The notes under the pieces are model-generated. The model saw only the letters and a list, made by a program, of their open reading frames with translations. It was not told the DNA's origin and ran no database searches. A program made the position numbers and the translations under genes. 64,000 nt of DNA from Blepharisma japonicum (lineage: Eukaryota; Ciliophora; Heterotrichea; Heterotrichida; Blepharismidae): assembly GCA_949751835.1 (NCBI GenBank), contig CATKHK010000008.1:372001-436000 (forward strand). The letters are read 5' to 3'. This document shows, in pieces, positions 1-64,000 of the stretch. Positions within the stretch are counted from its first letter, which is position 1. Each line of letters opens with the position of its first letter.

Positions 1-735
1 CATTATGTGAATATGCCTAATTTAATATTTTTCAATGCAATAGTATTTATTTACTGGTCTCAATCACTCGTATTAATTTGCATCCTGGCAATTCTAAATA
101 ATTACTATTTTTTAACTATTGAATATGCAAGCTACAATTGCTTTTATTATTTTTTATTTTTATTGACAATATTTGTATACATATATTTCAATCATAAAGC
201 TTGGAGACAATACTCAGATCTCTGAATGTTGATAAAATATATTCGCACCCTTTTGCTTATTTTTGATTTTGTCGGCTTTATTTCCCAATTGTGTGGCTAT
301 AACCTTAAAATTGCTGATTTGGCATTGTGGCTGTTTTTAAAGATAAGCGAACTTATAGCTCAAGTATTGATTTTATGATTTTATTCAACAATTATAAAAT
401 ACGCAACACTTATTTTGGATGGCTATTTGTCAAATTATAATGTTAGATTTCATCGAACTTCTTGGTTCAAAGATAATCTATTGGGGACTGCAGGGATGTA
501 TGTTGTGATAGCTTTATCTATTGTAACAATGTTTTTAACACAAATTGAAGTTGGAGAATTCATCGAAAATCCTGTTTATTTAAAGGAAGGATTGTACTTC
601 TTAGGATCTGCTCATATTGGTTTAATTTTGCATTATCCTAATAGCGTAGCCGAGGATAAATTTATAGTCTTGAATACATGTGGAGTTTATCTACCAATTT
701 TAATTGTTAGAAATGTATGGAATTGCTTTGTTTAA
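1..735 (+). CDS. Multi-pass membrane protein, 3' part only
   Basis: Partial gene: the frame is open at the left edge and ends at TAA 733-735. In-frame TGA codons at 223-225 and near 376 are read as Trp, giving about 244 residues. The sequence is strongly hydrophobic, with about six candidate transmembrane segments. Examples are the stretches around residues 5-30, 45-60 and 160-180, the last containing MYVVIALSIVTMF. Short polar loops separate them. I see no channel, transporter or enzyme motif, so no function is assigned. The length of the missing 5' part is unknown. It could be the C-terminal end of a larger transporter or receptor. Confidence 0.55.
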
Positions 736-1224
736 AATAATAAATCAATCATAAAAAATTTATATTTTTAAAAAATTAACTTTCAAATTAAATCATTGAA
801 TAATAAAATAAGAAGGTAATAAAAGACCTTATATTTATCATATTAGGAAAAATTGAATTTTATGTTAATTTAGCTTTGAATATTTTATCAATATTTTAAT
901 AATAGTTAAAGAAAAAAGACAATAGAAAATGCATTTATCATAAAAGGGGCTATTAATTATTCCAGCTACTCATTTTGAATTAATTATGCACTAATATGAT
1001 TTTATAAAGGATGATGACTTTGCAATTTTAAAGCGTTAATAATTTATTTTCCTCTATTTCTACCAGATTATAGCACTTTTAATTTGAATTGAAAAACTAT
1101 CTCTACTATTAATTAATAAGTGCTTTTATAATTTTTTCCTAAAATTATTATTTACAAGATTTCCTAGCAAGATAATTTTTATTGAAGGAATTGCAATTTT
1201 CTATTTAATTGAATGCTGTTAAAA
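736..1224. other. AT-rich spacer
   Basis: Convergent spacer between the 3' ends of the membrane-protein gene and the small basic-protein gene. It is AT-rich with frequent TAA/TAG in all frames. I see no gene, RNA or repeat. Confidence 0.6.
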
Positions 1225-1878
1225 TTATATGAAGCCTAAGTTTTTATTTAAAATAGCATTTGTTGGAGTTTTATTTCTTCCTAAAATTCCTACAACTGAC
1301 TTCTTCCTGTTCCTTAAAGGAGAACTATCAATTTTTTCATATGTCAATTCTTTAGCCTTTTTATAAAAATAATGATCAATATATTGTATATCTTGGAATT
1401 GCTGATTAAGATCTCCTTTCAACTTTCCAACAGATGCAAATTCTGATAGTTGCTTTAGTTTAGGAAGAGATCTTTTATTGCCTCCTAATCTGGGGCTATC
1501 GTATACAACTCTATCCTTTTTTAATTTTATTTTGTCATCTGCAAATAATTCTCTATATTTCTTGATCTTTGATTGGAACTTTTTTTCATCATCTGTTAAA
1601 TCACCTTTTCTGCTCTGGCTATTTGAAGATAAGCTTTCTTTTAAAAATAATCTTAAATCGAGGTCTGCTATGGTTTTTATTAGCGCTTTATTAGATTTGT
1701 GTGGTGATTTAGAATTTCGTCTTTTTTGGTAGTTTGGGAGATCTTCTAGGAGATATGAGGGGATTGAAGCATTTTTAAAGGTTTTGGATAATTTGGGCGG
1801 AGTCTTAGATAGAGAGCTCTTTCGAATCAAATTATCGATAATTCCATCAGGAATATCTCTTACTTTGCTTGCACTCAT
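1225..1878 (-). CDS. Small basic hypothetical protein, 217 aa
   Basis: Complete frame from ATG (1876-1878) to TAA (1225-1227), without any TGA. The protein is rich in Lys, Arg and Ser, with many Ser-Pro/Thr-Pro pairs (for example KTPPK, NSKSPHKS, YDSPR, SSPLRNRKK). This suggests a largely disordered, phosphorylation-prone or nucleic-acid/cytoskeleton-binding protein. No recognised domain, signal peptide or membrane segment is visible. The frame is far longer than expected by chance at this AT content and its composition is protein-like, so I think it is real. Its function is unknown. Confidence 0.6.
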   Translation of the reverse strand: MSASKVRDIPDGIIDNLIRKSSLSKTPPKLSKTFKNASIPSYLLEDLPNYQKRRNSKSPHKSNKALIKTIADLDLRLFLKESLSSNSQSRKGDLTDDEKKFQSKIKKYRELFADDKIKLKKDRVVYDSPRLGGNKRSLPKLKQLSEFASVGKLKGDLNQQFQDIQYIDHYFYKKAKELTYEKIDSSPLRNRKKSVVGILGRNKTPTNAILNKNLGFI

Positions 1879-2686
1879 GGCTTATTCGATAAATATTATT
1901 TTACTTCTAAATTAAATTTGATTTAAAATATATAAGCTCATTATTAAATTATAAATATCAATTACGAAATTAAATTACACAAAAATTGCTTAAAAAACTA
2001 TACTTTAATTTTTTTTCATGCTTTATTGTTGCTGTTTATGTACTCTGCAATAATGCAGGCACATGAAATTGTGAGATATACATTGCTAAATGCTGAACAT
2101 TTAATAACGCATAAAGCATTTCAAATGAATAATGATCGATGCAGAATGCAATTGCATTCGAACTGTATTTTATTTTGAATATTTATTTTCAATTTCTTTC
2201 TCCAATTTTTCCACTCATAGTTATACCTCTGCATAAAGTAAATTCCTATTTAATGATTGCTGATATATGATTATGAATATGAATTTTTCACACAATTTGA
2301 ATATTTAAGACCTCATCTTGGATTTTATTAATATAAAAGAACTTAAAACAATTCTGATGCTTTGATACTCATCTATTCTGCAGTCAGTGCTTTCATATGT
2401 AAGCTTAATTAATCATAGTAAATAAGAATAGCATAATAAATCTGTCTAGTTTAGTAAGATTGAATTTGTGGAAAATTTTAAAATTTAATGCCATTGGCAA
2501 AGTCTGTTGGAAGCTCCATAATTCAATTCTTAATAAGCTCTCTATAAGTTTGTCTAATTCTAGATCATGCCATTATTTTGCATCATTTCTGTAAATTCTG
2601 TTGCTCCTAAGTAGCATTTTCCATGATAGCAAATATGAAATTAAGGTAGAAAGTGAAAATAAATTTTGAAAGAAAAGACGATTTAT
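1879..2686. other. AT-rich spacer
   Basis: Lies between the divergent start of the basic-protein gene and the 3' end of the first PH-kinase. A run of about 55 TGA-open codons on the minus strand (roughly 2,430-2,590) resembles no family and is within chance expectation. Nothing else was seen. Confidence 0.5.
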
Positions 2687-3994
2687 TTATATTTTAACAA
2701 TACCCTTTATATCATTGCATTTGTTTACATTGGAAAGACGTCTTGGTTTCTGATCTTCATTAATTGCTAAATTATGATTAAGAGAAATTTCGTGGACTGA
2801 GGAGCGAGAACTCCTTCCGGAAGACAAATCCAAAGAAAACCAGTCAAACTCAAGGCTTTGTTTAGCTGTCAGCCTCGCTCTGGGAACTGGTTCTGTTACG
2901 TTTAAAATCACGCTGATAAACTCTTTAGATGCTGCCCTTCACTCAAAATCATAAAAATGGACGTGGCATTCCCTATTTTTTAAAAGAATCTCATCAACGC
3001 TAGTGCCAAAGAAAGGCATTTTCCCACAGAAAAGTATGTATAATACCACGCCTATACTGAACACGTCTGCTTTTGTGTCATATACTTCTTTTCTAAGTAT
3101 TTCTGGGGCAATATAGCCAGGTGATCCGCATCTTAAACTTAAATTTTCTTTGCAATAATCGGCAATTCCAAAGTCAGCTAATTTGAATTCATAGTCGTTT
3201 AACTTAGAACTAAGAAGGATGTTTTCTAGCTTGATGTCTCTGTGAACGATATGCATTGAATCGAGGTAGCAAAGAACACCAAAAAATTTTATTGCAAATG
3301 CTCTAATGATCGCCTCAGAAAATTTCTTTTTTCGATTTATCCTCTCATATAAATTGCCACCTTCTAAATAGTCAAGAACTAAGCAAATTTCAGAGTCGCT
3401 TTCATAAACGTTGTAAAGCTTAACAATATTTGGATGGTCAAGCTTTCTCATGATATCAATCTCTCTGACTATAGACTTAATTCCGTTAGTCATTGTACTA
3501 ATTCTTGATTTTTGGATGCGTTTCACTGCAAATTTTTGGCAATTTTCTTTACTTTCAGCAAGAAAAACAGAAGCATAATTTCCTTTTCCGATTTCTCGAA
3601 TAAATACGAAATCGTCCTCAATATCGGACATGATCCCCACCTTAGCCAGATGTCCAAGTCAGACATCTAATGATTCCTGATTGTCTACATAAAAATCTCT
3701 ATAGCAATCTTTGTGCCCAACTCTGAATCCAAAGAAGCTATTTACATAATTTTCCTCTATAAATGGTTCAATTGGTTTTCAATTGACATTGGTCATCTTT
3801 TTTACCTTATGAGACCCTATCATTGATTTCAATAAAAACGAGTCAGTCAGTTGGTACTTTCTCTCTTTCAACTCCCCATTTTTTGACAGCTCAAACAGAC
3901 GGCCATTGTACAATACAGTATTATTCGAAGGCAAGTAAGGTTGCCAAAATTTGGCTGAGTTCTGTTGCAGTTCCTTGTCAGTATCACAAAACAT
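2687..3994 (-). CDS. PH-like domain + CAMK-like protein kinase (copy 1)
   Basis: Ser/Thr protein kinase, 435 aa, with three TGA codons read as Trp, one of them at 3779-3781. Residues 1-120 form a PH-like module: strands around YNGRLFEL, then NVNWKP, GFRVGHKDCYRDFYV, and a C-terminal helix carrying the typical Trp (DVWLGHL). The hinge GIMSDIEDDF leads into the kinase domain. That has a Gly loop (GKGNYASV), Lys in FAVKRI, HRDIKLEN, ADFG and CGSPGYIAPE. All catalytic residues are present, so it should be active. Family members 2-7 in this window share this layout. PH domains commonly bind phosphoinositides, so membrane recruitment is likely but inferred. The C-terminal tail is short and Ser-rich. 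The start ATG at 3992 matches the N-termini of the paralogues. Confidence 0.88.
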
Positions 3995-5912
3995 TTATTA
4001 TTATTATATTTAATCGAAACTGCTCCATAAATCTTAGTGATAAATAAATTTTATTTTATTATTTGTATAACTTAAACGCTAGCTGTGTTGAATTGATATT
4101 GGCTTTGGATTTAATTTCTTTTGTAGCATAAATTAATTTTATAATGAACTTTAAAGGTTTCAAATTAAAAGCTCTGGTTTTAAAATTTTCTCGAATTAGA
4201 GAAAATTTTTTGATTCTTTTACATGCAATCGGGAAGAAATATTTTTTAAATTTTATTTGACTGTTGATCATAAAGAGATATTTGAATTTTCCTTTAATCG
4301 AGAACTGGAACGCTGATTCAATATGGAATAGAATTCAGAATAGAGAATAAAAAATATGAAGTATAAATTTTATTAATTTGTATGAGTAGTTATGTTTTTT
4401 TTTTGGAAAACTGAAATAGAGATTTCATTAATTAGAAATTAAAGAATTATTGTGAAAATATTCTTCAAGCTCTTCCACAAAAGATATTGAGAGATTTGCT
4501 TCTTATTAGACTTTTTTATTTCTTTATGCTTTATGATTATTAAATTGAATCCTTATAATTTTTGTAATATGTCTAGCAATAATTTTTAAGGATCGCATTT
4601 TATTAGGTATATTTAATTTTTTACTATATAAAATATTATAATTTAACCATCTTTATTTTGAGATACAGTCATCAGAATTTGCTTTTCTATAAGAAAAAAA
4701 GCATCTGATCTAGCTAATTAGTCGAAATTATTTATTTCTTTCACATTAATACTTAATATAATTTTATCAGAAATTTTTGTAATCTTATCTTAAAAGAAAA
4801 TCTTTTCAGAAAAAACCAAAAATGAAGCCATATGTCACTTGATCTGAAAATTTTAACAGTGTGACCGTTACTCCAAAAATTTTATAAGATAAGCATGATC
4901 AAAAATTTTATCAAATTTCCTGAGCAACAGTCATGTCATAAAAGCATTCTGATCAAAAATTATCCACCCAAAGATGAATAAATCAATTTAAATATTATAT
5001 CTATCAACTTGTCTAATTTTGTTGGCAAAACTTTTAATATGAAAATTTCAAAAAAGATAAAATATGATTTTTAATTTTACTCTCCGTATCTTTGATTAAA
5101 TCTCGTTATATTTTTCGATCAAAAGATGAGATTTAAAAATACTTGTAATTTTTATTGGCTTTTCGTAAGGACAGGCAAGAATTAGCAATAGAAATAAATT
5201 TATAATATGATAGCTTGATTTAATTAAAATTTGTATTAAAGTTACTTATATCAATGAAAATTGAAAAAGATTGAATTAATTTATTACTGCTTCAAAGTTT
5301 AATCCTAATATGCTGATATCTATATAATTGACCATATTAATATAAGAAATATTATGAAAATTAAGAATCAAAGTACTAAACATTATATGAATGATCTAAG
5401 CTTTCTCAATGATCTAATAATTGCCATTTTACAAAGTCAAGCTGGTCTAATCAAAATTAAAGATTTTTTACAACTTAATTTATTCAAAAATTAAAGCATT
5501 TAAATTTAGAATTAATTATATGCTATTAAAAATATGATAGGATGATAGATTACACTTATAGGAATTAAAAGAGGATTATTCATGCCCTCTAAAAATCGAG
5601 CTCTATAGCTTCACACTCATATACTATCGCCATTTCCAGGGTATAAAAATGCTCCTTTAGAAATATGATCTGATATTCCATTGAGTGAAAAGCCAGGCAA
5701 TCAAAAAATCAAATCCACCTATGCTTCGAGTCCATCTAGCCCTCGACCAGGATAATTCACTTGCATTAGAGGTCGGGCAAGCCTTCACCAAAAATGACAT
5801 GCAATAAAAATATATAAAGCATTTAAAACGCAAATTATAATTCTTAATTCAGCTAAAATTATCCTCAAAAAGTATTAATATAATCTTAATCAAGTTTAAT
5901 CGCTCTAAAGCT
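3995..5912. other. Long AT-rich spacer with a GC-richer island
   Basis: About 1.9 kb separating the start of PH-kinase copy 1 from the 3' end of a CDPK gene. A 70-codon minus frame at 4059-4271 has no recognisable features and is probably chance. The only distinct part is the less AT-rich stretch near 5,575-5,800, listed separately. Confidence 0.5.
5575..5800. other. Composition island, possible gene relic or ncRNA
   Basis: About 225 bp, clearly richer in G and C than its flanks. With TGA as Trp, the minus strand holds two long runs in one frame, interrupted by one TAG. They read protein-like (for example LPGFSLNGISDHISKGAFLY). The plus strand also has a run of about 40 codons rich in Pro and Ser. 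I recognise no family. Alternatives are a decayed gene, a non-coding RNA gene or a repeat copy. No start codon and splice site combination gives a clean gene. Confidence 0.3.
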
Positions 5913-7340
5913 TTACATTTTGAGCAATCTTGCAAACTCATCATATCCAATTTTTGATCCTGGCTCCTTTCCAAACTCTTTCATTATGTTTTTTAAATCT
6001 TGCTCTTTTAACGCATGTCCAGATCTGGAAAATGCTCTTTCTATATCAATTGTCGTGATATATCCTTTTCTATCCACATCAAAATGAAGAAATGTAAGTC
6101 ACAGCTCTTCTTGCTGTATATGATGTTTTGAATAGTAAGTTGCAGCTAGAAACTCAGAATAATTAATTTTTCCATTTTTGTCCAAGTCAAGCGATTTAAT
6201 AATTTCTTTGATTTCATTCCGAGCAGTAATCGAATAATCTGTATTTTTCAAAGAACTTAACAATAGTTTCAGTGAAATACTACCGTTATTTTCCTCATCT
6301 AAATCGTTGAATAATGTATTCATGCTCTTAATTTCATTTAAACTTAAATATTTTACCAAAATATTCATGGCTTCTTTTTTAAATGCAGATATCTTGCTAT
6401 ATTCTTTCAATGCATCAACAGTAAATTGGTTCATAATAATTCTTGGCTTTGGCTGTGAGTTAAACCAAGGATGGTCCAAAGCTTCGCTTGCTGAAAACCT
6501 ATCTGAAGGATTCATACACAATAAATGTGATAACAAGTTTTTTGCTTCTTGAGAAATATTTTCTCAAATAGGTTCAGTAAATTCAGGAGCGCCATTTAAA
6601 ATTTGATGGTAAGTCTCACAATCAAATTTGGATCAAAATGGTAATTTTCCAGAAAGCATGACGAACATGATAACCCCAACACTTCACATGTCGCATTTAA
6701 AATTGTAAGCGCCTTTTATCATTTCAGGCGCTAAATAATAAACTGTTCCAACTGCTTTATGCATTGACATCCTTCTGTTTCTGAATTTCGAAGATAGGCC
6801 AAAATCTACAAGTTTTAAGGCTGCATTATCATCTTCACTTTCAAAGAGAAAATTTTCAGGCTTTAAATCTCTATGAATTATATTATTATTGTGAAGGTGA
6901 TTTATAGCTAGCAGCATTTGTCTGAGTATGATTTTGCTTTTATTTTCGTCAATGTGATCATTTTTAGTCATCATTCGCAACAGGTCTCCACCAGTGCATA
7001 GTTCCATGGCTACATATATATATTTTTCATCTTCATAGGCCTCAAAAAATCTTATGATGTTGGGGTGATCTACTCTTTTGAGGATTTCTATTTCTTGCTT
7101 TAACGAAATTATTCTATCTTCAACCAAATCTTTCAAAATAAACTTCATGGCCGCTTTTTCTTCTGACCCAATAACTTGGACTTCTTTTACAACTCCAAAA
7201 TGTCCAGTACCTAGTATTCTACCTAATTTATATATAGATCGTATTGGAATGTTTCGAATTGTGGAGGACAAACCTTCATTAAGACATAGAAGAGTATTTT
7301 CCTCTTTCACAGCGTTTTGTTTGCGAAGACAAACTCCCAT
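5913..7340 (-). CDS. Calcium-dependent protein kinase (CDPK-like), 475 aa
   Basis: CAMK-group kinase with a CDPK layout: kinase domain (about residues 35-300), junction segment (NQFTVDALKEYSKISAFKKE), then four EF-hand positions. It has the catalytic HRDLKPEN and DFG motifs. The N-terminus MGVC fits myristoylation at Gly2 and palmitoylation at Cys4, hence membrane attachment. Four Trp are written TGA (in CDMW, PFW, PIW and EELW). The second CDPK in the window has TGG at three of these sites. EF-hand 2 (DLDKNGKINYSE) is canonical and EF-hand 3 nearly so (DVDRKGYITTID). Hands 1 and 4 look degenerate. It should phosphorylate targets in response to Ca2+, possibly with fewer bound ions than usual. 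Confidence 0.9.
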
Positions 7341-8515
7341 TTATAATGTTTATAAATGCATTCGCTTTATTCAAGAGATGTACATTACTGGCCTGAAAAC
7401 AAAAATTTATATAGATTAATTGAATTTTAGTTTAACTTAGAATGCTAATTATTTAACTCAATATTTTTGCATGCTATATGCTTTATAATGTGCTTGAATA
7501 CGGCTTATACCCTGATTTAAATAACCAGTTCTAGAATATTTTTTTATTCTAAATTTCTAATCTCTATAATGCAAGCATTGATTAATGAATTGCTTAAATA
7601 ATTAACAATTATCTAATATCTAATAAATAATTAAGCTTCTAGTTCCAGCTTGCCAGCTTAAATTAAATTATAAAGGGCTGTTTTATTTTGTATTTAAAAT
7701 TGATAATAAAGCTGATTAAACTTTTTTTTTCTTTTAGAGAATTAGCCCTAATAAATTGTTTAGTGATATTTATTCGATGTCGTAGATGTAAATAACTACT
7801 TTTTATATCATTTATTTGCTTTATTATAATGCAAACTGCATTAAAATTCCATTAGTTAAGCTTTATAGAAATAAACTTTATTGAGGTAATTAATTGTTAA
7901 AAATTCAAATAGGTAAGGCGATTAAGCAAGATCACTTTTTTTTTTAGGCATAATTCTGACCATTTTAAAAACAAAAATATTAAGTGCATAAAATGAAAGA
8001 GTATGGGCTATAATAATTTATTTAAGTTTCCAATAAACAAATATTTGAAAGAACTGAGCTTAGAAAACTCGATAGATAAAATAATCAAATTTATTCATCT
8101 TTATAAATCTATATTTTGAACCGGACTAGGCTTTTATCAAATTAAGAAGTAGAGATTATGTAATTTTTATTAAATTTTAATGGAAGGCTATTTGATTGTA
8201 ATGCCTAAAGATCTATAATGAGTTTGCTTAGAATTGCAGGGTGAAAAAGCTAGATATAGCATCAATGTATTTTACTTCCATTTTGACCTCAAATTTCGAA
8301 ATAGCCAGCCTACCCAGTTAAAAATTATTCAAATATCCTTATTGAAAATTTTGTCAGTAACTTTTTAAGAGTGGTAGCAACATCTTTTCAACTTATTTGC
8401 CTGACAAAAAACTTTTTAATTTATAAACCACATCCTGATCATATATAATTTAATTTATTTTCTTATGATTTCTAATTCTTTTTATCCTATTTTTCATGGT
8501 TTTAATAAACTTAAT
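7341..8515. other. Divergent AT-rich spacer
   Basis: Upstream of both the CDPK (minus) and PH-kinase copy 2 (plus), so both promoters should lie here. No recognisable element or gene was found. Poly-T tracts near 7,720 and 7,940 are the only notable runs. Confidence 0.5.
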
Positions 8516-9895
8516 ATGATCCAATCCATATTTGAGGACGAAGACAGCCAGGTCTGCGATAAGAATAAATTTTGGATGAATTGTGATAGCATCTCATCCG
8601 CACCATTATATGAAGGAATTCTTATAGAGCGTACCAAAAAAGGCCTGGTCTCAAATCTATACATATTATCAGCATCATCATTATTTAAAGCTAACCAAGA
8701 AACGTTTATTGTGACCAAATTCACAATTTTGAAGTGAAAAATAATTCAAATTTTGGTGGACGGAAGTGAAAAGGACAAGAATTACGGCTTCAGGATAGGC
8801 CATTTAGGGCTTTATCGAGACTTTTATGCCCAAAATGAAGATGACTTAAACAACTGGATAGCACAGCTGTCTAGTATAGGAATTATGACTGAAATAGAAA
8901 ACGATTACTGCATAATAGAAGAAATTGGAAAAGGGTCTTTTTCAACAGTTCAACTTGCAGTTGAAAAGGCGACTTCAAAAAAGTTTGCCATAAAGTGTAC
9001 AAGAAAATCAGATTTAGGAAAAAGAAAATATGGCTTTGAATATATGAGAAGCGAGATCGACATCATGAGGAAGTTAGATCATCCGAATATTCTTAAGCTA
9101 ATCAAAGTATATGAAGACCAAAATTCTGTATTTTTAGTTTTTGACTATATTGAAGGTGGTGATTTAAGGAGAAAAATAAGCTTGAAGAAAAAATTTCAAG
9201 AATATGAAGCAAAGCGATTAATTCAAAAATTGCTAAGAGTTATTGATTATCATGAGTCTTTGAACATTACCCATAGAGATATTAAACTAGAAAACATCCT
9301 TATGCTAGACCAGGAGGAAGATATAGATTTTAAACTTGCTGACTTTGGGTTGGCAATTGAAGCTTGTGGGGAGATAAAAGGAAGCTGCGGATCATTAGGA
9401 TATGCAGCTCCAGAGGTTTTAAGAGGAAAAATATATAATTCAAAAATAGACATTTTCAGCACTGGAATAATCCTCTATATGCTACTTTCAGGCCGTGCAC
9501 CTTTTCCAGGCAAAACCTCCAATGAAGTATTTTTAAAAAACAGAGAATGCAATATAAAATTCAAAGGAAAGAGGTGGTCAGAAATCTCCCCAGAAGCTAT
9601 TAATTTCATAAGAAAAATAACTTCATACGACCCAGATCTAAGACCAAGCGCAAAAATTGCCCTTCAAGATGAGTGGTTTGAAATGGGAAAAGACCAAAAT
9701 GATAATGAAAAATATGATAAAGATTTTTCAGATAAGCTCAATAAATTACAGATAAATCAATACTTTACTGAAAGCATCAAAGAAAACGCTGGAAATATCC
9801 TGACGAAAATAAACCAAGAATATTCTCCAGCTAAGCAGCTTATTATATTATACATAGCAAACTTTACAGCTGTAAAGGAACGATTTAAAGAATAA
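8516..9895 (+). CDS. PH-like domain + CAMK-like protein kinase (copy 2)
   Basis: 459 aa, ending at TAA 9893-9895. I chose the ATG at 8516 because the following residues (MIQSIFEDED) align with the N-termini of copies 3, 4 and 5. An in-frame ATG at 8465 would add 17 residues. The PH-like part (about 1-122) includes LYEGILIERTKKG, ILKWK with Trp as TGA 8735-8737, GFRIGHLGLYRDFY and NNWIAQL. The hinge is GIMTEIENDY. The kinase has GKGSFSTV, FAIKCT, HRDIKLEN, ADFGLA and CGSLGYAAPE, so it looks active. The C-terminal extension of about 70 residues has no known motif. It converges on the Obg gene with only 34 bp between stop codons, a typical ciliate macronuclear spacing. Confidence 0.88.
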
Positions 9896-9929
9896 ATCAG
9901 TAATTTAAATCCACTAAATCACGTATTAT

Positions 9930-11078
9930 TTAAAGTTGTGTGTCTCTTAAAATACTAATATTTAACTCTTTTACAGCTTCTTGGTAAGCGAGAATCTTTT
10001 TTTTGATTTCATTTACAAGTTCTCCTAGTCCAGTCCCATACTTCGCACTTATTTTAATTACTTTTCTCCCTAGCTGCTGTTCAAAAGGTGTAAGCTCATC
10101 TTTATTCTCTACAAGATCGACTTTATTTAAAATAATCAAGCAAGGTTTCTTAACTAATTTTTCATCATAAAGTTGTAGCTCACTATACAGTGTAACAAGA
10201 GTATTTCCAGGATCTTGGGTAATATCTAGCACATAAATCAGCATCTTTGTCCTTTGGATATGCTTTAAAAATTCATGGCCAAGACCTTTATTCTCACTGG
10301 CACCTTCAATCAGCCCCGGCATATCAGCTATACTAATTCGAAATCCATCAATGAACTCAAGATTTCCTACATATGGGTGAAGGGTGGTAAATGGATATGA
10401 GGCTATTTTTGGACAAGCCCTTGTAAGAGATGCAAGCAAAGAGGTTTTCCCTGCATTAGGAAATCCAACTAACCCTACATCTGCAATTAGTTTAAGCTCC
10501 AGTGAAATCACCTTCTTTTGACACTGGCCGCCTTTTTCTTTTTCAGTGACAGATGGGAAATCTTTATTTCCTTTTCCTCCAAGTCCTCCTTTGGCTACTA
10601 GAAATTTGTCAGGTTTATCAAAATTCCCAATAGTTCGATGCTGGCCTAAACTATTTACTTCTTTTACCAATGTGCCGATTGGGACTTTTATTGTGATGCT
10701 TTCCCCTTTTTTGCCATGACAATCCGCACCTTGTCCGTTCTCTCCATCTTCAGCCCTGAATTCTTTAGGAAGTCTAAGTGTTTTTATATCTCTGAGAGAT
10801 TCGATATAAACATCACCTCCTCTTCCTCCATTTCCTCCACATGGAAATTTTCCCCTGCTCCCCCTTGGCTTATAAAGTGCATAGCAGCCATCTCCACCTC
10901 TTCCTGATTGAACTTTTATAGTGATGTGATCGACAAAAGGTTTATCCAATTTCAAAACATTTTCAGATAGTTGCTCAAGATTTGTAATTGGAGCCTCAAT
11001 TTCACTTTCGGAGTCGCTAGAGCTAATTAATGGGAAAAATTTGCTTCCAAAGAATCTTCTAAATACTCTCAAAGCCAT
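9930..11078 (-). CDS. MTG2: Mitochondrial Obg-family GTPase (GTPBP5/MTG2-like)
   Basis: 382 aa. Residues 47-205 are the Gly-rich Obg fold (SGRGGDGC, GGNGGRGGDV, KGGLGGKGN). The G domain follows, with G1 GFPNAGKTS (about 205), G3 DMPG (about 252), G4 NKVD (about 318) and G5 SAK. The first residues MALRVFRRFFGSKFF look like an amphipathic, Arg-rich mitochondrial presequence, so this is probably the organellar form. Such proteins act in assembly or quality control of the mitochondrial large ribosomal subunit. It lacks the C-terminal OCT domain of some bacterial Obg proteins. The coding sequence contains no TGA. Confidence 0.93.
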   Translation of the reverse strand: MALRVFRRFFGSKFFPLISSSDSESEIEAPITNLEQLSENVLKLDKPFVDHITIKVQSGRGGDGCYALYKPRGSRGKFPCGGNGGRGGDVYIESLRDIKTLRLPKEFRAEDGENGQGADCHGKKGESITIKVPIGTLVKEVNSLGQHRTIGNFDKPDKFLVAKGGLGGKGNKDFPSVTEKEKGGQCQKKVISLELKLIADVGLVGFPNAGKTSLLASLTRACPKIASYPFTTLHPYVGNLEFIDGFRISIADMPGLIEGASENKGLGHEFLKHIQRTKMLIYVLDITQDPGNTLVTLYSELQLYDEKLVKKPCLIILNKVDLVENKDELTPFEQQLGRKVIKISAKYGTGLGELVNEIKKKILAYQEAVKELNISILRDTQL

Positions 11079-11166
11079 TTCTAAGAAAATGATGAGTTAG
11101 CTTAATATTTTAAAATATTTACTTGTCTTGATGAAAATTTAACTAATTCATCAGAGCTGCTGGTAG

Positions 11167-12444
11167 TTACAAGTTAAATAGCGTCCTGGTCTCTGATGAG
11201 CAATCTTCACAGCTTGATTCTTCTGTAGTGTCATTATATTTGGATGTGTCACTTTGGTTAAAATCTGTTTCATTTTTCTTAAGTCATTCATTTTGCAGTG
11301 CTTGACTTGCAGTAGGTCTGAACTTTGGGTTAACGCTAGTTAAATCCAAAATCATATCAATTGCCACGGGAGACACTTCATCCCATATTTTTTCTTTGAA
11401 AGATATTTTGCATTCTTTGTTGCTTTGTAAAATCGATAATTTATCATCTCCTGAAAAGGGTTTTTTGCCAGATATAAGTATATATAGAACTATTCCAGCG
11501 CTAAAAATATCAGCCTTATACCCATAAGGAACTTGAGATATTACTTCTGGAGCGATATATCCAGGTGAGCCGCAATAAGTAGTAATATCTTTCTGATATT
11601 TGCAAGAAAGTCCAAAATCAATCAATTTAAAATCAAAATTATTTGAATCATTGCTCGTCATGACGATATTATCTAGTTTAATATCTCTATGCATCACTGA
11701 TTTTGATTCTAAATATTGAAGGACTTCTAAAAATTTTTTGATGAAGCTGGATGCTGCATCTTCTGAAAGTGTTTTTAAAGAAGATACCCTTTGCACCATA
11801 TTACCGCCAGGCACATAATCCAGCACAAGATAAACATATTGATTACTTTCGTAAACTTTATGTAATTGCACGATGTTAGGGTGATACAATTTCCTCATAA
11901 CTTTAATTTCTTCGAAAATTGCCTTGTACCCATATTTGGTTTTTCCTAAAAAAAGTTTGTCTATGCATTTTATTGCATAAGATTTGGAAGTTTCATTATC
12001 TACTCCTAAAAATACAACTGAAAAAGTGCCTCTGCCAATTTCTTTAATTAATGTAAAGTCATTTTCTATGTTACTCATGATACCAATTTTAGATAAAACA
12101 TCAAGTCATTTGTTTAAGCAATCTTCAGAGGGAGCATAAAACTCTCTGTAGCAGTCATCATAGCCAACTCTTAGCACAAAACTAGTGGTATTATCATTGA
12201 ATTCTATGAAAGGTTCAATGCTCTTTCATTTTAAATCACACCGTTTTGTGATTAGGTGTGTTATTTGATTTTCTTTAAACAATCTATTTTGTTCTAGAAT
12301 AAAATGATTCTTTTTTGGACCTGATTTTTTAACTTCAATCAGATCATCTTCGCATAATATTTGTGTAGGAATATGCTTGCAAGGTAGTCAAAACCTTCTA
12401 TCTTCATCAACAGTTTGGTCAGCGTAGAGAAATATTGAATTCAT
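11167..12444 (-). CDS. PH-like domain + CAMK-like protein kinase (copy 3)
   Basis: 425 aa, with four in-frame TGA codons read as Trp (RRFW, DLKW, NKW and one at 11284-11286 in the tail). Start ATG at 12442-12444 (MNSIFLYADQ) matches paralogues. The PH-like part holds GYDDCYREFY and the helix Trp (NKWLDVL). The hinge is GIMSNIENDF. The kinase has GRGTFSVV, YAIKCI, HRDIKLDN (Asp for the usual Glu), IDFGLS and CGSPGYIAPE, with all catalytic residues kept. The final 40 residues are acidic and Ser-rich (EESSCEDCSSE). It lies downstream of the second CDPK on the same strand, 253 bp away. Confidence 0.87.
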
Positions 12445-12697
12445 TTTAAATTTTATTAGCCAAAAAAAAAAGGAAGCGATTTGATTTGTAATCAAGAGAA
12501 ATCGAAAGAGATTTATACTTGTCTTTTATGCTTATGTCAGTTAAAGCAACTAGTTTCCTATCTTTTGTGTATTTTCGGTTTGTTTTAAAAAAATGAATTT
12601 AAGTTGTTTCAAAACCTTCGCAAATTTGTAAAAAATTAACGAGTTCATAGTTTTGATACAATAATATAGATTTTATCATAGGAATTAAACTATTTAA

Positions 12698-14116
12698 TTA
12701 CATATGTACTTTTTGGAAAACTTCCACAAACTCCCCAAGAGAAATTTGTGACTGTATATTTTTGCCAATTTCACTCATAATTTTATGAAGATGCTTGTCA
12801 TTTATTTTGTGTCCTGACCTTTCAAAAGCAACTTTTATGTCTTTTGATGTAATATAGCCTTTCTTTTCTGCATCTATATGCTGAAAAGTAAGCCATATCT
12901 CTTCATGCTGAAGATGATGCTTTGACACTACAACAGCTGCTAAAAATTCTGAATGGTTAATTTTTCCATTCTTATCAATAGCGACTGATTTCATCAATTC
13001 TTTAATTTCTTTTCTTGCGAGCTGAAATCCGGAATTTTTTAGAGCTTTATTCAGTGCTTTCATTGTAATATGTCCATTAACTTCTAAATCTAAAAACATT
13101 GAATTAAGCTCCACAATTTCGTCGACACTTAAGTATTTCACTAGTATACTCAATGCTTCTTTTTGAAAATTCGAAATTTTACTATACTCTTGAAAGGCCT
13201 TTAAGGTCGATTGATCCATATGAATTGGTTGTTTATTTAAGGAAGAAAACCAAGGGTGAGCTAAAGCTTCGCTTGCTGAGAGTCTTTGGAAAGGATTAAC
13301 ACAAAGGAGCTTTTTTAATAGGTCTTTAGCTTCAGCTGAAATGCTTTCCCATATTTTGTCTTCGATATTTATATCTCCTTTTTCAATTTGTTTGTAAATT
13401 TCGCATTCAAATTTTGAATGGAAAGGAAAATTTCCACTCAGCATCGCATACATAATGACTCCAATGCTCCATATGTCACATTTAAAGGTGTAGCAGCCAT
13501 TAATAACCTCTGGAGCCATATAATGAGTCGTACCTACAGCTATTCTGAAGGTATCTGATCGCCTAGTAAAGCGGCTAGAGAGTCCAAAATCTGCAAGCTT
13601 TAGCATTGCTCCTTCTTCATTTTTACAAAAAAGAAAATTAGCCGGCTTTAAATCTCTATGTACAATTTTGTTATCATGCAGATAATTCACTGCTAATAAA
13701 ATTTGCTTCAAAATAATTCTAGTTTGGTCTTCATCAAAATGCCCTGCATTAATTATTTTTTTGAAAAGGTCACCGCCACAACAATTTTCCATGACAATAT
13801 TAATGTATTGGTCATCTTCGTAGGCTTCATAAAACCTTATTACATTGGGGTGATCGAGTTTTGCCAATATCTCAATCTCTCTTCTGAGTGCACTATCCAC
13901 TCCGTGGAGAAGACTCTTCGATATTGATTTTATTGCAACCTTTATGTTACTTCCTTTAGCTTGAGCCTCTCTAACGACTCCAAATCGCCCAGTCCCTATA
14001 ACTTTGCCGAAATTATATACAGATCTTATTGGGATATTTTTGATTGTCATCGGAATTTCAAGGCTCGAAAAATCAGTCATTGTGCTGAATTGTCGTTTGC
14101 TTACATTGACGCCCAT
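12698..14116 (-). CDS. Calcium-dependent protein kinase (CDPK-like), 472 aa
   Basis: Close paralogue of the CDPK at 5913-7340, with the same order: short N-terminus, kinase domain, junction and four EF-hand positions. It starts MGVNVSKR, fitting N-myristoylation but without the nearby Cys. It has HRDLKPANF, ADFGLSS and GTTHYMAPE. All Trp codons are TGG. EF loops are more eroded than in the sister gene. Hand 2 reads AIDKNGKINHSE, with Ala at the first coordinating position. Hand 1 ends in Ala where Glu is expected, and hand 4 is unrecognisable. Ca2+ affinity may therefore be low or the regulation altered. That is inference from the sequence. Confidence 0.9.
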   Translation of the reverse strand: MGVNVSKRQFSTMTDFSSLEIPMTIKNIPIRSVYNFGKVIGTGRFGVVREAQAKGSNIKVAIKSISKSLLHGVDSALRREIEILAKLDHPNVIRFYEAYEDDQYINIVMENCCGGDLFKKIINAGHFDEDQTRIILKQILLAVNYLHDNKIVHRDLKPANFLFCKNEEGAMLKLADFGLSSRFTRRSDTFRIAVGTTHYMAPEVINGCYTFKCDIWSIGVIMYAMLSGNFPFHSKFECEIYKQIEKGDINIEDKIWESISAEAKDLLKKLLCVNPFQRLSASEALAHPWFSSLNKQPIHMDQSTLKAFQEYSKISNFQKEALSILVKYLSVDEIVELNSMFLDLEVNGHITMKALNKALKNSGFQLARKEIKELMKSVAIDKNGKINHSEFLAAVVVSKHHLQHEEIWLTFQHIDAEKKGYITSKDIKVAFERSGHKINDKHLHKIMSEIGKNIQSQISLGEFVEVFQKVHM

Positions 14117-14392
14117 TATATTTAAGAAAATTACTAAATATGGTTACTGCAATTACTGAGTTAGCTTCTGAATAATAAAGCGAAAGTCTCAAAATAAATT
14201 TTTACCATGAGTTTATATAGCAAGCAAGGCAAGAAAAATATTTCAAATTTTTTTTATTTCATTATGATTTTTAAACTATCTTAAAAATTAAAGAAAATTT
14301 AACATTTTTGACATAAATTAGTGCATTTGTGGGTTTATTTATAGAATATATATTTAAGAAACTGCTGGATTTAAATAAGATATTTAAAAAAA

Positions 14393-15757
14393 TTAAAGTT
14401 TAAAAATAGGTGAATTTGTAATGAGTGTACATTGAGACTGCTGAGAATAATACAAGATTTGCATGCTTAGATCATTCAAGCAGGTTTGATAGTCAGCTTT
14501 GCTTTCAACGAAATTGCATTCATTGCTCTTTTTTGTAAGCAAGTATGATAACGGAGACAAGTTGATTGAGTACTGATTGTTTTCCTCTTGTAATTTATGG
14601 AATATTTGGTTTTTTAAAGCATCCTTGGCTTCAGGTCTTAATCTAGGATCTTTTGTAGTAAGGTACTGAATCGTGTTGATTGTTTGAATATTAATAGATA
14701 TCCAGCACTTTTCATTGAATTGTATTTTGCAATTGAGATTTTTATTGTAAATCTCATGGGTAGTTTTACCTAAAAAGGGAATCCTACCTGCAATAAGCGA
14801 AAAAAATACTACTCCAACGCTAAATACATCAACGTTAAAGCTGTATCTCATACCCAAAAGTATTTCTGGGGCAGCATATCCTAATGATCCACATTTTTCT
14901 TCTAAGAAACCTTCACATTCAGAAGCCAATCCAAAGTCACCGAGTTTGAAATCATTATTGCTATCAGAGCTCACTAAAAATATATTTTCTAATTTGATAT
15001 CTCTATGTACAATATTAAGTGATCTCATGTACTCGACCACTTTTAATAATTTTTGAATAAGTACAATCGCATCTTTTTCCGAATATCTTTTGCATATTGA
15101 CAGTTTTTTTCTTAAATCTCCACCTTCTGCATATTCTAAAACCAAATAAACACTTTCATAGTCTTCATAGATCTTAAAAAGCTTGACAATATTAGGATGC
15201 TCGAGCCTTTTCATAATCTCTATTTCATTCAGCAGCTGTTTAATTCCATTTTTTCTGTTACACAACTCAAGCTTACTGAAGCATTTTATTGCGTGTTTTT
15301 GACCACTGGTGTTGTCAATACCTAAAAAAACTGTGGCAAATGACCCTCTCCCTATTTCACTTGCGATTAAGTAGTCCTTTTCAATATTGTCCATTATTCC
15401 TACTAGGCTTAGTTTATCAATCCATCTATTTAAATCTTCCTCATTGTCAACATAAAAAGTCTTATAATTATCTGAGTGACCAATTTTGAATCCAAATTTT
15501 AAGCTTTCTTTGTTGTCTGTAAATGGTATCACCCTTTTCCATTTAAGAATTGCCATAGTTTCAATAAGAGGTGAGCCTTGGGATAGCCTAAGCAAGCAAG
15601 TGCTGCTAAGCAAATAGTAATTCAATTTCGATCCAATTTCAGTGATTTCTATCAGATAGCCTTCATGAATAATAGGCAAGCAGACTTGATTATAAGGGAG
15701 CCAAAAGGCTCTTTCTTGGTCAAAATCACTGTCTGCCTCTGAAAATATGGATAACAT
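14393..15757 (-). CDS. PH-like domain + CAMK-like protein kinase (copy 4)
   Basis: 454 aa in a frame with no TGA. All its Trp codons are TGG, including the sites that are TGA in other copies (AILKWKR, RWIDKL). This makes it the best template for the family. PH-like region about 1-120 (IHEGYLIEITEIG, GFKIGHSDNYKTFYV). Hinge GIMDNIEKDY. Kinase about 130-390 with GRGSFATV, HAIKCF, HRDIKLEN, GDFGLA and CGSLGYAAPE. The tail of about 60 residues has no recognised motif. It should be catalytically competent. The substrate is unknown. Confidence 0.9.
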   Translation of the reverse strand: MLSIFSEADSDFDQERAFWLPYNQVCLPIIHEGYLIEITEIGSKLNYYLLSSTCLLRLSQGSPLIETMAILKWKRVIPFTDNKESLKFGFKIGHSDNYKTFYVDNEEDLNRWIDKLSLVGIMDNIEKDYLIASEIGRGSFATVFLGIDNTSGQKHAIKCFSKLELCNRKNGIKQLLNEIEIMKRLEHPNIVKLFKIYEDYESVYLVLEYAEGGDLRKKLSICKRYSEKDAIVLIQKLLKVVEYMRSLNIVHRDIKLENIFLVSSDSNNDFKLGDFGLASECEGFLEEKCGSLGYAAPEILLGMRYSFNVDVFSVGVVFFSLIAGRIPFLGKTTHEIYNKNLNCKIQFNEKCWISINIQTINTIQYLTTKDPRLRPEAKDALKNQIFHKLQEENNQYSINLSPLSYLLTKKSNECNFVESKADYQTCLNDLSMQILYYSQQSQCTLITNSPIFKL

Positions 15758-16904
15758 TTTATTAAATAAACAAAAAACAAATAGCTATTTAGAAAACTAG
15801 GCTTTATTTGTCTTTAAGTATTGAATTACTGGCTGGAAACTGAGAAAATGGATGCCGAAAGGCTTATTAAAAAAAGTTTTATATTTGAGAAAAAGGGTTG
15901 AAACCATAAACAATGGAAGACTTTTTATATATGTTTAAATTTTTGTAACAATTTAAGCAGCTAAACCTCAGGCTAGCAATTATTTCTAGACCAAACTTAG
16001 TGTTTGGTAGTCATTGTCCATTTTCTATTAACGATAATAATAAATTCTAAGAATTTGTATCAAATTCAAAGCAGTTTTTCTTAAAATAAATGGGATTTGT
16101 ATTAGAAGCTAAAACTGTTTTATTTGGTTCGGAATCTAATATAAATAAATTAGTTTTAAACTTTTTCTTTAATATATTCTATGAAATTTATATAAACAAA
16201 GTTTTTTATTTTTATAATTAATATTAAGTTAATTTAATAAGCCAAATTTTAGATTAAAGATCCACCTCAGCTAACTTGAGATTCAAATTGATGGCTATTC
16301 AATTTATGAAGTAGAAAAGTAGCCAAATATTTTCTGGAAATCTAAAATATTATAAAAATGGATGCATATAAGAAATATATCAATTTTTTAAGATAATTTA
16401 AATTATCACATGATATTATTCCTTAGCATTTTTCATCTATTTCATAAAATTAGGGGATTTATTAAAATGAATTTATTTATATTATTTGAAACTGTTTAGT
16501 CAAAAATATTGCTATTAAAGAAAGGATTCTATTAAGAGCTATTTCTTTTGTTAGGATTATTCTAAGCACTTCTAATTTTTAAATCAATACTTTGAAATAT
16601 TATAAAGTTTTTCATGCTGATTTAAAAAACAAAAATATTAATTGCAAAATATAATATTTCATTATGCGACTCCGGTCTAGCCTCCATTTTTGAAAGATTA
16701 TTAAGCTTTAGATCAATTACAATAGCTGTAATCGTATTTTATTTAATTAGACTTTCTGAAACAGGATCCAAAAAAAGGGATGAGCATTTGTATGATTCCC
16801 CAGTTTTGATACTGAAAAATTTATATATTTGCTATTAATAATTATAAATTAAATCTAATACATTCTTTAAGGTAATAGAAATTTAGAAATAACAGAATGA
16901 GTAT
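15758..16904. other. AT-rich spacer
   Basis: About 1.15 kb upstream of PH-kinase copy 4 and downstream of the kinase-RING gene. Stops are frequent in all frames and no RNA or repeat was recognised. Confidence 0.55.
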
Positions 16905-18458
16905 TTAAGTAACATCATTTCAATCAAATAAGTTATTTCTCCCTTCAAAGATAGAAAGATATGTTTCTAAGCAAGCTTCAAATTTATAACACTTTTTATG
17001 CAGGCTTTCTTGGCAAAATGAACAAAAACATGACTGACAGTAATTGCAGCGAATAAAATGTGGCATTAAATGTTTACTTAAAATGGAGTTTTTTGATTTT
17101 TCCTTGCAGTCTGGACATACACTGCATTTGCGTCGCCATACTAGTTTAAAAATTTGCAAAACACAGTCTTGTGATAAACCTAGATCTCCATGAATTATTC
17201 TTTTCAAATCTATAACTCCTGGGCATATGACACATAATAAATTTTGAGGGTTATTTTCAGCGGAGACTCTAAATTCCACATATTTTTTCATACATTCTTT
17301 ATGATATTTATGTTTGCATTCCAACTCAAAATAATCCTCATCAATAAAATTGTTGCAATACACACATTTTTCTTTGATTTCTGACTTGCTTTCTTCTTGA
17401 ATTGGCGTATATGAATCAAAATTTTGAGAAATATCCGCATAGCTAATTTCGCTTACTGAAAGAAAAGAATAATTTTGGCTTCGCCTTTCAATAGTTGATT
17501 CTCTTGATCCTAATTTAGGTTCTATATTTATAGGAGCTGTAGGCAGTATTATAGTTGTTGCATCATGTGCCAAAGTTTGAAATGAATCAATTTTCAAGGA
17601 CTGAATTATTACATATAATTCATATGCAACATTTTGCATGCTTGGCCTTTTGTTTTCATCGAATATCATCATTGATCTTATTAAATTTTTTAGCTGTGGT
17701 TGGTAGCCTATGTTTTCTATTATTTCAAAGTTTTCATTTATAGAGGCCATGATATCTGATTCTTTCTTTCAACGGAAGTCTATGCCAGTTTGAAGAATCA
17801 TTGTCTCAAAAATAGTTTTTCCGAATGCTCATACGTCGTCTTTTGCAGGATCAATACTTTTTGTTTCAGTTATACCTACCCCGAACTTGCTAATAAGATT
17901 AGGAGACATATAAAATTCTGTTCCGATAACTGTGTTAGAACTTCTTGTACTTAATGATTCATTTCTAGAAGCTCCAAAATCACCAAGTTTGAATATTTCG
18001 ACATCAGATACAAAAATATTGTCTGGCTTTATATCACGGTGATATATTTTTAAATTATGGAGCCAAGCAAGCGCCTCAGCTAGTCAATAAAACTGCCAAG
18101 CAATGAAGGAATATGAAAAATGTATTCCTTTTTCTTTTTGCTTCTCAATGTAGTTAGTTAGCGATCCTTTTTCGCAGAATTCCATAAAAATTCATCTGTT
18201 AATGCTATTTCGAATGTCATGGTAATATTTTACAATCGCCCTATTGTTTTGACTTGCTTCTTTAAGCATTTTAATTTCTTTTTTGAACTCATAATCTGTT
18301 ACATTCATTAGCCCTTTTAATATTGCTTTTCTCGGGAGTTCAAGTCCAGGCAGCCATCTATTAAAGCTAACAACTCAGATGTAAGCACCTTCAGTACTTG
18401 CATATGCAATTTCTCTTGTAAAATCTTGATAATAATCATCTATTTCCTCAGATTCCAT
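16905..18458 (-). CDS. Protein kinase fused to a RING-IBR zinc module
   Basis: 517 aa with six TGA-encoded Trp. Residues 1-255 are a kinase domain: Lys in RKAILKGL (about 48), Glu61, HRDIKPDN (140-147) and GDFGAS (159-164). The Gly-rich loop is poor (STEGAYIWVV) and the APE motif is SPN. Residues 364-500 are zinc-binding. A RING-like part has CVYC, CKHKYHKEC and CVIC. An IBR-like part has CSVCPDC, CNYC, CFCSFC and HKKC. No second RING with a catalytic Cys follows, so this looks like RING1-IBR only. The last residues are LFDWNDVT. A Ser/Thr-rich linker joins the two halves. A role coupling phosphorylation to ubiquitin transfer is inference. I know of no named family with this architecture. Confidence 0.82.
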
Positions 18459-18651
18459 ATTAGAATCTCGAAATTTTGACAGCAAAGTTATATTTTATAA
18501 ATTCAGATTATTCTAATGCTTAACCTTAAAATATCAATCTAAACTGAAAATTCGATTTATATATGCAGCATTTATCCTCTAAAATATTGATTGATTGGTA
18601 TGCTTTAATCAAGAAAATATTACATAAAAATTAAATAATAGAGCTAAATTA

Positions 18652-19848
18652 TTATTGGATTATTCCTCTATTTCTTCCACATTGCGTAAATGCCTCAATC
18701 GCTCTATCTATCTGCTGCTCAGAATGAGCTGCACTGAGTTGAACTCTTATTCTTGCTTGCCCCCTTGGAACTACTGGAAATGAGAACCCAATTACATAAA
18801 TCCCTTTTTGCAGCATGTCATCGGCTAGCTGTGAGGCCAATTTTGCGTCTCCCAGCATAATAGGGACAATAGGCGAATCCTGATGCCCAATAATGTTAAA
18901 TCCAGCACTTCTCATCCCATTTCTAAACCTATTGGTATTTCCTCTCAATTTCTCTGGCAGTTCAGAGCTTTCACCTAATAAGTTTAAGACTTCCAAAGTG
19001 GCTCCAACAATTGAAGGAGCAAGGGAATTCGAAAACAAGTAAGGTCTAGATTTTTGCCTCAAAATGTCAATAATTTCTTTTTTGCCTGTAGTATAGCCAC
19101 CACTAGCGCCTCCAAGGGCTTTTCCAAGAGTTGAATTGATCACGTCAATTCTGTCAGCGACTCCAAAATATTCAGGAGTTCCTCTTCCAGTTCTTCCAAT
19201 AAAGCCAGTTGCATGACTCTCGTCAACAAATACTAGTGCGTTGTATTGCTCAGCAAGCTCAACGATTCTTGGGAGATTTGCAAAGTCTCCATCCATACTG
19301 AAAACACCATCAGTAACTATAAGTCTTATACGTTTTTCTTGAGTTTTCTGTAAACACTCTTCTAGATGAGCCATATCAAGATGCCTATAGATTTGTCTTT
19401 CAGCTTGGCTTAGCCTAACTCCATCTATTATGGATGCATGGTTTAGGGCATCAGTCAAGATAGCATCCTCCTTTGTGAGAATTCCTTCAAAAATCCCTGC
19501 ATTGGCGTCAAAACAACTCGAATACAAAATGGCATCTTCTTTGCCATGAAACTCAGCAATTTTTCTCTCAAGTGCTTTATGGCTGTCTTGAGTCCCACAA
19601 ATAAATCTGACTGAGCTGAGTCCAAATCCATACTTATCGAGAGCTGCTTTAGCAGCAGAGATGACTCTTTTATTATCGCTTAGACCAAGGTAATTATTCG
19701 CACAAAAGTTCAAGACTGTTTTGCCTTCCGCCCTGATTTCGACTCTTTGAGGAGTAGTAATAATGCGTTCGGTTTTAAAGGTTCCAGCCTCTCTGATATC
19801 ATTAAGCAGCTGCTGGAAAATTGGCTGAACTTTTCTGTAGTTGCTCAT
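18652..19848 (-). CDS. kbl: 2-amino-3-ketobutyrate CoA ligase (glycine C-acetyltransferase)
   Basis: 398 aa PLP enzyme that converts 2-amino-3-ketobutyrate plus CoA to glycine and acetyl-CoA, the second step of threonine degradation through threonine dehydrogenase. Visible family motifs are NFCANNYLGL, FICGTQDSHK, ILYSSCFDAN, DALNHASIIDG, DESHATGF and the PLP lysine in LGKALGGASGG (Lys243). The end includes GQARIRVQLSAAH. Length and start match bacterial Kbl closely and there is no evident mitochondrial presequence, although the animal enzyme is mitochondrial. No TGA is used. The neighbours are unrelated. Confidence 0.95.
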   Translation of the reverse strand: MSNYRKVQPIFQQLLNDIREAGTFKTERIITTPQRVEIRAEGKTVLNFCANNYLGLSDNKRVISAAKAALDKYGFGLSSVRFICGTQDSHKALERKIAEFHGKEDAILYSSCFDANAGIFEGILTKEDAILTDALNHASIIDGVRLSQAERQIYRHLDMAHLEECLQKTQEKRIRLIVTDGVFSMDGDFANLPRIVELAEQYNALVFVDESHATGFIGRTGRGTPEYFGVADRIDVINSTLGKALGGASGGYTTGKKEIIDILRQKSRPYLFSNSLAPSIVGATLEVLNLLGESSELPEKLRGNTNRFRNGMRSAGFNIIGHQDSPIVPIMLGDAKLASQLADDMLQKGIYVIGFSFPVVPRGQARIRVQLSAAHSEQQIDRAIEAFTQCGRNRGIIQ

Positions 19849-20052
19849 GATATATATTATTGGTTAAAACTGGTCATATAAATGATAGAGCGAAAAAAGA
19901 GGATTAACAGACATAAAGTTATTTGTAGAGAACTTGAGTTATAACTCTTTATAATTAATTTTTATTTTATATGTATAGCAATTAAAAATCACATTTCAAT
20001 CATTTTAATTCTTTATTCAATTTATTTAATATTTTTCTATTTCATATATACC

Positions 20053-22272
20053 TTACTCTTCCCATGAAGTTTTTGGTTGATCAAGAAGTGCACGAGAAGT
20101 CCCATATCTTTTATTTTTTCTACCTTTATTATCAGTTGTAACTTTTTCTTCCAGTGGAGTCTCAATGTTCATAGTAACCATTGTTTTATAGCGCATTCTA
20201 CCGGTGTCGCTTTCCCACATCATTAAATTGTTGTGGACTTCTTTGACACAATTTTCTTCAATTAAATCTGAAGCCAAGTAATTAGACATTGCTTCATATA
20301 ATGGGAGCACTATATTTTTTATAAAGCCTGCTTGAGATTTAGGGATATCAGTATTATTTCTGTCACAATACATTGAAATAGGGAGATTCTTGGATTTTTC
20401 AATATCACCTTGATTAAAAAACTCTTCAATGACTAAGTAACTCCATTTTTTATGCAAATCTTTGGTTTTTGCTGAATGGCCAATATCAGCACTTTTAATT
20501 AGCAACTTTAGAGCATCAATTTTCTGATCCAATGTTTCCAGTTTTTTAAGAGGCCCAGTTACATTTTTTGCTTTAAAAGCTGACAGAAAATCCCAATGCC
20601 TCGCCATATCTGTAGCCAAAATCATTTCAATTATTAATTTTCTGATATTTGTATAATTTTCCTGTGATAAATTCTGAAAAATATCAGTATCAAGAGTCTT
20701 CATCAGAATAAAAATAGATGAGCTATGCATCATTTCGAGGACAGAAAAATCATTATATTCCACCGCAAGAGTGTCACGGTTATTAATAAGAAAACGGTTT
20801 GTTAAGCCTGGATGACCTACATCGTGCCCTAGAGAAGCTACTACGATGGCTAAGAGATCAATATCAGCTAATTGTTCAGATAAAACTGACTTTCTAACAA
20901 AATACATTACAGATGATAATACATCAGCTCCATGTGTGGAGTTGTGATAAGGATTATCATTGTATTGTGACTCCATTCTCTCAAAGAAGTTTGATATTAT
21001 ACTTTCGCTTACATTAAGAAGTTCGTCTAAAACGTATTTATCTATACAATATTTCCCCACAGTTGACAATGGTTTTCCATCAGTGCACTCTTTCAAAAAA
21101 AACATATCAAAATTTCAATTATTCCCAACTTGCTTTAGCACCCCTGCTAATTCTTGCCAATTATAGCTCCTTGTAATCATTAGAATATTTTCTGTGTCTC
21201 TTTTTTTAATTTTGGACTTAGCTGATGATATTTCAGTTGCAGAATTCTCAATAATGGTTTGCCTTACAAACAGTCTGTCTTCTTCAGTCATATTTCTTGT
21301 AATGATATCTATATTAGGAGTATAAATGTTGGACTTTGACTTCAGCATTTGTAAAACCCTTTTAATTAAGTCAATAATTCTTGAAATCTTGTCATCAATT
21401 GCAGTAGGGCTATGCCTTATTGTTTTGGCTGATGATAAGCACTCCATTAAAAATTCTGTGATTCCTTCAATTTCGGTTTGCGGCTCACATTTTGCAGACT
21501 CCAGGATTTTTTCATTTCAGGTCTGTTTATTATAAAACCTGTGACGCAAATCGGCTTCTTTTTTATAAAATTTATAAGCTTCTACCAAAAATCTCATAAC
21601 AAAAATACCAAACTCAAATAAAGTGATAGCTATTTTTTGATCAGATAAAAGATGAAGAACTATATAAGCTGTTGCAATGAGAATATTGTCTCTTAAATAG
21701 TCAGCGAAGCTGAAGTGTGTTATAAATGTTGATATAGTTAAAAGAATCAAAAGACCAGGGAGGCATGAAACATAAGTCTCCGATTTTACGTCCAGCATCC
21801 ATTCTTGAATTGGGCCGTTATTCAAAATCAAAATCACAGCAAATGAGATATAAGAGAATGATAAGACTTGAATTCGATAAATACGAAAAATATTAGTTGT
21901 CAACCCAAGTCAATAGATTAGAGAATTTCAAATTATTTGTCCGCAAATCAAGCAAATCTGGCAAGCAAAGCTGCTTGATGAAGAATCATCAATTGCATAT
22001 GCAATTATATAAATCAGTAGATAAGCTAATGATAAAGACAAAAAACCAAGCAAATAATCGAACGCTCTTTCCCCAAAATTTTCATTTAGTTTATAGTTGT
22101 GCTTCTCTTCGCTGATTATTAAATATTGAAACGATCTTTCCAATTCTTTTGATTGGAATTTCAGGCAGCTTCTGTAGCCTCGCTTTCTGGAAGTTTCTGT
22201 TGCCTTGTACTCCGATGTCGTCATAATAGTGGGATTAGGGTCATTTCCTTCGTATGCATTTGAAGTTTCCAT
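20053..22272 (-). CDS. Membrane cyclic-nucleotide phosphodiesterase, six TM segments
   Basis: 739 aa with several TGA-encoded Trp (for example at 21928, 21517 and 21115). The N-terminal 80 residues are cytosolic. About six hydrophobic segments lie between residues 85 and 250. A helical linker follows, and the class I PDE catalytic domain fills the last 350 residues. It shows YHNSTHGADV (His about 443), the metal-binding HDVGH (483-487), and ADIGHSA. It should hydrolyse cAMP and/or cGMP at a membrane; substrate choice cannot be read from the sequence. I chose METSNAYEG (22270-22272) as start because an ATG 51 nt upstream would overlap the 3' end of the next gene. Only 40 bp separate the two genes. 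Confidence 0.88.
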
Positions 22273-22312
22273 AATAAAAAAATGATAAAAACTATTAAAA
22301 TAAGTATTATAT

Positions 22313-23945
22313 TTAAGGTACATTTGAATTGCTTCTATCTAAATTAAACAAAGAGAAAGGAACCTGTTTTTTCGCTAGCTGCTTTCTCTCTAAAGCAGCT
22401 GCCATTGAATTGATTCTTGTTCGACTACTTTTCTCTTGCCTTTGTTCTACTGCAATAATAAATTGGTGAATAGACTGTCTGTAGTTATCTGACTCATCGA
22501 CTAAATCAGATAAAAACATCTTGGAGCATCGGTCGCAGAAGTGAGAAGACCAGGTCAGCTTGAGTTTTTCCGCTTTATTTACAGGTTCCAGTATTTCTTC
22601 TAAGCCTTCTTTTTGGACAGACTCAGAATTTTCTATCTTTTCAATCATATAGCTTGATTCGACAATTCCATTCACAGCGGCTGTATTAAATACATATGAA
22701 CTGGTATGCTTGAACTGAATAAGTGTATAATCCTCAGTTTCTTTGACTGTATATATTGAATTAAGCTCGAACATTGTGTGTTCATAATTATAAAGAAAAT
22801 GATATCCTGCCTGTCCATCAGGAAGCTCAAATTTTGACATCTCTATAAGTTTAGTATCCCATTTTTTCCTTTCTTCTGGTATTGTAATTATACTAATTAG
22901 TCTTTGTACAGTTGTCTCTAAATTTAATTCGCATTTTATTGCTAGTTCTTTGTTTATCAGTCTATAAAAAATTTCTGAGTCTCTTTCATTGCATTTAAGT
23001 CTTCTTCAATCTAAGCTCCCATGAGATAATATTTTTGGTAAACTTTTGCATGGAGTTTTTTCACTTCCCCATTCATCAAATGCTTCTAATGCTTCAAGAT
23101 CATTGTTGAGGACTATATTTAGCCCAAAATTATCTTTATTTAATTGGAAATTTTCGTCTAAAACCTTTAAAATTTCATAAGCCAAGCATTGGCTTTCCCC
23201 ATGAATTCTTCTCATCATGTGGTCATTGAGTTTCATTTTGCTTAAAATGTCTGGTTCAATTTTTACCAATTCTTGCTTGACCTTATTGAAATCCCAAAAC
23301 CTATCACTTGATATAAGTTTTGTCAAAATATCTAGAGCTTTACAACCAATATTATCAAGTCCACATAATGGGATAAGCACATTAAGTAAAATCGCGAAAT
23401 ATTCACTTCTTACTAGTCTTCTTTTAGAAAAAAATTGCCACTCAAACTCTTCTAGTGCTCTATATCGGTTTCTTGATTCTGAGGTAGCTTTCGTTGAAAA
23501 CTCAACAATTAAATTTTCATCCTGTGAAACAGAATTTTGTCGATTTGATGAGATACTTTCAAGGCCATCAATAGGCACATTTAAAAACTTGGATAAGGGT
23601 AAATGCAGCTCGATGTGCTCAGACGCTTCTTGGAGCCACAATTCTAGATATGCTCTCCTTTCAGAAATTACAGCTGCAGACAGCTTATTGAATATCTTTT
23701 TAGGAAATTTTGGTAGTGTGATGGCATTCTCTGCCAAAATTTCTTCGATCTGTATAGTAAGTACTTCAGAATTTAGAGAAGAAAATTCTTTATAGCGGCG
23801 AAATACGCGATAAGAGTCTTTTCCATCAATGATTGTATTGATCTCATATTCCTAGGTGGATATTTACTGTGTAAAGCCGAGACAAGAATGACTTCTTTCG
23901 TCGTTGATAAGTTCCAGTGATGTTGATAGAAATATTATGGCTCAT
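22313..23945 (-). CDS. PX-domain protein with START-like region, one 16-nt intron
   Basis: Spliced gene: exon 1 23868-23945 (26 codons), intron 23852-23867, exon 2 22313-23851, giving 538 aa. Joining the exons gives a continuous PX domain. It contains LYTEYEINTI, YRVFRRYKEFSSLN and the C-terminal helix RRAYLELWLQEA, with a Pro-rich turn in LPKFPKK. PX domains bind phosphoinositides, typically PI3P on endosomes. From about residue 270, after a TGA Trp at 23006-23008, a region with RKKWDTKLIEM and GYHFLYNYEHTMFELN resembles a START lipid-binding fold. That call is weaker. The C-terminal 40 residues are basic. A lipid-sensing or lipid-transfer protein of the endomembrane system is the best guess. 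Confidence 0.75.
23852..23867 (-). other. 16-nt spliceosomal intron (PX gene)
   Basis: Minus-strand sequence GTAAATATCCACCTAG. Without removal, the PX frame breaks before its conserved core. Removal joins LYT to EYEINTI in frame and restores a recognisable PX start. Size and GTA...TAG ends match the 15-16 nt introns known from heterotrichs. Confidence 0.88.
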
Positions 23946-23961
23946 TTTATAATTTATAATA

Positions 23962-26142
23962 TTAAATTAAGTTGCTTTTAGGCTGTTTTAAAGTTTTATT
24001 ACGGCTTCGTTTAGAACGTCTTATCGGATCGAAAGTAATTGTGGTGTCTGAAAAAAAATTATTGTCAAGTAATATTTCATTAAGATTTTTACCTAGCTGA
24101 ATGTCTACAAAAATTTGTTTTAGGTCAAACTCTGACAGTGAAGCATTAGAATTTTTGAAATACTCATTTAATTCTGAAAACGAAGATATATTTAAGATCC
24201 CTGAAAAAGTTTGGATTTTTTGGAAAAATATCAATTCAAATTGCTTACAAACAGCACATAGCAGATCATATTTTTGTATGGTGCTGTGAGTGGCGACTTT
24301 ATAAAAAGCATTTAAATTAAGCCTTTCTATGATTTTCATAAGAGGAAGAGAATCTTCAATATACAAACGAAGAAGATTTATTTCATCTTGAGAGCAGAAT
24401 AAATTGTAGGAATTTATGAGTGTATTAATAAAATCATCAGGAGATATGATTTCTCCTTCTTGAAAGTAGTTATTTAAAGGTTTTCTTGAAATATAAATGC
24501 ATAGAGCTATTCTCATTAGGAGTATTTCCAAAGTTTGATGGTATTTGTCATCTATTCTTGCGTGAATTCGTTCATGTGTAGTATAAGTATCAAAAGGATC
24601 GCTATCGTGGGATTTTGTGTTTAGTTGAAGATTTGATAGGATTGTGTATGCAAAATCTTTATTAGAGCTAAGTGTATTTTGTATTATTGAAATCACCTCT
24701 CTAAAGGATATTTCTGGATGAAATATGTCTAACGGCTTTATAAGATTTCTAATGTAAAAAATAACATCTTCTGTATGAGGGGGAAGCTCTCCTCCAAGCT
24801 TCAAAATACTTCAGAAGAATTTTCTTTTGGAAGCCTTATCAATATCTGAAGGAAACAAAGCACGATATATTTGTGATGCTTTTGATGAAATCTTATCCTT
24901 ATCTGGATAATCACTAACTAGATTTCTCAAAAAATATCTAAGAAATGAGCCATTTCCTTTGAATTTATTAAACAGCTTTTCACAATACTCCAGAGGATCT
25001 TCTCCACTTATTTCATTTTTACCTAAACTTGCAAGCTTTATAATAGGATGATTTTCTTCATGTTTCTCAATGCTTTCAATTTTTATTACAAAATCTTCCA
25101 TCATAGTGCTAGCATTTCTGTATTCTTTCAATTTAATTTCTTCCAGTTCATGAGCGATATTTCTTATTGTTGGAGTAGGTGATATATCATGAGATATTTC
25201 TTTTATTAATCGCTCTTTATCTTCCTCGATTCTTCTTCGTAACTTATTGACTTGCTTTATTTCTTTATTAAGTCTTCTGTTCTCTTGCTCCAGGTTATGA
25301 ACTTGTTTTGAATATACACTTTTAATTCTTTCCAATTCACTTTTTCATTTATTTTCATTTTCTTCGATTTTTATTTTGTTGGCGGATTCTTGTCTGGTAA
25401 TTAAATTCATCTGTCGAGAAATTCCTAGTTCCAACTGATAAATTAAGCATCGTCAAAGAAGTTCAAGCAGTAAAGCTTCTTCATCAGCTCCTACATTAAA
25501 TATCATCATGAAGATCTCACCTGCCATCTTTGTGATTTCTGAAACACTGAGTATCATATCTTTATAACTTTCTGATCTTTCATTTAATTTTGATTTCAGA
25601 AATTGCACTATTTCGTACTTTGAAATTGGCTTGCCTTGAGGCTTTCCTCTTAACGAATCAAAAATAGATTGCAACTCAGGCTTAACGGATTGAAAATACA
25701 CAATTTTATTCAGCTCTTCGTTGAACTCTTTAATATCTGTGGTATTTCCTCTATTGGTGGAACCAAGCAAGTTTGAAATCCTTTGCTCTGAATTCCTTGG
25801 TAGCATGCCTTTATATAATCGTTCAATTGACTTTTTCTGATGAATTTTTTGAGTTAAGCTGTGTCTTAGAATGATATCATCAGCATCAAAATGACTTTTT
25901 AAGGGACTTTCTGCATTTAATTTCAATGGGCTTTTATTTTCTAGCAAAGAATTCTTAAGAGATGAGTTTCTTGCTGATCTTGCGGGGCTCTGAGATCTCT
26001 CGATATTTAATTGATCCCGGAATCTTCTTAGTCTATATCCAATAAAATCAGTTCCTGCTAGCAAGGTTGAATTTTCATTGAAATTTTGAAGATATTTAGA
26101 AATATCAGAGTCTCGTCTCGGTGAATTTTTTCTTAAATACAT
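23962..26142 (-). CDS. Coiled-coil protein, possibly the C-terminal part of the adjacent AGC kinase
   Basis: 726 aa if started at ATG 26140-26142, with three TGA-encoded Trp (near 25453, 25368 and 24811). Residues 1-100 are basic and Ser-rich, with DFIGYRLRRF near residue 33. Residues about 255-340 form a charged coiled coil (LEQENRRLNKEIKQ, RRRIEEDKERL). The remainder is helical with no recognised family. The start lies only 5 nt from the stop of the upstream kinase. DSDISKYL...DFIGY resembles an AGC-kinase tail with hydrophobic motif. The frame also stays open about 63 nt upstream of this ATG, inside the kinase coding region. The two may therefore be one gene split by a sequence error or recoding. 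On its own the function is unknown. Confidence 0.6.
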
Positions 26143-26147
26143 AATTT

Positions 26148-27225
26148 TTAATTTTCTACTATATTTATTGGGGAAGGTAATCTTCGCTCCGCTATTGCTT
26201 CCCAATTGAATCCTCTAAAGAGTTTGTGATGCTTAATATCTTCGACTTTATTTTTTAGACAGCCAAGTCTTGCTTGCGGCTCAGGATTTAGTAGTTTCCT
26301 TATTAGATCTTTGCATTGAGGATCAACTTGCCTTGTAAAAACCAATTCCCCATGCATGATATTTTGTGAAATATCCTTGAAGTTTTCTCCTTGAAAAGGT
26401 GGATGCCTATATAAAACTTTACCCACACGCTAGCTCGTATAATAAAATCCCTAATCCTCACCAATCAACACTAAAAGAATATCCTTGCCTCCTTAGCATT
26501 TCTGGGGCTGTATATTCAGGTGAGCCACACACAGTACTTGGCCTTTCTTCAGAAATTATTTTGGAATACCCAAAATCTACTAATTTTATGTGTTTGTTTG
26601 AATCAAGCATAATATTTTCTGGCTTGATGTCTCTATAAATAATTCCATTATCGTGAAGATAGTTAAGAGCTATCACTACTTCTGCAGCTATAAAAGCAAT
26701 TTCATTTATTCTTAAGCGTCTCTTTCTCATTAGTTGGAACAAATCGCCTCCTTCTACAATTTCTAGCAAAAGATAATTATTTTCTGTGTCATCTAATTTT
26801 CCATACCCTTTAACGATAAATGGGCTGTTCAGCTTTTGCAAAATTTCTCATTCAATATCGGAGTATTTTTTCTCTGCCATAGGCATAATTTTTACTGCAA
26901 ACTCTTGGCTTCCTATCGCTGCTCTTAAAACTCTTGAAGTTTTTCCTTCCCCCAAGAGAGTTCCTAATGTCAAGTTTTGTAAGGTAAAAATTGTTGGTCT
27001 TGTTTCTTTCAGTTTAATTTTTGGCTTCATATTCATTGGTGAAATCGATTTGTATGTCTTATCTCTATAGGTTGCTGAGTTTGAATTACAGTTTTTCTTT
27101 TCAGGGACATTAATTAAAGAACGCGAAGCAGGGAACCGGGCTGATATTCTCCGACTTCTTCCAGTTGCTATTGGCGGCAGTAGGTTTGTACCTGCACGTT
27201 TTGAAGGGCTAATAAAAGAGTCCAT
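26148..27225 (-). CDS. AGC-group protein kinase with one 16-nt intron
   Basis: Exon 1 26423-27225, intron 26407-26422, exon 2 26148-26406, giving 353 aa. A disordered N-terminus of 85 residues precedes the kinase domain: GEGKTSRV (91-98), Lys112, YRDIKPEN (about 197), VDFGYSK and STVCGSPEYTAPE. After splicing, [23 protein letters not shown] is continuous across the exon junction. YRD, the CGSPEY activation loop and the C-lobe pattern place it near PKA/PKG/NDR kinases. The frame stops after PSPINIVEN, just where the AGC C-terminal tail should begin. That tail is apparently supplied by the next frame 5 nt downstream. Trp126 and one Trp of the WW pair are TGA. Confidence 0.82.
26407..26422 (-). 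other. 16-nt spliceosomal intron (AGC kinase gene)
   Basis: Minus-strand sequence GTAAAGTTTTATATAG. Unspliced, it brings an in-frame TAA within the kinase C-lobe. Removing it gives [17 protein letters not shown], the expected subdomain X sequence. Same size class and ends as the other intron in this window. Confidence 0.92.
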
Positions 27226-27402
27226 CAGATGGATTTGAGAAAATTAATTTTGGCTATTATGTATACACTATTATGTAGGTACAGGACAGATTTGTTGAAA
27301 ATTTAATCAAAAATGAAAACAAAAGTTCACCAATTTCCTTTTCAGATTTTTTAAACGTCTTTAAATGCATAAAAATCTTAATCTTTTCCTGAAAAATTAA
27401 AA

Positions 27403-28446
27403 ATGTTTATTTTACTCCTAGTAAATTTAGCTATGGGGCGATGACTGGAAAACCCTTTAAAAGCAGCTACTAATACATGTGGAGTTTATCAATGTGCACC
27501 GACATCAATTGTTATTACAGATGGAAACTGTGGAAAAATATTTGAAAATAAATTTTATTATCTCCAAGTGTGCCCGTCATCATCAACTTTGAATTATTGT
27601 AATACTACAAGTTTGACATGTGTAGCAACGCCAGCAGCTGCTGTTTTACAGTCATACCCAGGAGAGCCGTGTGTAAGTCAAAGTGATTGTATCTACGGGA
27701 CATGCACAGCAAGCGTATGTGTTGGGGCTAAATTGAATGAAAAATGTGCAATACACGAGCAATGTAATCCAGGGCTTAGATGCTACGGAGGGTCTTGTGT
27801 TGCACAATTAGCCATAGGAAGCACTGGGTGTAGAGATGAGCAAGACTGTGTGAATTATTCAGGATGCAATATGACTTATTCAAGCCAAAACGGCACTTGC
27901 ATTCAATATGCAAGCTTAACTGATAACCTAGTTGTGACTGATTGCGCTAACGGGCTATCTGAAATGTGTTCTTCTGGATATTGCTCACATTTTGGGAGCT
28001 GGTATTCAACCCTTGGCATATGCAAAAGTGCTCCTATGACTGTTGGAACTGTCCCAGTTGCCTGCACTGCAGATACTGATTGTTTAGGAACAGATGGGAG
28101 TAATTTGATCCTCAGCAAATGCCAGTGCGGGTACAATAATTTAGGCCAATCTTATTGTGCCCCTTTTATAGGCGACTCCTCAGGGATTAATTTAATATCA
28201 ACATGGATTACAGCTCTTAAAAATAGCACAGGCTGCAATACATCCAGACGTTCTACAAGTCAATGCTTAAAACTTACAGGCCACTACTCTCAGATCCAGT
28301 CAGCAATTTATGGGTATAATTATTACCCACAGATAATCAATAATGATGCTTGCGTCAAAGCAATTTACACAGCTATGTATTGGGAAATCGATAGCTCTGT
28401 CATTCTTAAGGCTCTTTTCAGTTTAATGCTATTAATTTCAATTTAA
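27403..28446 (+). CDS. Cys-rich, probably GPI-anchored surface protein
   Basis: 347 aa. The N-terminus MFILLLVNLAMG is a short signal peptide, followed by Trp encoded by TGA. The ectodomain is rich in Cys with CxxCxYGxC-type spacing (CVSQSDCIYGTC, CAIHEQCNPGLRCYGGSC, CRDEQDC), several Asn-x-Ser/Thr sites and no other domain. The C-terminus is a hydrophobic segment (SVILKALFSLMLLISI) after a polar stretch, as in GPI-anchored ciliate surface proteins. Similar small Cys-rich modules occur in many ciliate secreted proteins. A role in surface coat or recognition is inference. It is 16 bp upstream of the syntaxin start, an unusually tight head-to-tail spacing. Confidence 0.8.
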
Positions 28447-28462
28447 TTGTTGCATTATATAA

Positions 28463-29179
28463 ATGGCTACTTACAATAAGTTGGAATCTGGATTGCAGCA
28501 GCAAGCTACTTTGGTACGAGAATTCCAACAACGTCTTCGCAAGCTAAAAGATATCACTGGCCAAATAGGTATGTCAAAAAATCGAGCCCAACTTTTATCT
28601 CAAGCTGCCAAAGAAAGGGAAAATATGATGAAATTGACAAAAGAAATTCATGCATCATTTAAAAAATACCCTCCAAATTTTAATGAAAAAATCCAGCATG
28701 ATAAATTAACGAAGGAGTTTCAAACTCTGCTTAAGCAGTACCAAGATCTAAATCAAAAATTACTTGAAAAAGAAAAATTCACAGCTGCAGAAGAAGATAA
28801 AATAATAGAAGAAAGTGTTGAAACGGGTCAAAGGCCTCTTAATAGAGACGATGATATGTTTAGAAGCGTAGGCGGATTAGATGAAGCTATGCTTAGGGAT
28901 AGACAAGAAGAGCTTAATGCTATTGAAAAAGATATGATTGAAGTCAATGTCATGTTTAAAGATGTAGCCAAAATGGTAGTTGATCAAGGAGCTATGCTAG
29001 ATTCAGCAGAGAATAATGTGGATACTGCTGTAAAGGAAACTGGAAGAGCTGTTATTGAATTAGATAAAGCTGAGGTATATCAAAAAAAAAGTAAAGGGAA
29101 ACTTTACTGCATTTTAGCTATTGTTTGTGTTGTTGTAGGGGTCTTGGTTGCCATAGTAGTAAGTACCGTAGTTTTTTAA
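28463..29179 (+). CDS. Syntaxin (Qa-SNARE, syntaxin 7/12-like)
   Basis: 238 aa tail-anchored SNARE. An N-terminal helical bundle (about 1-115) is followed by a SNARE motif (about 145-205). This contains DRQEELNAIEKDMIEVNVMFKDVAKMVVDQG, with the Gln of the zero layer. A single C-terminal transmembrane helix ends in VVVGVLVAIVVSTVVF. The closest class by pattern is the endosomal Qa-SNAREs (syntaxin 7/12/Pep12). It should drive endosomal or vacuolar membrane fusion. There is no TGA and no intron. Confidence 0.93.
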   Translation: MATYNKLESGLQQQATLVREFQQRLRKLKDITGQIGMSKNRAQLLSQAAKERENMMKLTKEIHASFKKYPPNFNEKIQHDKLTKEFQTLLKQYQDLNQKLLEKEKFTAAEEDKIIEESVETGQRPLNRDDDMFRSVGGLDEAMLRDRQEELNAIEKDMIEVNVMFKDVAKMVVDQGAMLDSAENNVDTAVKETGRAVIELDKAEVYQKKSKGKLYCILAIVCVVVGVLVAIVVSTVVF

Positions 29180-29855
29180 TAATTTTAATTATTGCTTGAT
29201 GTCTTATTTAATTTAGTTGCATGCTAAAAACATAATAAATTCATTCATTCTTTTAGCTTAAAATCAGCATATATAAATATTAAATATAATAATTTAAATT
29301 GATCAATAAGAAATATTTATATATTCTCAAAACATAAGATTTCTCATGATATGGAACAAATATTTAAAAGTAATATTAACTAATAAATATGTTTCATTTT
29401 AATTATAATTTTATTAACAATAATGCATATTTTGCTATGGAATAGTCTAATATTAAACAATCAATCTCGAAAATTTGCCTGCTATAGTCCAATTACTTTT
29501 AAAACATTTAGTCTAACATCTATTAAAAGAGCTTTCTTTAAGTTCACCAAAAAAAAAATCTGTATTTCAATTATATTTTTTCAAACAGATTCTAGAATCA
29601 TCTATATTTATATATTAAGACACTTAAAATGTTGCCTAATTAATTTTAAAAGAAATAAAAATTAACCTAACTCATAATTTTTTATCCTATTATGTCACTA
29701 TAAATTCATTGCTAAACTTATTCGCCATAATTATTAATTATTAAAGCAAAGTTGATGATACTTCTGTCTAATCTATACATATATAAATTTTATTATTAAA
29801 TCGGAAAATTAGTAAAAACGTCAGTAGTTTCAAGCCGGTTTAACCAATAATTAAT
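29180..29855. other. AT-rich spacer
   Basis: Between the syntaxin and PH-kinase copy 5. An 80-codon frame at 29423-29665 has chance-like composition (Ile, Phe, Lys, Asn) and no motif. The promoter of the kinase presumably lies here but no element is recognisable. Confidence 0.5.
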
Positions 29856-31184
29856 ATGGAGTCGATTTTCCACGAAATTGACAAAAGAGGTTGAAACTCA
29901 AATGAGTTCTGAACTGAATGCTTTCAAATGAACCACAGAATAATTTTTGAAAGTGAGGTTTGGGAATTTCAGAATAAAAGTCGCTTAATTCCTATAACTT
30001 TAGCACTTACAGAAGAAAGTATTTTAAAACACCAACAAGGTAGAAAAATGAAATCAGCAAACATCAAATGGAAATTAATCGAAGCATTTGTCGAAGAAAA
30101 GGAGAATGATTGCAAATATATTTTTCGAATCGGGCAAGGATCCATTTTTAAAGAATTTTATGTGGCTACATCAGAAATGCTTGATGAGTGACTTTACCAT
30201 CTTTCAACTGTAGGAATAATGACTGAAATAGGCAATGATTATAATTTTATTAAAGAAATAGGAAAAGGCGGGAATGCCAAAGTTTTCTTAGCAGAGGATA
30301 AAGAAACGCATACAAAATATGCTATTAAAACTTGCCCAAAATCTCTTGCAAATAGCATACAAAACGGTATATCTACACTCGCTAGCGAAATTAATATGAT
30401 GAGAAACCTCAACCATCCAAATATTGTAAAGCTTCATAAAGTTTATGAATCTGAAGAATATGTCTTTCTTGTTCTTGAATATATCAATGGTGGCACCTTA
30501 TTGGATAGACTATCAAATTACCACAAATATTCAGAAAAAAATGCAGCAGAGATTATTGCTAGGTTATTAAAAGCTGTTGACTATTTACATTCTCTAGAAA
30601 TTGTTCATAGAGACATAAAACTTGAAAACATTTTGATGATTTCAGAAGATAATGACATTGAGTTCAAGCTGGCAGATTTCGGCTTGGCGTGTGAAGATGA
30701 TCATGAACTTTCAAAAAGATGTGGATCTCCAGGGTATACAGCCCCTGAAATCTTTTCTGAAAAAACTTATGATAAAAAGGTTGATATTTTTAGTATTGGA
30801 ATAGTCCTTTATGGGCTATTAACTGGAACTGCTGCATTTCCAGGAAAAACTGCAGAAGAACGAATGAGGAAAAACAGAGAAGGGAAACTCAACTTTAATG
30901 GAATGCCTTGAAAAAACATTTCAAAATCAGGAATCGATATGGTATCAAAGCTGGCATCAATCAATCCTAGCGAAAGACCATCTGCACAGAGCGCGCTTGA
31001 TCATATTTGGCTTAGGTATAATCTTACAAATTTTCGGAAAATTAAAGCTCGGTCAAGAAGGATTGTAAATTATTTGTTAGGCTTGCCAAAGATGTCAGAA
31101 TCATCAACCCATCTTGACATAGACGAAATTGATTTAAAGCCAATTTCTTCGGAAGGGGTAATGATTACTGTTGAAGATGCTTAA
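29856..31184 (+). CDS. PH-like domain + CAMK-like protein kinase (copy 5)
   Basis: 442 aa. Start ATG 29856 (MESIFHEIDKRGW) aligns with paralogues; the next ATG at 29928 would cut into the PH-like part. TGA codes for Trp at four sites, including NEFW, the helix Trp at 30189 (DEWLYHL) and 30909. The LKW-equivalent site (NIKWKL) is TGG. Hinge GIMTEIGNDY. The kinase has GKGGNAKV, YAIKTC, HRDIKLEN, ADFGLA and CGSPGYTAPE, so it looks active. The C-terminal tail is short and acidic. It converges on an ABCG transporter with 203 bp between stops. Confidence 0.88.
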
Positions 31185-31387
31185 ATTATTGGCATGTATT
31201 CTTTTAATTTTAATATAATATTAGGTTGAATTATTATTTAATAAACAGCTTTTTACTTATATTTTAGTTAGTAATTTAAGTTAGATTGACTGTAATTGGA
31301 AAAAATCATTGTTTGACTTTTGCGTTAATCATACAATATTCTATATTGATATTTTTAATAATTATGCCTCTACAAAATAATTATTAT

Positions 31388-33259
31388 CTATAAATTTTTG
31401 AATTTGAGTCCAAGGACTTTCAGCTCAATAAACGCTATTGATCGAGCTCCAATTGAGAAAAGGATGCATCATAAGATGCTCATGCCAATTGAATCGGAAA
31501 AGCCTAAATCATCCAAAGGGTCACATTTTGGGCCTCGAGGATCGCAATCCCAATCCATATCCGTATATTGATTTACACAAAATGCTTGGAAGCTTCATCT
31601 GAATGGCGAAAAATATTGTACCCATTTGAAAGCTGCAGTATTGTCCATCAATCCTTCATAAGCAATTAATGGAGAAGATACCATTGGGACTGCTGCATTT
31701 GCAATTAAAATGCTTGAGCATAAGGCTCCAACTATATACCCTAATCCATGCCCCATTCATTGACTAAGAAACATTATAAAAACAAACGTTAAAAATTTTT
31801 CTGCGGTTAAATCAAGACCAAGAGGGAAATAAAGCAAAGGCGAGGCTATAAGAGCCGCCACAATTTGAAGCGGAAGCTCAGCAATCATCTTTGTAATATA
31901 ATAAGTAAGAGCTCCGTATAGACCTTGTCCATATTCTTTAAAAAATGTAGTTCTTTCTACTGGGAATGTCATAGCACTACCTGTGTTTCCTATTTGAATG
32001 CACATTATAGCTAGAAAATACATTACCCCATTTATCGTATGAATAGCTTCATAATCATTTCCTAAATCATGGAACAATAAGTCTAGTAATATACTCGTAA
32101 CTATATAAAACCCTATTGTTATTTGAGATGGGCCTGGGTTCCTCACATTATTTATGAAGCTTCTCTTAGTCAAAATTAATATCTTTTTAATGCTACCTAC
32201 ATCTGATGCCGTATATAAATTAAGCTGAGCGGTTCCAAGATCCCTTAATTTGTCTTTTTTGTCTTCGTGGCTGTCGTAAGCCGTTTTTAAATTCTCTAAA
32301 ATTTCGGACTCCTCTTTTGTTAAATCGTAGCGATTTGTAATGTGGAGGAGTTTTATATAATACTCAGCAGGATTTACCAATCGAGGAGTTTTGTATCCTA
32401 ACTGTGAGAAATATTTTCTTGATTTGACTGCGGATCCTTGATACATTGTGAATCCTTCACTTAGCAAAATAAGCTTATTAAATTTTTTGAAAATTGAAGT
32501 GCTTGGCTGATGAATTGTGGCGATAATGGTTCTTCCTTTTTTAGCCTGCTGAATTAATAAATCAACTAATATTTCTGCTGTAAAGCTATCTAAACCTGAG
32601 GTAGGCTCATCTAAAATGATGATTTGAGGCTCAGAAATTAATTCAACTCCTATGCTGGTTCTCTTTTTTTCACCTCCTGAAATTCCTTTGAACATAGCAT
32701 CTCCTATCATATTATCTGCAATCCCAGTCAGCCTAAGCTCATGGAGTATTCCATCAACTTTATCTTTAATTTCTTTCGCTGATCCTGCACATCGTAATCC
32801 AGCAGAAAAGGTCAGAGCTTCACGGACTGTCAAAAAAGGAAGCAAAATATCTTCTTGAGTCACATAGGCGCAATATTTTTGAAAATTGATTTGATTTATA
32901 TTGATTCCATTTGCTTTCACTGCTCCTGAAACTTTGGAGGAAGAAGTGGATTTTATTCTTCCTGCAACAATATTTAGAAGACTTGTTTTACCTGCACCAG
33001 ATAGACCCATAATTGCTAAAAATTCTCCAGGATTGGCTGATCCTGAAATTCCTTTAAGAATTTCTTGAGATTTCTTTTTTATTGTCACTTGATAATGAAT
33101 ATCTTCTCAAACAAGCTGAATTTCAGGCGTTGCACTGTCAAAAATCTGCGTTTGTGTTATTTCTTCATAATAAGTGGAATCATTTAGCCCATCTCTTGCC
33201 TTTGAAAGATCTTTCGAGTTATGATTCAATAGTGAAGGATTTTTCAACTCAGTTGACAT
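31388..33259 (-). CDS. ABCG half-transporter (A)
   Basis: 623 aa half-size transporter, with the nucleotide-binding domain first. It has Walker A GLSGAGKTS (about 85), signature ISGGEKKR, Walker B IIILDEPTSGLDS and the switch His in TIHQPS. The C-terminal part carries about six membrane helices. Three or more Trp are TGA (IQLVWEDI, SQWMGH, FRWSF). Start ATG 33257-33259 and stop TAG 31388-31390. Half-transporters of this family dimerise and usually export lipids or sterols. It is most like transporter B at 44739-46613 (shared RIKS...KANGI, QEDxLLPFLTV, DCDPxGPxCDPLDDLGF), while C and D form another pair. Confidence 0.92.
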
Positions 33260-33677
33260 ATTATATATTTCTTATTAAGCATTATGCTATTTTGCAATGA
33301 TGTCACCGCCACTACCATAATAAAAAAATATTAAAATAATTAGCATTTATTGTAAAAATTAATATCACTCCACCTTTCAAAATTAAGTTACTTTTAATAT
33401 TTGCCTGAAAAGAATTAAGCAGAGGCAAGAATATGAATTTATTATTTTATTTAAATTTTGTATACAGATCTTTAAATAATTATCTCTTTAAGAGCACAAA
33501 ATTGCTATTTATACCTCAAGCCTATTTAAGTGCATATCTTTTCTCTGATTTTCATAATGATATTTGATCTCTTTTTAGGCTATAGCATCAAAAATAAGAT
33601 CGCCAGAAATTAGGCTATTTAATTCTTAGGAAAGCATTTGCATTCAATAATTTTAATAGTAAAAATGGTAGATTCGA
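33260..33677. other. AT-rich spacer
   Basis: About 420 bp between the start of transporter A and the 3' end of the P4-ATPase gene. No gene or RNA was recognised. Confidence 0.55.
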
Positions 33678-36600
33678 TTAACTTTTATTAGTTATTCTTT
33701 TAATTATCAAGTCAATCGGAGTGGGATGGAAAATATGGTCCCAAGTTTTGAAGATAAAATCAGGAATTAGCGCCAAGAAAGGTGTGAAAAAGACCACTAG
33801 CCAAGTCTTCGGCAATGAAAACGCCAAATAAAATAGCTGATTCAAATCTGGCTGGGCAAGTTTCGCAACCACGCTTGTATTAAGTCCAATCAAACACAAA
33901 TAATAAAACCCTATGCATATCATTCCAGCCATAATACTGATTTTATTCCAAAAAACACTTTCTAAAAACAGTTTGAATGTAATCACGTGAATTACAAGTG
34001 TAAAAGTAATCGTTGACACAAACCAAAGCCCAGCTACTTGCCCAACTTCATCTATTGCTTTATAAAGAGTCATATTTGGGATAAAGAAGCAGAGCACTCC
34101 ATGCCAAATCGCAAATATCACCCATCTCCAAAAGACTTTGAATGAAAAATAGGCTTTCCTAGGCCCAGCTTGATAAGCAACTGGGTACTTAAAAGAATCT
34201 TCTGCATTTAAATCTTGCTCGAATAAAAAGATCAGCAAGCATGGCCAACTAGTCCAAAGGGCATTAAAAAGCATAGGTAGCCAATCTAAGAAGTAAACTT
34301 GACCACTGAAACCATTTAAAAAGGAAAAGCAGAGCTCAGCGAACACTACAGTCACATTTTTATAGAAGTAATAGCAAATGAAATAAGAAATTCGTCTATA
34401 TCCCCACCTCCCATGCACTAATAGCAATTTTTGGAGGTATTTAAATTGGCAAAACGCGTAATCAGAAGCTTGAACTGCTTGTGAGCCTTCTTTTCCTGCA
34501 ATTCCGACACCAATGTGAGCTTCTTGTATCATGCTTACGTCATTAGCGCCATCTCCAATAGCTAGAGTGATCCATGGTCCTGATTCTTTAGCAAGTGCAA
34601 CAACTTGAGCTTTTTGTGCAGGTGAAACTCTGCAGCATATGCAGGATTCTGAAATTAACCCTAGCTTAAAGAAATTTTCTCGGTATACTTGTTTGGCATC
34701 AAGAGCCCATACTAGCGTGAGACCATCAATGACCAAGGCAAGTCTTTCTGTCATTGTTTCTTTGTATTTCAGCAGGTCTTTTATACTCATTGTTTTAAGC
34801 GAATATAAGTTTACGTAGTAGTCAAGAACTGCAGAAAACTCAGCTAATGATGCGCTTGAGAGGTCAACTAAAGTCATAGAAGGCTGGACTAAATTGCAAG
34901 CTTTTCCAATCTCAATTGCTGTTTCTTGTTTATCACCTGTAAGTACCCACACTCTTATTCCAGACGACAGCAAAAACGAGACAGCTTCAGGAACTCCATC
35001 TTGCAGTTTATCTTCAATTGCTGTTGCTCCTAATAAATTTAAATTATTTTCTAATAATCCTCCATGTGCATCAAGTCTTTCTGACTTATCAGATGACTTT
35101 GAGAGCTGAATTTCTTTCCAAGTCTTTATCCACTCATTAAACTCATGGTCATCTATATATCTGTAAGCTAAAACTAAAGTTCTTAACCCTTCTATCGCAA
35201 AAGTATGCATGTGCTTGTCTAATGTTTCAAAGCTTTGATTCTTTTTAAGCAATTTCATCATCACCATATCAGCACCTTTAGTCATTAGCATGTATCTGCC
35301 TGTTATAGGCTCTCTCACTACAACTGACATTCGCTTTCTGTCTGAGTTAAATGGGACTTCTGCGATAACTTCCCAGGTTTGTTGTTCCCCACGGTAGTTT
35401 ATGATTTCTTTGCCATCAATTCTATCAGAAAAGACAATTCCCATATCGCAGCTTCCTTCGACTAAGGCAAGCTCATCAGGAGACGCAGCTTGATATTTTG
35501 GCTTTTTAGGATTTTCAGGGTCTGGGGATGGTAAAACACTATGACAGACAGCGAGAAGTGTGAAAAACATTTTGACCTCATGGTGATTAGGATGATGGGG
35601 ATCCTGCAAAATTGCGTCTGGTTTGGTGTCTTCTCCAACTCCCCAGGTTTTACTTCTGTTGCCATACCCATATATAGAACCTCCTATTGAACATTTTTTA
35701 AATTCCATAACATTGCAAGTGAGAGTGCCTGTTTTATCTGAAAATACGAATTCAACTTGACCAAGTTCTTCTACTAAATCGCTAGTCCTGCATGTGGTTG
35801 GCCGATCATCAGGAATGTAATAAAGTTCGCGATCTTGGCTGATTAGATAGGAAAGAAGCATTTTTAAGACTTCTAAAGCGACATAAAGAGAAATTGGAAT
35901 CAAGTGGGAGTAGGCAACAAGAAAAGTTAAGGCTTGGGCGATAAAAATCCATGGAGTGACTTCATCGGAGGTCGCTAAGTAAATATGATTTGAACCATTT
36001 TCAGATCTCCAAATCATACTAAATCCAGAGAAAACCAAACAAACTGTCAGTTGAAAAGCAAAAATCGCATAGAGCATGGTGTTCATAGTCCTTAACACAT
36101 TACTCATTTTAGATGGAGCTGCCTTAGAATTTAGTACAATTTTGGTTTCTATTCCAGTATAGACAACGACCCCGAATACATGCTTGGTGTTTTTCAGAAC
36201 ACAGCCTCTTAATAGCAACTGATTCATTCCCATAGGTTCAATTGTTTTGTCAGGCCCCTCGAAATTACAATTCCATTTGATCAAAGACATGTGAGGTAAG
36301 TCGCATCTTAAAATTCCTTTAAAGTTAGCTAACTGCTCTGGTGTTTGAAATCCTCTCGTTGATTCTAACGCGCTTTTTTCCTTCAAATTGGTTTCCCCAT
36401 CAAGGTTCATCGTATTAACCATTGCTATCCCTTTAGGATTTGACGACGAAAGAAGGACTATATCTGCAGGGATCCCTTGGTTTTCTTTTATTTGCAAAAT
36501 ATCACCGACCTTGATATCCATGCAAGGTATTTCTATGACAGTTTTGGTAGCTAAATCAAGCTTGTAGTTGACAGCAGAGTTCACTGCGTTATCTGATTTA

Positions 36601-36941
36601 TGACGGAAATAATCTTCATATGCTTCCTTGAACATTGTGAAGACAAGAACACCTCCAAATGTTGCAATTAGAGAAACTGGGCTCTTAGGCGAAAATGGCA
36701 TACAAGTAAGAATTGAAATCACTAAGAAATAAATATTAGCAACTCTCCTAAACTGCCATAACAGACTTTTTGGTGCCCAGTTGATAATGGTGTATTTAGA
36801 TGTCTTGATTTTATTGTTTCCTAAAACATCATTGTGAGCGCCAAATCCAAATTCAACACGGCGATACTCACCTTCTTTCCATTCACTATTGCTTTGAGAC
36901 CCAGCTTGAATAAGTTCAACCCCTTGCTTTTTGCTGGACAT
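33678..36941 (-). CDS. P4-type ATPase (phospholipid flippase)
   Basis: 1,087 aa. I chose ATG 36939-36941 (MSSKKQG). An upstream in-frame ATG at 37026-37028 adds 29 hydrophobic residues unlike flippase N-termini. P4 marks are the N-terminal NxxxTSKYT (KIKTSKYTIINWAP), MNLDGETNLKEK in place of TGES, the phosphorylated Asp402 in FSDKTGTLT, KGAD, and DGANDVSMIQEA. Ten membrane helices are expected: two near residues 60-100, two near 270-360 and six after about 815. It moves aminophospholipids to the cytosolic leaflet, usually with a CDC50 partner, which is not in this window. All 24 Trp are TGG, in sharp contrast with the neighbouring IP3 receptor. Confidence 0.95.
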   Translation of the reverse strand: MSSKKQGVELIQAGSQSNSEWKEGEYRRVEFGFGAHNDVLGNNKIKTSKYTIINWAPKSLLWQFRRVANIYFLVISILTCMPFSPKSPVSLIATFGGVLVFTMFKEAYEDYFRHKSDNAVNSAVNYKLDLATKTVIEIPCMDIKVGDILQIKENQGIPADIVLLSSSNPKGIAMVNTMNLDGETNLKEKSALESTRGFQTPEQLANFKGILRCDLPHMSLIKWNCNFEGPDKTIEPMGMNQLLLRGCVLKNTKHVFGVVVYTGIETKIVLNSKAAPSKMSNVLRTMNTMLYAIFAFQLTVCLVFSGFSMIWRSENGSNHIYLATSDEVTPWIFIAQALTFLVAYSHLIPISLYVALEVLKMLLSYLISQDRELYYIPDDRPTTCRTSDLVEELGQVEFVFSDKTGTLTCNVMEFKKCSIGGSIYGYGNRSKTWGVGEDTKPDAILQDPHHPNHHEVKMFFTLLAVCHSVLPSPDPENPKKPKYQAASPDELALVEGSCDMGIVFSDRIDGKEIINYRGEQQTWEVIAEVPFNSDRKRMSVVVREPITGRYMLMTKGADMVMMKLLKKNQSFETLDKHMHTFAIEGLRTLVLAYRYIDDHEFNEWIKTWKEIQLSKSSDKSERLDAHGGLLENNLNLLGATAIEDKLQDGVPEAVSFLLSSGIRVWVLTGDKQETAIEIGKACNLVQPSMTLVDLSSASLAEFSAVLDYYVNLYSLKTMSIKDLLKYKETMTERLALVIDGLTLVWALDAKQVYRENFFKLGLISESCICCRVSPAQKAQVVALAKESGPWITLAIGDGANDVSMIQEAHIGVGIAGKEGSQAVQASDYAFCQFKYLQKLLLVHGRWGYRRISYFICYYFYKNVTVVFAELCFSFLNGFSGQVYFLDWLPMLFNALWTSWPCLLIFLFEQDLNAEDSFKYPVAYQAGPRKAYFSFKVFWRWVIFAIWHGVLCFFIPNMTLYKAIDEVGQVAGLWFVSTITFTLVIHVITFKLFLESVFWNKISIMAGMICIGFYYLCLIGLNTSVVAKLAQPDLNQLFYLAFSLPKTWLVVFFTPFLALIPDFIFKTWDHIFHPTPIDLIIKRITNKS

Positions 36942-37204
36942 ATTTATAGCTTGACTAATTCTGAACTCAGCCAAATAAATCAAATCCAATATATAAAAAA
37001 GGTTTAGAAATTTAAGATAAAAATGCATTGCCTCCCTTACTATTCACACAATTCAACATAAACGATCCCTTATATATACATATATAATAAAACTTAATAA
37101 TAAAATTGCTAAGATGAAAATTTAATAGAAATTCTAATAAATAAAGTATTTAAATAAAATTGTCATTATCTTTATTTAGGATAATAAATTTGAAATAAGT
37201 AAAC

Positions 37205-40200
37205 ATGTCAGTAGCACACAATTTTTTTATATATAATATGGAATCTCCTGACAATAACAAGCCTATAAAGTATGGATCTCTTATAACTATCAAAATTCCT
37301 AAAAGTAGCTCACTTTATTCTCATGGATTTATTGACAATAATTTATACCTCCGAGAGCAATCAAAATCTGATTTTATAGGCCATCTATTCAGAATAATCC
37401 CGTTTAGCATGTACGTAGCACAAAATGAAGTATTAAATTCGCTTCCTGAACTATCTAAATACCCATTTAGTGAAAAAATATCAAGATTAGAAGATTTGCT
37501 GGATGTTGAGGTTGAGTCAAATCTTAATAATTATGCAGTTTTAAAAGGAAATCCTATAATATTTGGATCCCTCATACAGCTGGAGCACTACAAAAGTCAA
37601 AAGTTTTTGACTTTAAAAAGCAATGAAAATGCAGACATTGAAAAAGAAAATTTTAAAGTTTCTTTAGAAGACTACAGTAGTGAATTCTCTATATTCAAAA
37701 TTCAGCCTTGTTTTAAATTCCAAGAAGAAGGAATTGGCTACATAAAAGAAAATGATAAAATTTATCTTGAAATAGCAATTTCTGAACTAAACAGGTGCGC
37801 ATTTTTGCATGGTACTAACAGCTCCCTCACCTCCATTATAGACCAAATAAATGGAGAAGCAGAAAAATCATTTGAAGTGAATGCATCATTCGAGCAAAAA
37901 TCCCAATGGATTTTTCAAGAATTTGCATACACAAAAAATGAAGAAATTAATTATATGAAATTTGGAGATTGTGTGTGAATTAAACCATCAGAAGAAAAAG
38001 TAAGACTTGGAGCCTTTGGGAAAGAATCAAAGGTATATTTTAATGAAAATTGTAATGATACAAATGGATTGTGAATGATAGAAAATGAAAATTGTGCAAT
38101 TGGAGGAGTTTTAAATACAAATATGAATATTAGGATAAAGCATCTATCAACTGGGTGCTATTTATCAATTGGAAAATCAAGAACCTCTAAAGATAAATTA
38201 ACACTGACGAAGGAGCTAAATAAAAAGACTGTTTGAAAACTTGAAAAAATAAAAGATGAACAAAATATTATATCTGATGATTATTGTAGAATTGTAAATG
38301 TAAGAAAAAACGTGTATATTAATAGTAAAAAACGAACAAGATCAGGATTAAACTACACACCTTCATTGACAGAAGAAAATGATGAATTTACTTGTTTTAG
38401 AGTTTTTAATGCAGATAGTGAAAGAGTTAAGGAAACACTATTTTTGTTGAATGCATATCCAATAATATCCTATTATCCCCAGTTTCTAATTCAAAATGAA
38501 TCGTCTGAGTACCAAAATTTTGATCTATATGCACATCTTTTATTGATATGTTTGAAAAATCTAACTAAATTCTGCAGAAATTCGCTCTATTTTATGGTAA
38601 GTGTTGACCAAAGGATAGGTCAAACGCAGTTTAAACGGCAAAAATTACTAAAAGAGCATTATTTTATTGATAGCCTTTGCGAAATTTTAAAAGTTTCTAT
38701 AGTCACTAACCAAGAAAAAGATATGATTAAACAACTGAAAAAAGAAAAATTATTAAAAACAGATAATTTTTATATAAAAAGAGCCCAAAAAGTTATTGAT
38801 TCAGAAGCATTTAAAATAAAAATAATATTTCGGGTTGTCAAAAAAATTTATAAACTATTATCAGCAATTTGCAAAGACAACAGTGAAATTCAAACTTATA
38901 TCTTTCAATTTTTAAAAGTTTTCGCCAATCATATAGGATTAGATTCATGAGTAAAGAATTGCTTATTAGAAATACTGAGCAATAATGAAGAACTTTTACT
39001 AAAAATTCATGAAGCGAATATTGAAGAAAATTCTGAAAATATTATAGAATTTCATGTAAATTTGTTGAGAGATACTAAAAATGAGTTTAAACATCATATT
39101 ATTGACTTTTTGAAATTTATATGTGTTTATAATGAAGAAAGCGTTCATGTGAATCAAGAAAAGCTTTATGAATATTTATTTGTTAATGAAGAAAATTATC
39201 GAAGGTTAATGATCCCTGTACTTACTAGCGCTACTAATGATCTTTGCATTGAAATTGATAGTTTTGGCACAATAGTTTCGTTAGAAGAATGCTTCGATAA
39301 CCTTGAAACATACGAAAGCACTCTAATATATTTTAAACATATAATTAAACTCCTCGCCAGTATGAGTATGTGCAGAAATTTTTTATGCATTGGCAAGCTT
39401 AAAGACTTATTTCAATCAGAAACTTTATTTAAAGCAATATGAAAATCTAATATTAGCAGTGATTTGAAAGCTTCTCTATCAAAACTGATGCTGTCACTTT
39501 ATATTGACACTCCTCCAAGAGAAGATACAATAAAGCCAGAATTAATTAGAGTGCTAGCTTTTGATGAGTATTTTCAAGAAAATGCTCCTTTTAATAATAG
39601 ACACTTAAGAGTTAATTCGTGCTCTTCAGAGCAGACTACTTCAAGATCGTCTAAAAAAGTGGCAGATGCTTTTATAATAGAAGATGAAGAAGAAATTGCC
39701 ATATCAAACAATGAAGAAATTATTATTTACAATTTTATGAAAAATATGTTAGAATACTTTTCCTGTATTGATATTGGAGCAGCAGATAAATTTACTTACG
39801 AGATTTTGAAAATTAGTGAAAAATTAATGAAATTTGAAATGTTTGGGACTGGATATACATTCTACGATAATGGAGTATATTTATATAGTCCACTGTCTAA
39901 GGAATTAACAATTGAAAATATGGATGTTGTTAAACTTGCAAAATCCATAATTCCATTATTCCTTAAGAATCAAGACAACAGCATTTTAAAAAGAAAATAC
40001 TCAATTAATTCTGGAAGGAAAATCAATAAATCATTTAAAATTCAAGCAAGTACAAAATATGAAAATAGTTCTATTTGTGCATTGAATATAAAAAACCTTC
40101 TATTTTCTTTTCCAAGCAATTTTCCCAAGATTAATCACTCATCTGCTGCAAAATGCAAAATAATAATATCAAACATTTTAAACAAATATTTAGACACTAG

Positions 40201-43200
40201 ACAAGAATTTTTGCTCACTAATGTTTTGTATTGGTTTCAGCACTTAAAAGAGCAGACACTATGAAAAACAGATGAAATCACAAGCCTACTACCTCCAGTC
40301 TTAATTATTGGCGAAAAAATGTCGAGATATTTATCAAAAGCAGTTACTCAAGAAATATATTCACATAATTTTAAAATCTGATGCCCAGTCATAGTGCCTG
40401 ATGTAAATTTCCTATACCATAAACCAATTTTATCAGCATTATTAAAAGGGTTTGTTTACTCTGCAAACTATTCACTCCAATCTGTGTTTTTATCTTTTAT
40501 ACTTAGGTGTTTTAGCCAAAGAGCAGAATTATTGAAGTCTGTAAAGCACTTATATGCATTGAGCTCTAAGACAGACGTGGAATTAATATCGTGGTTGAAA
40601 TCTCATATATCTATATTTAAAAAGTTTTGCGATCAAAGTGAACTCTGGCTAAACACATGAACAGGAGATCATGTAAACCATCAGAATACGATAGACAGAG
40701 TTATTGAGCTTCTAGGAGACTTTGAGTTGATTTTTTATGAGGGTGCTTATATAGATAATGGAAAACCTACATACATGGGTTTATCAAATATATCTTCAGT
40801 AAGGCAAGGAATGCTTTCATACCTATGCCTGCATGATTATATCATTAAGCTTATTAAGGATGGTATGCATTCGCTTGAAATGCTGCATATGCAAGAAAAT
40901 AGTCAATATGATAAATTAAGAAAAAAAACAAAAGAGCTCTTTGCTCGTTGCCATAGGATACTGAAAAGACTTGTATACGAAAACCCAAAAAATCAAAAAA
41001 TTGTGCATGAACATGTGCATATTTTTATGCAATACCTTAAAATAAATGTAGAGCAAATACCATTAATTTGTGAAATTTATAAGAATAACCTGAATTTAAT
41101 AAAAACTTTAAACTTGGACACACTACAAAGCTTTGTTAATCTTATTTATTTAGAAGGAAGACAACCTGCATTTTTAGATTTTTTCGATATAATCTTATCA
41201 GTCCATGGAAATTATATTCCAGAGTTTCAAAGACTTGTGCTTAATGTATTTGAAGACAAAATGATTGACAGATTTTTACTCTTCATGAATAATGAAGGAG
41301 AATTTATATTTACAGAAAAATCACAAGAAGAAAAAAATGATAAATATAAAGACATCCCTTATGAATATCATGCTAAATTGATAACGCTACTATCGAAATG
41401 TGGAGTTGGAGTCAACGGAATGTATATGAATGAAGCAAGGTGCCAAAAAATAATTTCATTAGAAAATGTTTTCAAAATTCTAAAGCAAATTGAAGAAAAC
41501 CCATTTAGTCAACTTGAAAAATTGAAGATTCCAATGATCGAATTTTTGTATAATAATTATCTTGATTGTGAAAAGAAATGCGAAGAGATGAAAAATAATT
41601 GAAACTTTGTGAGTTATATTGCAATTCAAAAAGAAATTATGAAAGAAAAGGACCATTTTGACAAAAGATATCTGTCATTTTTTAGGATATTTATAGACTG
41701 CATTGATAAATATTGTGAATTATATATAAATAGTAGGAATTCGACGCCAGATAACTCGGATATTGCTGAAATAGAAAAAATTGCTAATGTTTTATCACAA
41801 TGCAGCAATAAATTCAGCAGAATAAGAATTCCAAATGATTTTTTTGAAAAAATCTGTAAGTTTTGCAATAAATTTGACTATGAATTTCCTGAAATTTCAT
41901 ATGATGACGACACAGAGGATTATTTGCAAGTTACTAGTAATATAGCCTTACAAACTAACATTTCTTTTGAAGAAAAAGCTTCAACAACACCTATAGGGGA
42001 ATATTGAGATAAAGTCCGCAATTTTCTTGTTTATGATTCAGAAATTAAAGAGCTTATTGATATTGAGCAAAAATCACTAAAAATAGCGATAATTGAATCC
42101 AGAGACATTTTAAGCAGCAAATTATCACTTTCCATCATTTTAGGAGCTCTAGTAGAGTTTATTAATCAAAGTACATTTCAAAGAGCAGACATGAAATTAA
42201 TTACAAAATCTATAGAACTGCTAAATTTACTTCTAGAGGAATTAGTTATAAATAACAGTAATGAAGATAATATAGTTAACGCAAAAAATGAGCTCTGAAA
42301 GATGAAAATAGGGAAATTATCAATATCGATGATGTGCATTCCAGATCTCGATTGCCAAACATTTCTTACTTCAGTAGAGTTATGCTTATTACTTCTACAA
42401 ACAAACGCAAATTTCATCCAGCAAGAAATCTCAGACTTCTTGCTCCAATCTGATGTTTCTATGCTTTTTTATAACAGAATCCATAAGATTTTAAATAAGA
42501 GCATTGAAGAATCTTCAAGTCTTGCAAATGAAAAAGAAATGGTTTCTCCTGTCTATAAGAAAAGATATGATCCAATAAGAATTATCCTTAAATTATTACG
42601 TGAATTATGCAGAAAAGATTTAGCTTTCAAGGAGTATATTAAATATCAAAAAAATTCCAAAAAAAGTTATGACATTGTTGATGATATAATAGATCTTCTA
42701 GAGACCTTAGTGAAAAATATAAATAAAAACTTTTTAAACGCAATATGTGACTGCCTAGATACGATAAGTTCATTTGTTTCTGGCTGCAAAGCGAATCAAG
42801 ATACTATTATTAATGGTAGATTGCTAGAAATTATTGCTAGATTAATGATTCTTAATGAAAGTTCAGATACATTCGAGCTATATCATGCATCTAATTTAAA
42901 ACGAATCTACGGAAATACTGTAGATGGTTGAATGATTTCAAAAATTAAATACAAAAGCATGCAAACTATAATAAATCTCATTGAAGGAAGAACCGATGAT
43001 TATTTTATAAGTAAAATAGTCAGGATTTTAAATTTTCACGTACTTGAAGAAAATTTAATCAATACTTATTCTAATTTTGTTAATTATTATCCAAATGCAA
43101 ATTATAGCCCTGAGATATTTAATCATCTGCATGCTTACGATCATAAATCTTTAAGTAATCCTCAAGACTCCAATCCAGAATACTACATATGCATAATTGA

Positions 43201-44698
43201 AACAGGTTTTTACATATACCAATTACTTAAATACTACGATGACATAATGCTAATAAAAACAATGGAATGTTATACAAAAGCAGCAACTAAATCATATTTT
43301 AAAGAAGAATATACTGCAAGTGAAAAATTAATGGAAAATGCTTATGCTTTCTTTCAGAAGTATACCTGCAATGTAGAAGTTTTATTGGAAAATGGCAATC
43401 TCATAAAAATTTATTTCATTATGCCTCCAGAATATGAAGGCTTAAGCAAAGAAATAAAAAAAAAATTCCAAAGAGATGTTGACAGAACTTCTGACCATAC
43501 AAAACTGCAGTTTTTGATAAATAAAACAGGCAAAATTATTTCAAAAATTAGGCATGAACAAGCGCTGAAACAGTTATTTTCAAAGTGTTATATATTTTCA
43601 CTCATTTTTTACAATATTTCACTATGAGAAGATATAGTTTTTTATTTGAATCTAATAGAAAATTTTGGCATTATATACTCATTTTCTTATTATGATACTG
43701 ATCCAATTCAAGAGCCATCTTTATTTTATGAAGCAAATGGAAATTCTTGAGGGTTAAATATTGATCAAACATGAATATTCCTAAAAACAATTGGAATTTT
43801 AGAAGCCGTCGCATCTTTTATCGTGCTTTGTCGTTATTTAGCCAAAGAGTCTCCTTTAATTGTCAAACAAATTGCAAAGGATTATTCTTGATCTTCTAGT
43901 AGACACAATAAAATCTCTAAACTCCTTTTAAACTTCCAGTTAATTGCTCGATCTAGCTGAAAAATATTAACTTACCCAATCATACTCTATTATCTCATTT
44001 TCCTTGTTTTTGCGATACTAGGAGTTTCAATACATCCATTTTTCTTTTCTACAAACCTTCTCATAAACATGATTTATCGCTATCCTACTATGCAACTTAT
44101 TTGCATGTCTATAAGAATTCCCTTTAAAGCGATGATATCTGCATGGATCCTAATGTTTTTAATAGTTTATATATTCGGTATAGTTGGCTACTCCCTAATT
44201 CATAGCGATTTTACTGATTATTGTCCTAGCATTCTTGTTTGCTCTATTTATATATTTGATCAAGGCTGAAAACAAAACGGTGGCATAGGAGTATCTTTAA
44301 AGAATTATGCTCCTGGCGAGCTAGACTATATAAGGCTTTTATATGATAACCTCTACAACGTTATTATTGTTGTCACAATGCTGAACGTTGTCCAAGGCAT
44401 CGTAATGGATGTTTTTGCACAGATTCGAGAAAAAAATAACAATGATATTACAGATATGAAAACCAAATGCTTTATGTGTGGACTAGAAAGAGATTATATA
44501 GAGAGGGTTACTAGCAAGTCATTTAAGCATCATATTCATTTCGAACACTGTGAATGAAACTATATTTTATATATTGCACATATTTTAAACAAAAACAAAG
44601 AAGAATATACATCAGCTGAAAATTATATAAAAGAGCTATATGAGCTTAGAGATATCAGATGATACCCATGGAGTCAGTCTTTGTCCATTAACCAATAA
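37205..44698 (+). CDS. ITPR: Inositol 1,4,5-trisphosphate receptor Ca2+ channel
   Basis: A single frame of 2,497 aa with no intron; 20 Trp are TGA and about six TGG. The N-terminal 400 residues are trefoil/MIR-like (GSLITIKIPKSSSL, GDCVWIKPS, IRIKHLSTGCYLSIGK). RIH-type helical repeats fill the middle. Membrane helices lie near the C-terminus (about 2,130-2,410), including YPIILYYLIFLVFAILGV and AWILMFLIVYIFGIVGY. The pore loop is NGGIGVSL. After it come KCFMCGLERDYIER, H..H..EHCEWNY (the zinc-stabilised C-terminal domain) and WYPWSQ. It should release Ca2+ from internal stores on IP3 binding. Oddity: the usual Asp after GGVG/GGIG is Val. Length is slightly under animal receptors (about 2,700). 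The IP3-contacting residues cannot be mapped by eye. Confidence 0.92.
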
Positions 44699-44738
44699 GA
44701 AAATTAATTATCCTTAATTGATAATCGTTAAAACATTA

Positions 44739-46613
44739 TTACTTTTTCGACTTTGCTCCAAGAGCTTTGAGCTCAGTATAAGCAATAATTCTTGTGACAA
44801 TAATATAAACTATTTGAGCTAGAATGCATATTCCAAGTTTATCATAAAATCCCAAATCATCTAGTGGATCACACTCAGGTCCATCCGGATCGCAATCAAA
44901 GTCCATTCCATCATATTGATTAACTGCCATGGCCTCAAAACTCCACTTGAACGGTGATATATATCGAACCCATTTAAAAGCGCTTGCATTTGAATATAGC
45001 CCTCCAAATGCCATAAGTGGCGCTGTAAGCATCGGAGATAGTGCTGAAGCCATGTTCTCACTATCACATAATGCTCCAATCATATAGCCAAGACCGCTTC
45101 CTGTTAGAAAGGTTAAAAAAACAATTAGCCAAAACAGGAAAAACTTGTCAGCTTCCATTTGTAAACCGAGAGGGAAATAAAGCATGACCGATGCTATTAA
45201 AGTTGCAAAAATTTGAACTGGGAGCTCTGTGAACATTTTTGCAATGAAATAGCTAAAAGCTCCATAAAGCCCTTGGCTGTATTCTTTAAGGAAGACTGCT
45301 TTTTCTCCAGGGAACGTCAGCGAACTACTGGAATTTGCAATCATGACACTATTAATTGAACAAAAAGTTAGGACACCGTTAATGTTTTGAATTGCGTCAT
45401 AGTCATCACCAAGATCATGGAAAATTAAATCAATTAGCGCACTCGTCACAATATAAAACATGATAATCATATGACTTTTCCCAGGATTTCTCATGCCATC
45501 AATAAAGCTTCTTTTGCATAAAGTTCCAATTTTCTTAAGTGGCTGAGCTTCTTGGATATGTACAAGGTCCAAATGAGTGGAATCGTATTCTAATACTTGA
45601 TCTTTATGATCTTTAACGTTATTGTAAGCTTCTCTAAGATGCTCCAAAGTTTCAAGCTCTTCATCAGTCATGTGATGACGATCTGTAATATGGAGGATTC
45701 TCATATAATAATCAGGCGGGTTTATATTTGCAGGACTTTTAAATCCAATTCTTGAAAAATATTTGCGGGAAGCCTTAGCAGAGCCTTGGTAAATTGTGTA
45801 TCCTTCACTTACCAATATAAGTTTTTGAAACTTAAAGAAAATGGATGCACTTGGCTGATGGATAGTGGAAACAACAGTTTTTCCTTTTTTGGCTTGCTCT
45901 AGCAGCAAATCAACTAAAACTTCAGCTGTAAAACTATCTAGACCTGAAGTCGGCTCATCTAAAATGATAATCTGAGGCTCAGAAATGAGCTCAGTAGCAA
46001 TACATACTCTTTTTCTTTCGCCGCCTGAAATACCTTTAACAACAGCATTCCCAATCCTGTTGTGGGTGACTTTTCCAAGTCTGAGCTCACCAATAATTTT
46101 GTCGACTTTATTCATAATTTCGCTAGAAGTTCCTGAACATTTCAGCTTGGCTGAAAACATTAGTGTTTCTTTTACCGTGAGGAAAGGCAGTAAAACATCT
46201 TCTTGGGTGATATAAGCGCTGTACTTCTGGAAATTCATACTATTTATGTCAATCCCGTTGGCTTTTATCGACCCGGTAACCCTCGAGTTGTCTGAGGATT
46301 TTATTCGCCCAGCAATAATGTTTAAAAGAGAAGTTTTTCCTGCACCTGATAAACCCATGATTGCGAGAAACTCTCCAGGATTGGCACTGCCTGAAGCCCC
46401 TTTAAGGATCATTTGATCATTATTTTTGACTTTTACCTGAAACTTTATGTCTTCCCAAACCAGCTGAATTTTAGGAACTGGCGAATCATTGTTTTCAGTT
46501 ACTGAAAAAGCATCTGACTCAGAAGGATATGGAGAGTTTTCATCATGCTTCTCTTTAGAAACTGAGTTTGAATTGTCGATTATTTTTGGTGAATCTTCTG
46601 GCGATAGTAGCAT
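44739..46613 (-). CDS. ABCG half-transporter (B)
   Basis: 624 aa, with NBD then membrane domain. It has Walker A GLSGAGKTS, ISGGERKR, IIILDEPTSGLDS and TIHQPS. Membrane helices cover about residues 380-615, ending in a Lys-rich tail. The N-terminal 45 residues are acidic and Ser-rich. Every Trp is TGG, unlike copies A, C and D. Closest relative here is transporter A. Convergent with the IP3 receptor (40 bp between stops). Probably a lipid or xenobiotic exporter as a dimer; partner unknown. Confidence 0.93.
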   Translation of the reverse strand: MLLSPEDSPKIIDNSNSVSKEKHDENSPYPSESDAFSVTENNDSPVPKIQLVWEDIKFQVKVKNNDQMILKGASGSANPGEFLAIMGLSGAGKTSLLNIIAGRIKSSDNSRVTGSIKANGIDINSMNFQKYSAYITQEDVLLPFLTVKETLMFSAKLKCSGTSSEIMNKVDKIIGELRLGKVTHNRIGNAVVKGISGGERKRVCIATELISEPQIIILDEPTSGLDSFTAEVLVDLLLEQAKKGKTVVSTIHQPSASIFFKFQKLILVSEGYTIYQGSAKASRKYFSRIGFKSPANINPPDYYMRILHITDRHHMTDEELETLEHLREAYNNVKDHKDQVLEYDSTHLDLVHIQEAQPLKKIGTLCKRSFIDGMRNPGKSHMIIMFYIVTSALIDLIFHDLGDDYDAIQNINGVLTFCSINSVMIANSSSSLTFPGEKAVFLKEYSQGLYGAFSYFIAKMFTELPVQIFATLIASVMLYFPLGLQMEADKFFLFWLIVFLTFLTGSGLGYMIGALCDSENMASALSPMLTAPLMAFGGLYSNASAFKWVRYISPFKWSFEAMAVNQYDGMDFDCDPDGPECDPLDDLGFYDKLGICILAQIVYIIVTRIIAYTELKALGAKSKK

Positions 46614-47032
46614 CTTTATAAGTTACTAATTTCTTGAGGAAAATATGTTGGAGAAAACTTTAATACAGCCTTGGACAACCTTTTATAAAGAGAATTAATT
46701 TATATAAAACGAATTTTAGCAGAAAAGAACCATGTGAAAATATTTATTCGATAATAAATTGATAACTGTTTTCCATAGTTGAAGAAAGTGTTAGAATAAA
46801 AAAAAAGATTCAATCGTTTTTATGAGAAACTATTTAGTAAGTAAGCAACTTGGTGGAGAAAAAATAGTTTCATAGTAAAAATATACATTTGACACTTATT
46901 TGAGAATATACACATATATTTAATATTTGCTAAAATTATCGTCTGAAATTAAATATAAGTTTAACTTTAAAGAAATAGTTCACTAATCAAAATTTATTTT
47001 TGCAGTTATTTTTGATTTTAGATATAAAATTA
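46614..47032. other. AT-rich spacer
   Basis: Upstream of transporter B and downstream of the aldehyde dehydrogenase. No gene or recognisable element. Confidence 0.55.
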
Positions 47033-48565
47033 TTAGCGTTTAAGCAAGTATCTTAATAGCCAAAGCTTCTGTAAAACACTGGTTTTAATGGCAAATAGCA
47101 CTATAACTAAAACAATCAAAAATCTTTTTCCAAATTTTAATGCTTGCCATAAACTGAATTGAGTCAATGCTTTTAGTTTATTAAAACTAGACACTTTTTC
47201 AGGTGTGTAAGGTGGATACCTCAATGAAACTGGATATCCATTGAAATTCCCTTTAATAAGCACACTCTTTTGGTGGCTCATGGCTTCAAAACCATATTTA
47301 CTAAAAATCATAGACATTCCAGACTGTCCAACACCTCCAAAAGGAAGATCAACGCAAGTGTAATTAAAAGCACTCTCATTGCAGCTGAAATGCCCTGAAG
47401 ATGTCTGATTCTTTATTTTTTCCATGTTTTTAGTATTGCTCCCATAATAATATAAAGCTAATGGTTTTTCCCTTGCATTTATATAAGTGATGCATTCATC
47501 TAAATTCGTATAGGTGAAAACAACTAAAATTGGCCCAAATACTTCTTGCTTGCATAATTCAGACTCCGGGGATGGGTTCAGAATAATAGTAGGAGAAATA
47601 TATTTTGATTCAATATCTGCATCTCCACCAGCAATCAATTCTCCTTCATGTCTTTCTAAAAGCTTAATAATTCTCCAAGTGTGTGTTTCATTTATAATTC
47701 TTCCATAATCAGAACTATTTTTGGGGTTTTCTCCATAAAACTGCTTGATATAATACTGGAGCTTTTGCAAAAAATCATTGAGCATGCTGTGATGGACAAA
47801 AACATACTCAGGAGACAAGCATATTTGGCCTGAATTTAAGTATCTTGTTTGTACAATTCGCATTGCAGCCAAGTCCAAATTGACTATCTCATCTACAATA
47901 ACTGGGTTTTTGCCACCCAACTCCAAAATAGTCGGTGTCAAATGCTCTGATGCTGCTTTGGCTACCAATTTCCCTTTTTCTGGTGACCCAGTAAATGCAA
48001 TCAAGTCCCACCGCTGTTTCAACAATAATTCTGCTATTTTTTGGCCACCTTCTACACAAACCACAGTTTCTGGGTCAAGCTGTGAAACTATTGTCTTTAT
48101 TACATGCGAAGCACTTGGAGAAATTTCTGATGGTTTTACGCAAACACAATTCCCAGCTGCAATTGCACAAATAACCGGATTCAATGTAGTGGCGAATGGA
48201 ACATTCCAGGAACCCATCACCAAAGCAACACCGTAAGGCTCATGGATTACTTGAGCTTTTGCTGGGGCCATTAAAAGAGGGATGTCATGGTCTTCAGGGC
48301 TCATAAAAGATTTTAAGTTCTTTATTTGATAGTCTATATTAGCTGTTAAGGAATCAATTTCGCATACCCTTGCCAGGAATTCGCATCGTCCTAGATCTTC
48401 CTTTAAGCTATCAATAATTTGATTTTCGTTTTCTATTACTGCTTTTTTGAACTTTTTAAGAAGTGCTAGTCTATATGTATATTCCCTTGTTATTCTTGAC
48501 TCAAAGCTAGTTCTTAAGGAAGTTAAAACATCTTCAATGAGAATCGAAGGATCAATTTGTTCCAT
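47033..48565 (-). CDS. Aldehyde dehydrogenase family 3 (fatty aldehyde type), tail-anchored
   Basis: 510 aa. It oxidises aldehydes to acids with NAD(P)+. Visible are the cofactor site GSWNVPF, FTGSPEKG, the general-base Glu in LELGGKNP (about 215), the catalytic Cys249 in NSGQICLSPEYV, and the family-3 C-terminal part (FGGVGQSGM). The last 30 residues form a hydrophobic helix (FLIVLVIVLFAIKTSV) with basic ends. As in mammalian ALDH3A2 this suggests a tail anchor in ER or peroxisome and long-chain fatty aldehyde substrates. No TGA used. Head-to-head with the tepsin-like gene, 104 bp apart. Confidence 0.94.
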   Translation of the reverse strand: MEQIDPSILIEDVLTSLRTSFESRITREYTYRLALLKKFKKAVIENENQIIDSLKEDLGRCEFLARVCEIDSLTANIDYQIKNLKSFMSPEDHDIPLLMAPAKAQVIHEPYGVALVMGSWNVPFATTLNPVICAIAAGNCVCVKPSEISPSASHVIKTIVSQLDPETVVCVEGGQKIAELLLKQRWDLIAFTGSPEKGKLVAKAASEHLTPTILELGGKNPVIVDEIVNLDLAAMRIVQTRYLNSGQICLSPEYVFVHHSMLNDFLQKLQYYIKQFYGENPKNSSDYGRIINETHTWRIIKLLERHEGELIAGGDADIESKYISPTIILNPSPESELCKQEVFGPILVVFTYTNLDECITYINAREKPLALYYYGSNTKNMEKIKNQTSSGHFSCNESAFNYTCVDLPFGGVGQSGMSMIFSKYGFEAMSHQKSVLIKGNFNGYPVSLRYPPYTPEKVSSFNKLKALTQFSLWQALKFGKRFLIVLVIVLFAIKTSVLQKLWLLRYLLKR

Positions 48566-48669
48566 TTTACGCCTTATAACAAATTCTTATTTCATATGAT
48601 CTCAGATCTAATCAGATAACTATTGATGATCAAGCTAAGCTGAAAGAAATTCATATTTAATAATTAAAT
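48566..48669. promoter_or_regulatory. Shared divergent promoter region
   Basis: The 104 bp between the start codons of the aldehyde dehydrogenase (minus) and the tepsin-like gene (plus) must hold both promoters and 5' leaders. No motif could be recognised. The call rests on gene arrangement only. Confidence 0.5.
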
Positions 48670-49329
48670 ATGAGCTGGAATAACCCTCCTCCAGGAGTAA
48701 ATCCCCAATATTCCTCATTTTACTACAATTCTCAATCATTTGCTCCACCAGTACAACCGCAAGTACCTCAGCCCACTGAACATAAGCGAGGCGTACCAGG
48801 TGGAGGATGGGATGATGGAACTGAAGAGCTTCACATCAGAAGATCGAGAAATTCTGTACCTATTTCCCCCCAAAATGAAAGACCTCCCATAGTCCAAGAT
48901 ACTGCTATTCAACATATAGAAAAGCCAGTTCATCAAAACCCTACCATTGCTGTCAGTTTGCAGCCGGGTCCTTATGAACGAAAATTGATTGACGATATCA
49001 CGATACCGGGCGGAGCAAGACCTCGGCCTTCTGATAGGGATTTACATGAATTTAGTCAAAAATGCATGTTTTTGTCACATGAAATGATAGGCGATTTGCT
49101 ATTGCAAGCTTTACAAAACCCTCAGAGATCGCTTAAAGCTTTATATGTTCTTGATAAATTGGCTAGCGATTATCCAACTTATAAGGATTTCGCAGCGCAA
49201 AATCTCTCTACGATACAGGCTGCAAATTATTCTCAAGCTCATCAAAAAGCTCAACAAGTGTTATTAAGCAAACTTAATTCTTCTATAAATACAACGGCTC
49301 CATCGTTTAGTAACATTATTGAATTTTAA
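48670..49329 (+). CDS. Tepsin-like ENTH/VHS-domain protein
   Basis: 219 aa. A Pro/Gln-rich disordered N-terminus of about 100 residues (PPPGVNPQYSS, PPVQPQVPQP) is followed by a helical domain. This begins YERKLIDDITIPGGARPRPSDRDLHEF and continues SLKALYVLDKLASDYPTYKDF. The signature PGGxRPxPS after a KLIDDI helix is that of the second (VHS-like) domain of tepsin and plant MTV1, accessory proteins of AP-4 or clathrin-coated vesicles. The canonical N-terminal ENTH domain of tepsin is absent. A trafficking adaptor role at the trans-Golgi is inferred from the family. Confidence 0.72.
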   Translation: MSWNNPPPGVNPQYSSFYYNSQSFAPPVQPQVPQPTEHKRGVPGGGWDDGTEELHIRRSRNSVPISPQNERPPIVQDTAIQHIEKPVHQNPTIAVSLQPGPYERKLIDDITIPGGARPRPSDRDLHEFSQKCMFLSHEMIGDLLLQALQNPQRSLKALYVLDKLASDYPTYKDFAAQNLSTIQAANYSQAHQKAQQVLLSKLNSSINTTAPSFSNIIEF

Positions 49330-49363
49330 TTGAAAATATTATTTAAATTATTGGCTAATTATT

Positions 49364-50203
49364 TTAAAAGACCGTACAAAGGTTGCAGCCACAACTTCGT
49401 CCTTGGCCTTCCATCTGTAATGTATTGGTTTTTGATTCTTCATTACCCTCGCTGCTTGCTTTATAAATTTCGCTTGCTTTGTTGTTTTCAACAACTTTTT
49501 TATTATCTTCATTTGGCAAGTCATAGTCAGAGTCTTCTATTTCGTTGCTAATTTCTTCGTCTACGAAATTAAATTTGATATCTTTCATATTCAGCTGGTC
49601 TTTAATTTGTTGGATTGTGAACCCTCCTTCTTTGGGAGATTCAATTGGTGTAGTGGAGTCAATCCTTATAGGATTTTTTAAATCACTTGGATCTTCCTCT
49701 TCAGTGACCATAATGTCAAAGGGGTTTGAATCTTGGCCTATTGATTCTTTATATTCAATGAGTGAACTTCTGAAGTTGAGGTCATTGGAAGGATGAAGAC
49801 TGGAAGCTTCGCTTAATGTTAAGGACGCTGTTGAGAATTTCGGAAGACGGTCAGCAAGTGAGTTATTGAACCCACTAACTGTGTCACTTATATGATATGT
49901 CAAATTGCTGGGATCTTCAGAAAATGAATATTCCAATGATCCAGTTTTCATACCGCTTGGCTCTGAAATTTTATCATCAAGAACATTGAGATTCGTTTCA
50001 ACCTTTGGAGATTTTTGAGGCGATAATTCATTATGTGGTTCAGTTGGTATGGAATCGACTTCTTTTCGCTCAGATTCTTCTGAAATGAGCTCAACGTTAA
50101 GTTCAAGTCTTGCTGCATTTAACCGTGCGTTGTGGAAATATTTGATAGGCTTAGGGTCACGGTTAGAAATAGGATTCTGTTCGTAGACTTGAATGTTACT
50201 CAT
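49364..50203 (-). CDS. Acidic disordered protein with C-terminal CaaX box
   Basis: 279 aa, rich in Glu, Asp, Ser and Asn, without predicted fold, and no TGA. A run of acidic clusters (TEEEDPSD, FVDEEISNEIEDSDYD) occupies the second half. The protein ends CGCNLCTVF: the last four residues CTVF fit a CaaX prenylation box, and Cys at -7 and -9 could be palmitoylated. A lipid-anchored scaffold at a membrane is plausible but inferred. The 3' end is 34 bp from that of the tepsin-like gene (convergent). No homologue recognised. Confidence 0.68.
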   Translation of the reverse strand: MSNIQVYEQNPISNRDPKPIKYFHNARLNAARLELNVELISEESERKEVDSIPTEPHNELSPQKSPKVETNLNVLDDKISEPSGMKTGSLEYSFSEDPSNLTYHISDTVSGFNNSLADRLPKFSTASLTLSEASSLHPSNDLNFRSSLIEYKESIGQDSNPFDIMVTEEEDPSDLKNPIRIDSTTPIESPKEGGFTIQQIKDQLNMKDIKFNFVDEEISNEIEDSDYDLPNEDNKKVVENNKASEIYKASSEGNEESKTNTLQMEGQGRSCGCNLCTVF

Positions 50204-50483
50204 TAACTTGGCTTAATACAATTAGAATGATTTTATATTACTATTAAATCAATAATCTTGGGGATAGAGAGAGGATTCAAGAAAAGCTATTTAATAAATT
50301 GTCAGAAATGTAGTCTGTTTTTAATTAATCAATTAATCCTGAAGTTAATTTAATATATATCAGCATTGTATCAAGAGAGCTGCCTAATTTATGATACGAT
50401 ATATCAAATATAGTTCGTTAGCAATTGATCAAATGCAAAAGTTTCTTTTCAAAATATACAATTCATTATTTTATTTTAAAATA

Positions 50484-50891
50484 TTAATTTTCTTGCCCGC
50501 TCTCATCTTCTATTTCAATTGTCATTTTTTCAGCTTCCTCCTGCTTTCCTGCATTATTGTTAACTTCCTCGGTTAATATCTCATTAATAACTTCTTCAAT
50601 TTCTGAAGAAACTGATTTTGTCATCACACATTCTTTCAGAATATTAAGAAGCTTTATTTTGTTGACTGTGTATTTATAAGCATCATGGTTCGTTAGTTTC
50701 GTTTTTCTATAATAATCCACAAGTGCTTTAAATACTCGAGTATTTTTGTGACCTATTGCAATTTTAAAAAGCTCTCCATTTCGATAGCCGATGTCAAAAG
50801 TTTTCTTAGCCTCAAGAAGTCGAAGGGCTCAGTTTGTATTGTTTTTCCAAATGCACAAGGCTAAGAAGGTTTCGTCATAGCTGCCTTCCAT
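50484..50891 (-). CDS. Small ankyrin-like protein, 135 aa
   Basis: Start ATG 50889-50891, one TGA Trp (TNWALRLLE). Residues 5-60 show two helix-loop-helix units reminiscent of ankyrin repeats (NWALRLLEAKKTFDIGYRNGELFKIAIGHKN split by conserved-looking Gly and Asn). The repeat consensus is weak. The C-terminal 45 residues are acidic (EEVINEILTEE, EAEKMTIEIEDESGQE). Probably a protein-interaction module; partner unknown. Confidence 0.6.
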
Positions 50892-52603
50892 TATAAAATT
50901 CTATATATAAAAAATAAAAAACAAAATTTAAGTTTGTAGCCCCCGATAAAATAGATTTTACTTATAATACTTCAAGAATTTTTGTGATGAAAATTATACT
51001 AAAATTAAGTAATGATATCTTTCTAAAATTAGCATTTTAAATCCCTAATTCATATGAATTACTTAATGCATGCACCTAATTTCTAGAGAGTTCTAATTGC
51101 TAATTTTTAAAAAACCAGCTGGGAATTAAGTCTCTCACATTATTTCATAAAATATTTTCAATTATTTAAGCTAAATAGTTACTTTATCATTCAGATTTCT
51201 AATTTAATGAAGAAAATGAACTGTAATAAGACAGCTGTTAAATTAAAATTATTATTACTATTCAGATTTTCTCTTAAAATGCAAATTTTCGAATTTTTAA
51301 CAAATTCCGGCTACAATTTTGAATTTCTCTACATATAAATAGAAAAAGTACTCAAAAGAGATCAAGAATTCAATTTTGCTATTAAGAAAATGTTTTTAGT
51401 AATAATTCCTAGAGCTCACGAGTATCTTGCATATCTCATAACTGATCATGTCTTTAATTATTGATCAAAGTAAGAATATATAAGCTCAGAGGGCTATCTT
51501 TATCTGATGTCAAGTTTATTTGTCTTCCCTTAGACTTGAGCCTTTATTTGAACAATATTTTATCTATTAATTGGAGGTAAAATGCTTTCTTGCAATCATA
51601 CTGAATTCTGATAAGTGAATTACCTAACACTCAGAACACAATCAGTATTGTAAATATTTGGGAATGAGTTTACATCATATGAGCAAGATAAAAATAGGTA
51701 ATCATTCACAGCAAACTGAAAGAAAATTTCTTAGAGCTTATAATTCTGGCATGAAATTTTATTGCTGAGAGTATATGATTGAGGATTCTTAAATTTGATC
51801 TTTAAGTATTCAACCATTGCAGCTGTGACCAATATATGTCATAAAGAAAATGCAAAAGTCGACTGGGCTACAGGCGTTTCGGATAGGTTATGAAGAAAAT
51901 TTTGGCTAGGGTAAAAATTAATCCCAAGTTATGGTCATGCAGTTTAAGGGTCACTGACTCCAGATTGCATTCCAAATAAGATGGTTGAGATAAAATTTTT
52001 CTACCCTATTTTGTATTTCCTACAGCTATTTAGACCTAGCTAGTGTTTTTTGCGAGCCGAATCTAAATAAAAGCACTCTAACTTAATAAGTAATTTAATA
52101 GAGTATTGCTAAGCATAATCAATATTAGATCAATATTAGATCAATGTTTTCTAATGTTTTACCATTTCCATAATTTTATTAGCTTTTATGATCATTAATT
52201 TCTTCAATAAACTGTGTTTTCTCTTCTTGAATCTAATTCAAATACATCAAAATTAAAATTTTTAAACATTATGACTAATTAAATCTGCCATTTTATAATT
52301 AATTATTTGAAAAATCATTCTACCTACTGAAACTGTTTTACAAATAATAATAAATATCAAGGCTTTATTAACAAATTGGTCTCAAAACGAAGAGCAAGAT
52401 TTATATAAATAATTATAAAGAAATATTGTGTAACTGCCTATAAGAGTTAATGAATAAATATTTGACTAATTAATTTTTATTTTCACTATTTATTTGGTCT
52501 CATACTCAGCTATTTTCTTCATTGTTTTTTGTGGATTTCAAATTTCTTTATAAGTTGTCCATTATGCTTGCTTTACCGATGAATCGAATTAAAGTTAAAG
52601 TAA
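50892..52603. other. Long AT-rich spacer
   Basis: About 1.7 kb upstream of two divergent genes (ankyrin-like and ABCG C). A slightly GC-richer patch near 51,855-51,975 has only short open runs. One, LQAFRIGYEENFG, faintly recalls the PH-kinase GFRIGH strand but is too short to call. An 11-bp unit (ATCAATATTAG) is repeated about 2.5 times at 52,119-52,146. Confidence 0.45.
52119..52146. repeat. Short tandem repeat
   Basis: The unit ATCAATATTAG is repeated about 2.5 times in a row in the spacer. Probably replication slippage; no function implied. Confidence 0.6.
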
Positions 52604-54460
52604 ATGTCAAAGAGTCTCCATACAGAAACTGAAAGGAGTAACTATGAAGAGAATTCAAATATTATTGAGAAGAATTCATTTGAAGAATCAACTCCTTCAG
52701 AGTCGGAATTGCCTAATAATGACAGTGCCCATCCTAGAGTTCAACTGGTTTGGGAAGACATTACTTATAAAGTAACCATCAATGGCAAAGAGCAAAAAAT
52801 CCTCAAAGAAGTTTCAGGATTTGCAAATCCTGGCGAATTTTTAGCAATTATGGGTGCTTCAGGTGCTGGAAAAACCACTCTTTTAAATTTGATTGCGGGC
52901 AGAATTAGTCTGAGCTCTTGCAGTAGCGGGTTAATAAAGGCCAACAATATTGATATTCATTCCTTCAACTATAAGAAAATTGCTGCATATATCACTCAGA
53001 TGGATATTTTATGGCCGACAATGACTGTAAAAGAGGCAATCATGTTTTCTGCCAAAATGAGGATCCCAGGGACTAATCTAGAAATCGAGGAAAAAGTCGA
53101 TTCAATGATCCGATCTTTACGACTTGAAAAAGTTGCTGACAATGTTATAGGTAGTGTTATGCGTAAAGGGATTTCAGGAGGCGAGCGCAAAAGGACTTGC
53201 ATTGCAATTGAAATTATCTCGAATCCAACAATCATAATTTTAGACGAGCCTACATCAGGTCTTGATAGTTTTAATGCAGAAGTGCTTATTGATCTATTGA
53301 ATGAGCAAGCACGATGCGGAAAAACAGTGATCTCCACGATTCATCAGCCAAGTACCAAGGTTTTCAATAAATTTGACAAATTAATATTATTAAGTGAAGG
53401 GTATACCATTTATCAAGGACCTGCTTCAAAATCAAGAAGATATTTCTCCAAATTAGGGTACAAATGTCCGAGGCAAGTAAACCCAGCTGACTATTATATG
53501 AGAGTCTTCCACGTAGTGAATAGATATGATATGACTGTACAAGAGCAAAACATGCTTGAGACTTTAAATCAAGCCTATGAAGAAAATAAGCCTCAAAATG
53601 ACCCAAGCTTGCTTTATCTCACCCCGATCAAAAACTCGTCAGTTTACAGTCCTAGCTTTTGAATAAAATTTACTTTATTATGCAAAAGATCATTTGATAA
53701 TGCAAAAAGGAATCCTCAACTAAGTAAAGTCAGATTTATCCAATATATCATTAACGCAACTATTTTAGATCTCTTATTTCATGATTTATCAAGCACCACC
53801 CGAGGAATTTCTGATACTAACGGAGTCTTGTTTTCTATGATCAACATTAATACCCTCCTCACTAACAACTCTTCAGCTATGACCTTCCCTATAGAAAAGC
53901 CTATCTTTATAAAGGAAACAAAGCAAGGGCTATATGGTTCTTTAACCTATTATATTGCTAAAAACTTTGCAGAGCTACCAATGCAGATTATCATTCCTAT
54001 GATGTATTCACTTATGGTATATTTTGCTTTAGGGCTTGATCTAACTGCAGCTAAATTTTTTATTTTTTACCTAATTATAATGTTAGTTCAGATGACTGGT
54101 GTTGCACTAGGGTACATCGTTGGGGCTTATGCTCCCAGCCCACCTGTAGCTATGACATTTGCTTCTCTCCTTCCTAACGGATTAATGCCTTTCGGAGGAT
54201 TGTATGCACATCTAGGCAATATTAACAAGGCTTTCAGCTGAATTCAATATATTTCCCCGTTTGGTTGGGCGTTCAAATCATTGACAATAAATCAGTACAG
54301 AGGGAACACTTTTGATTGCAGTCCATCTTGCGATCCTTTGAACAGATTTGGATTTCATGACCCTTTGTGGGAAGATATCATAGGTCTTCTGGCAATAATG
54401 CTAGGATATAGAATTTTTGCATATCTTGTACTGAGACTCGGAATAAGAAAAATGCATTAG
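52604..54460 (+). CDS. ABCG half-transporter (C), first of tandem pair
   Basis: 618 aa, ending at TAG 54458-54460; two Trp are TGA (53660-53662 and 54239-54241). NBD: Walker A GASGAGKTT, signature ISGGERKR, IIILDEPTSGLDS and TIHQPS. Membrane part: about six helices (for example LMVYFALGLDLTAAKFFIFYLI). C-terminal DCSPSCDPLNRFGFHDP. Very like copy D just downstream on the same strand: shared FANPGEFLAIMG, YITQMDIL, YQGPASKSRRYFSKLGYKCPR. They are probably a recent tandem duplication with about 0.7 kb between them. Confidence 0.92.
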
Positions 54461-55157
54461 AAATTTTAATAAAATTTAAAACTAATTTCTAATCAACCGC
54501 AGTGCTTAAAATTAAAAAAGGTGCTTAATCAAAAAAACGCTGCAGTGCTAAAACAAATTGTCAATGCAATTTTACTTTGAATTTTCATAACATAAATATA
54601 GCTTTAGTTTGCTTTTGAAAGGGATAAAGGCTTTTTAAGCTGCCATTTCTAGACTCCATTAGTTTTTTTTTTGCCGTTGAGCCTTTGAATTGCAATTAAA
54701 CCTTAATAATCTGTGGCGATGGCTTATTCATGAGAAGATCATTCTAAATTTAAGCAACCATGAAAAAGCTTTTATTTGAAAAATATTTTAATTTTAGACT
54801 AATATGTTAATAGTTTCCATATATAGATTTTTATTCTTTATGTGCTTTAATCACCAAATTCAGTTTTATTTTTGTTTATTGTGAAATCTTCCCTTCAGCT
54901 TTTCATAAAAGAAGCTTCTCATGTGCAATTTTTATTCTTTATCTCTTTATTTGGCTAATCTGATGACACTTTACTTAAATGGTTCTAAAGTATTTAGCTT
55001 TTCTGAATTAATAGCTCATATTTTGATCATTTTAATCCTAAACCATATTTTTAGAACTTTAATGAGACTTTTCGACATATATTTGCTTACTTTTCTAAAT
55101 TTCTCTCTTGCATATAGATTACAATCATATTTTCTCCATTCATTAAAATTTTAATTA
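54461..55157. other. Spacer between tandem ABCG genes
   Basis: Contains a short repeated word (GCAGTGCTTAAAA and GCAGTGCTAAAA near 54,498 and 54,541). A hydrophobic 77-codon frame at 54921-55154 is probably chance. No other feature. Confidence 0.5.
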
Positions 55158-57008
55158 ATGGCAAAGGTAGTAGGTCAAGAAGAGACTGATAAAGGAGACT
55201 TTGAAGACAACTCGAATAGAGACAAGAAAAATCCGAAATTTGATTCAAATCCTTCAGAGTCAGAGGCTTTGAATCCAAACGGCTCTCTTCAAAAAGTTCA
55301 GTTGACATGAGATGATGTTAACTATAGGGTAACTATCAACCATAAAGAACAAGAAATACTCAAAGGAGTCTCAGGTTTTGCAAATCCTGGAGAATTTCTA
55401 GCTATCATGGGTTCGTCAGGCGCAGGAAAAACGACTCTTCTTAATCTGCTCGCAGGCAGGATTAATCCAAACTCTCGTAGCTCTGGAACTATAAAAGTAA
55501 ACGACATAGACATTCAATCATTCAATTACAAGAAAATCACTGCATATATCACTCAAATGGATATTTTATTGCCAACTATGACAGTAAGAGAGTCAATTAC
55601 GTTTTCTGCCAGAATGAGGATCCCAGGGACTGAGCAAGAAATTAAGGAAAAAGTTGACACAATAATGGCGGCATTAAGGCTTGAAAAAGTGGCTGAAAAT
55701 ATCGTAGGGAGTGTCATGCATAAAGGGATTTCAGGAGGAGAACGCAAAAGAACTTGTATTGCAATTGAAATTATTTCGAATCCAGCAATCATTATTTTAG
55801 ACGAGCCAACGTCTGGACTTGACAGTTTTACAGCAGAAGTGCTAATTGATTTACTTAATGAGCAAGCGCGCAAAGGAAAAACTGTCCTTTCCACAATCCA
55901 CCAGCCAAGCACAAAAGTTTTCAATAAGTTTGATAGATTGATTTTACTTTCTGAGGGTTACACAATATATCAGGGGCCTGCGGTAAAATCAAGGAGATAT
56001 TTCTCTAAATTAGGATACAAATGTCCTAGGCACGTAAACCCCGCTGACTATTATATGAGAATGTTGCATGTAGTCAACAGATATGATAAGACTGAAGAAG
56101 AACAAAATATGCTTGATAGACTTAATGAAGCTTACAAACAAAATGAACAAAAGAATGACTCAAACTCATTGTATCTTACACCAATAGAAAACTATTCAGC
56201 ATATAGCCTTAATTTTCGTTCAAAAATCGCTTTGCTATGAAAGCGATCATTTGTTAACGCAGCCAGAAACCCTATGCTTAGCAGAGTGAGGATTATTCAA
56301 TATGTAATTAACGCAACTCTGGTCGACCTTTTATTCCATGGCTTATCAGAAACCCAGCGAGGCATTCTTAATACCAATGGAGTTTTATTTTTTACTATAA
56401 ATATTTCTATCATCTTAACCAACAACTCCTCAGCACTGACTTTCCCTTTAGAAAGACCTATATTTTTAAAGGAAATAGGGCAAGGGCTATATGGCTCAGG
56501 GATCTACTATGTAGCTAAAAACCTTTCAGAGTTACCTATGCAGATTATTGCTCCTTTGATCTATGCACTTATGACTTATTTTGCGTTAGGACTTGACCTA
56601 ACAGCGGCAAAGTTTTTTACGTTTTTTGCAATTTTAATGCTAACACAAATGTCAGGGGTTGCGCTTGGATACTTGGTCGGAGCGTCTACTGACAATGTAT
56701 TATTGGCTCATGCTTTTGCTGCACTTATTCCTAGTGGGATGATGATTTTTGGAGGGATGTATGGGAATTTAGAAAGCATGAATAATGCGTTTAGCTGAAT
56801 CCAATATATTTCACCGTTTAGCTGGGCGTTTAAATCTTTGACGATAAACCAGTATAGAGATAACAGCTTGGATTGCAATTGCGATCCTTTGGACAGACTT
56901 GGCTTTCATGATCCACTATGACAAGATATCATATGTCTTTGTGCCTTAATGCTAGGATATAGAATTCTTGCTTATGTTTTATTGAGATTAAGTTTGAGAA
57001 AAAAGTAA
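55158..57008 (+). CDS. ABCG half-transporter (D), second of tandem pair
   Basis: 616 aa, start ATG 55158 (MAKVVGQEETD), stop TAA 57006-57008. TGA Trp occur at QLTWDDV, LLWKRS (56238-56240), FSWIQY and LWQD. It has the same domain order and motifs as copy C: GSSGAGKTT, ISGGERKR, LDEPTSGLDS and TIHQPS, then six membrane helices. The N-terminal 50 residues are acidic and differ most from copy C, while NBD and membrane domains are close. Probable lipid or small-molecule exporter. Confidence 0.92.
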
Positions 57009-57188
57009 AGACTAGCTTAATAAAAACATTTTAACTTTATTATAATAAATTTATTGATTTATTCTTATTTTTGTTAAATTATATTTTTAATCATAAATTT
57101 CTAAAAAATACCTCTCATTTTTATCATAGTAAATTATCAAGCTTAATATTTTAATAAAAATGATATATAATATTACGAACTAATATTT

Positions 57189-57821
57189 CTACTTCAAAGC
57201 GTTAAACCTTGATTCCAAATCTTCCATCGGAGGTTGTTTTTCTTCTTCCATGCCCGTGCTTTTGATTTTTCCGGTCGGTCCGGAATCTAGCTGTCCTGCT
57301 ATTTCTACACCAATTTCGCTTAAAACTTGGTTTACAACATTATCGCTTTCTTCAATATCTCCTTCATTGTCAAAGGCCATTTCCATTGCATCTCCCATCA
57401 TTTCTTCAGTCATTTCCATCCTCTGGTTTTCTCTATTGAAATCCTGCATCATTTTGTTTAGCTCAGGCAAGTTCATTTCTTTGTTAAATTGTGTTAGTGC
57501 TGGCGTAATGCTTCGCAAGGTTTCCGACATTGCTTGTGTTGACCTCATTGTCTGAAGTCTAAAATCTAGTCCTTGCAGTTGAGATTTTAATTCATAAAAT
57601 TTCTGAATCTGTTTTCTAACTCTTACTAAATCTTTGGCCATAACTTTAACAGAACTGATTTGATTTTGTTTGGCGAGTTTCTTGATTTCTGCAATCAATT
57701 TTTTTTCTTCGAGCTGAAGACGGGACCGTTCACGATCAAGCTCTCGCTGGGCTTTTTTTAAACCTCTACGATGGACCCTAAGTTGCTCTTGAGGGGAAAG
57801 TTTGGGGTTGGTAGCTCCCAT
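57189..57821 (-). CDS. VPS2: ESCRT-III subunit CHMP2/Vps2
   Basis: 210 aa Snf7-family protein. A basic N-terminal helical hairpin (RVHRRGLKKAQRELDRERSRLQ and KLIAEIKKLAKQNQ) is followed by the core helices and an acidic C-terminal half. A C-terminal MIT-interacting motif (MEDLESRFNALK) for Vps4 recruitment is present. QKFYELKSQLQG and TMRSTQAMSETLR match CHMP2A/Vps2. It acts in membrane scission, with ESCRT-III filaments at endosomes and during abscission. No TGA, no intron. Confidence 0.93.
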   Translation of the reverse strand: MGATNPKLSPQEQLRVHRRGLKKAQRELDRERSRLQLEEKKLIAEIKKLAKQNQISSVKVMAKDLVRVRKQIQKFYELKSQLQGLDFRLQTMRSTQAMSETLRSITPALTQFNKEMNLPELNKMMQDFNRENQRMEMTEEMMGDAMEMAFDNEGDIEESDNVVNQVLSEIGVEIAGQLDSGPTGKIKSTGMEEEKQPPMEDLESRFNALK

Positions 57822-59512
57822 TTAATTATGGTAAATAAGGGAATTTTGAGGTATATTAATATATGGTCAGTATACTTAAAAATTGAATTTTGGCAAGAAA
57901 CAAATTAAATAGTATTTTAATGATAGGTTTAAGATTATGTAAAAGTTATGTTTTGATTATAAAATATGAATTTCAATGCTTCATGATATTTATTCAACTT
58001 TTGCTTTTAATTTAATTTTTATAAAAAGTGAGTCTTTATATCAATTATTACCACAGAAAACAATAATTAAAAATTTATCTTATTTAAACTTTTTACGCTC
58101 TCTAAATTTTGGTCTCGATTACATGGAAATGCAGCACAATCAAAAATTAGTGCATAAGGTCAAGAAAAGGATTTGCATAATCATACTTATTAAGTCTCTA
58201 TAAATCAAGAACTTAAATAAAATCTTAAAGTTAATTTATGTTTCGAACGCTATCATTTGACATTCCATTTTTAAGTATATAATAAAATTTAGCTTTATCT
58301 GAAATAATTTTTTTTATGAAATAGGCTGAAAAGCTTTCTATACCTGACTCTCTTTGAATTTGCAAATTCACTATCTTAAATTTTTTAGATAGCAAATCAA
58401 AAAGTAAGTTTCTTTTCAATTTATTTATTGTTCGAAAATAATAAAAGATGTACTTTAGCGGTACTATTCATTTCTACTGATAAATACTGAATTTTTATCT
58501 ATTGCTATACCATTTTAATCAATACTAAGAGTAGTTCTCTATCTTCTCAAAATAATTTTTATAAATGTTTTCTATTGGCATTCGTCAAAAAACCTATAAA
58601 TAAGTAAATTTATAAATTTATAAATCTTATATTTATAAAATTTGATCAATGGGATTGAATTAAAAATGCTTACTAAATTATAGATTCAATCACAACAAAT
58701 TGATTTCGAAAAGAGACAAGGAATAGAAGGATTAAATTGAATATTTGGAATTATAATTTTTTCGATTTTTTGCATTATATATGTAAGTAAGCTTAATCAA
58801 TTTATCCATAAGACCAATTTTCTTGCTAAATTTAATATATATGATCTAAATGGCAAAAAAGAATTTTCGATACAATTAGAAATTATTTAATGTAAATTCG
58901 CTTAACTAATTTACTGGCATTTTAAAGCTTATTTGCTATTAAGAACGGAGAAAAACAAATAATTATGAAAGCATATGTGTATGAAACCAATTAATAGAAT
59001 TACCTACATCTTGAATAAAATAGCAGCCTTAAAGTTTTTGAATTTTTTCAATTATTGATAATTCATAAAAAAGCAATTTTAAGACAAAAAATACTAAGAA
59101 TATTTTAGATAAATATCAGGAAAGCTTGTTTTAAAGTTTGATATTCAACATATATATAAAATAATTGTCTTTCACTGGCAAAAACATTAGTAAATTTTAA
59201 GTAAAATAATCTAAGAAGAATTAGACAAACAATTGAAGCAAGAAATATCTCAGAACAAATTAGTTTTAAATTGCTTTTAAATTGCAAAGATTACGGCTCA
59301 AAAATATTAATTTAAAAAATCTTTAATTTACAGTTGCAAGAAATTTTAAAGTGTTTTTGATTTTTTTTAGAACTAATTTGAATCTTAAATGAAAGGTTAT
59401 ATCGAAATTACAAAGTTTAAAAAGTTAGCCGATTTATGCTTCTTCGATAATCATACATCCATTGCTATACTCATATTTCCCCAGTAAATTAGGCATTTTT
59501 ATAAAATATAAA
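57822..59512. other. Long AT-rich spacer
   Basis: About 1.7 kb upstream of both CHMP2 (minus) and PH-kinase copy 6 (plus). Three frames of 60-75 codons (57976-58203 plus, 58231-58419 and 59105-59287 minus) lack motifs and look like chance. A short TAAATTTA direct repeat lies near 58,600-58,625. Confidence 0.5.
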
Positions 59513-60793
59513 ATGTCAGTATTTGAAAAACAAGACGAATTAGCAAGAGAATCAAATAAATTTTGGGAAGCTGCAGCTAATTTTCCAGAATCAATCATAA
59601 TATTCAGAGACCAATTATATGAGAAGCCAAAAAATAAAGAAAAAAAGTTAATTGAGGCTATAATCACCAAAGACTCTATTATTAAAATAAGTAAGAATTA
59701 TTACTTCAAAGCAGCCTCAATAAGTTGGAAATTAGTTACTCCTTTTATAGAAGAACAAAATGGTGAAACTTTTTATGGTTTTACACTTGGATATAAAAAT
59801 TGCAACCGTGATTTTTATGTAAATAATGAAATTTCATTAAACAACTGGATTAACCATCTCCAACAAATCTGCATCATGACAGATTTTGACAATGATTTTG
59901 TCATTATTAAAGAACTTGGAAAAGGGAACTTTTCCAAAGTTTATCTCGCAGTCAACTGTTTAACAAAAATGACATACGCAGTCAAAGCAATAAGCAAAGA
60001 AACCCTCTTTGAGAATTCTGTCAATTTTGTAAACCAAATTAACGAAATATCCTTATTAAGAAAAATGAGTCATCCAAACATTATTAAACTTCACATGGTT
60101 TATGAGAATGAAGCCTATATACATTTGGTTTTAGACTATTGTGAAGGTGGGGATCTCTATCAAAAAATAATCAAGAAGAATACTTTTTCTGAAGCAGAAG
60201 CTTCAATAATTGGTGCCAAGATGCTTAATATTTTAGAATATTTAGAGTCATTACACATCGTGCATAGGGATATTAAGTTAGAAAATATTCTGTTGACGTC
60301 AAAAGATAGTGTAGATAACTTTATGCTTGCTGATTTTGGGTTGGCAGAAGAACTAAAAGAAGAATCAACAAAAAAGTGTGGTTCACCAGGCTATGTAGCT
60401 CCTGAAATTTTAAGAAATCATTCTTACAGCTATAAAGTTGATATATATAGCACAGGAATTGTTCTATACATTCTGCTGTCAGGTAAAATGCCTTTCTTCG
60501 GAAAAAATAACAAAGAAATACTCATAAAAAACAGAGAAGGAGTAGTTAACTTTCACAACCAAATTTGAAAAAATAAATCAAAAAATGTAATTAACGCTAT
60601 TCTGAAACTTACAGAAACTATACCAGAATTTAGACCAAATCCTAAAGAAGCCTTAACTCTTCCCTTTTTTAAGTGTGTGGATATAAATAGCAATTCAGTG
60701 TGCAAATTAGACAGCTTAGACATGGATTTAGGCATCGACCGAACTCAAAATGAGCCTATTGTTTTACTATTAAACAATAGCCATAAAAAGTAA
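59513..60793 (+). CDS. PH-like domain + CAMK-like protein kinase (copy 6)
   Basis: 426 aa. Start ATG 59513 (MSVFEKQDELAR) fits the family; stop TAA 60791-60793. The PH-like part has FWEAAANFPES, ISWKLVTPFIEEQ, GFTLGYKNCNRDFYV and NNWINHL, with Trp mostly TGG. One TGA Trp is at 60566-60568 (NQIWKNKS). Hinge CIMTDFDNDF. The kinase has GKGNFSKV, YAVKAI, HRDIKLEN, ADFGLA and CGSPGYVAPE, so it is likely active. It is the upstream neighbour of the pseudokinase copy 7 on the same strand. Confidence 0.87.
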
Positions 60794-62337
60794 GTGTAAT
60801 GATGAAGAAAAAAATGTTATATGACAATAAGAAACGGTGCTCAAAGCCAAATTTTAAAAGTTAATGTAATTAGACCTTCTTTCTTTCTTTCTTTATTTAT
60901 TTAATTAGAAGTTTTGAAAATAATAATTAAACATTTTAGCAAAGCGAGCAATTAAATTAATCAGCTTTAATTCATTCAAGATAAAAAAGTACAGCTCTAA
61001 CTGCATTTAGCACGACCATTCATTTAATTTATCGTTCTGGTTAGCATTAATAGGTTGGCTAGTCCTACTTTTGAAGTTGATTATAAATGCATAAAAATTT
61101 CTGATATCATCAACGATCAATGATAGAGAAAATTTTTAGAATTCAGAGCTCAACTTAGGTTCTTCTAATTTTCCTCCAAGCCGACTGAAAAATCTGAGCT
61201 AAACATTCCAATTTCGATGCACTTTTTCATTTAAATAAAATCAATTGTAGTCTATTTTATGAAATTCGATCATTTCACATTGGAAAATTATATTAAGCAT
61301 AATAATTCGCTCAAAATTGATAAGCTGGGGGATTATCTCTCTAGTGTAACTCTAGATCTTTTGAATTATAAATGATAGAGTTAAATAACTTAAATAAAAA
61401 ATAAATATTTTAAACGCTAATCCAATTTGGATAATACTTTCGAATTACAAAAATCAAGAATTAAGAAAAATATAATTATGAATCTATAATCTAGCAATTT
61501 CCAAAATTATATTTATATTGGATTAGGACTCTAACTCATTACACTAATTACATCTAATTTTACGATATAATGAAACTAACTTCACTAATTATAAGAAATT
61601 GTATTTGAGATAATTAAAATAAAATAATCTCCAGGCAACAGAATGTTGTTTAGCTAATTAAAAATATGAATCTCTTACTGCTTTTAAATTTTAAATAGCT
61701 CTAGAGTTTATTAGATTTTAATTTCTGTCTCAATCATCTGCATAATGTATTTTAGTATTTGTTCAAGATGCATAAATAGATTTCTATTTTGAAAAATATT
61801 GTTTCATTCAAACAGGAAAATATTTTTTTTTTGGCATTAAATAAAATATTTTCTAATAGCATCTTAAAATCATTGCATGCAAGTTTATTAAAATATTGTT
61901 ACTGAAAATTAGAACAGCTCATTTTTTTAGATCAATTGCTATTTTATTTTCTTTCGAAAAATATTATATTACGATTATTAAAAAATTTTTGCTTTAGAGT
62001 TTTCTAAAAGAAATATTTCTAAAATAGGATATTTCACTTAAAATTAGTTCAGAAGTCAATGAATGCATAAGAAAGCTCTTAAAATATAATTTTAGTCGCC
62101 ATTTTGATTTAAATTTAGAAATATTCTAGAATTCGATTTCATATGTGCTTTATATAATACATAAAAACCCATATTTGTATTACTCAGTTGACAGTTTCGG
62201 TCAATTATGAATTTTCATATATAATGAATAATATTTATATAAACATCATTTATTCTTCTCAAAAAAATAGAAATTTTTCCAATTTTATTGCTCATAACAG
62301 AGGGGGCAAATAGGCAGAGTTCAGCCACAAAAATAAA
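60794..62337. other. Long AT-rich spacer
   Basis: About 1.5 kb between PH-kinase copies 6 and 7. It contains a CTTT-repeat tract near 60,876-60,903. No gene or RNA recognised. Confidence 0.5.
60876..60903. repeat. CTTT/ATTT microsatellite
   Basis: About four to five copies of a CTTT unit running into ATTT units, just downstream of PH-kinase copy 6. Simple repeat. Confidence 0.7.
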
Positions 62338-63546
62338 ATGTCAACGTTTAGACAAGTTAATAAGCAATGTCAAGGCTCTTATGATTTTTGAATGCCATGA
62401 TCTTTTTTAAATGCCAGTGAGTGCTTTAGAAGTAATATGATTTACGAGTCTAAATCAGGGAATTTGAAATCAGTAGCTATTTCACTAGTTAAAAATTTTC
62501 TCGTTAAAATCAATCACAGCAATGTCTGCAAAATAACTAATCTTGAGTGAAAATCCCTTATGTCATTGCAAGAAGGAAAAGAGATTCTTAAATGGTACGG
62601 CTTTTCAGTTGGCCACGAAAACTGCAAAAGAAATTTTTATGTTGAAAGTCTTGAGCTGTTACAAGCATGAGTTAGTTTTCTCTCTCCGATTTGTGTTTTA
62701 ACTACTTTTGATGAAGATTTTAAAGTTTTAAAAAAAAATTTTGATAATCAAACCTCAGATCTTTTTTTCCTCGTTGCGAACACTTTAAATAGAAAAGAGT
62801 ATTCTGTTAAATCAATAAGCAGATTGAACTTGGATGATGACCAGATAAAATCAAATAATCTTCTTATACGTGAAATAAAAATAATGAGAAAAATTGATCA
62901 TCCAAATATTGTCAAACTCCATTTTGTATATGAAAGTCCAACTCATATATACTTAGTTTTTGATAATTTAGAGGGAGAAACATTATTTTCAAGAATTCTC
63001 AGCAAAAAAAACTTAGAAGAAAAAACGGTTGCAAATTTTGCTATTAGATTATTAGATACGCTGAAATATTTAAGCGATATTAATGTTGCTCATCGTGGCA
63101 TCAAGTTAGAAAATATTTTAATGACATCGAAAAGCAATGATTACGATTTCAAATTAATTGATTTCGAACTTGCAACAGAAAGTAATGAGAATCCTCAAAT
63201 TGAATGTGGGTCTCCTGGATATGTAGCACCGGAAATATTAAGGAGGCTTGATTTTAGCCCCAAAGTTGATGTATTCAGCGCTGGGGTTGTCTTTTATATT
63301 TTGTTATGCGGCAAAATGCCATTTTATGGAAGAAATTTAGCTGAAATCCTTCGTAAAAATAGAAACTGCATTGTTTCTTTCAATCATAAAATATGAAAAA
63401 GCATATCCAAGAATGCCATAAATTTCATTTTGAAATTAACTGATTCTAATTCTAACTCAAGACCCTCAGCAAATGATGCATTAAATGACCGCTGGCTTCA
63501 GCAGCAAATAGATAACAGACCTATCAACCTTGTCAAGTTTAGCTAG
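62338..63546 (+). CDS. PH-like domain + pseudokinase (copy 7)
   Basis: 402 aa, start ATG 62338, stop TAG 63544-63546, several TGA Trp (YDFW, PW, LEW, QAW and after FNHKI). The PH-like part keeps GFSVGHENCKRNFYV and the helix Trp. The kinase fold is intact (EYSVKSI, IMRKIDHPNIVKLH, CGSPGYVAPE) but catalytic residues are lost. HRD is HRG (GGC at 63097-63099), DFG is DFE (residue 277), and the Gly-rich loop is gone (KVLKKNFDNQTSD). It should not transfer phosphate. The frame is undamaged across 402 codons and surface motifs are conserved, which argues for a retained scaffold or allosteric partner rather than decay. Confidence 0.85.
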
Positions 63547-63742
63547 AGCTAATAATTGAAAATTTAAAAATTCGATAAATTTATATACCTAATATGAATT
63601 CAATTCGAAATTAAATAGCAATATATCAATATTGTTCTTAAAATTTTTGCTTAGTAATTAATTCGATAAAAAAATAAAATGATAATAATGAGTTTAAAGA
63701 TATTTGTAGCTTAAGTTACAAATAAAACATTTATAAAAATAA

Positions 63743-64000
63743 ATGGCAAAGCAAGAAATCAGCAGTGATACCGTTTCCACGACCAGCTTTTATAGATGAA
63801 TTATTCCAGACACTGAGCTAGTTATAGATTCTCTATGCATAAGCTTAAGAGGAATCTTTTTGGAGCATCTAAATAAGAAGAATGAGTTCAGATTTGGTTT
63901 TAATGAGTATTTTTTTACACTTGAGCAAAGGTCCTCTTATATGGAATCAGAATTTGCAGAAGTTGAGGATTTAAGCAAAATTTCAGCTTTTCTGAATCAC
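63743..64000 (+). CDS. Start of a probable eighth PH-kinase (cut by window end)
   Basis: ATG 63743 opens a frame that runs off the right edge, 86 codons visible, with TGA Trp in FYRWIIP. The pattern FYRW...RGIFLEHLNKKNEFRFGF resembles the first PH strands of the other copies (FW...EGxLIExxxxG). Position, orientation and spacing (196 bp after copy 7) also fit. The kinase domain would lie outside the window. Without it the assignment is tentative. Confidence 0.5.

Follow-up and report, generated by a model that had tools for sequence, protein, structure and literature searches.

The genome of Blepharisma japonicum carries a core family of at least 70 loci on 31 contigs that encode a PH domain followed by a CAMK-group kinase; two different queries recovered the same 70 loci. 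Seven of the copies (K1–K7) lie in the 64,000-nucleotide stretch analysed here (the window), a part of contig C8. The first-pass annotation had proposed a local expansion of seven or eight members: the expansion stands and is larger than supposed. What is notable is this great expansion together with one apparently dead copy, K7; the PH-CAMK combination is itself already known. Taken as a whole, the best explanation, for and against which we find the case evenly balanced, is a set of at least 70 PH-CAMK kinases built on a rigid PH-kinase unit, with diversified PH binding and a non-catalytic K7.

Table 1. Genes of the window and related genes elsewhere in the genome (window positions unless a contig is given)
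Feature	Position	Strand	Details
K1, PH-kinase gene, 435 aa	2690..3994	-	stop TAA 2687-2689; PH 3638-3916; junction GIMSDIEDDF 3608-3637; kinase 2837-3604
K2, PH-kinase gene, 459 aa	8516..9892	+	PH 8603-8878; junction 8879-8908; kinase 8912-9679; activation segment CGSLGY
K3, PH-kinase gene, 425 aa	11170..12444	-	PH 12085-12360; junction 12055-12084; kinase 11281-12051; HRDIKLDN
K4, PH-kinase gene, 454 aa	14396..15757	-	PH 15401-15673; junction 15371-15400; kinase 14600-15367; CGSLGY
K5, PH-kinase gene, 442 aa	29856..31181	+	PH 29940-30212; junction 30213-30242; kinase 30246-31013; pairs with C3:800k copy
K6, PH-kinase gene, 426 aa	59513..60790	+	PH 59597-59869; junction 59870-59899; kinase 59903-60670
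K7, predicted PH-pseudokinase gene, 402 aa	62338..63543	+	intact ORF; PH 62419-62691; kinase fold 62725-63498
Weakly cyclin-like ORF, 5' part, non-family	63743..64000	+	ORF of 248 aa, runs past the window edge (C8:435743-436486)
Two classical CDPK genes	5916-7340 and 12701-14143		C-terminal EF-hands; no PH match
EF-hand+PH+CAMK kinases	C3:42k, C15:438k, C20:308k, C56:184k		sequences examined
EF-hand+PH+CAMK kinases	C83:66k, C130:53k		known by match only

Read with TGA as Trp, K1–K7 are seven uninterrupted ORFs. All seven match Pfam Pkinase (E 1.2e-54 to 4.4e-71), and they align with one another across PH domain, junction, and kinase with pairwise identities of 32–44%, far above chance, confirming the earlier call of seven PH-kinase genes. 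Of the sequences with Trp at each of three columns conserved in the family, 20/70, 30/65, and 24/70 use TGA as its codon, showing that this code is the correct one. A ciliate code with TAA and TAG as Gln is ruled out: the seven genes stop at TAA or TAG, and TGA encodes Trp. The consensus motifs first given for all copies were too strong, since the literal GIM(S/T)xIExD(Y/F) occurs in three of the seven and HRDIKLEN and CGSPGY in five each. The supposed partial eighth copy at 63743 is not a family member. A Pfam scan of 247 aa of this ORF (E ≤ 0.1) gave no kinase or PH match, only a weak match to Cyclin (E 0.017; 16 bits, cut-off 21). The next family member found begins at C8:437979, ∼2 kb past the window edge.

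The N-terminal region had been called PH-like, a call that stands. AlphaFold models of full-length K1 and of the K4 N-terminus (a check that had been suggested for K4), both built on the same seven sequences, fold into seven strands and a C-terminal helix. PH domains are also the best fold matches: among the 50 Foldseek matches listed at E ≤ 0.001, 43 titles name a PH domain, and we take the other seven (dynamin tetramer, centaurin, 4xoh, 3nsu) to be PH-bearing. A family profile run against the PDB placed PH-bearing proteins at the top (best E 0.0015 by chain, 0.017 by stretch). The gathering cut-off of Pfam PH (PF00169) is exceeded by 13/70 genome copies but by no copy in the window, where K4 scores best (19.8 bits for the whole protein, 22.1 for the N-terminus alone; cut-off 25.1). 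At E ≤ 1, 39/65 N-termini match Pfam PH; the underlying alignment leaves aside five of the 70 copies, which have long or inserted N-termini. The Trp of the PH helix is present in 70/70 copies, and the features of the PF00169 fold, a seven-stranded barrel capped by a C-terminal helix with a conserved Trp, are thus found here. A chance likeness is ruled out by the profile, the fold, and the 70 copies.

The kinase domain had been assigned as CAMK-like, and matches by sequence and by fold bear this out. When K1 was compared with the PDB, the best 60 of 2690 matched sequences were all kinases that we take to be CAMK-group, apicomplexan CDPKs first. Membership in AGC, the group of Akt, is ruled out by the kinase domain, with no AGC kinase among those 60. 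The fold matches listed are mostly CDPK, CaMK, and DAPK, with some Aurora and Akt. No EF-hand match was found in K1–K7 (0/7, Pfam at E ≤ 1). The catalytic motifs (glycine loop, Lys, HRD Asp, and DFG) are intact in K1–K6 and in 65/70 copies genome-wide, which are predicted to be active. One motif deviates in each of the copies on C44, C3:807k, and C19:1k, and several fail in K7 and in the C1 copy.

In K7, the glycine loop is replaced (62740-62769), HRD has become HRG (the motif reads HRGIKLEN, 63091-63114) with loss of the aspartate, and DFG has become DFE (63157-63174) with loss of the glycine. The label "catalytic domain", first applied to all seven copies, is therefore wrong for K7. K7 is a predicted pseudokinase: a kinase fold that appears to have lost its catalytic residues within an intact ORF. 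It probably works without catalysis, for example by pairing with its active neighbours or acting as a decoy for them.

PH domain and kinase are joined in a nearly constant way. The proteins K1–K7 start ∼30 residues ahead of the PH domain, and the segment before it usually reads S-I-F and always F-W, with F and W invariant in 70/70 copies. In 67/70 copies, the glycine loop follows the PH-helix Trp at a distance of 24 residues. The ten junction columns vary least of the three regions compared, with an entropy of 1.52 bits versus 1.76 for the kinase and 2.39 for the PH body. In the AlphaFold models, one short strand stands right after FW (residues 18-19; 20-21) and another in the junction (121-122). 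The near-invariance of the junction favours a rigid arrangement. From secondary structure and conservation we infer that FW pairs with the junction and that PH domain and kinase make up a single rigid unit, whose PH part would gate or place the kinase.

What might the PH domain bind? The canonical phosphoinositide motif of PH domains is KXn(K/R)XR; many PH domains lack it, and phosphoinositides can also bind outside it. We consider it less likely than not that the PH domains read phosphoinositides in the classical way and so bring each kinase to a membrane, different copies having different lipid preferences. The canonical motif is incomplete in most copies, which makes the original description of the kinases as lipid-recruited doubtful: the K14-equivalent is basic in 3/70 and acidic in 39/70, K1 alone among the seven window copies has both basic beta-2 residues, and the mean net charge over the final 105 residues of the N-terminal part is -1.3. 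Single positions near the motif are basic in 45/70 (beta-2) and 42/70 (beta-3). A lipid reader would fit the 25/70 copies, K1 included, in which both beta-2 positions are basic, as well as several dispersed copies with textbook KKRFF-type beta-2 strands. It would also fit apicomplexan CDPK7: TgCDPK7 interacts with PI4P and PI(4,5)P2, and PH-lipid contact matters for the location of PfCDPK7 (PMC7909640).

The same genome encodes kinases in which EF-hands precede the PH domain (Table 1). Like the core family, these EF-PH kinases combine a PH domain with a CAMK kinase, and all four examined have the same 24-residue spacing from Trp to glycine loop. Unlike the core family, they have an N-terminal EF-hand part and a CGTLGY activation segment, lack F-W ahead of the PH domain (four examined by eye), and form a separate clade. 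A quick tree of all 85 rows joined core and EF-PH kinases with an SH-aLRT of 92; in a careful kinase tree of 82 of the 85 rows (without C75, C4, and C19:1k), the family clade and the EF-PH clade were joined with support of only 87/56. It is unlikely, yet compatible with this low support, that a PH domain was fused independently to different CAMK/CDPK kinases to give the core 70 and the EF-PH genes, the likeness to CDPK7 then being convergent. In the AU test, placing the family with classical CDPKs (p-AU 0.171) or the L008 kinase (0.095), or placing the EF-PH kinases with CDPKs (0.209), is not rejected, whereas the CaMK-like pair L002/L007 is weakly rejected as a partner (0.036). Separate fusions also sit poorly with the identical spacing in 67/70 core and 4/4 EF-PH copies, and with the alignment of an EF-PH query through much of its PH domain into the kinase of core copies (for example, query 171-379 at C3:783k, the query PH being 157-253). 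A sister relationship between the core 70 and the EF-PH kinases is favoured by the spacing but not demonstrated by the tree.

Part of the family recurs on contig C3 as a duplicated block in roughly collinear order. A mostly neutral expansion, in which tandem duplicates are born and die and degenerate copies such as K7 are pseudogenes, would suit the 43/70 copies that sit in 13 tight clusters and the in-frame stops in the copies on C75 and C4 (the latter accounted for by a 15-nt intron), but is quite improbable, because the K7 ORF is intact through 402 codons, 65/70 divergent copies keep their catalytic motifs, and the kinase part of K7 compared with its C3:774k relative gives dN 0.34 and dS 1.93, a ratio that is a hint only, given that dS is near saturation.

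Taken together, the preferred reading of a rigid unit with diversified PH binding runs as follows. In each protein, an N-terminal segment (S-I-F in most, F-W in all) leads into a PH domain, which a short, conserved junction links to a CAMK-group Ser/Thr kinase. Whatever the PH domain binds, sometimes a membrane but more often a protein or the N-lobe of its own kinase, would set where the kinase sits or how active it is, much as in CDPK7, though here no EF-hands precede the PH domain. Because the canonical phosphoinositide site is incomplete in most copies, diversified PH binding, more than catalysis, probably drove the expansion. Against this reading, the activation segment has S/T at one position in 37/70 copies, so phosphorylation could instead be the main switch. 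Going further, and with rather low probability, an ancient PH-CAMK kinase may, in heterotrich ciliates, have shed its calcium-binding part and become a panel of ∼70 members. Its PH domain, having mostly given up lipid reading and clasped to the kinase via the invariant FW segment and the GIM junction, would be a built-in regulator, and the copies, dead ones included, would differ mainly in PH-surface recognition, forming a signalling repertoire in one large cell.

Ciliate kinomes are very large, and their expanded families are mostly uncharacterised. This family is a defined, countable case: its 70 or more copies share a single architecture and a fixed junction, show clear duplication in tandem and as a block, and include two predicted pseudokinases. 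By itself it reveals no new principle: it is a large expansion of a known kind. Its resemblance to the medically relevant CDPK7 means that a free-living ciliate could serve to study a PH domain beside a CAMK kinase.

The expansion may be lineage-specific. Kinase-motif-seeded, capped scans found no prokaryotic relative with PH plus kinase, the best 80 of 473 relatives matching from query residue 96 at the earliest, and no such viral relative, 2/53 viral stretches encoding a relative that covers kinase residues only. In those 80 prokaryotic relatives, residue 96 onward takes in at most the end of the PH domain. None of the paper listings and abstract openings surveyed describes the family; a preprint on the Stentor kinome (Reiff and Marshall 2017) may well cover PH-kinases, so we make no claim of a first report. 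The main text of an apicomplexan kinome paper (PMC3239843) contains none of "PH domain", "pleckstrin", or "CDPK7".

Among known systems, classical CDPKs share with the family a CAMK-group kinase domain, the best likeness in the PDB, and differ in their C-terminal EF-hands and in having no PH match. Akt/PKB, like the family, has a PH domain and then a kinase; that kinase belongs to the AGC group. Among the 50 matches listed, Akt/PKB structures were the only ones that Foldseek aligned over both domains (389-401 columns), and the rmsd of 16–18 Å over both points to a different domain arrangement.

Known PH kinases had been said to differ in domain order or kinase group. However, a PH domain stands just before a CAMK kinase in Phytophthora infestans PITG_08008 (PMC3019232) and in apicomplexan CDPK7 (PMC7909640, PMC5371900); the PH-CAMK combination is thus already known from water moulds and malaria-related parasites. 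As there described, PITG_08008 carries its PH domain between EF-hands and a CAMK-group catalytic domain, which is closest to that of PITG_06259, also PH-bearing and of unstated domain order. Compared by description, both resemble the family in having a PH domain in a CAMK-group kinase, and PITG_08008 is unlike it in its N-terminal EF-hands. The P. infestans table has nine PH-bearing kinases across AGC, CAMK, and CMGC (PMC3019232), versus ∼70 in one family here. In CDPK7 (TgCDPK7, PfCDPK7, and SnCDPK7), the PH domain lies directly ahead of the CAMK-group kinase. TgCDPK7 has two N-terminal EF-hands, a long linker, and a reported phosphoinositide interaction; SnCDPK7, assigned to CAMK1, is the sole CDPK of its species for which the authors report finding no EF-hand (PMC7909640, PMC5371900). 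By these descriptions, TgCDPK7 differs from K1–K7, which have no EF-hand match, in its N-terminal EF-hands, and CDPK7 shares with the family a PH domain immediately before a CAMK kinase.

We found seven PH-kinase genes where the first-pass annotation had proposed them (K1–K7, see table). Their open reading frames, of 402–459 aa, can be aligned end to end except for the tails, with pairwise identities of 32–44% over the full length, 24–41% in the PH domain and 39–52% in the kinase. The consensus motifs proposed for them held literally only in part: the hinge in three of the seven genes, HRDIKLEN in five and CGSPGY in five. A supposed eighth, partial copy at 63743 was rejected. Read with 1000 additional contig bases past the window edge, its 248-aa frame lies outside the family; its one match, to cyclin, is weak (E 0.017, short of the cut-off). 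Two classical CDPKs interleaved with K1–K4 group with the kinase L005, apart from the PH-kinases, in the kinase tree.

Features of the window (G000:C8:372001-436000) and its edge, with partners on contig C3 in the kinase tree
Feature	Position	Strand	Description	C3 partner	Support
K1	2690..3994	-	PH-kinase		
CDPK	5916-7340	-	kinase, C-terminal EF-hands		
K2	8516..9892	+	PH-kinase		
K3	11170..12444	-	PH-kinase		
CDPK	12701-14143	-	kinase, C-terminal EF-hands		
K4	14396..15757	-	PH-kinase	C3:806k	100/99
Kinase-RING	16908-18494	-	kinase, then RING-like stretch		
Cysteine-rich	27382-28443	+	354 aa, hydrophobic C-terminal end		
K5	29856..31181	+	PH-kinase	C3:800k	100/100
ABC 1	31391-33271	-	half transporter		
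Channel	37199-44695	+	2499 aa, inositol-trisphosphate/ryanodine-receptor-like (RIH, MIR, ion transport domains)		
ABC 2	44742-46622	-	half transporter		
ABC 3	52604-54457	+	half transporter		
ABC 4	about 55284-56990	+	half transporter		
K6	59513..60790	+	PH-kinase		
K7	62338..63543	+	PH-kinase	C3:774k and 776k	98/89
Copy just beside window	C8:437k		PH-kinase	C3:772k	93/91

We searched the assembly (45.2 Mb in 224 contigs) with the N-termini of K4 and K6, and both returned the same 70 loci; a divergent member returned 64, none new on inspection. The family, which thus counts at least 70 members, is real, of a known kind and much larger than first reported. All 70 loci were read and encode a PH region with a kinase behind it. 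Two contain an in-frame stop, which in the C4 copy is accounted for by a 15-nt GT...AG intron. The loci are spread over 31 contigs, and 43 lie in 13 clusters of neighbouring copies with gaps ≤10 kb. A query with EF-hand, PH and kinase matched at full length at six loci, its own included. In all four of these EF-PH kinase loci whose sequences were read, an EF-hand-like stretch lies upstream, across a 15-nt intron in three; the intron-free gene has a Pfam EF-hand match. In three EF-hand kinase genes, 15-nt introns sit at an identical position. C39, C16:148k and C111 have PH and kinase matches together, as known from matches alone. GC content is 27–36% across the window (4-kb steps). TGA is read as Trp: K1–K7 contain 18 TGA and 19 TGG codons, conserved Trp columns family-wide include TGA, and the seven genes stop at TAA (six) or TAG (one). 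Blepharisma stoltei is described as having UGA = Trp and introns of 15–16 bp (PMC9942806), so the host is probably Blepharisma or a close relative.

Pfam alone was equivocal on the N-terminus of the window copies: PH matched K4 (E 0.0011) and K2 (E 0.09), both below cut-off, and none of the other five at E≤1. Genome-wide, 13 of the 70 copies exceed the cut-off, and the PH-helix Trp is kept in all. AlphaFold predicts seven strands and a C-terminal helix both for K1, modelled from a seven-row alignment (pTM 0.77, mean pLDDT 77.6), and for the K4 N-terminus (pTM 0.70, mean pLDDT 79.2), bearing out the proposed PH fold. Foldseek with the K4 model retrieved 50 PDB chains at E≤0.001. PH domains are named in 43 titles, among them PEPP1, Btk, PLEKHA7, Slm1 and dynamin; the other seven (dynamin tetramer, centaurin alpha-1, 4xoh, 3nsu) we take to be PH-bearing. 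When 65 of the 70 N-termini were combined into a profile, the PDB entries ranked first were PH-bearing proteins (lowest E 0.0015 per chain, 0.017 per stretch). These results together settle the N-terminus as a PH domain.

The best 60 of 2690 PDB matches to K1 are all CAMK-group, apicomplexan CDPKs first. Whole-model fold matches are mainly CDPK, CaMKII and DAPK, and a few Aurora kinases also appear; among the 50 listed, only four Akt rows span both domains, at 16–18 Å rmsd. In another window gene a RING-like stretch comes after the kinase (zf-C3HC4, 20.5 bits against a cut-off of 21), a pairing that is unusual if real.

K7 is a predicted pseudokinase, overlooked by the first-pass annotation: its glycine loop reads DNQTSDLF, HRD is HRG and DFG is DFE, while the remaining fold and frame are intact. 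Its closest C3 relatives keep the motifs, so the loss is probably its own. The dN of 0.34 against C3:774k (kinase part) gives only a hint of constraint, because dS (1.93) is near saturation. Among the other copies, one on C1 has GTSHSSNL, HRDIQ and DCE, and three deviate in a single motif (C44, DFN; C3:807k, DFS; C19:1k, SSGEDTTI). The glycine loop, Lys, Glu, HRD Asp and DFG are retained in 65/70; in two of these the HRD Arg is replaced.

From PH-helix Trp to glycine loop the spacing is 24 residues in 67/70 copies and in all four EF-PH kinases; the exceptions are K7 (25 residues) and two C3 copies (61 and 89). These two, C3:774k and C3:776k (L073), carry 65 and 37 additional residues in the interval and alone deviate by more than one residue. 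The junction, the ten columns between PH and kinase, is conserved more strongly than the two domains (entropy 1.52 bits, versus 1.76 for kinase and 2.39 for PH). An F-W pair N-terminal to the PH is invariant (70/70); in the K1 and K4 models a two-residue strand follows it directly and another strand lies in the junction, so the N-terminus may clasp the junction. From fixed spacing, conserved junction, invariant F-W and modelled strands, rather than from measured contacts, we infer that PH and kinase form a rigid unit. Lipid recruitment, as first proposed, is uncertain. The presumed equivalent of Akt K14 is basic in 3/70 and acidic in 39/70; the first beta-2 position is basic in 45/70 and both in 25/70, K1 alone among window copies. 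Given the rigid-unit signs and mostly incomplete lipid positions, we favour the view that the PH would chiefly regulate the kinase from within the protein or bind partners, and that some copies would keep lipid reading.

In a tree of 82 kinase domains, 67 core rows form a single clade (100/99). Copies of the window region pair with C3 copies in kept but reversed order (table); K1 lies near C3:807k without being its sister, and the tree shows no such C3 partner for K2, K3 or K6. ABC half-transporter genes sit between K5 and K6 and likewise at C3:793-798k. The four in the window, presumably ABCG-like, are related (the first three with Pfam support), have close relatives at C3:793-797k, C3:699-703k and C3:740-744k, and are part of a C8/C3 paralogous block. 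The PH-kinase array thus probably predates a block duplication. Two observations speak against complete collinearity: four C3 copies (779-788k) are nearest to copies on C30 and C160, and the best relatives of the intervening cysteine-rich gene map to other contigs. This gene (no Pfam match at E≤1e-5) has 101 genome matches, itself counted, and so belongs to a large family without a name, whose members may be surface proteins. Many PH-kinase copies are paired one to one across contigs (C22/C6:803k, C45/C6:397k, C24:16k/C6:619k, C17:158k/C79, C67/C9:466k), which may reflect an old genome-wide duplication; dS, computed for the first four pairs, is ≥1.5, up to saturation.

The core family and the EF-PH kinases may form one clade, with support of only 87/56. 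In AU tests, p was 0.171 when the core family was grouped with classical CDPKs, 0.095 when it was joined to L008 and 0.036 when joined to a CaMK-like pair; EF-PH kinases with CDPKs gave 0.209. The equal 24-residue spacing favours a single PH-kinase fusion behind both groups. Expanded ciliate kinase families named in the Ichthyophthirius genome paper include Akt, AktR, NDR, CAMK1, CAMKL and CDPK (PMC3341644). TgCDPK7, which is reported to interact with PI4P and PI(4,5)P2, is described with two N-terminal EF-hands (PMC7909640), whereas the seven window proteins gave no EF-hand match; SnCDPK7 is the only CDPK in that species for which no EF-hand was detected (PMC5371900). The suggestion that the family may be lineage-specific stands only in part: apicomplexan CDPK7 (PMC7909640, PMC5371900) has the same PH-kinase end as the core family, and the PH-kinase architecture is therefore not new.
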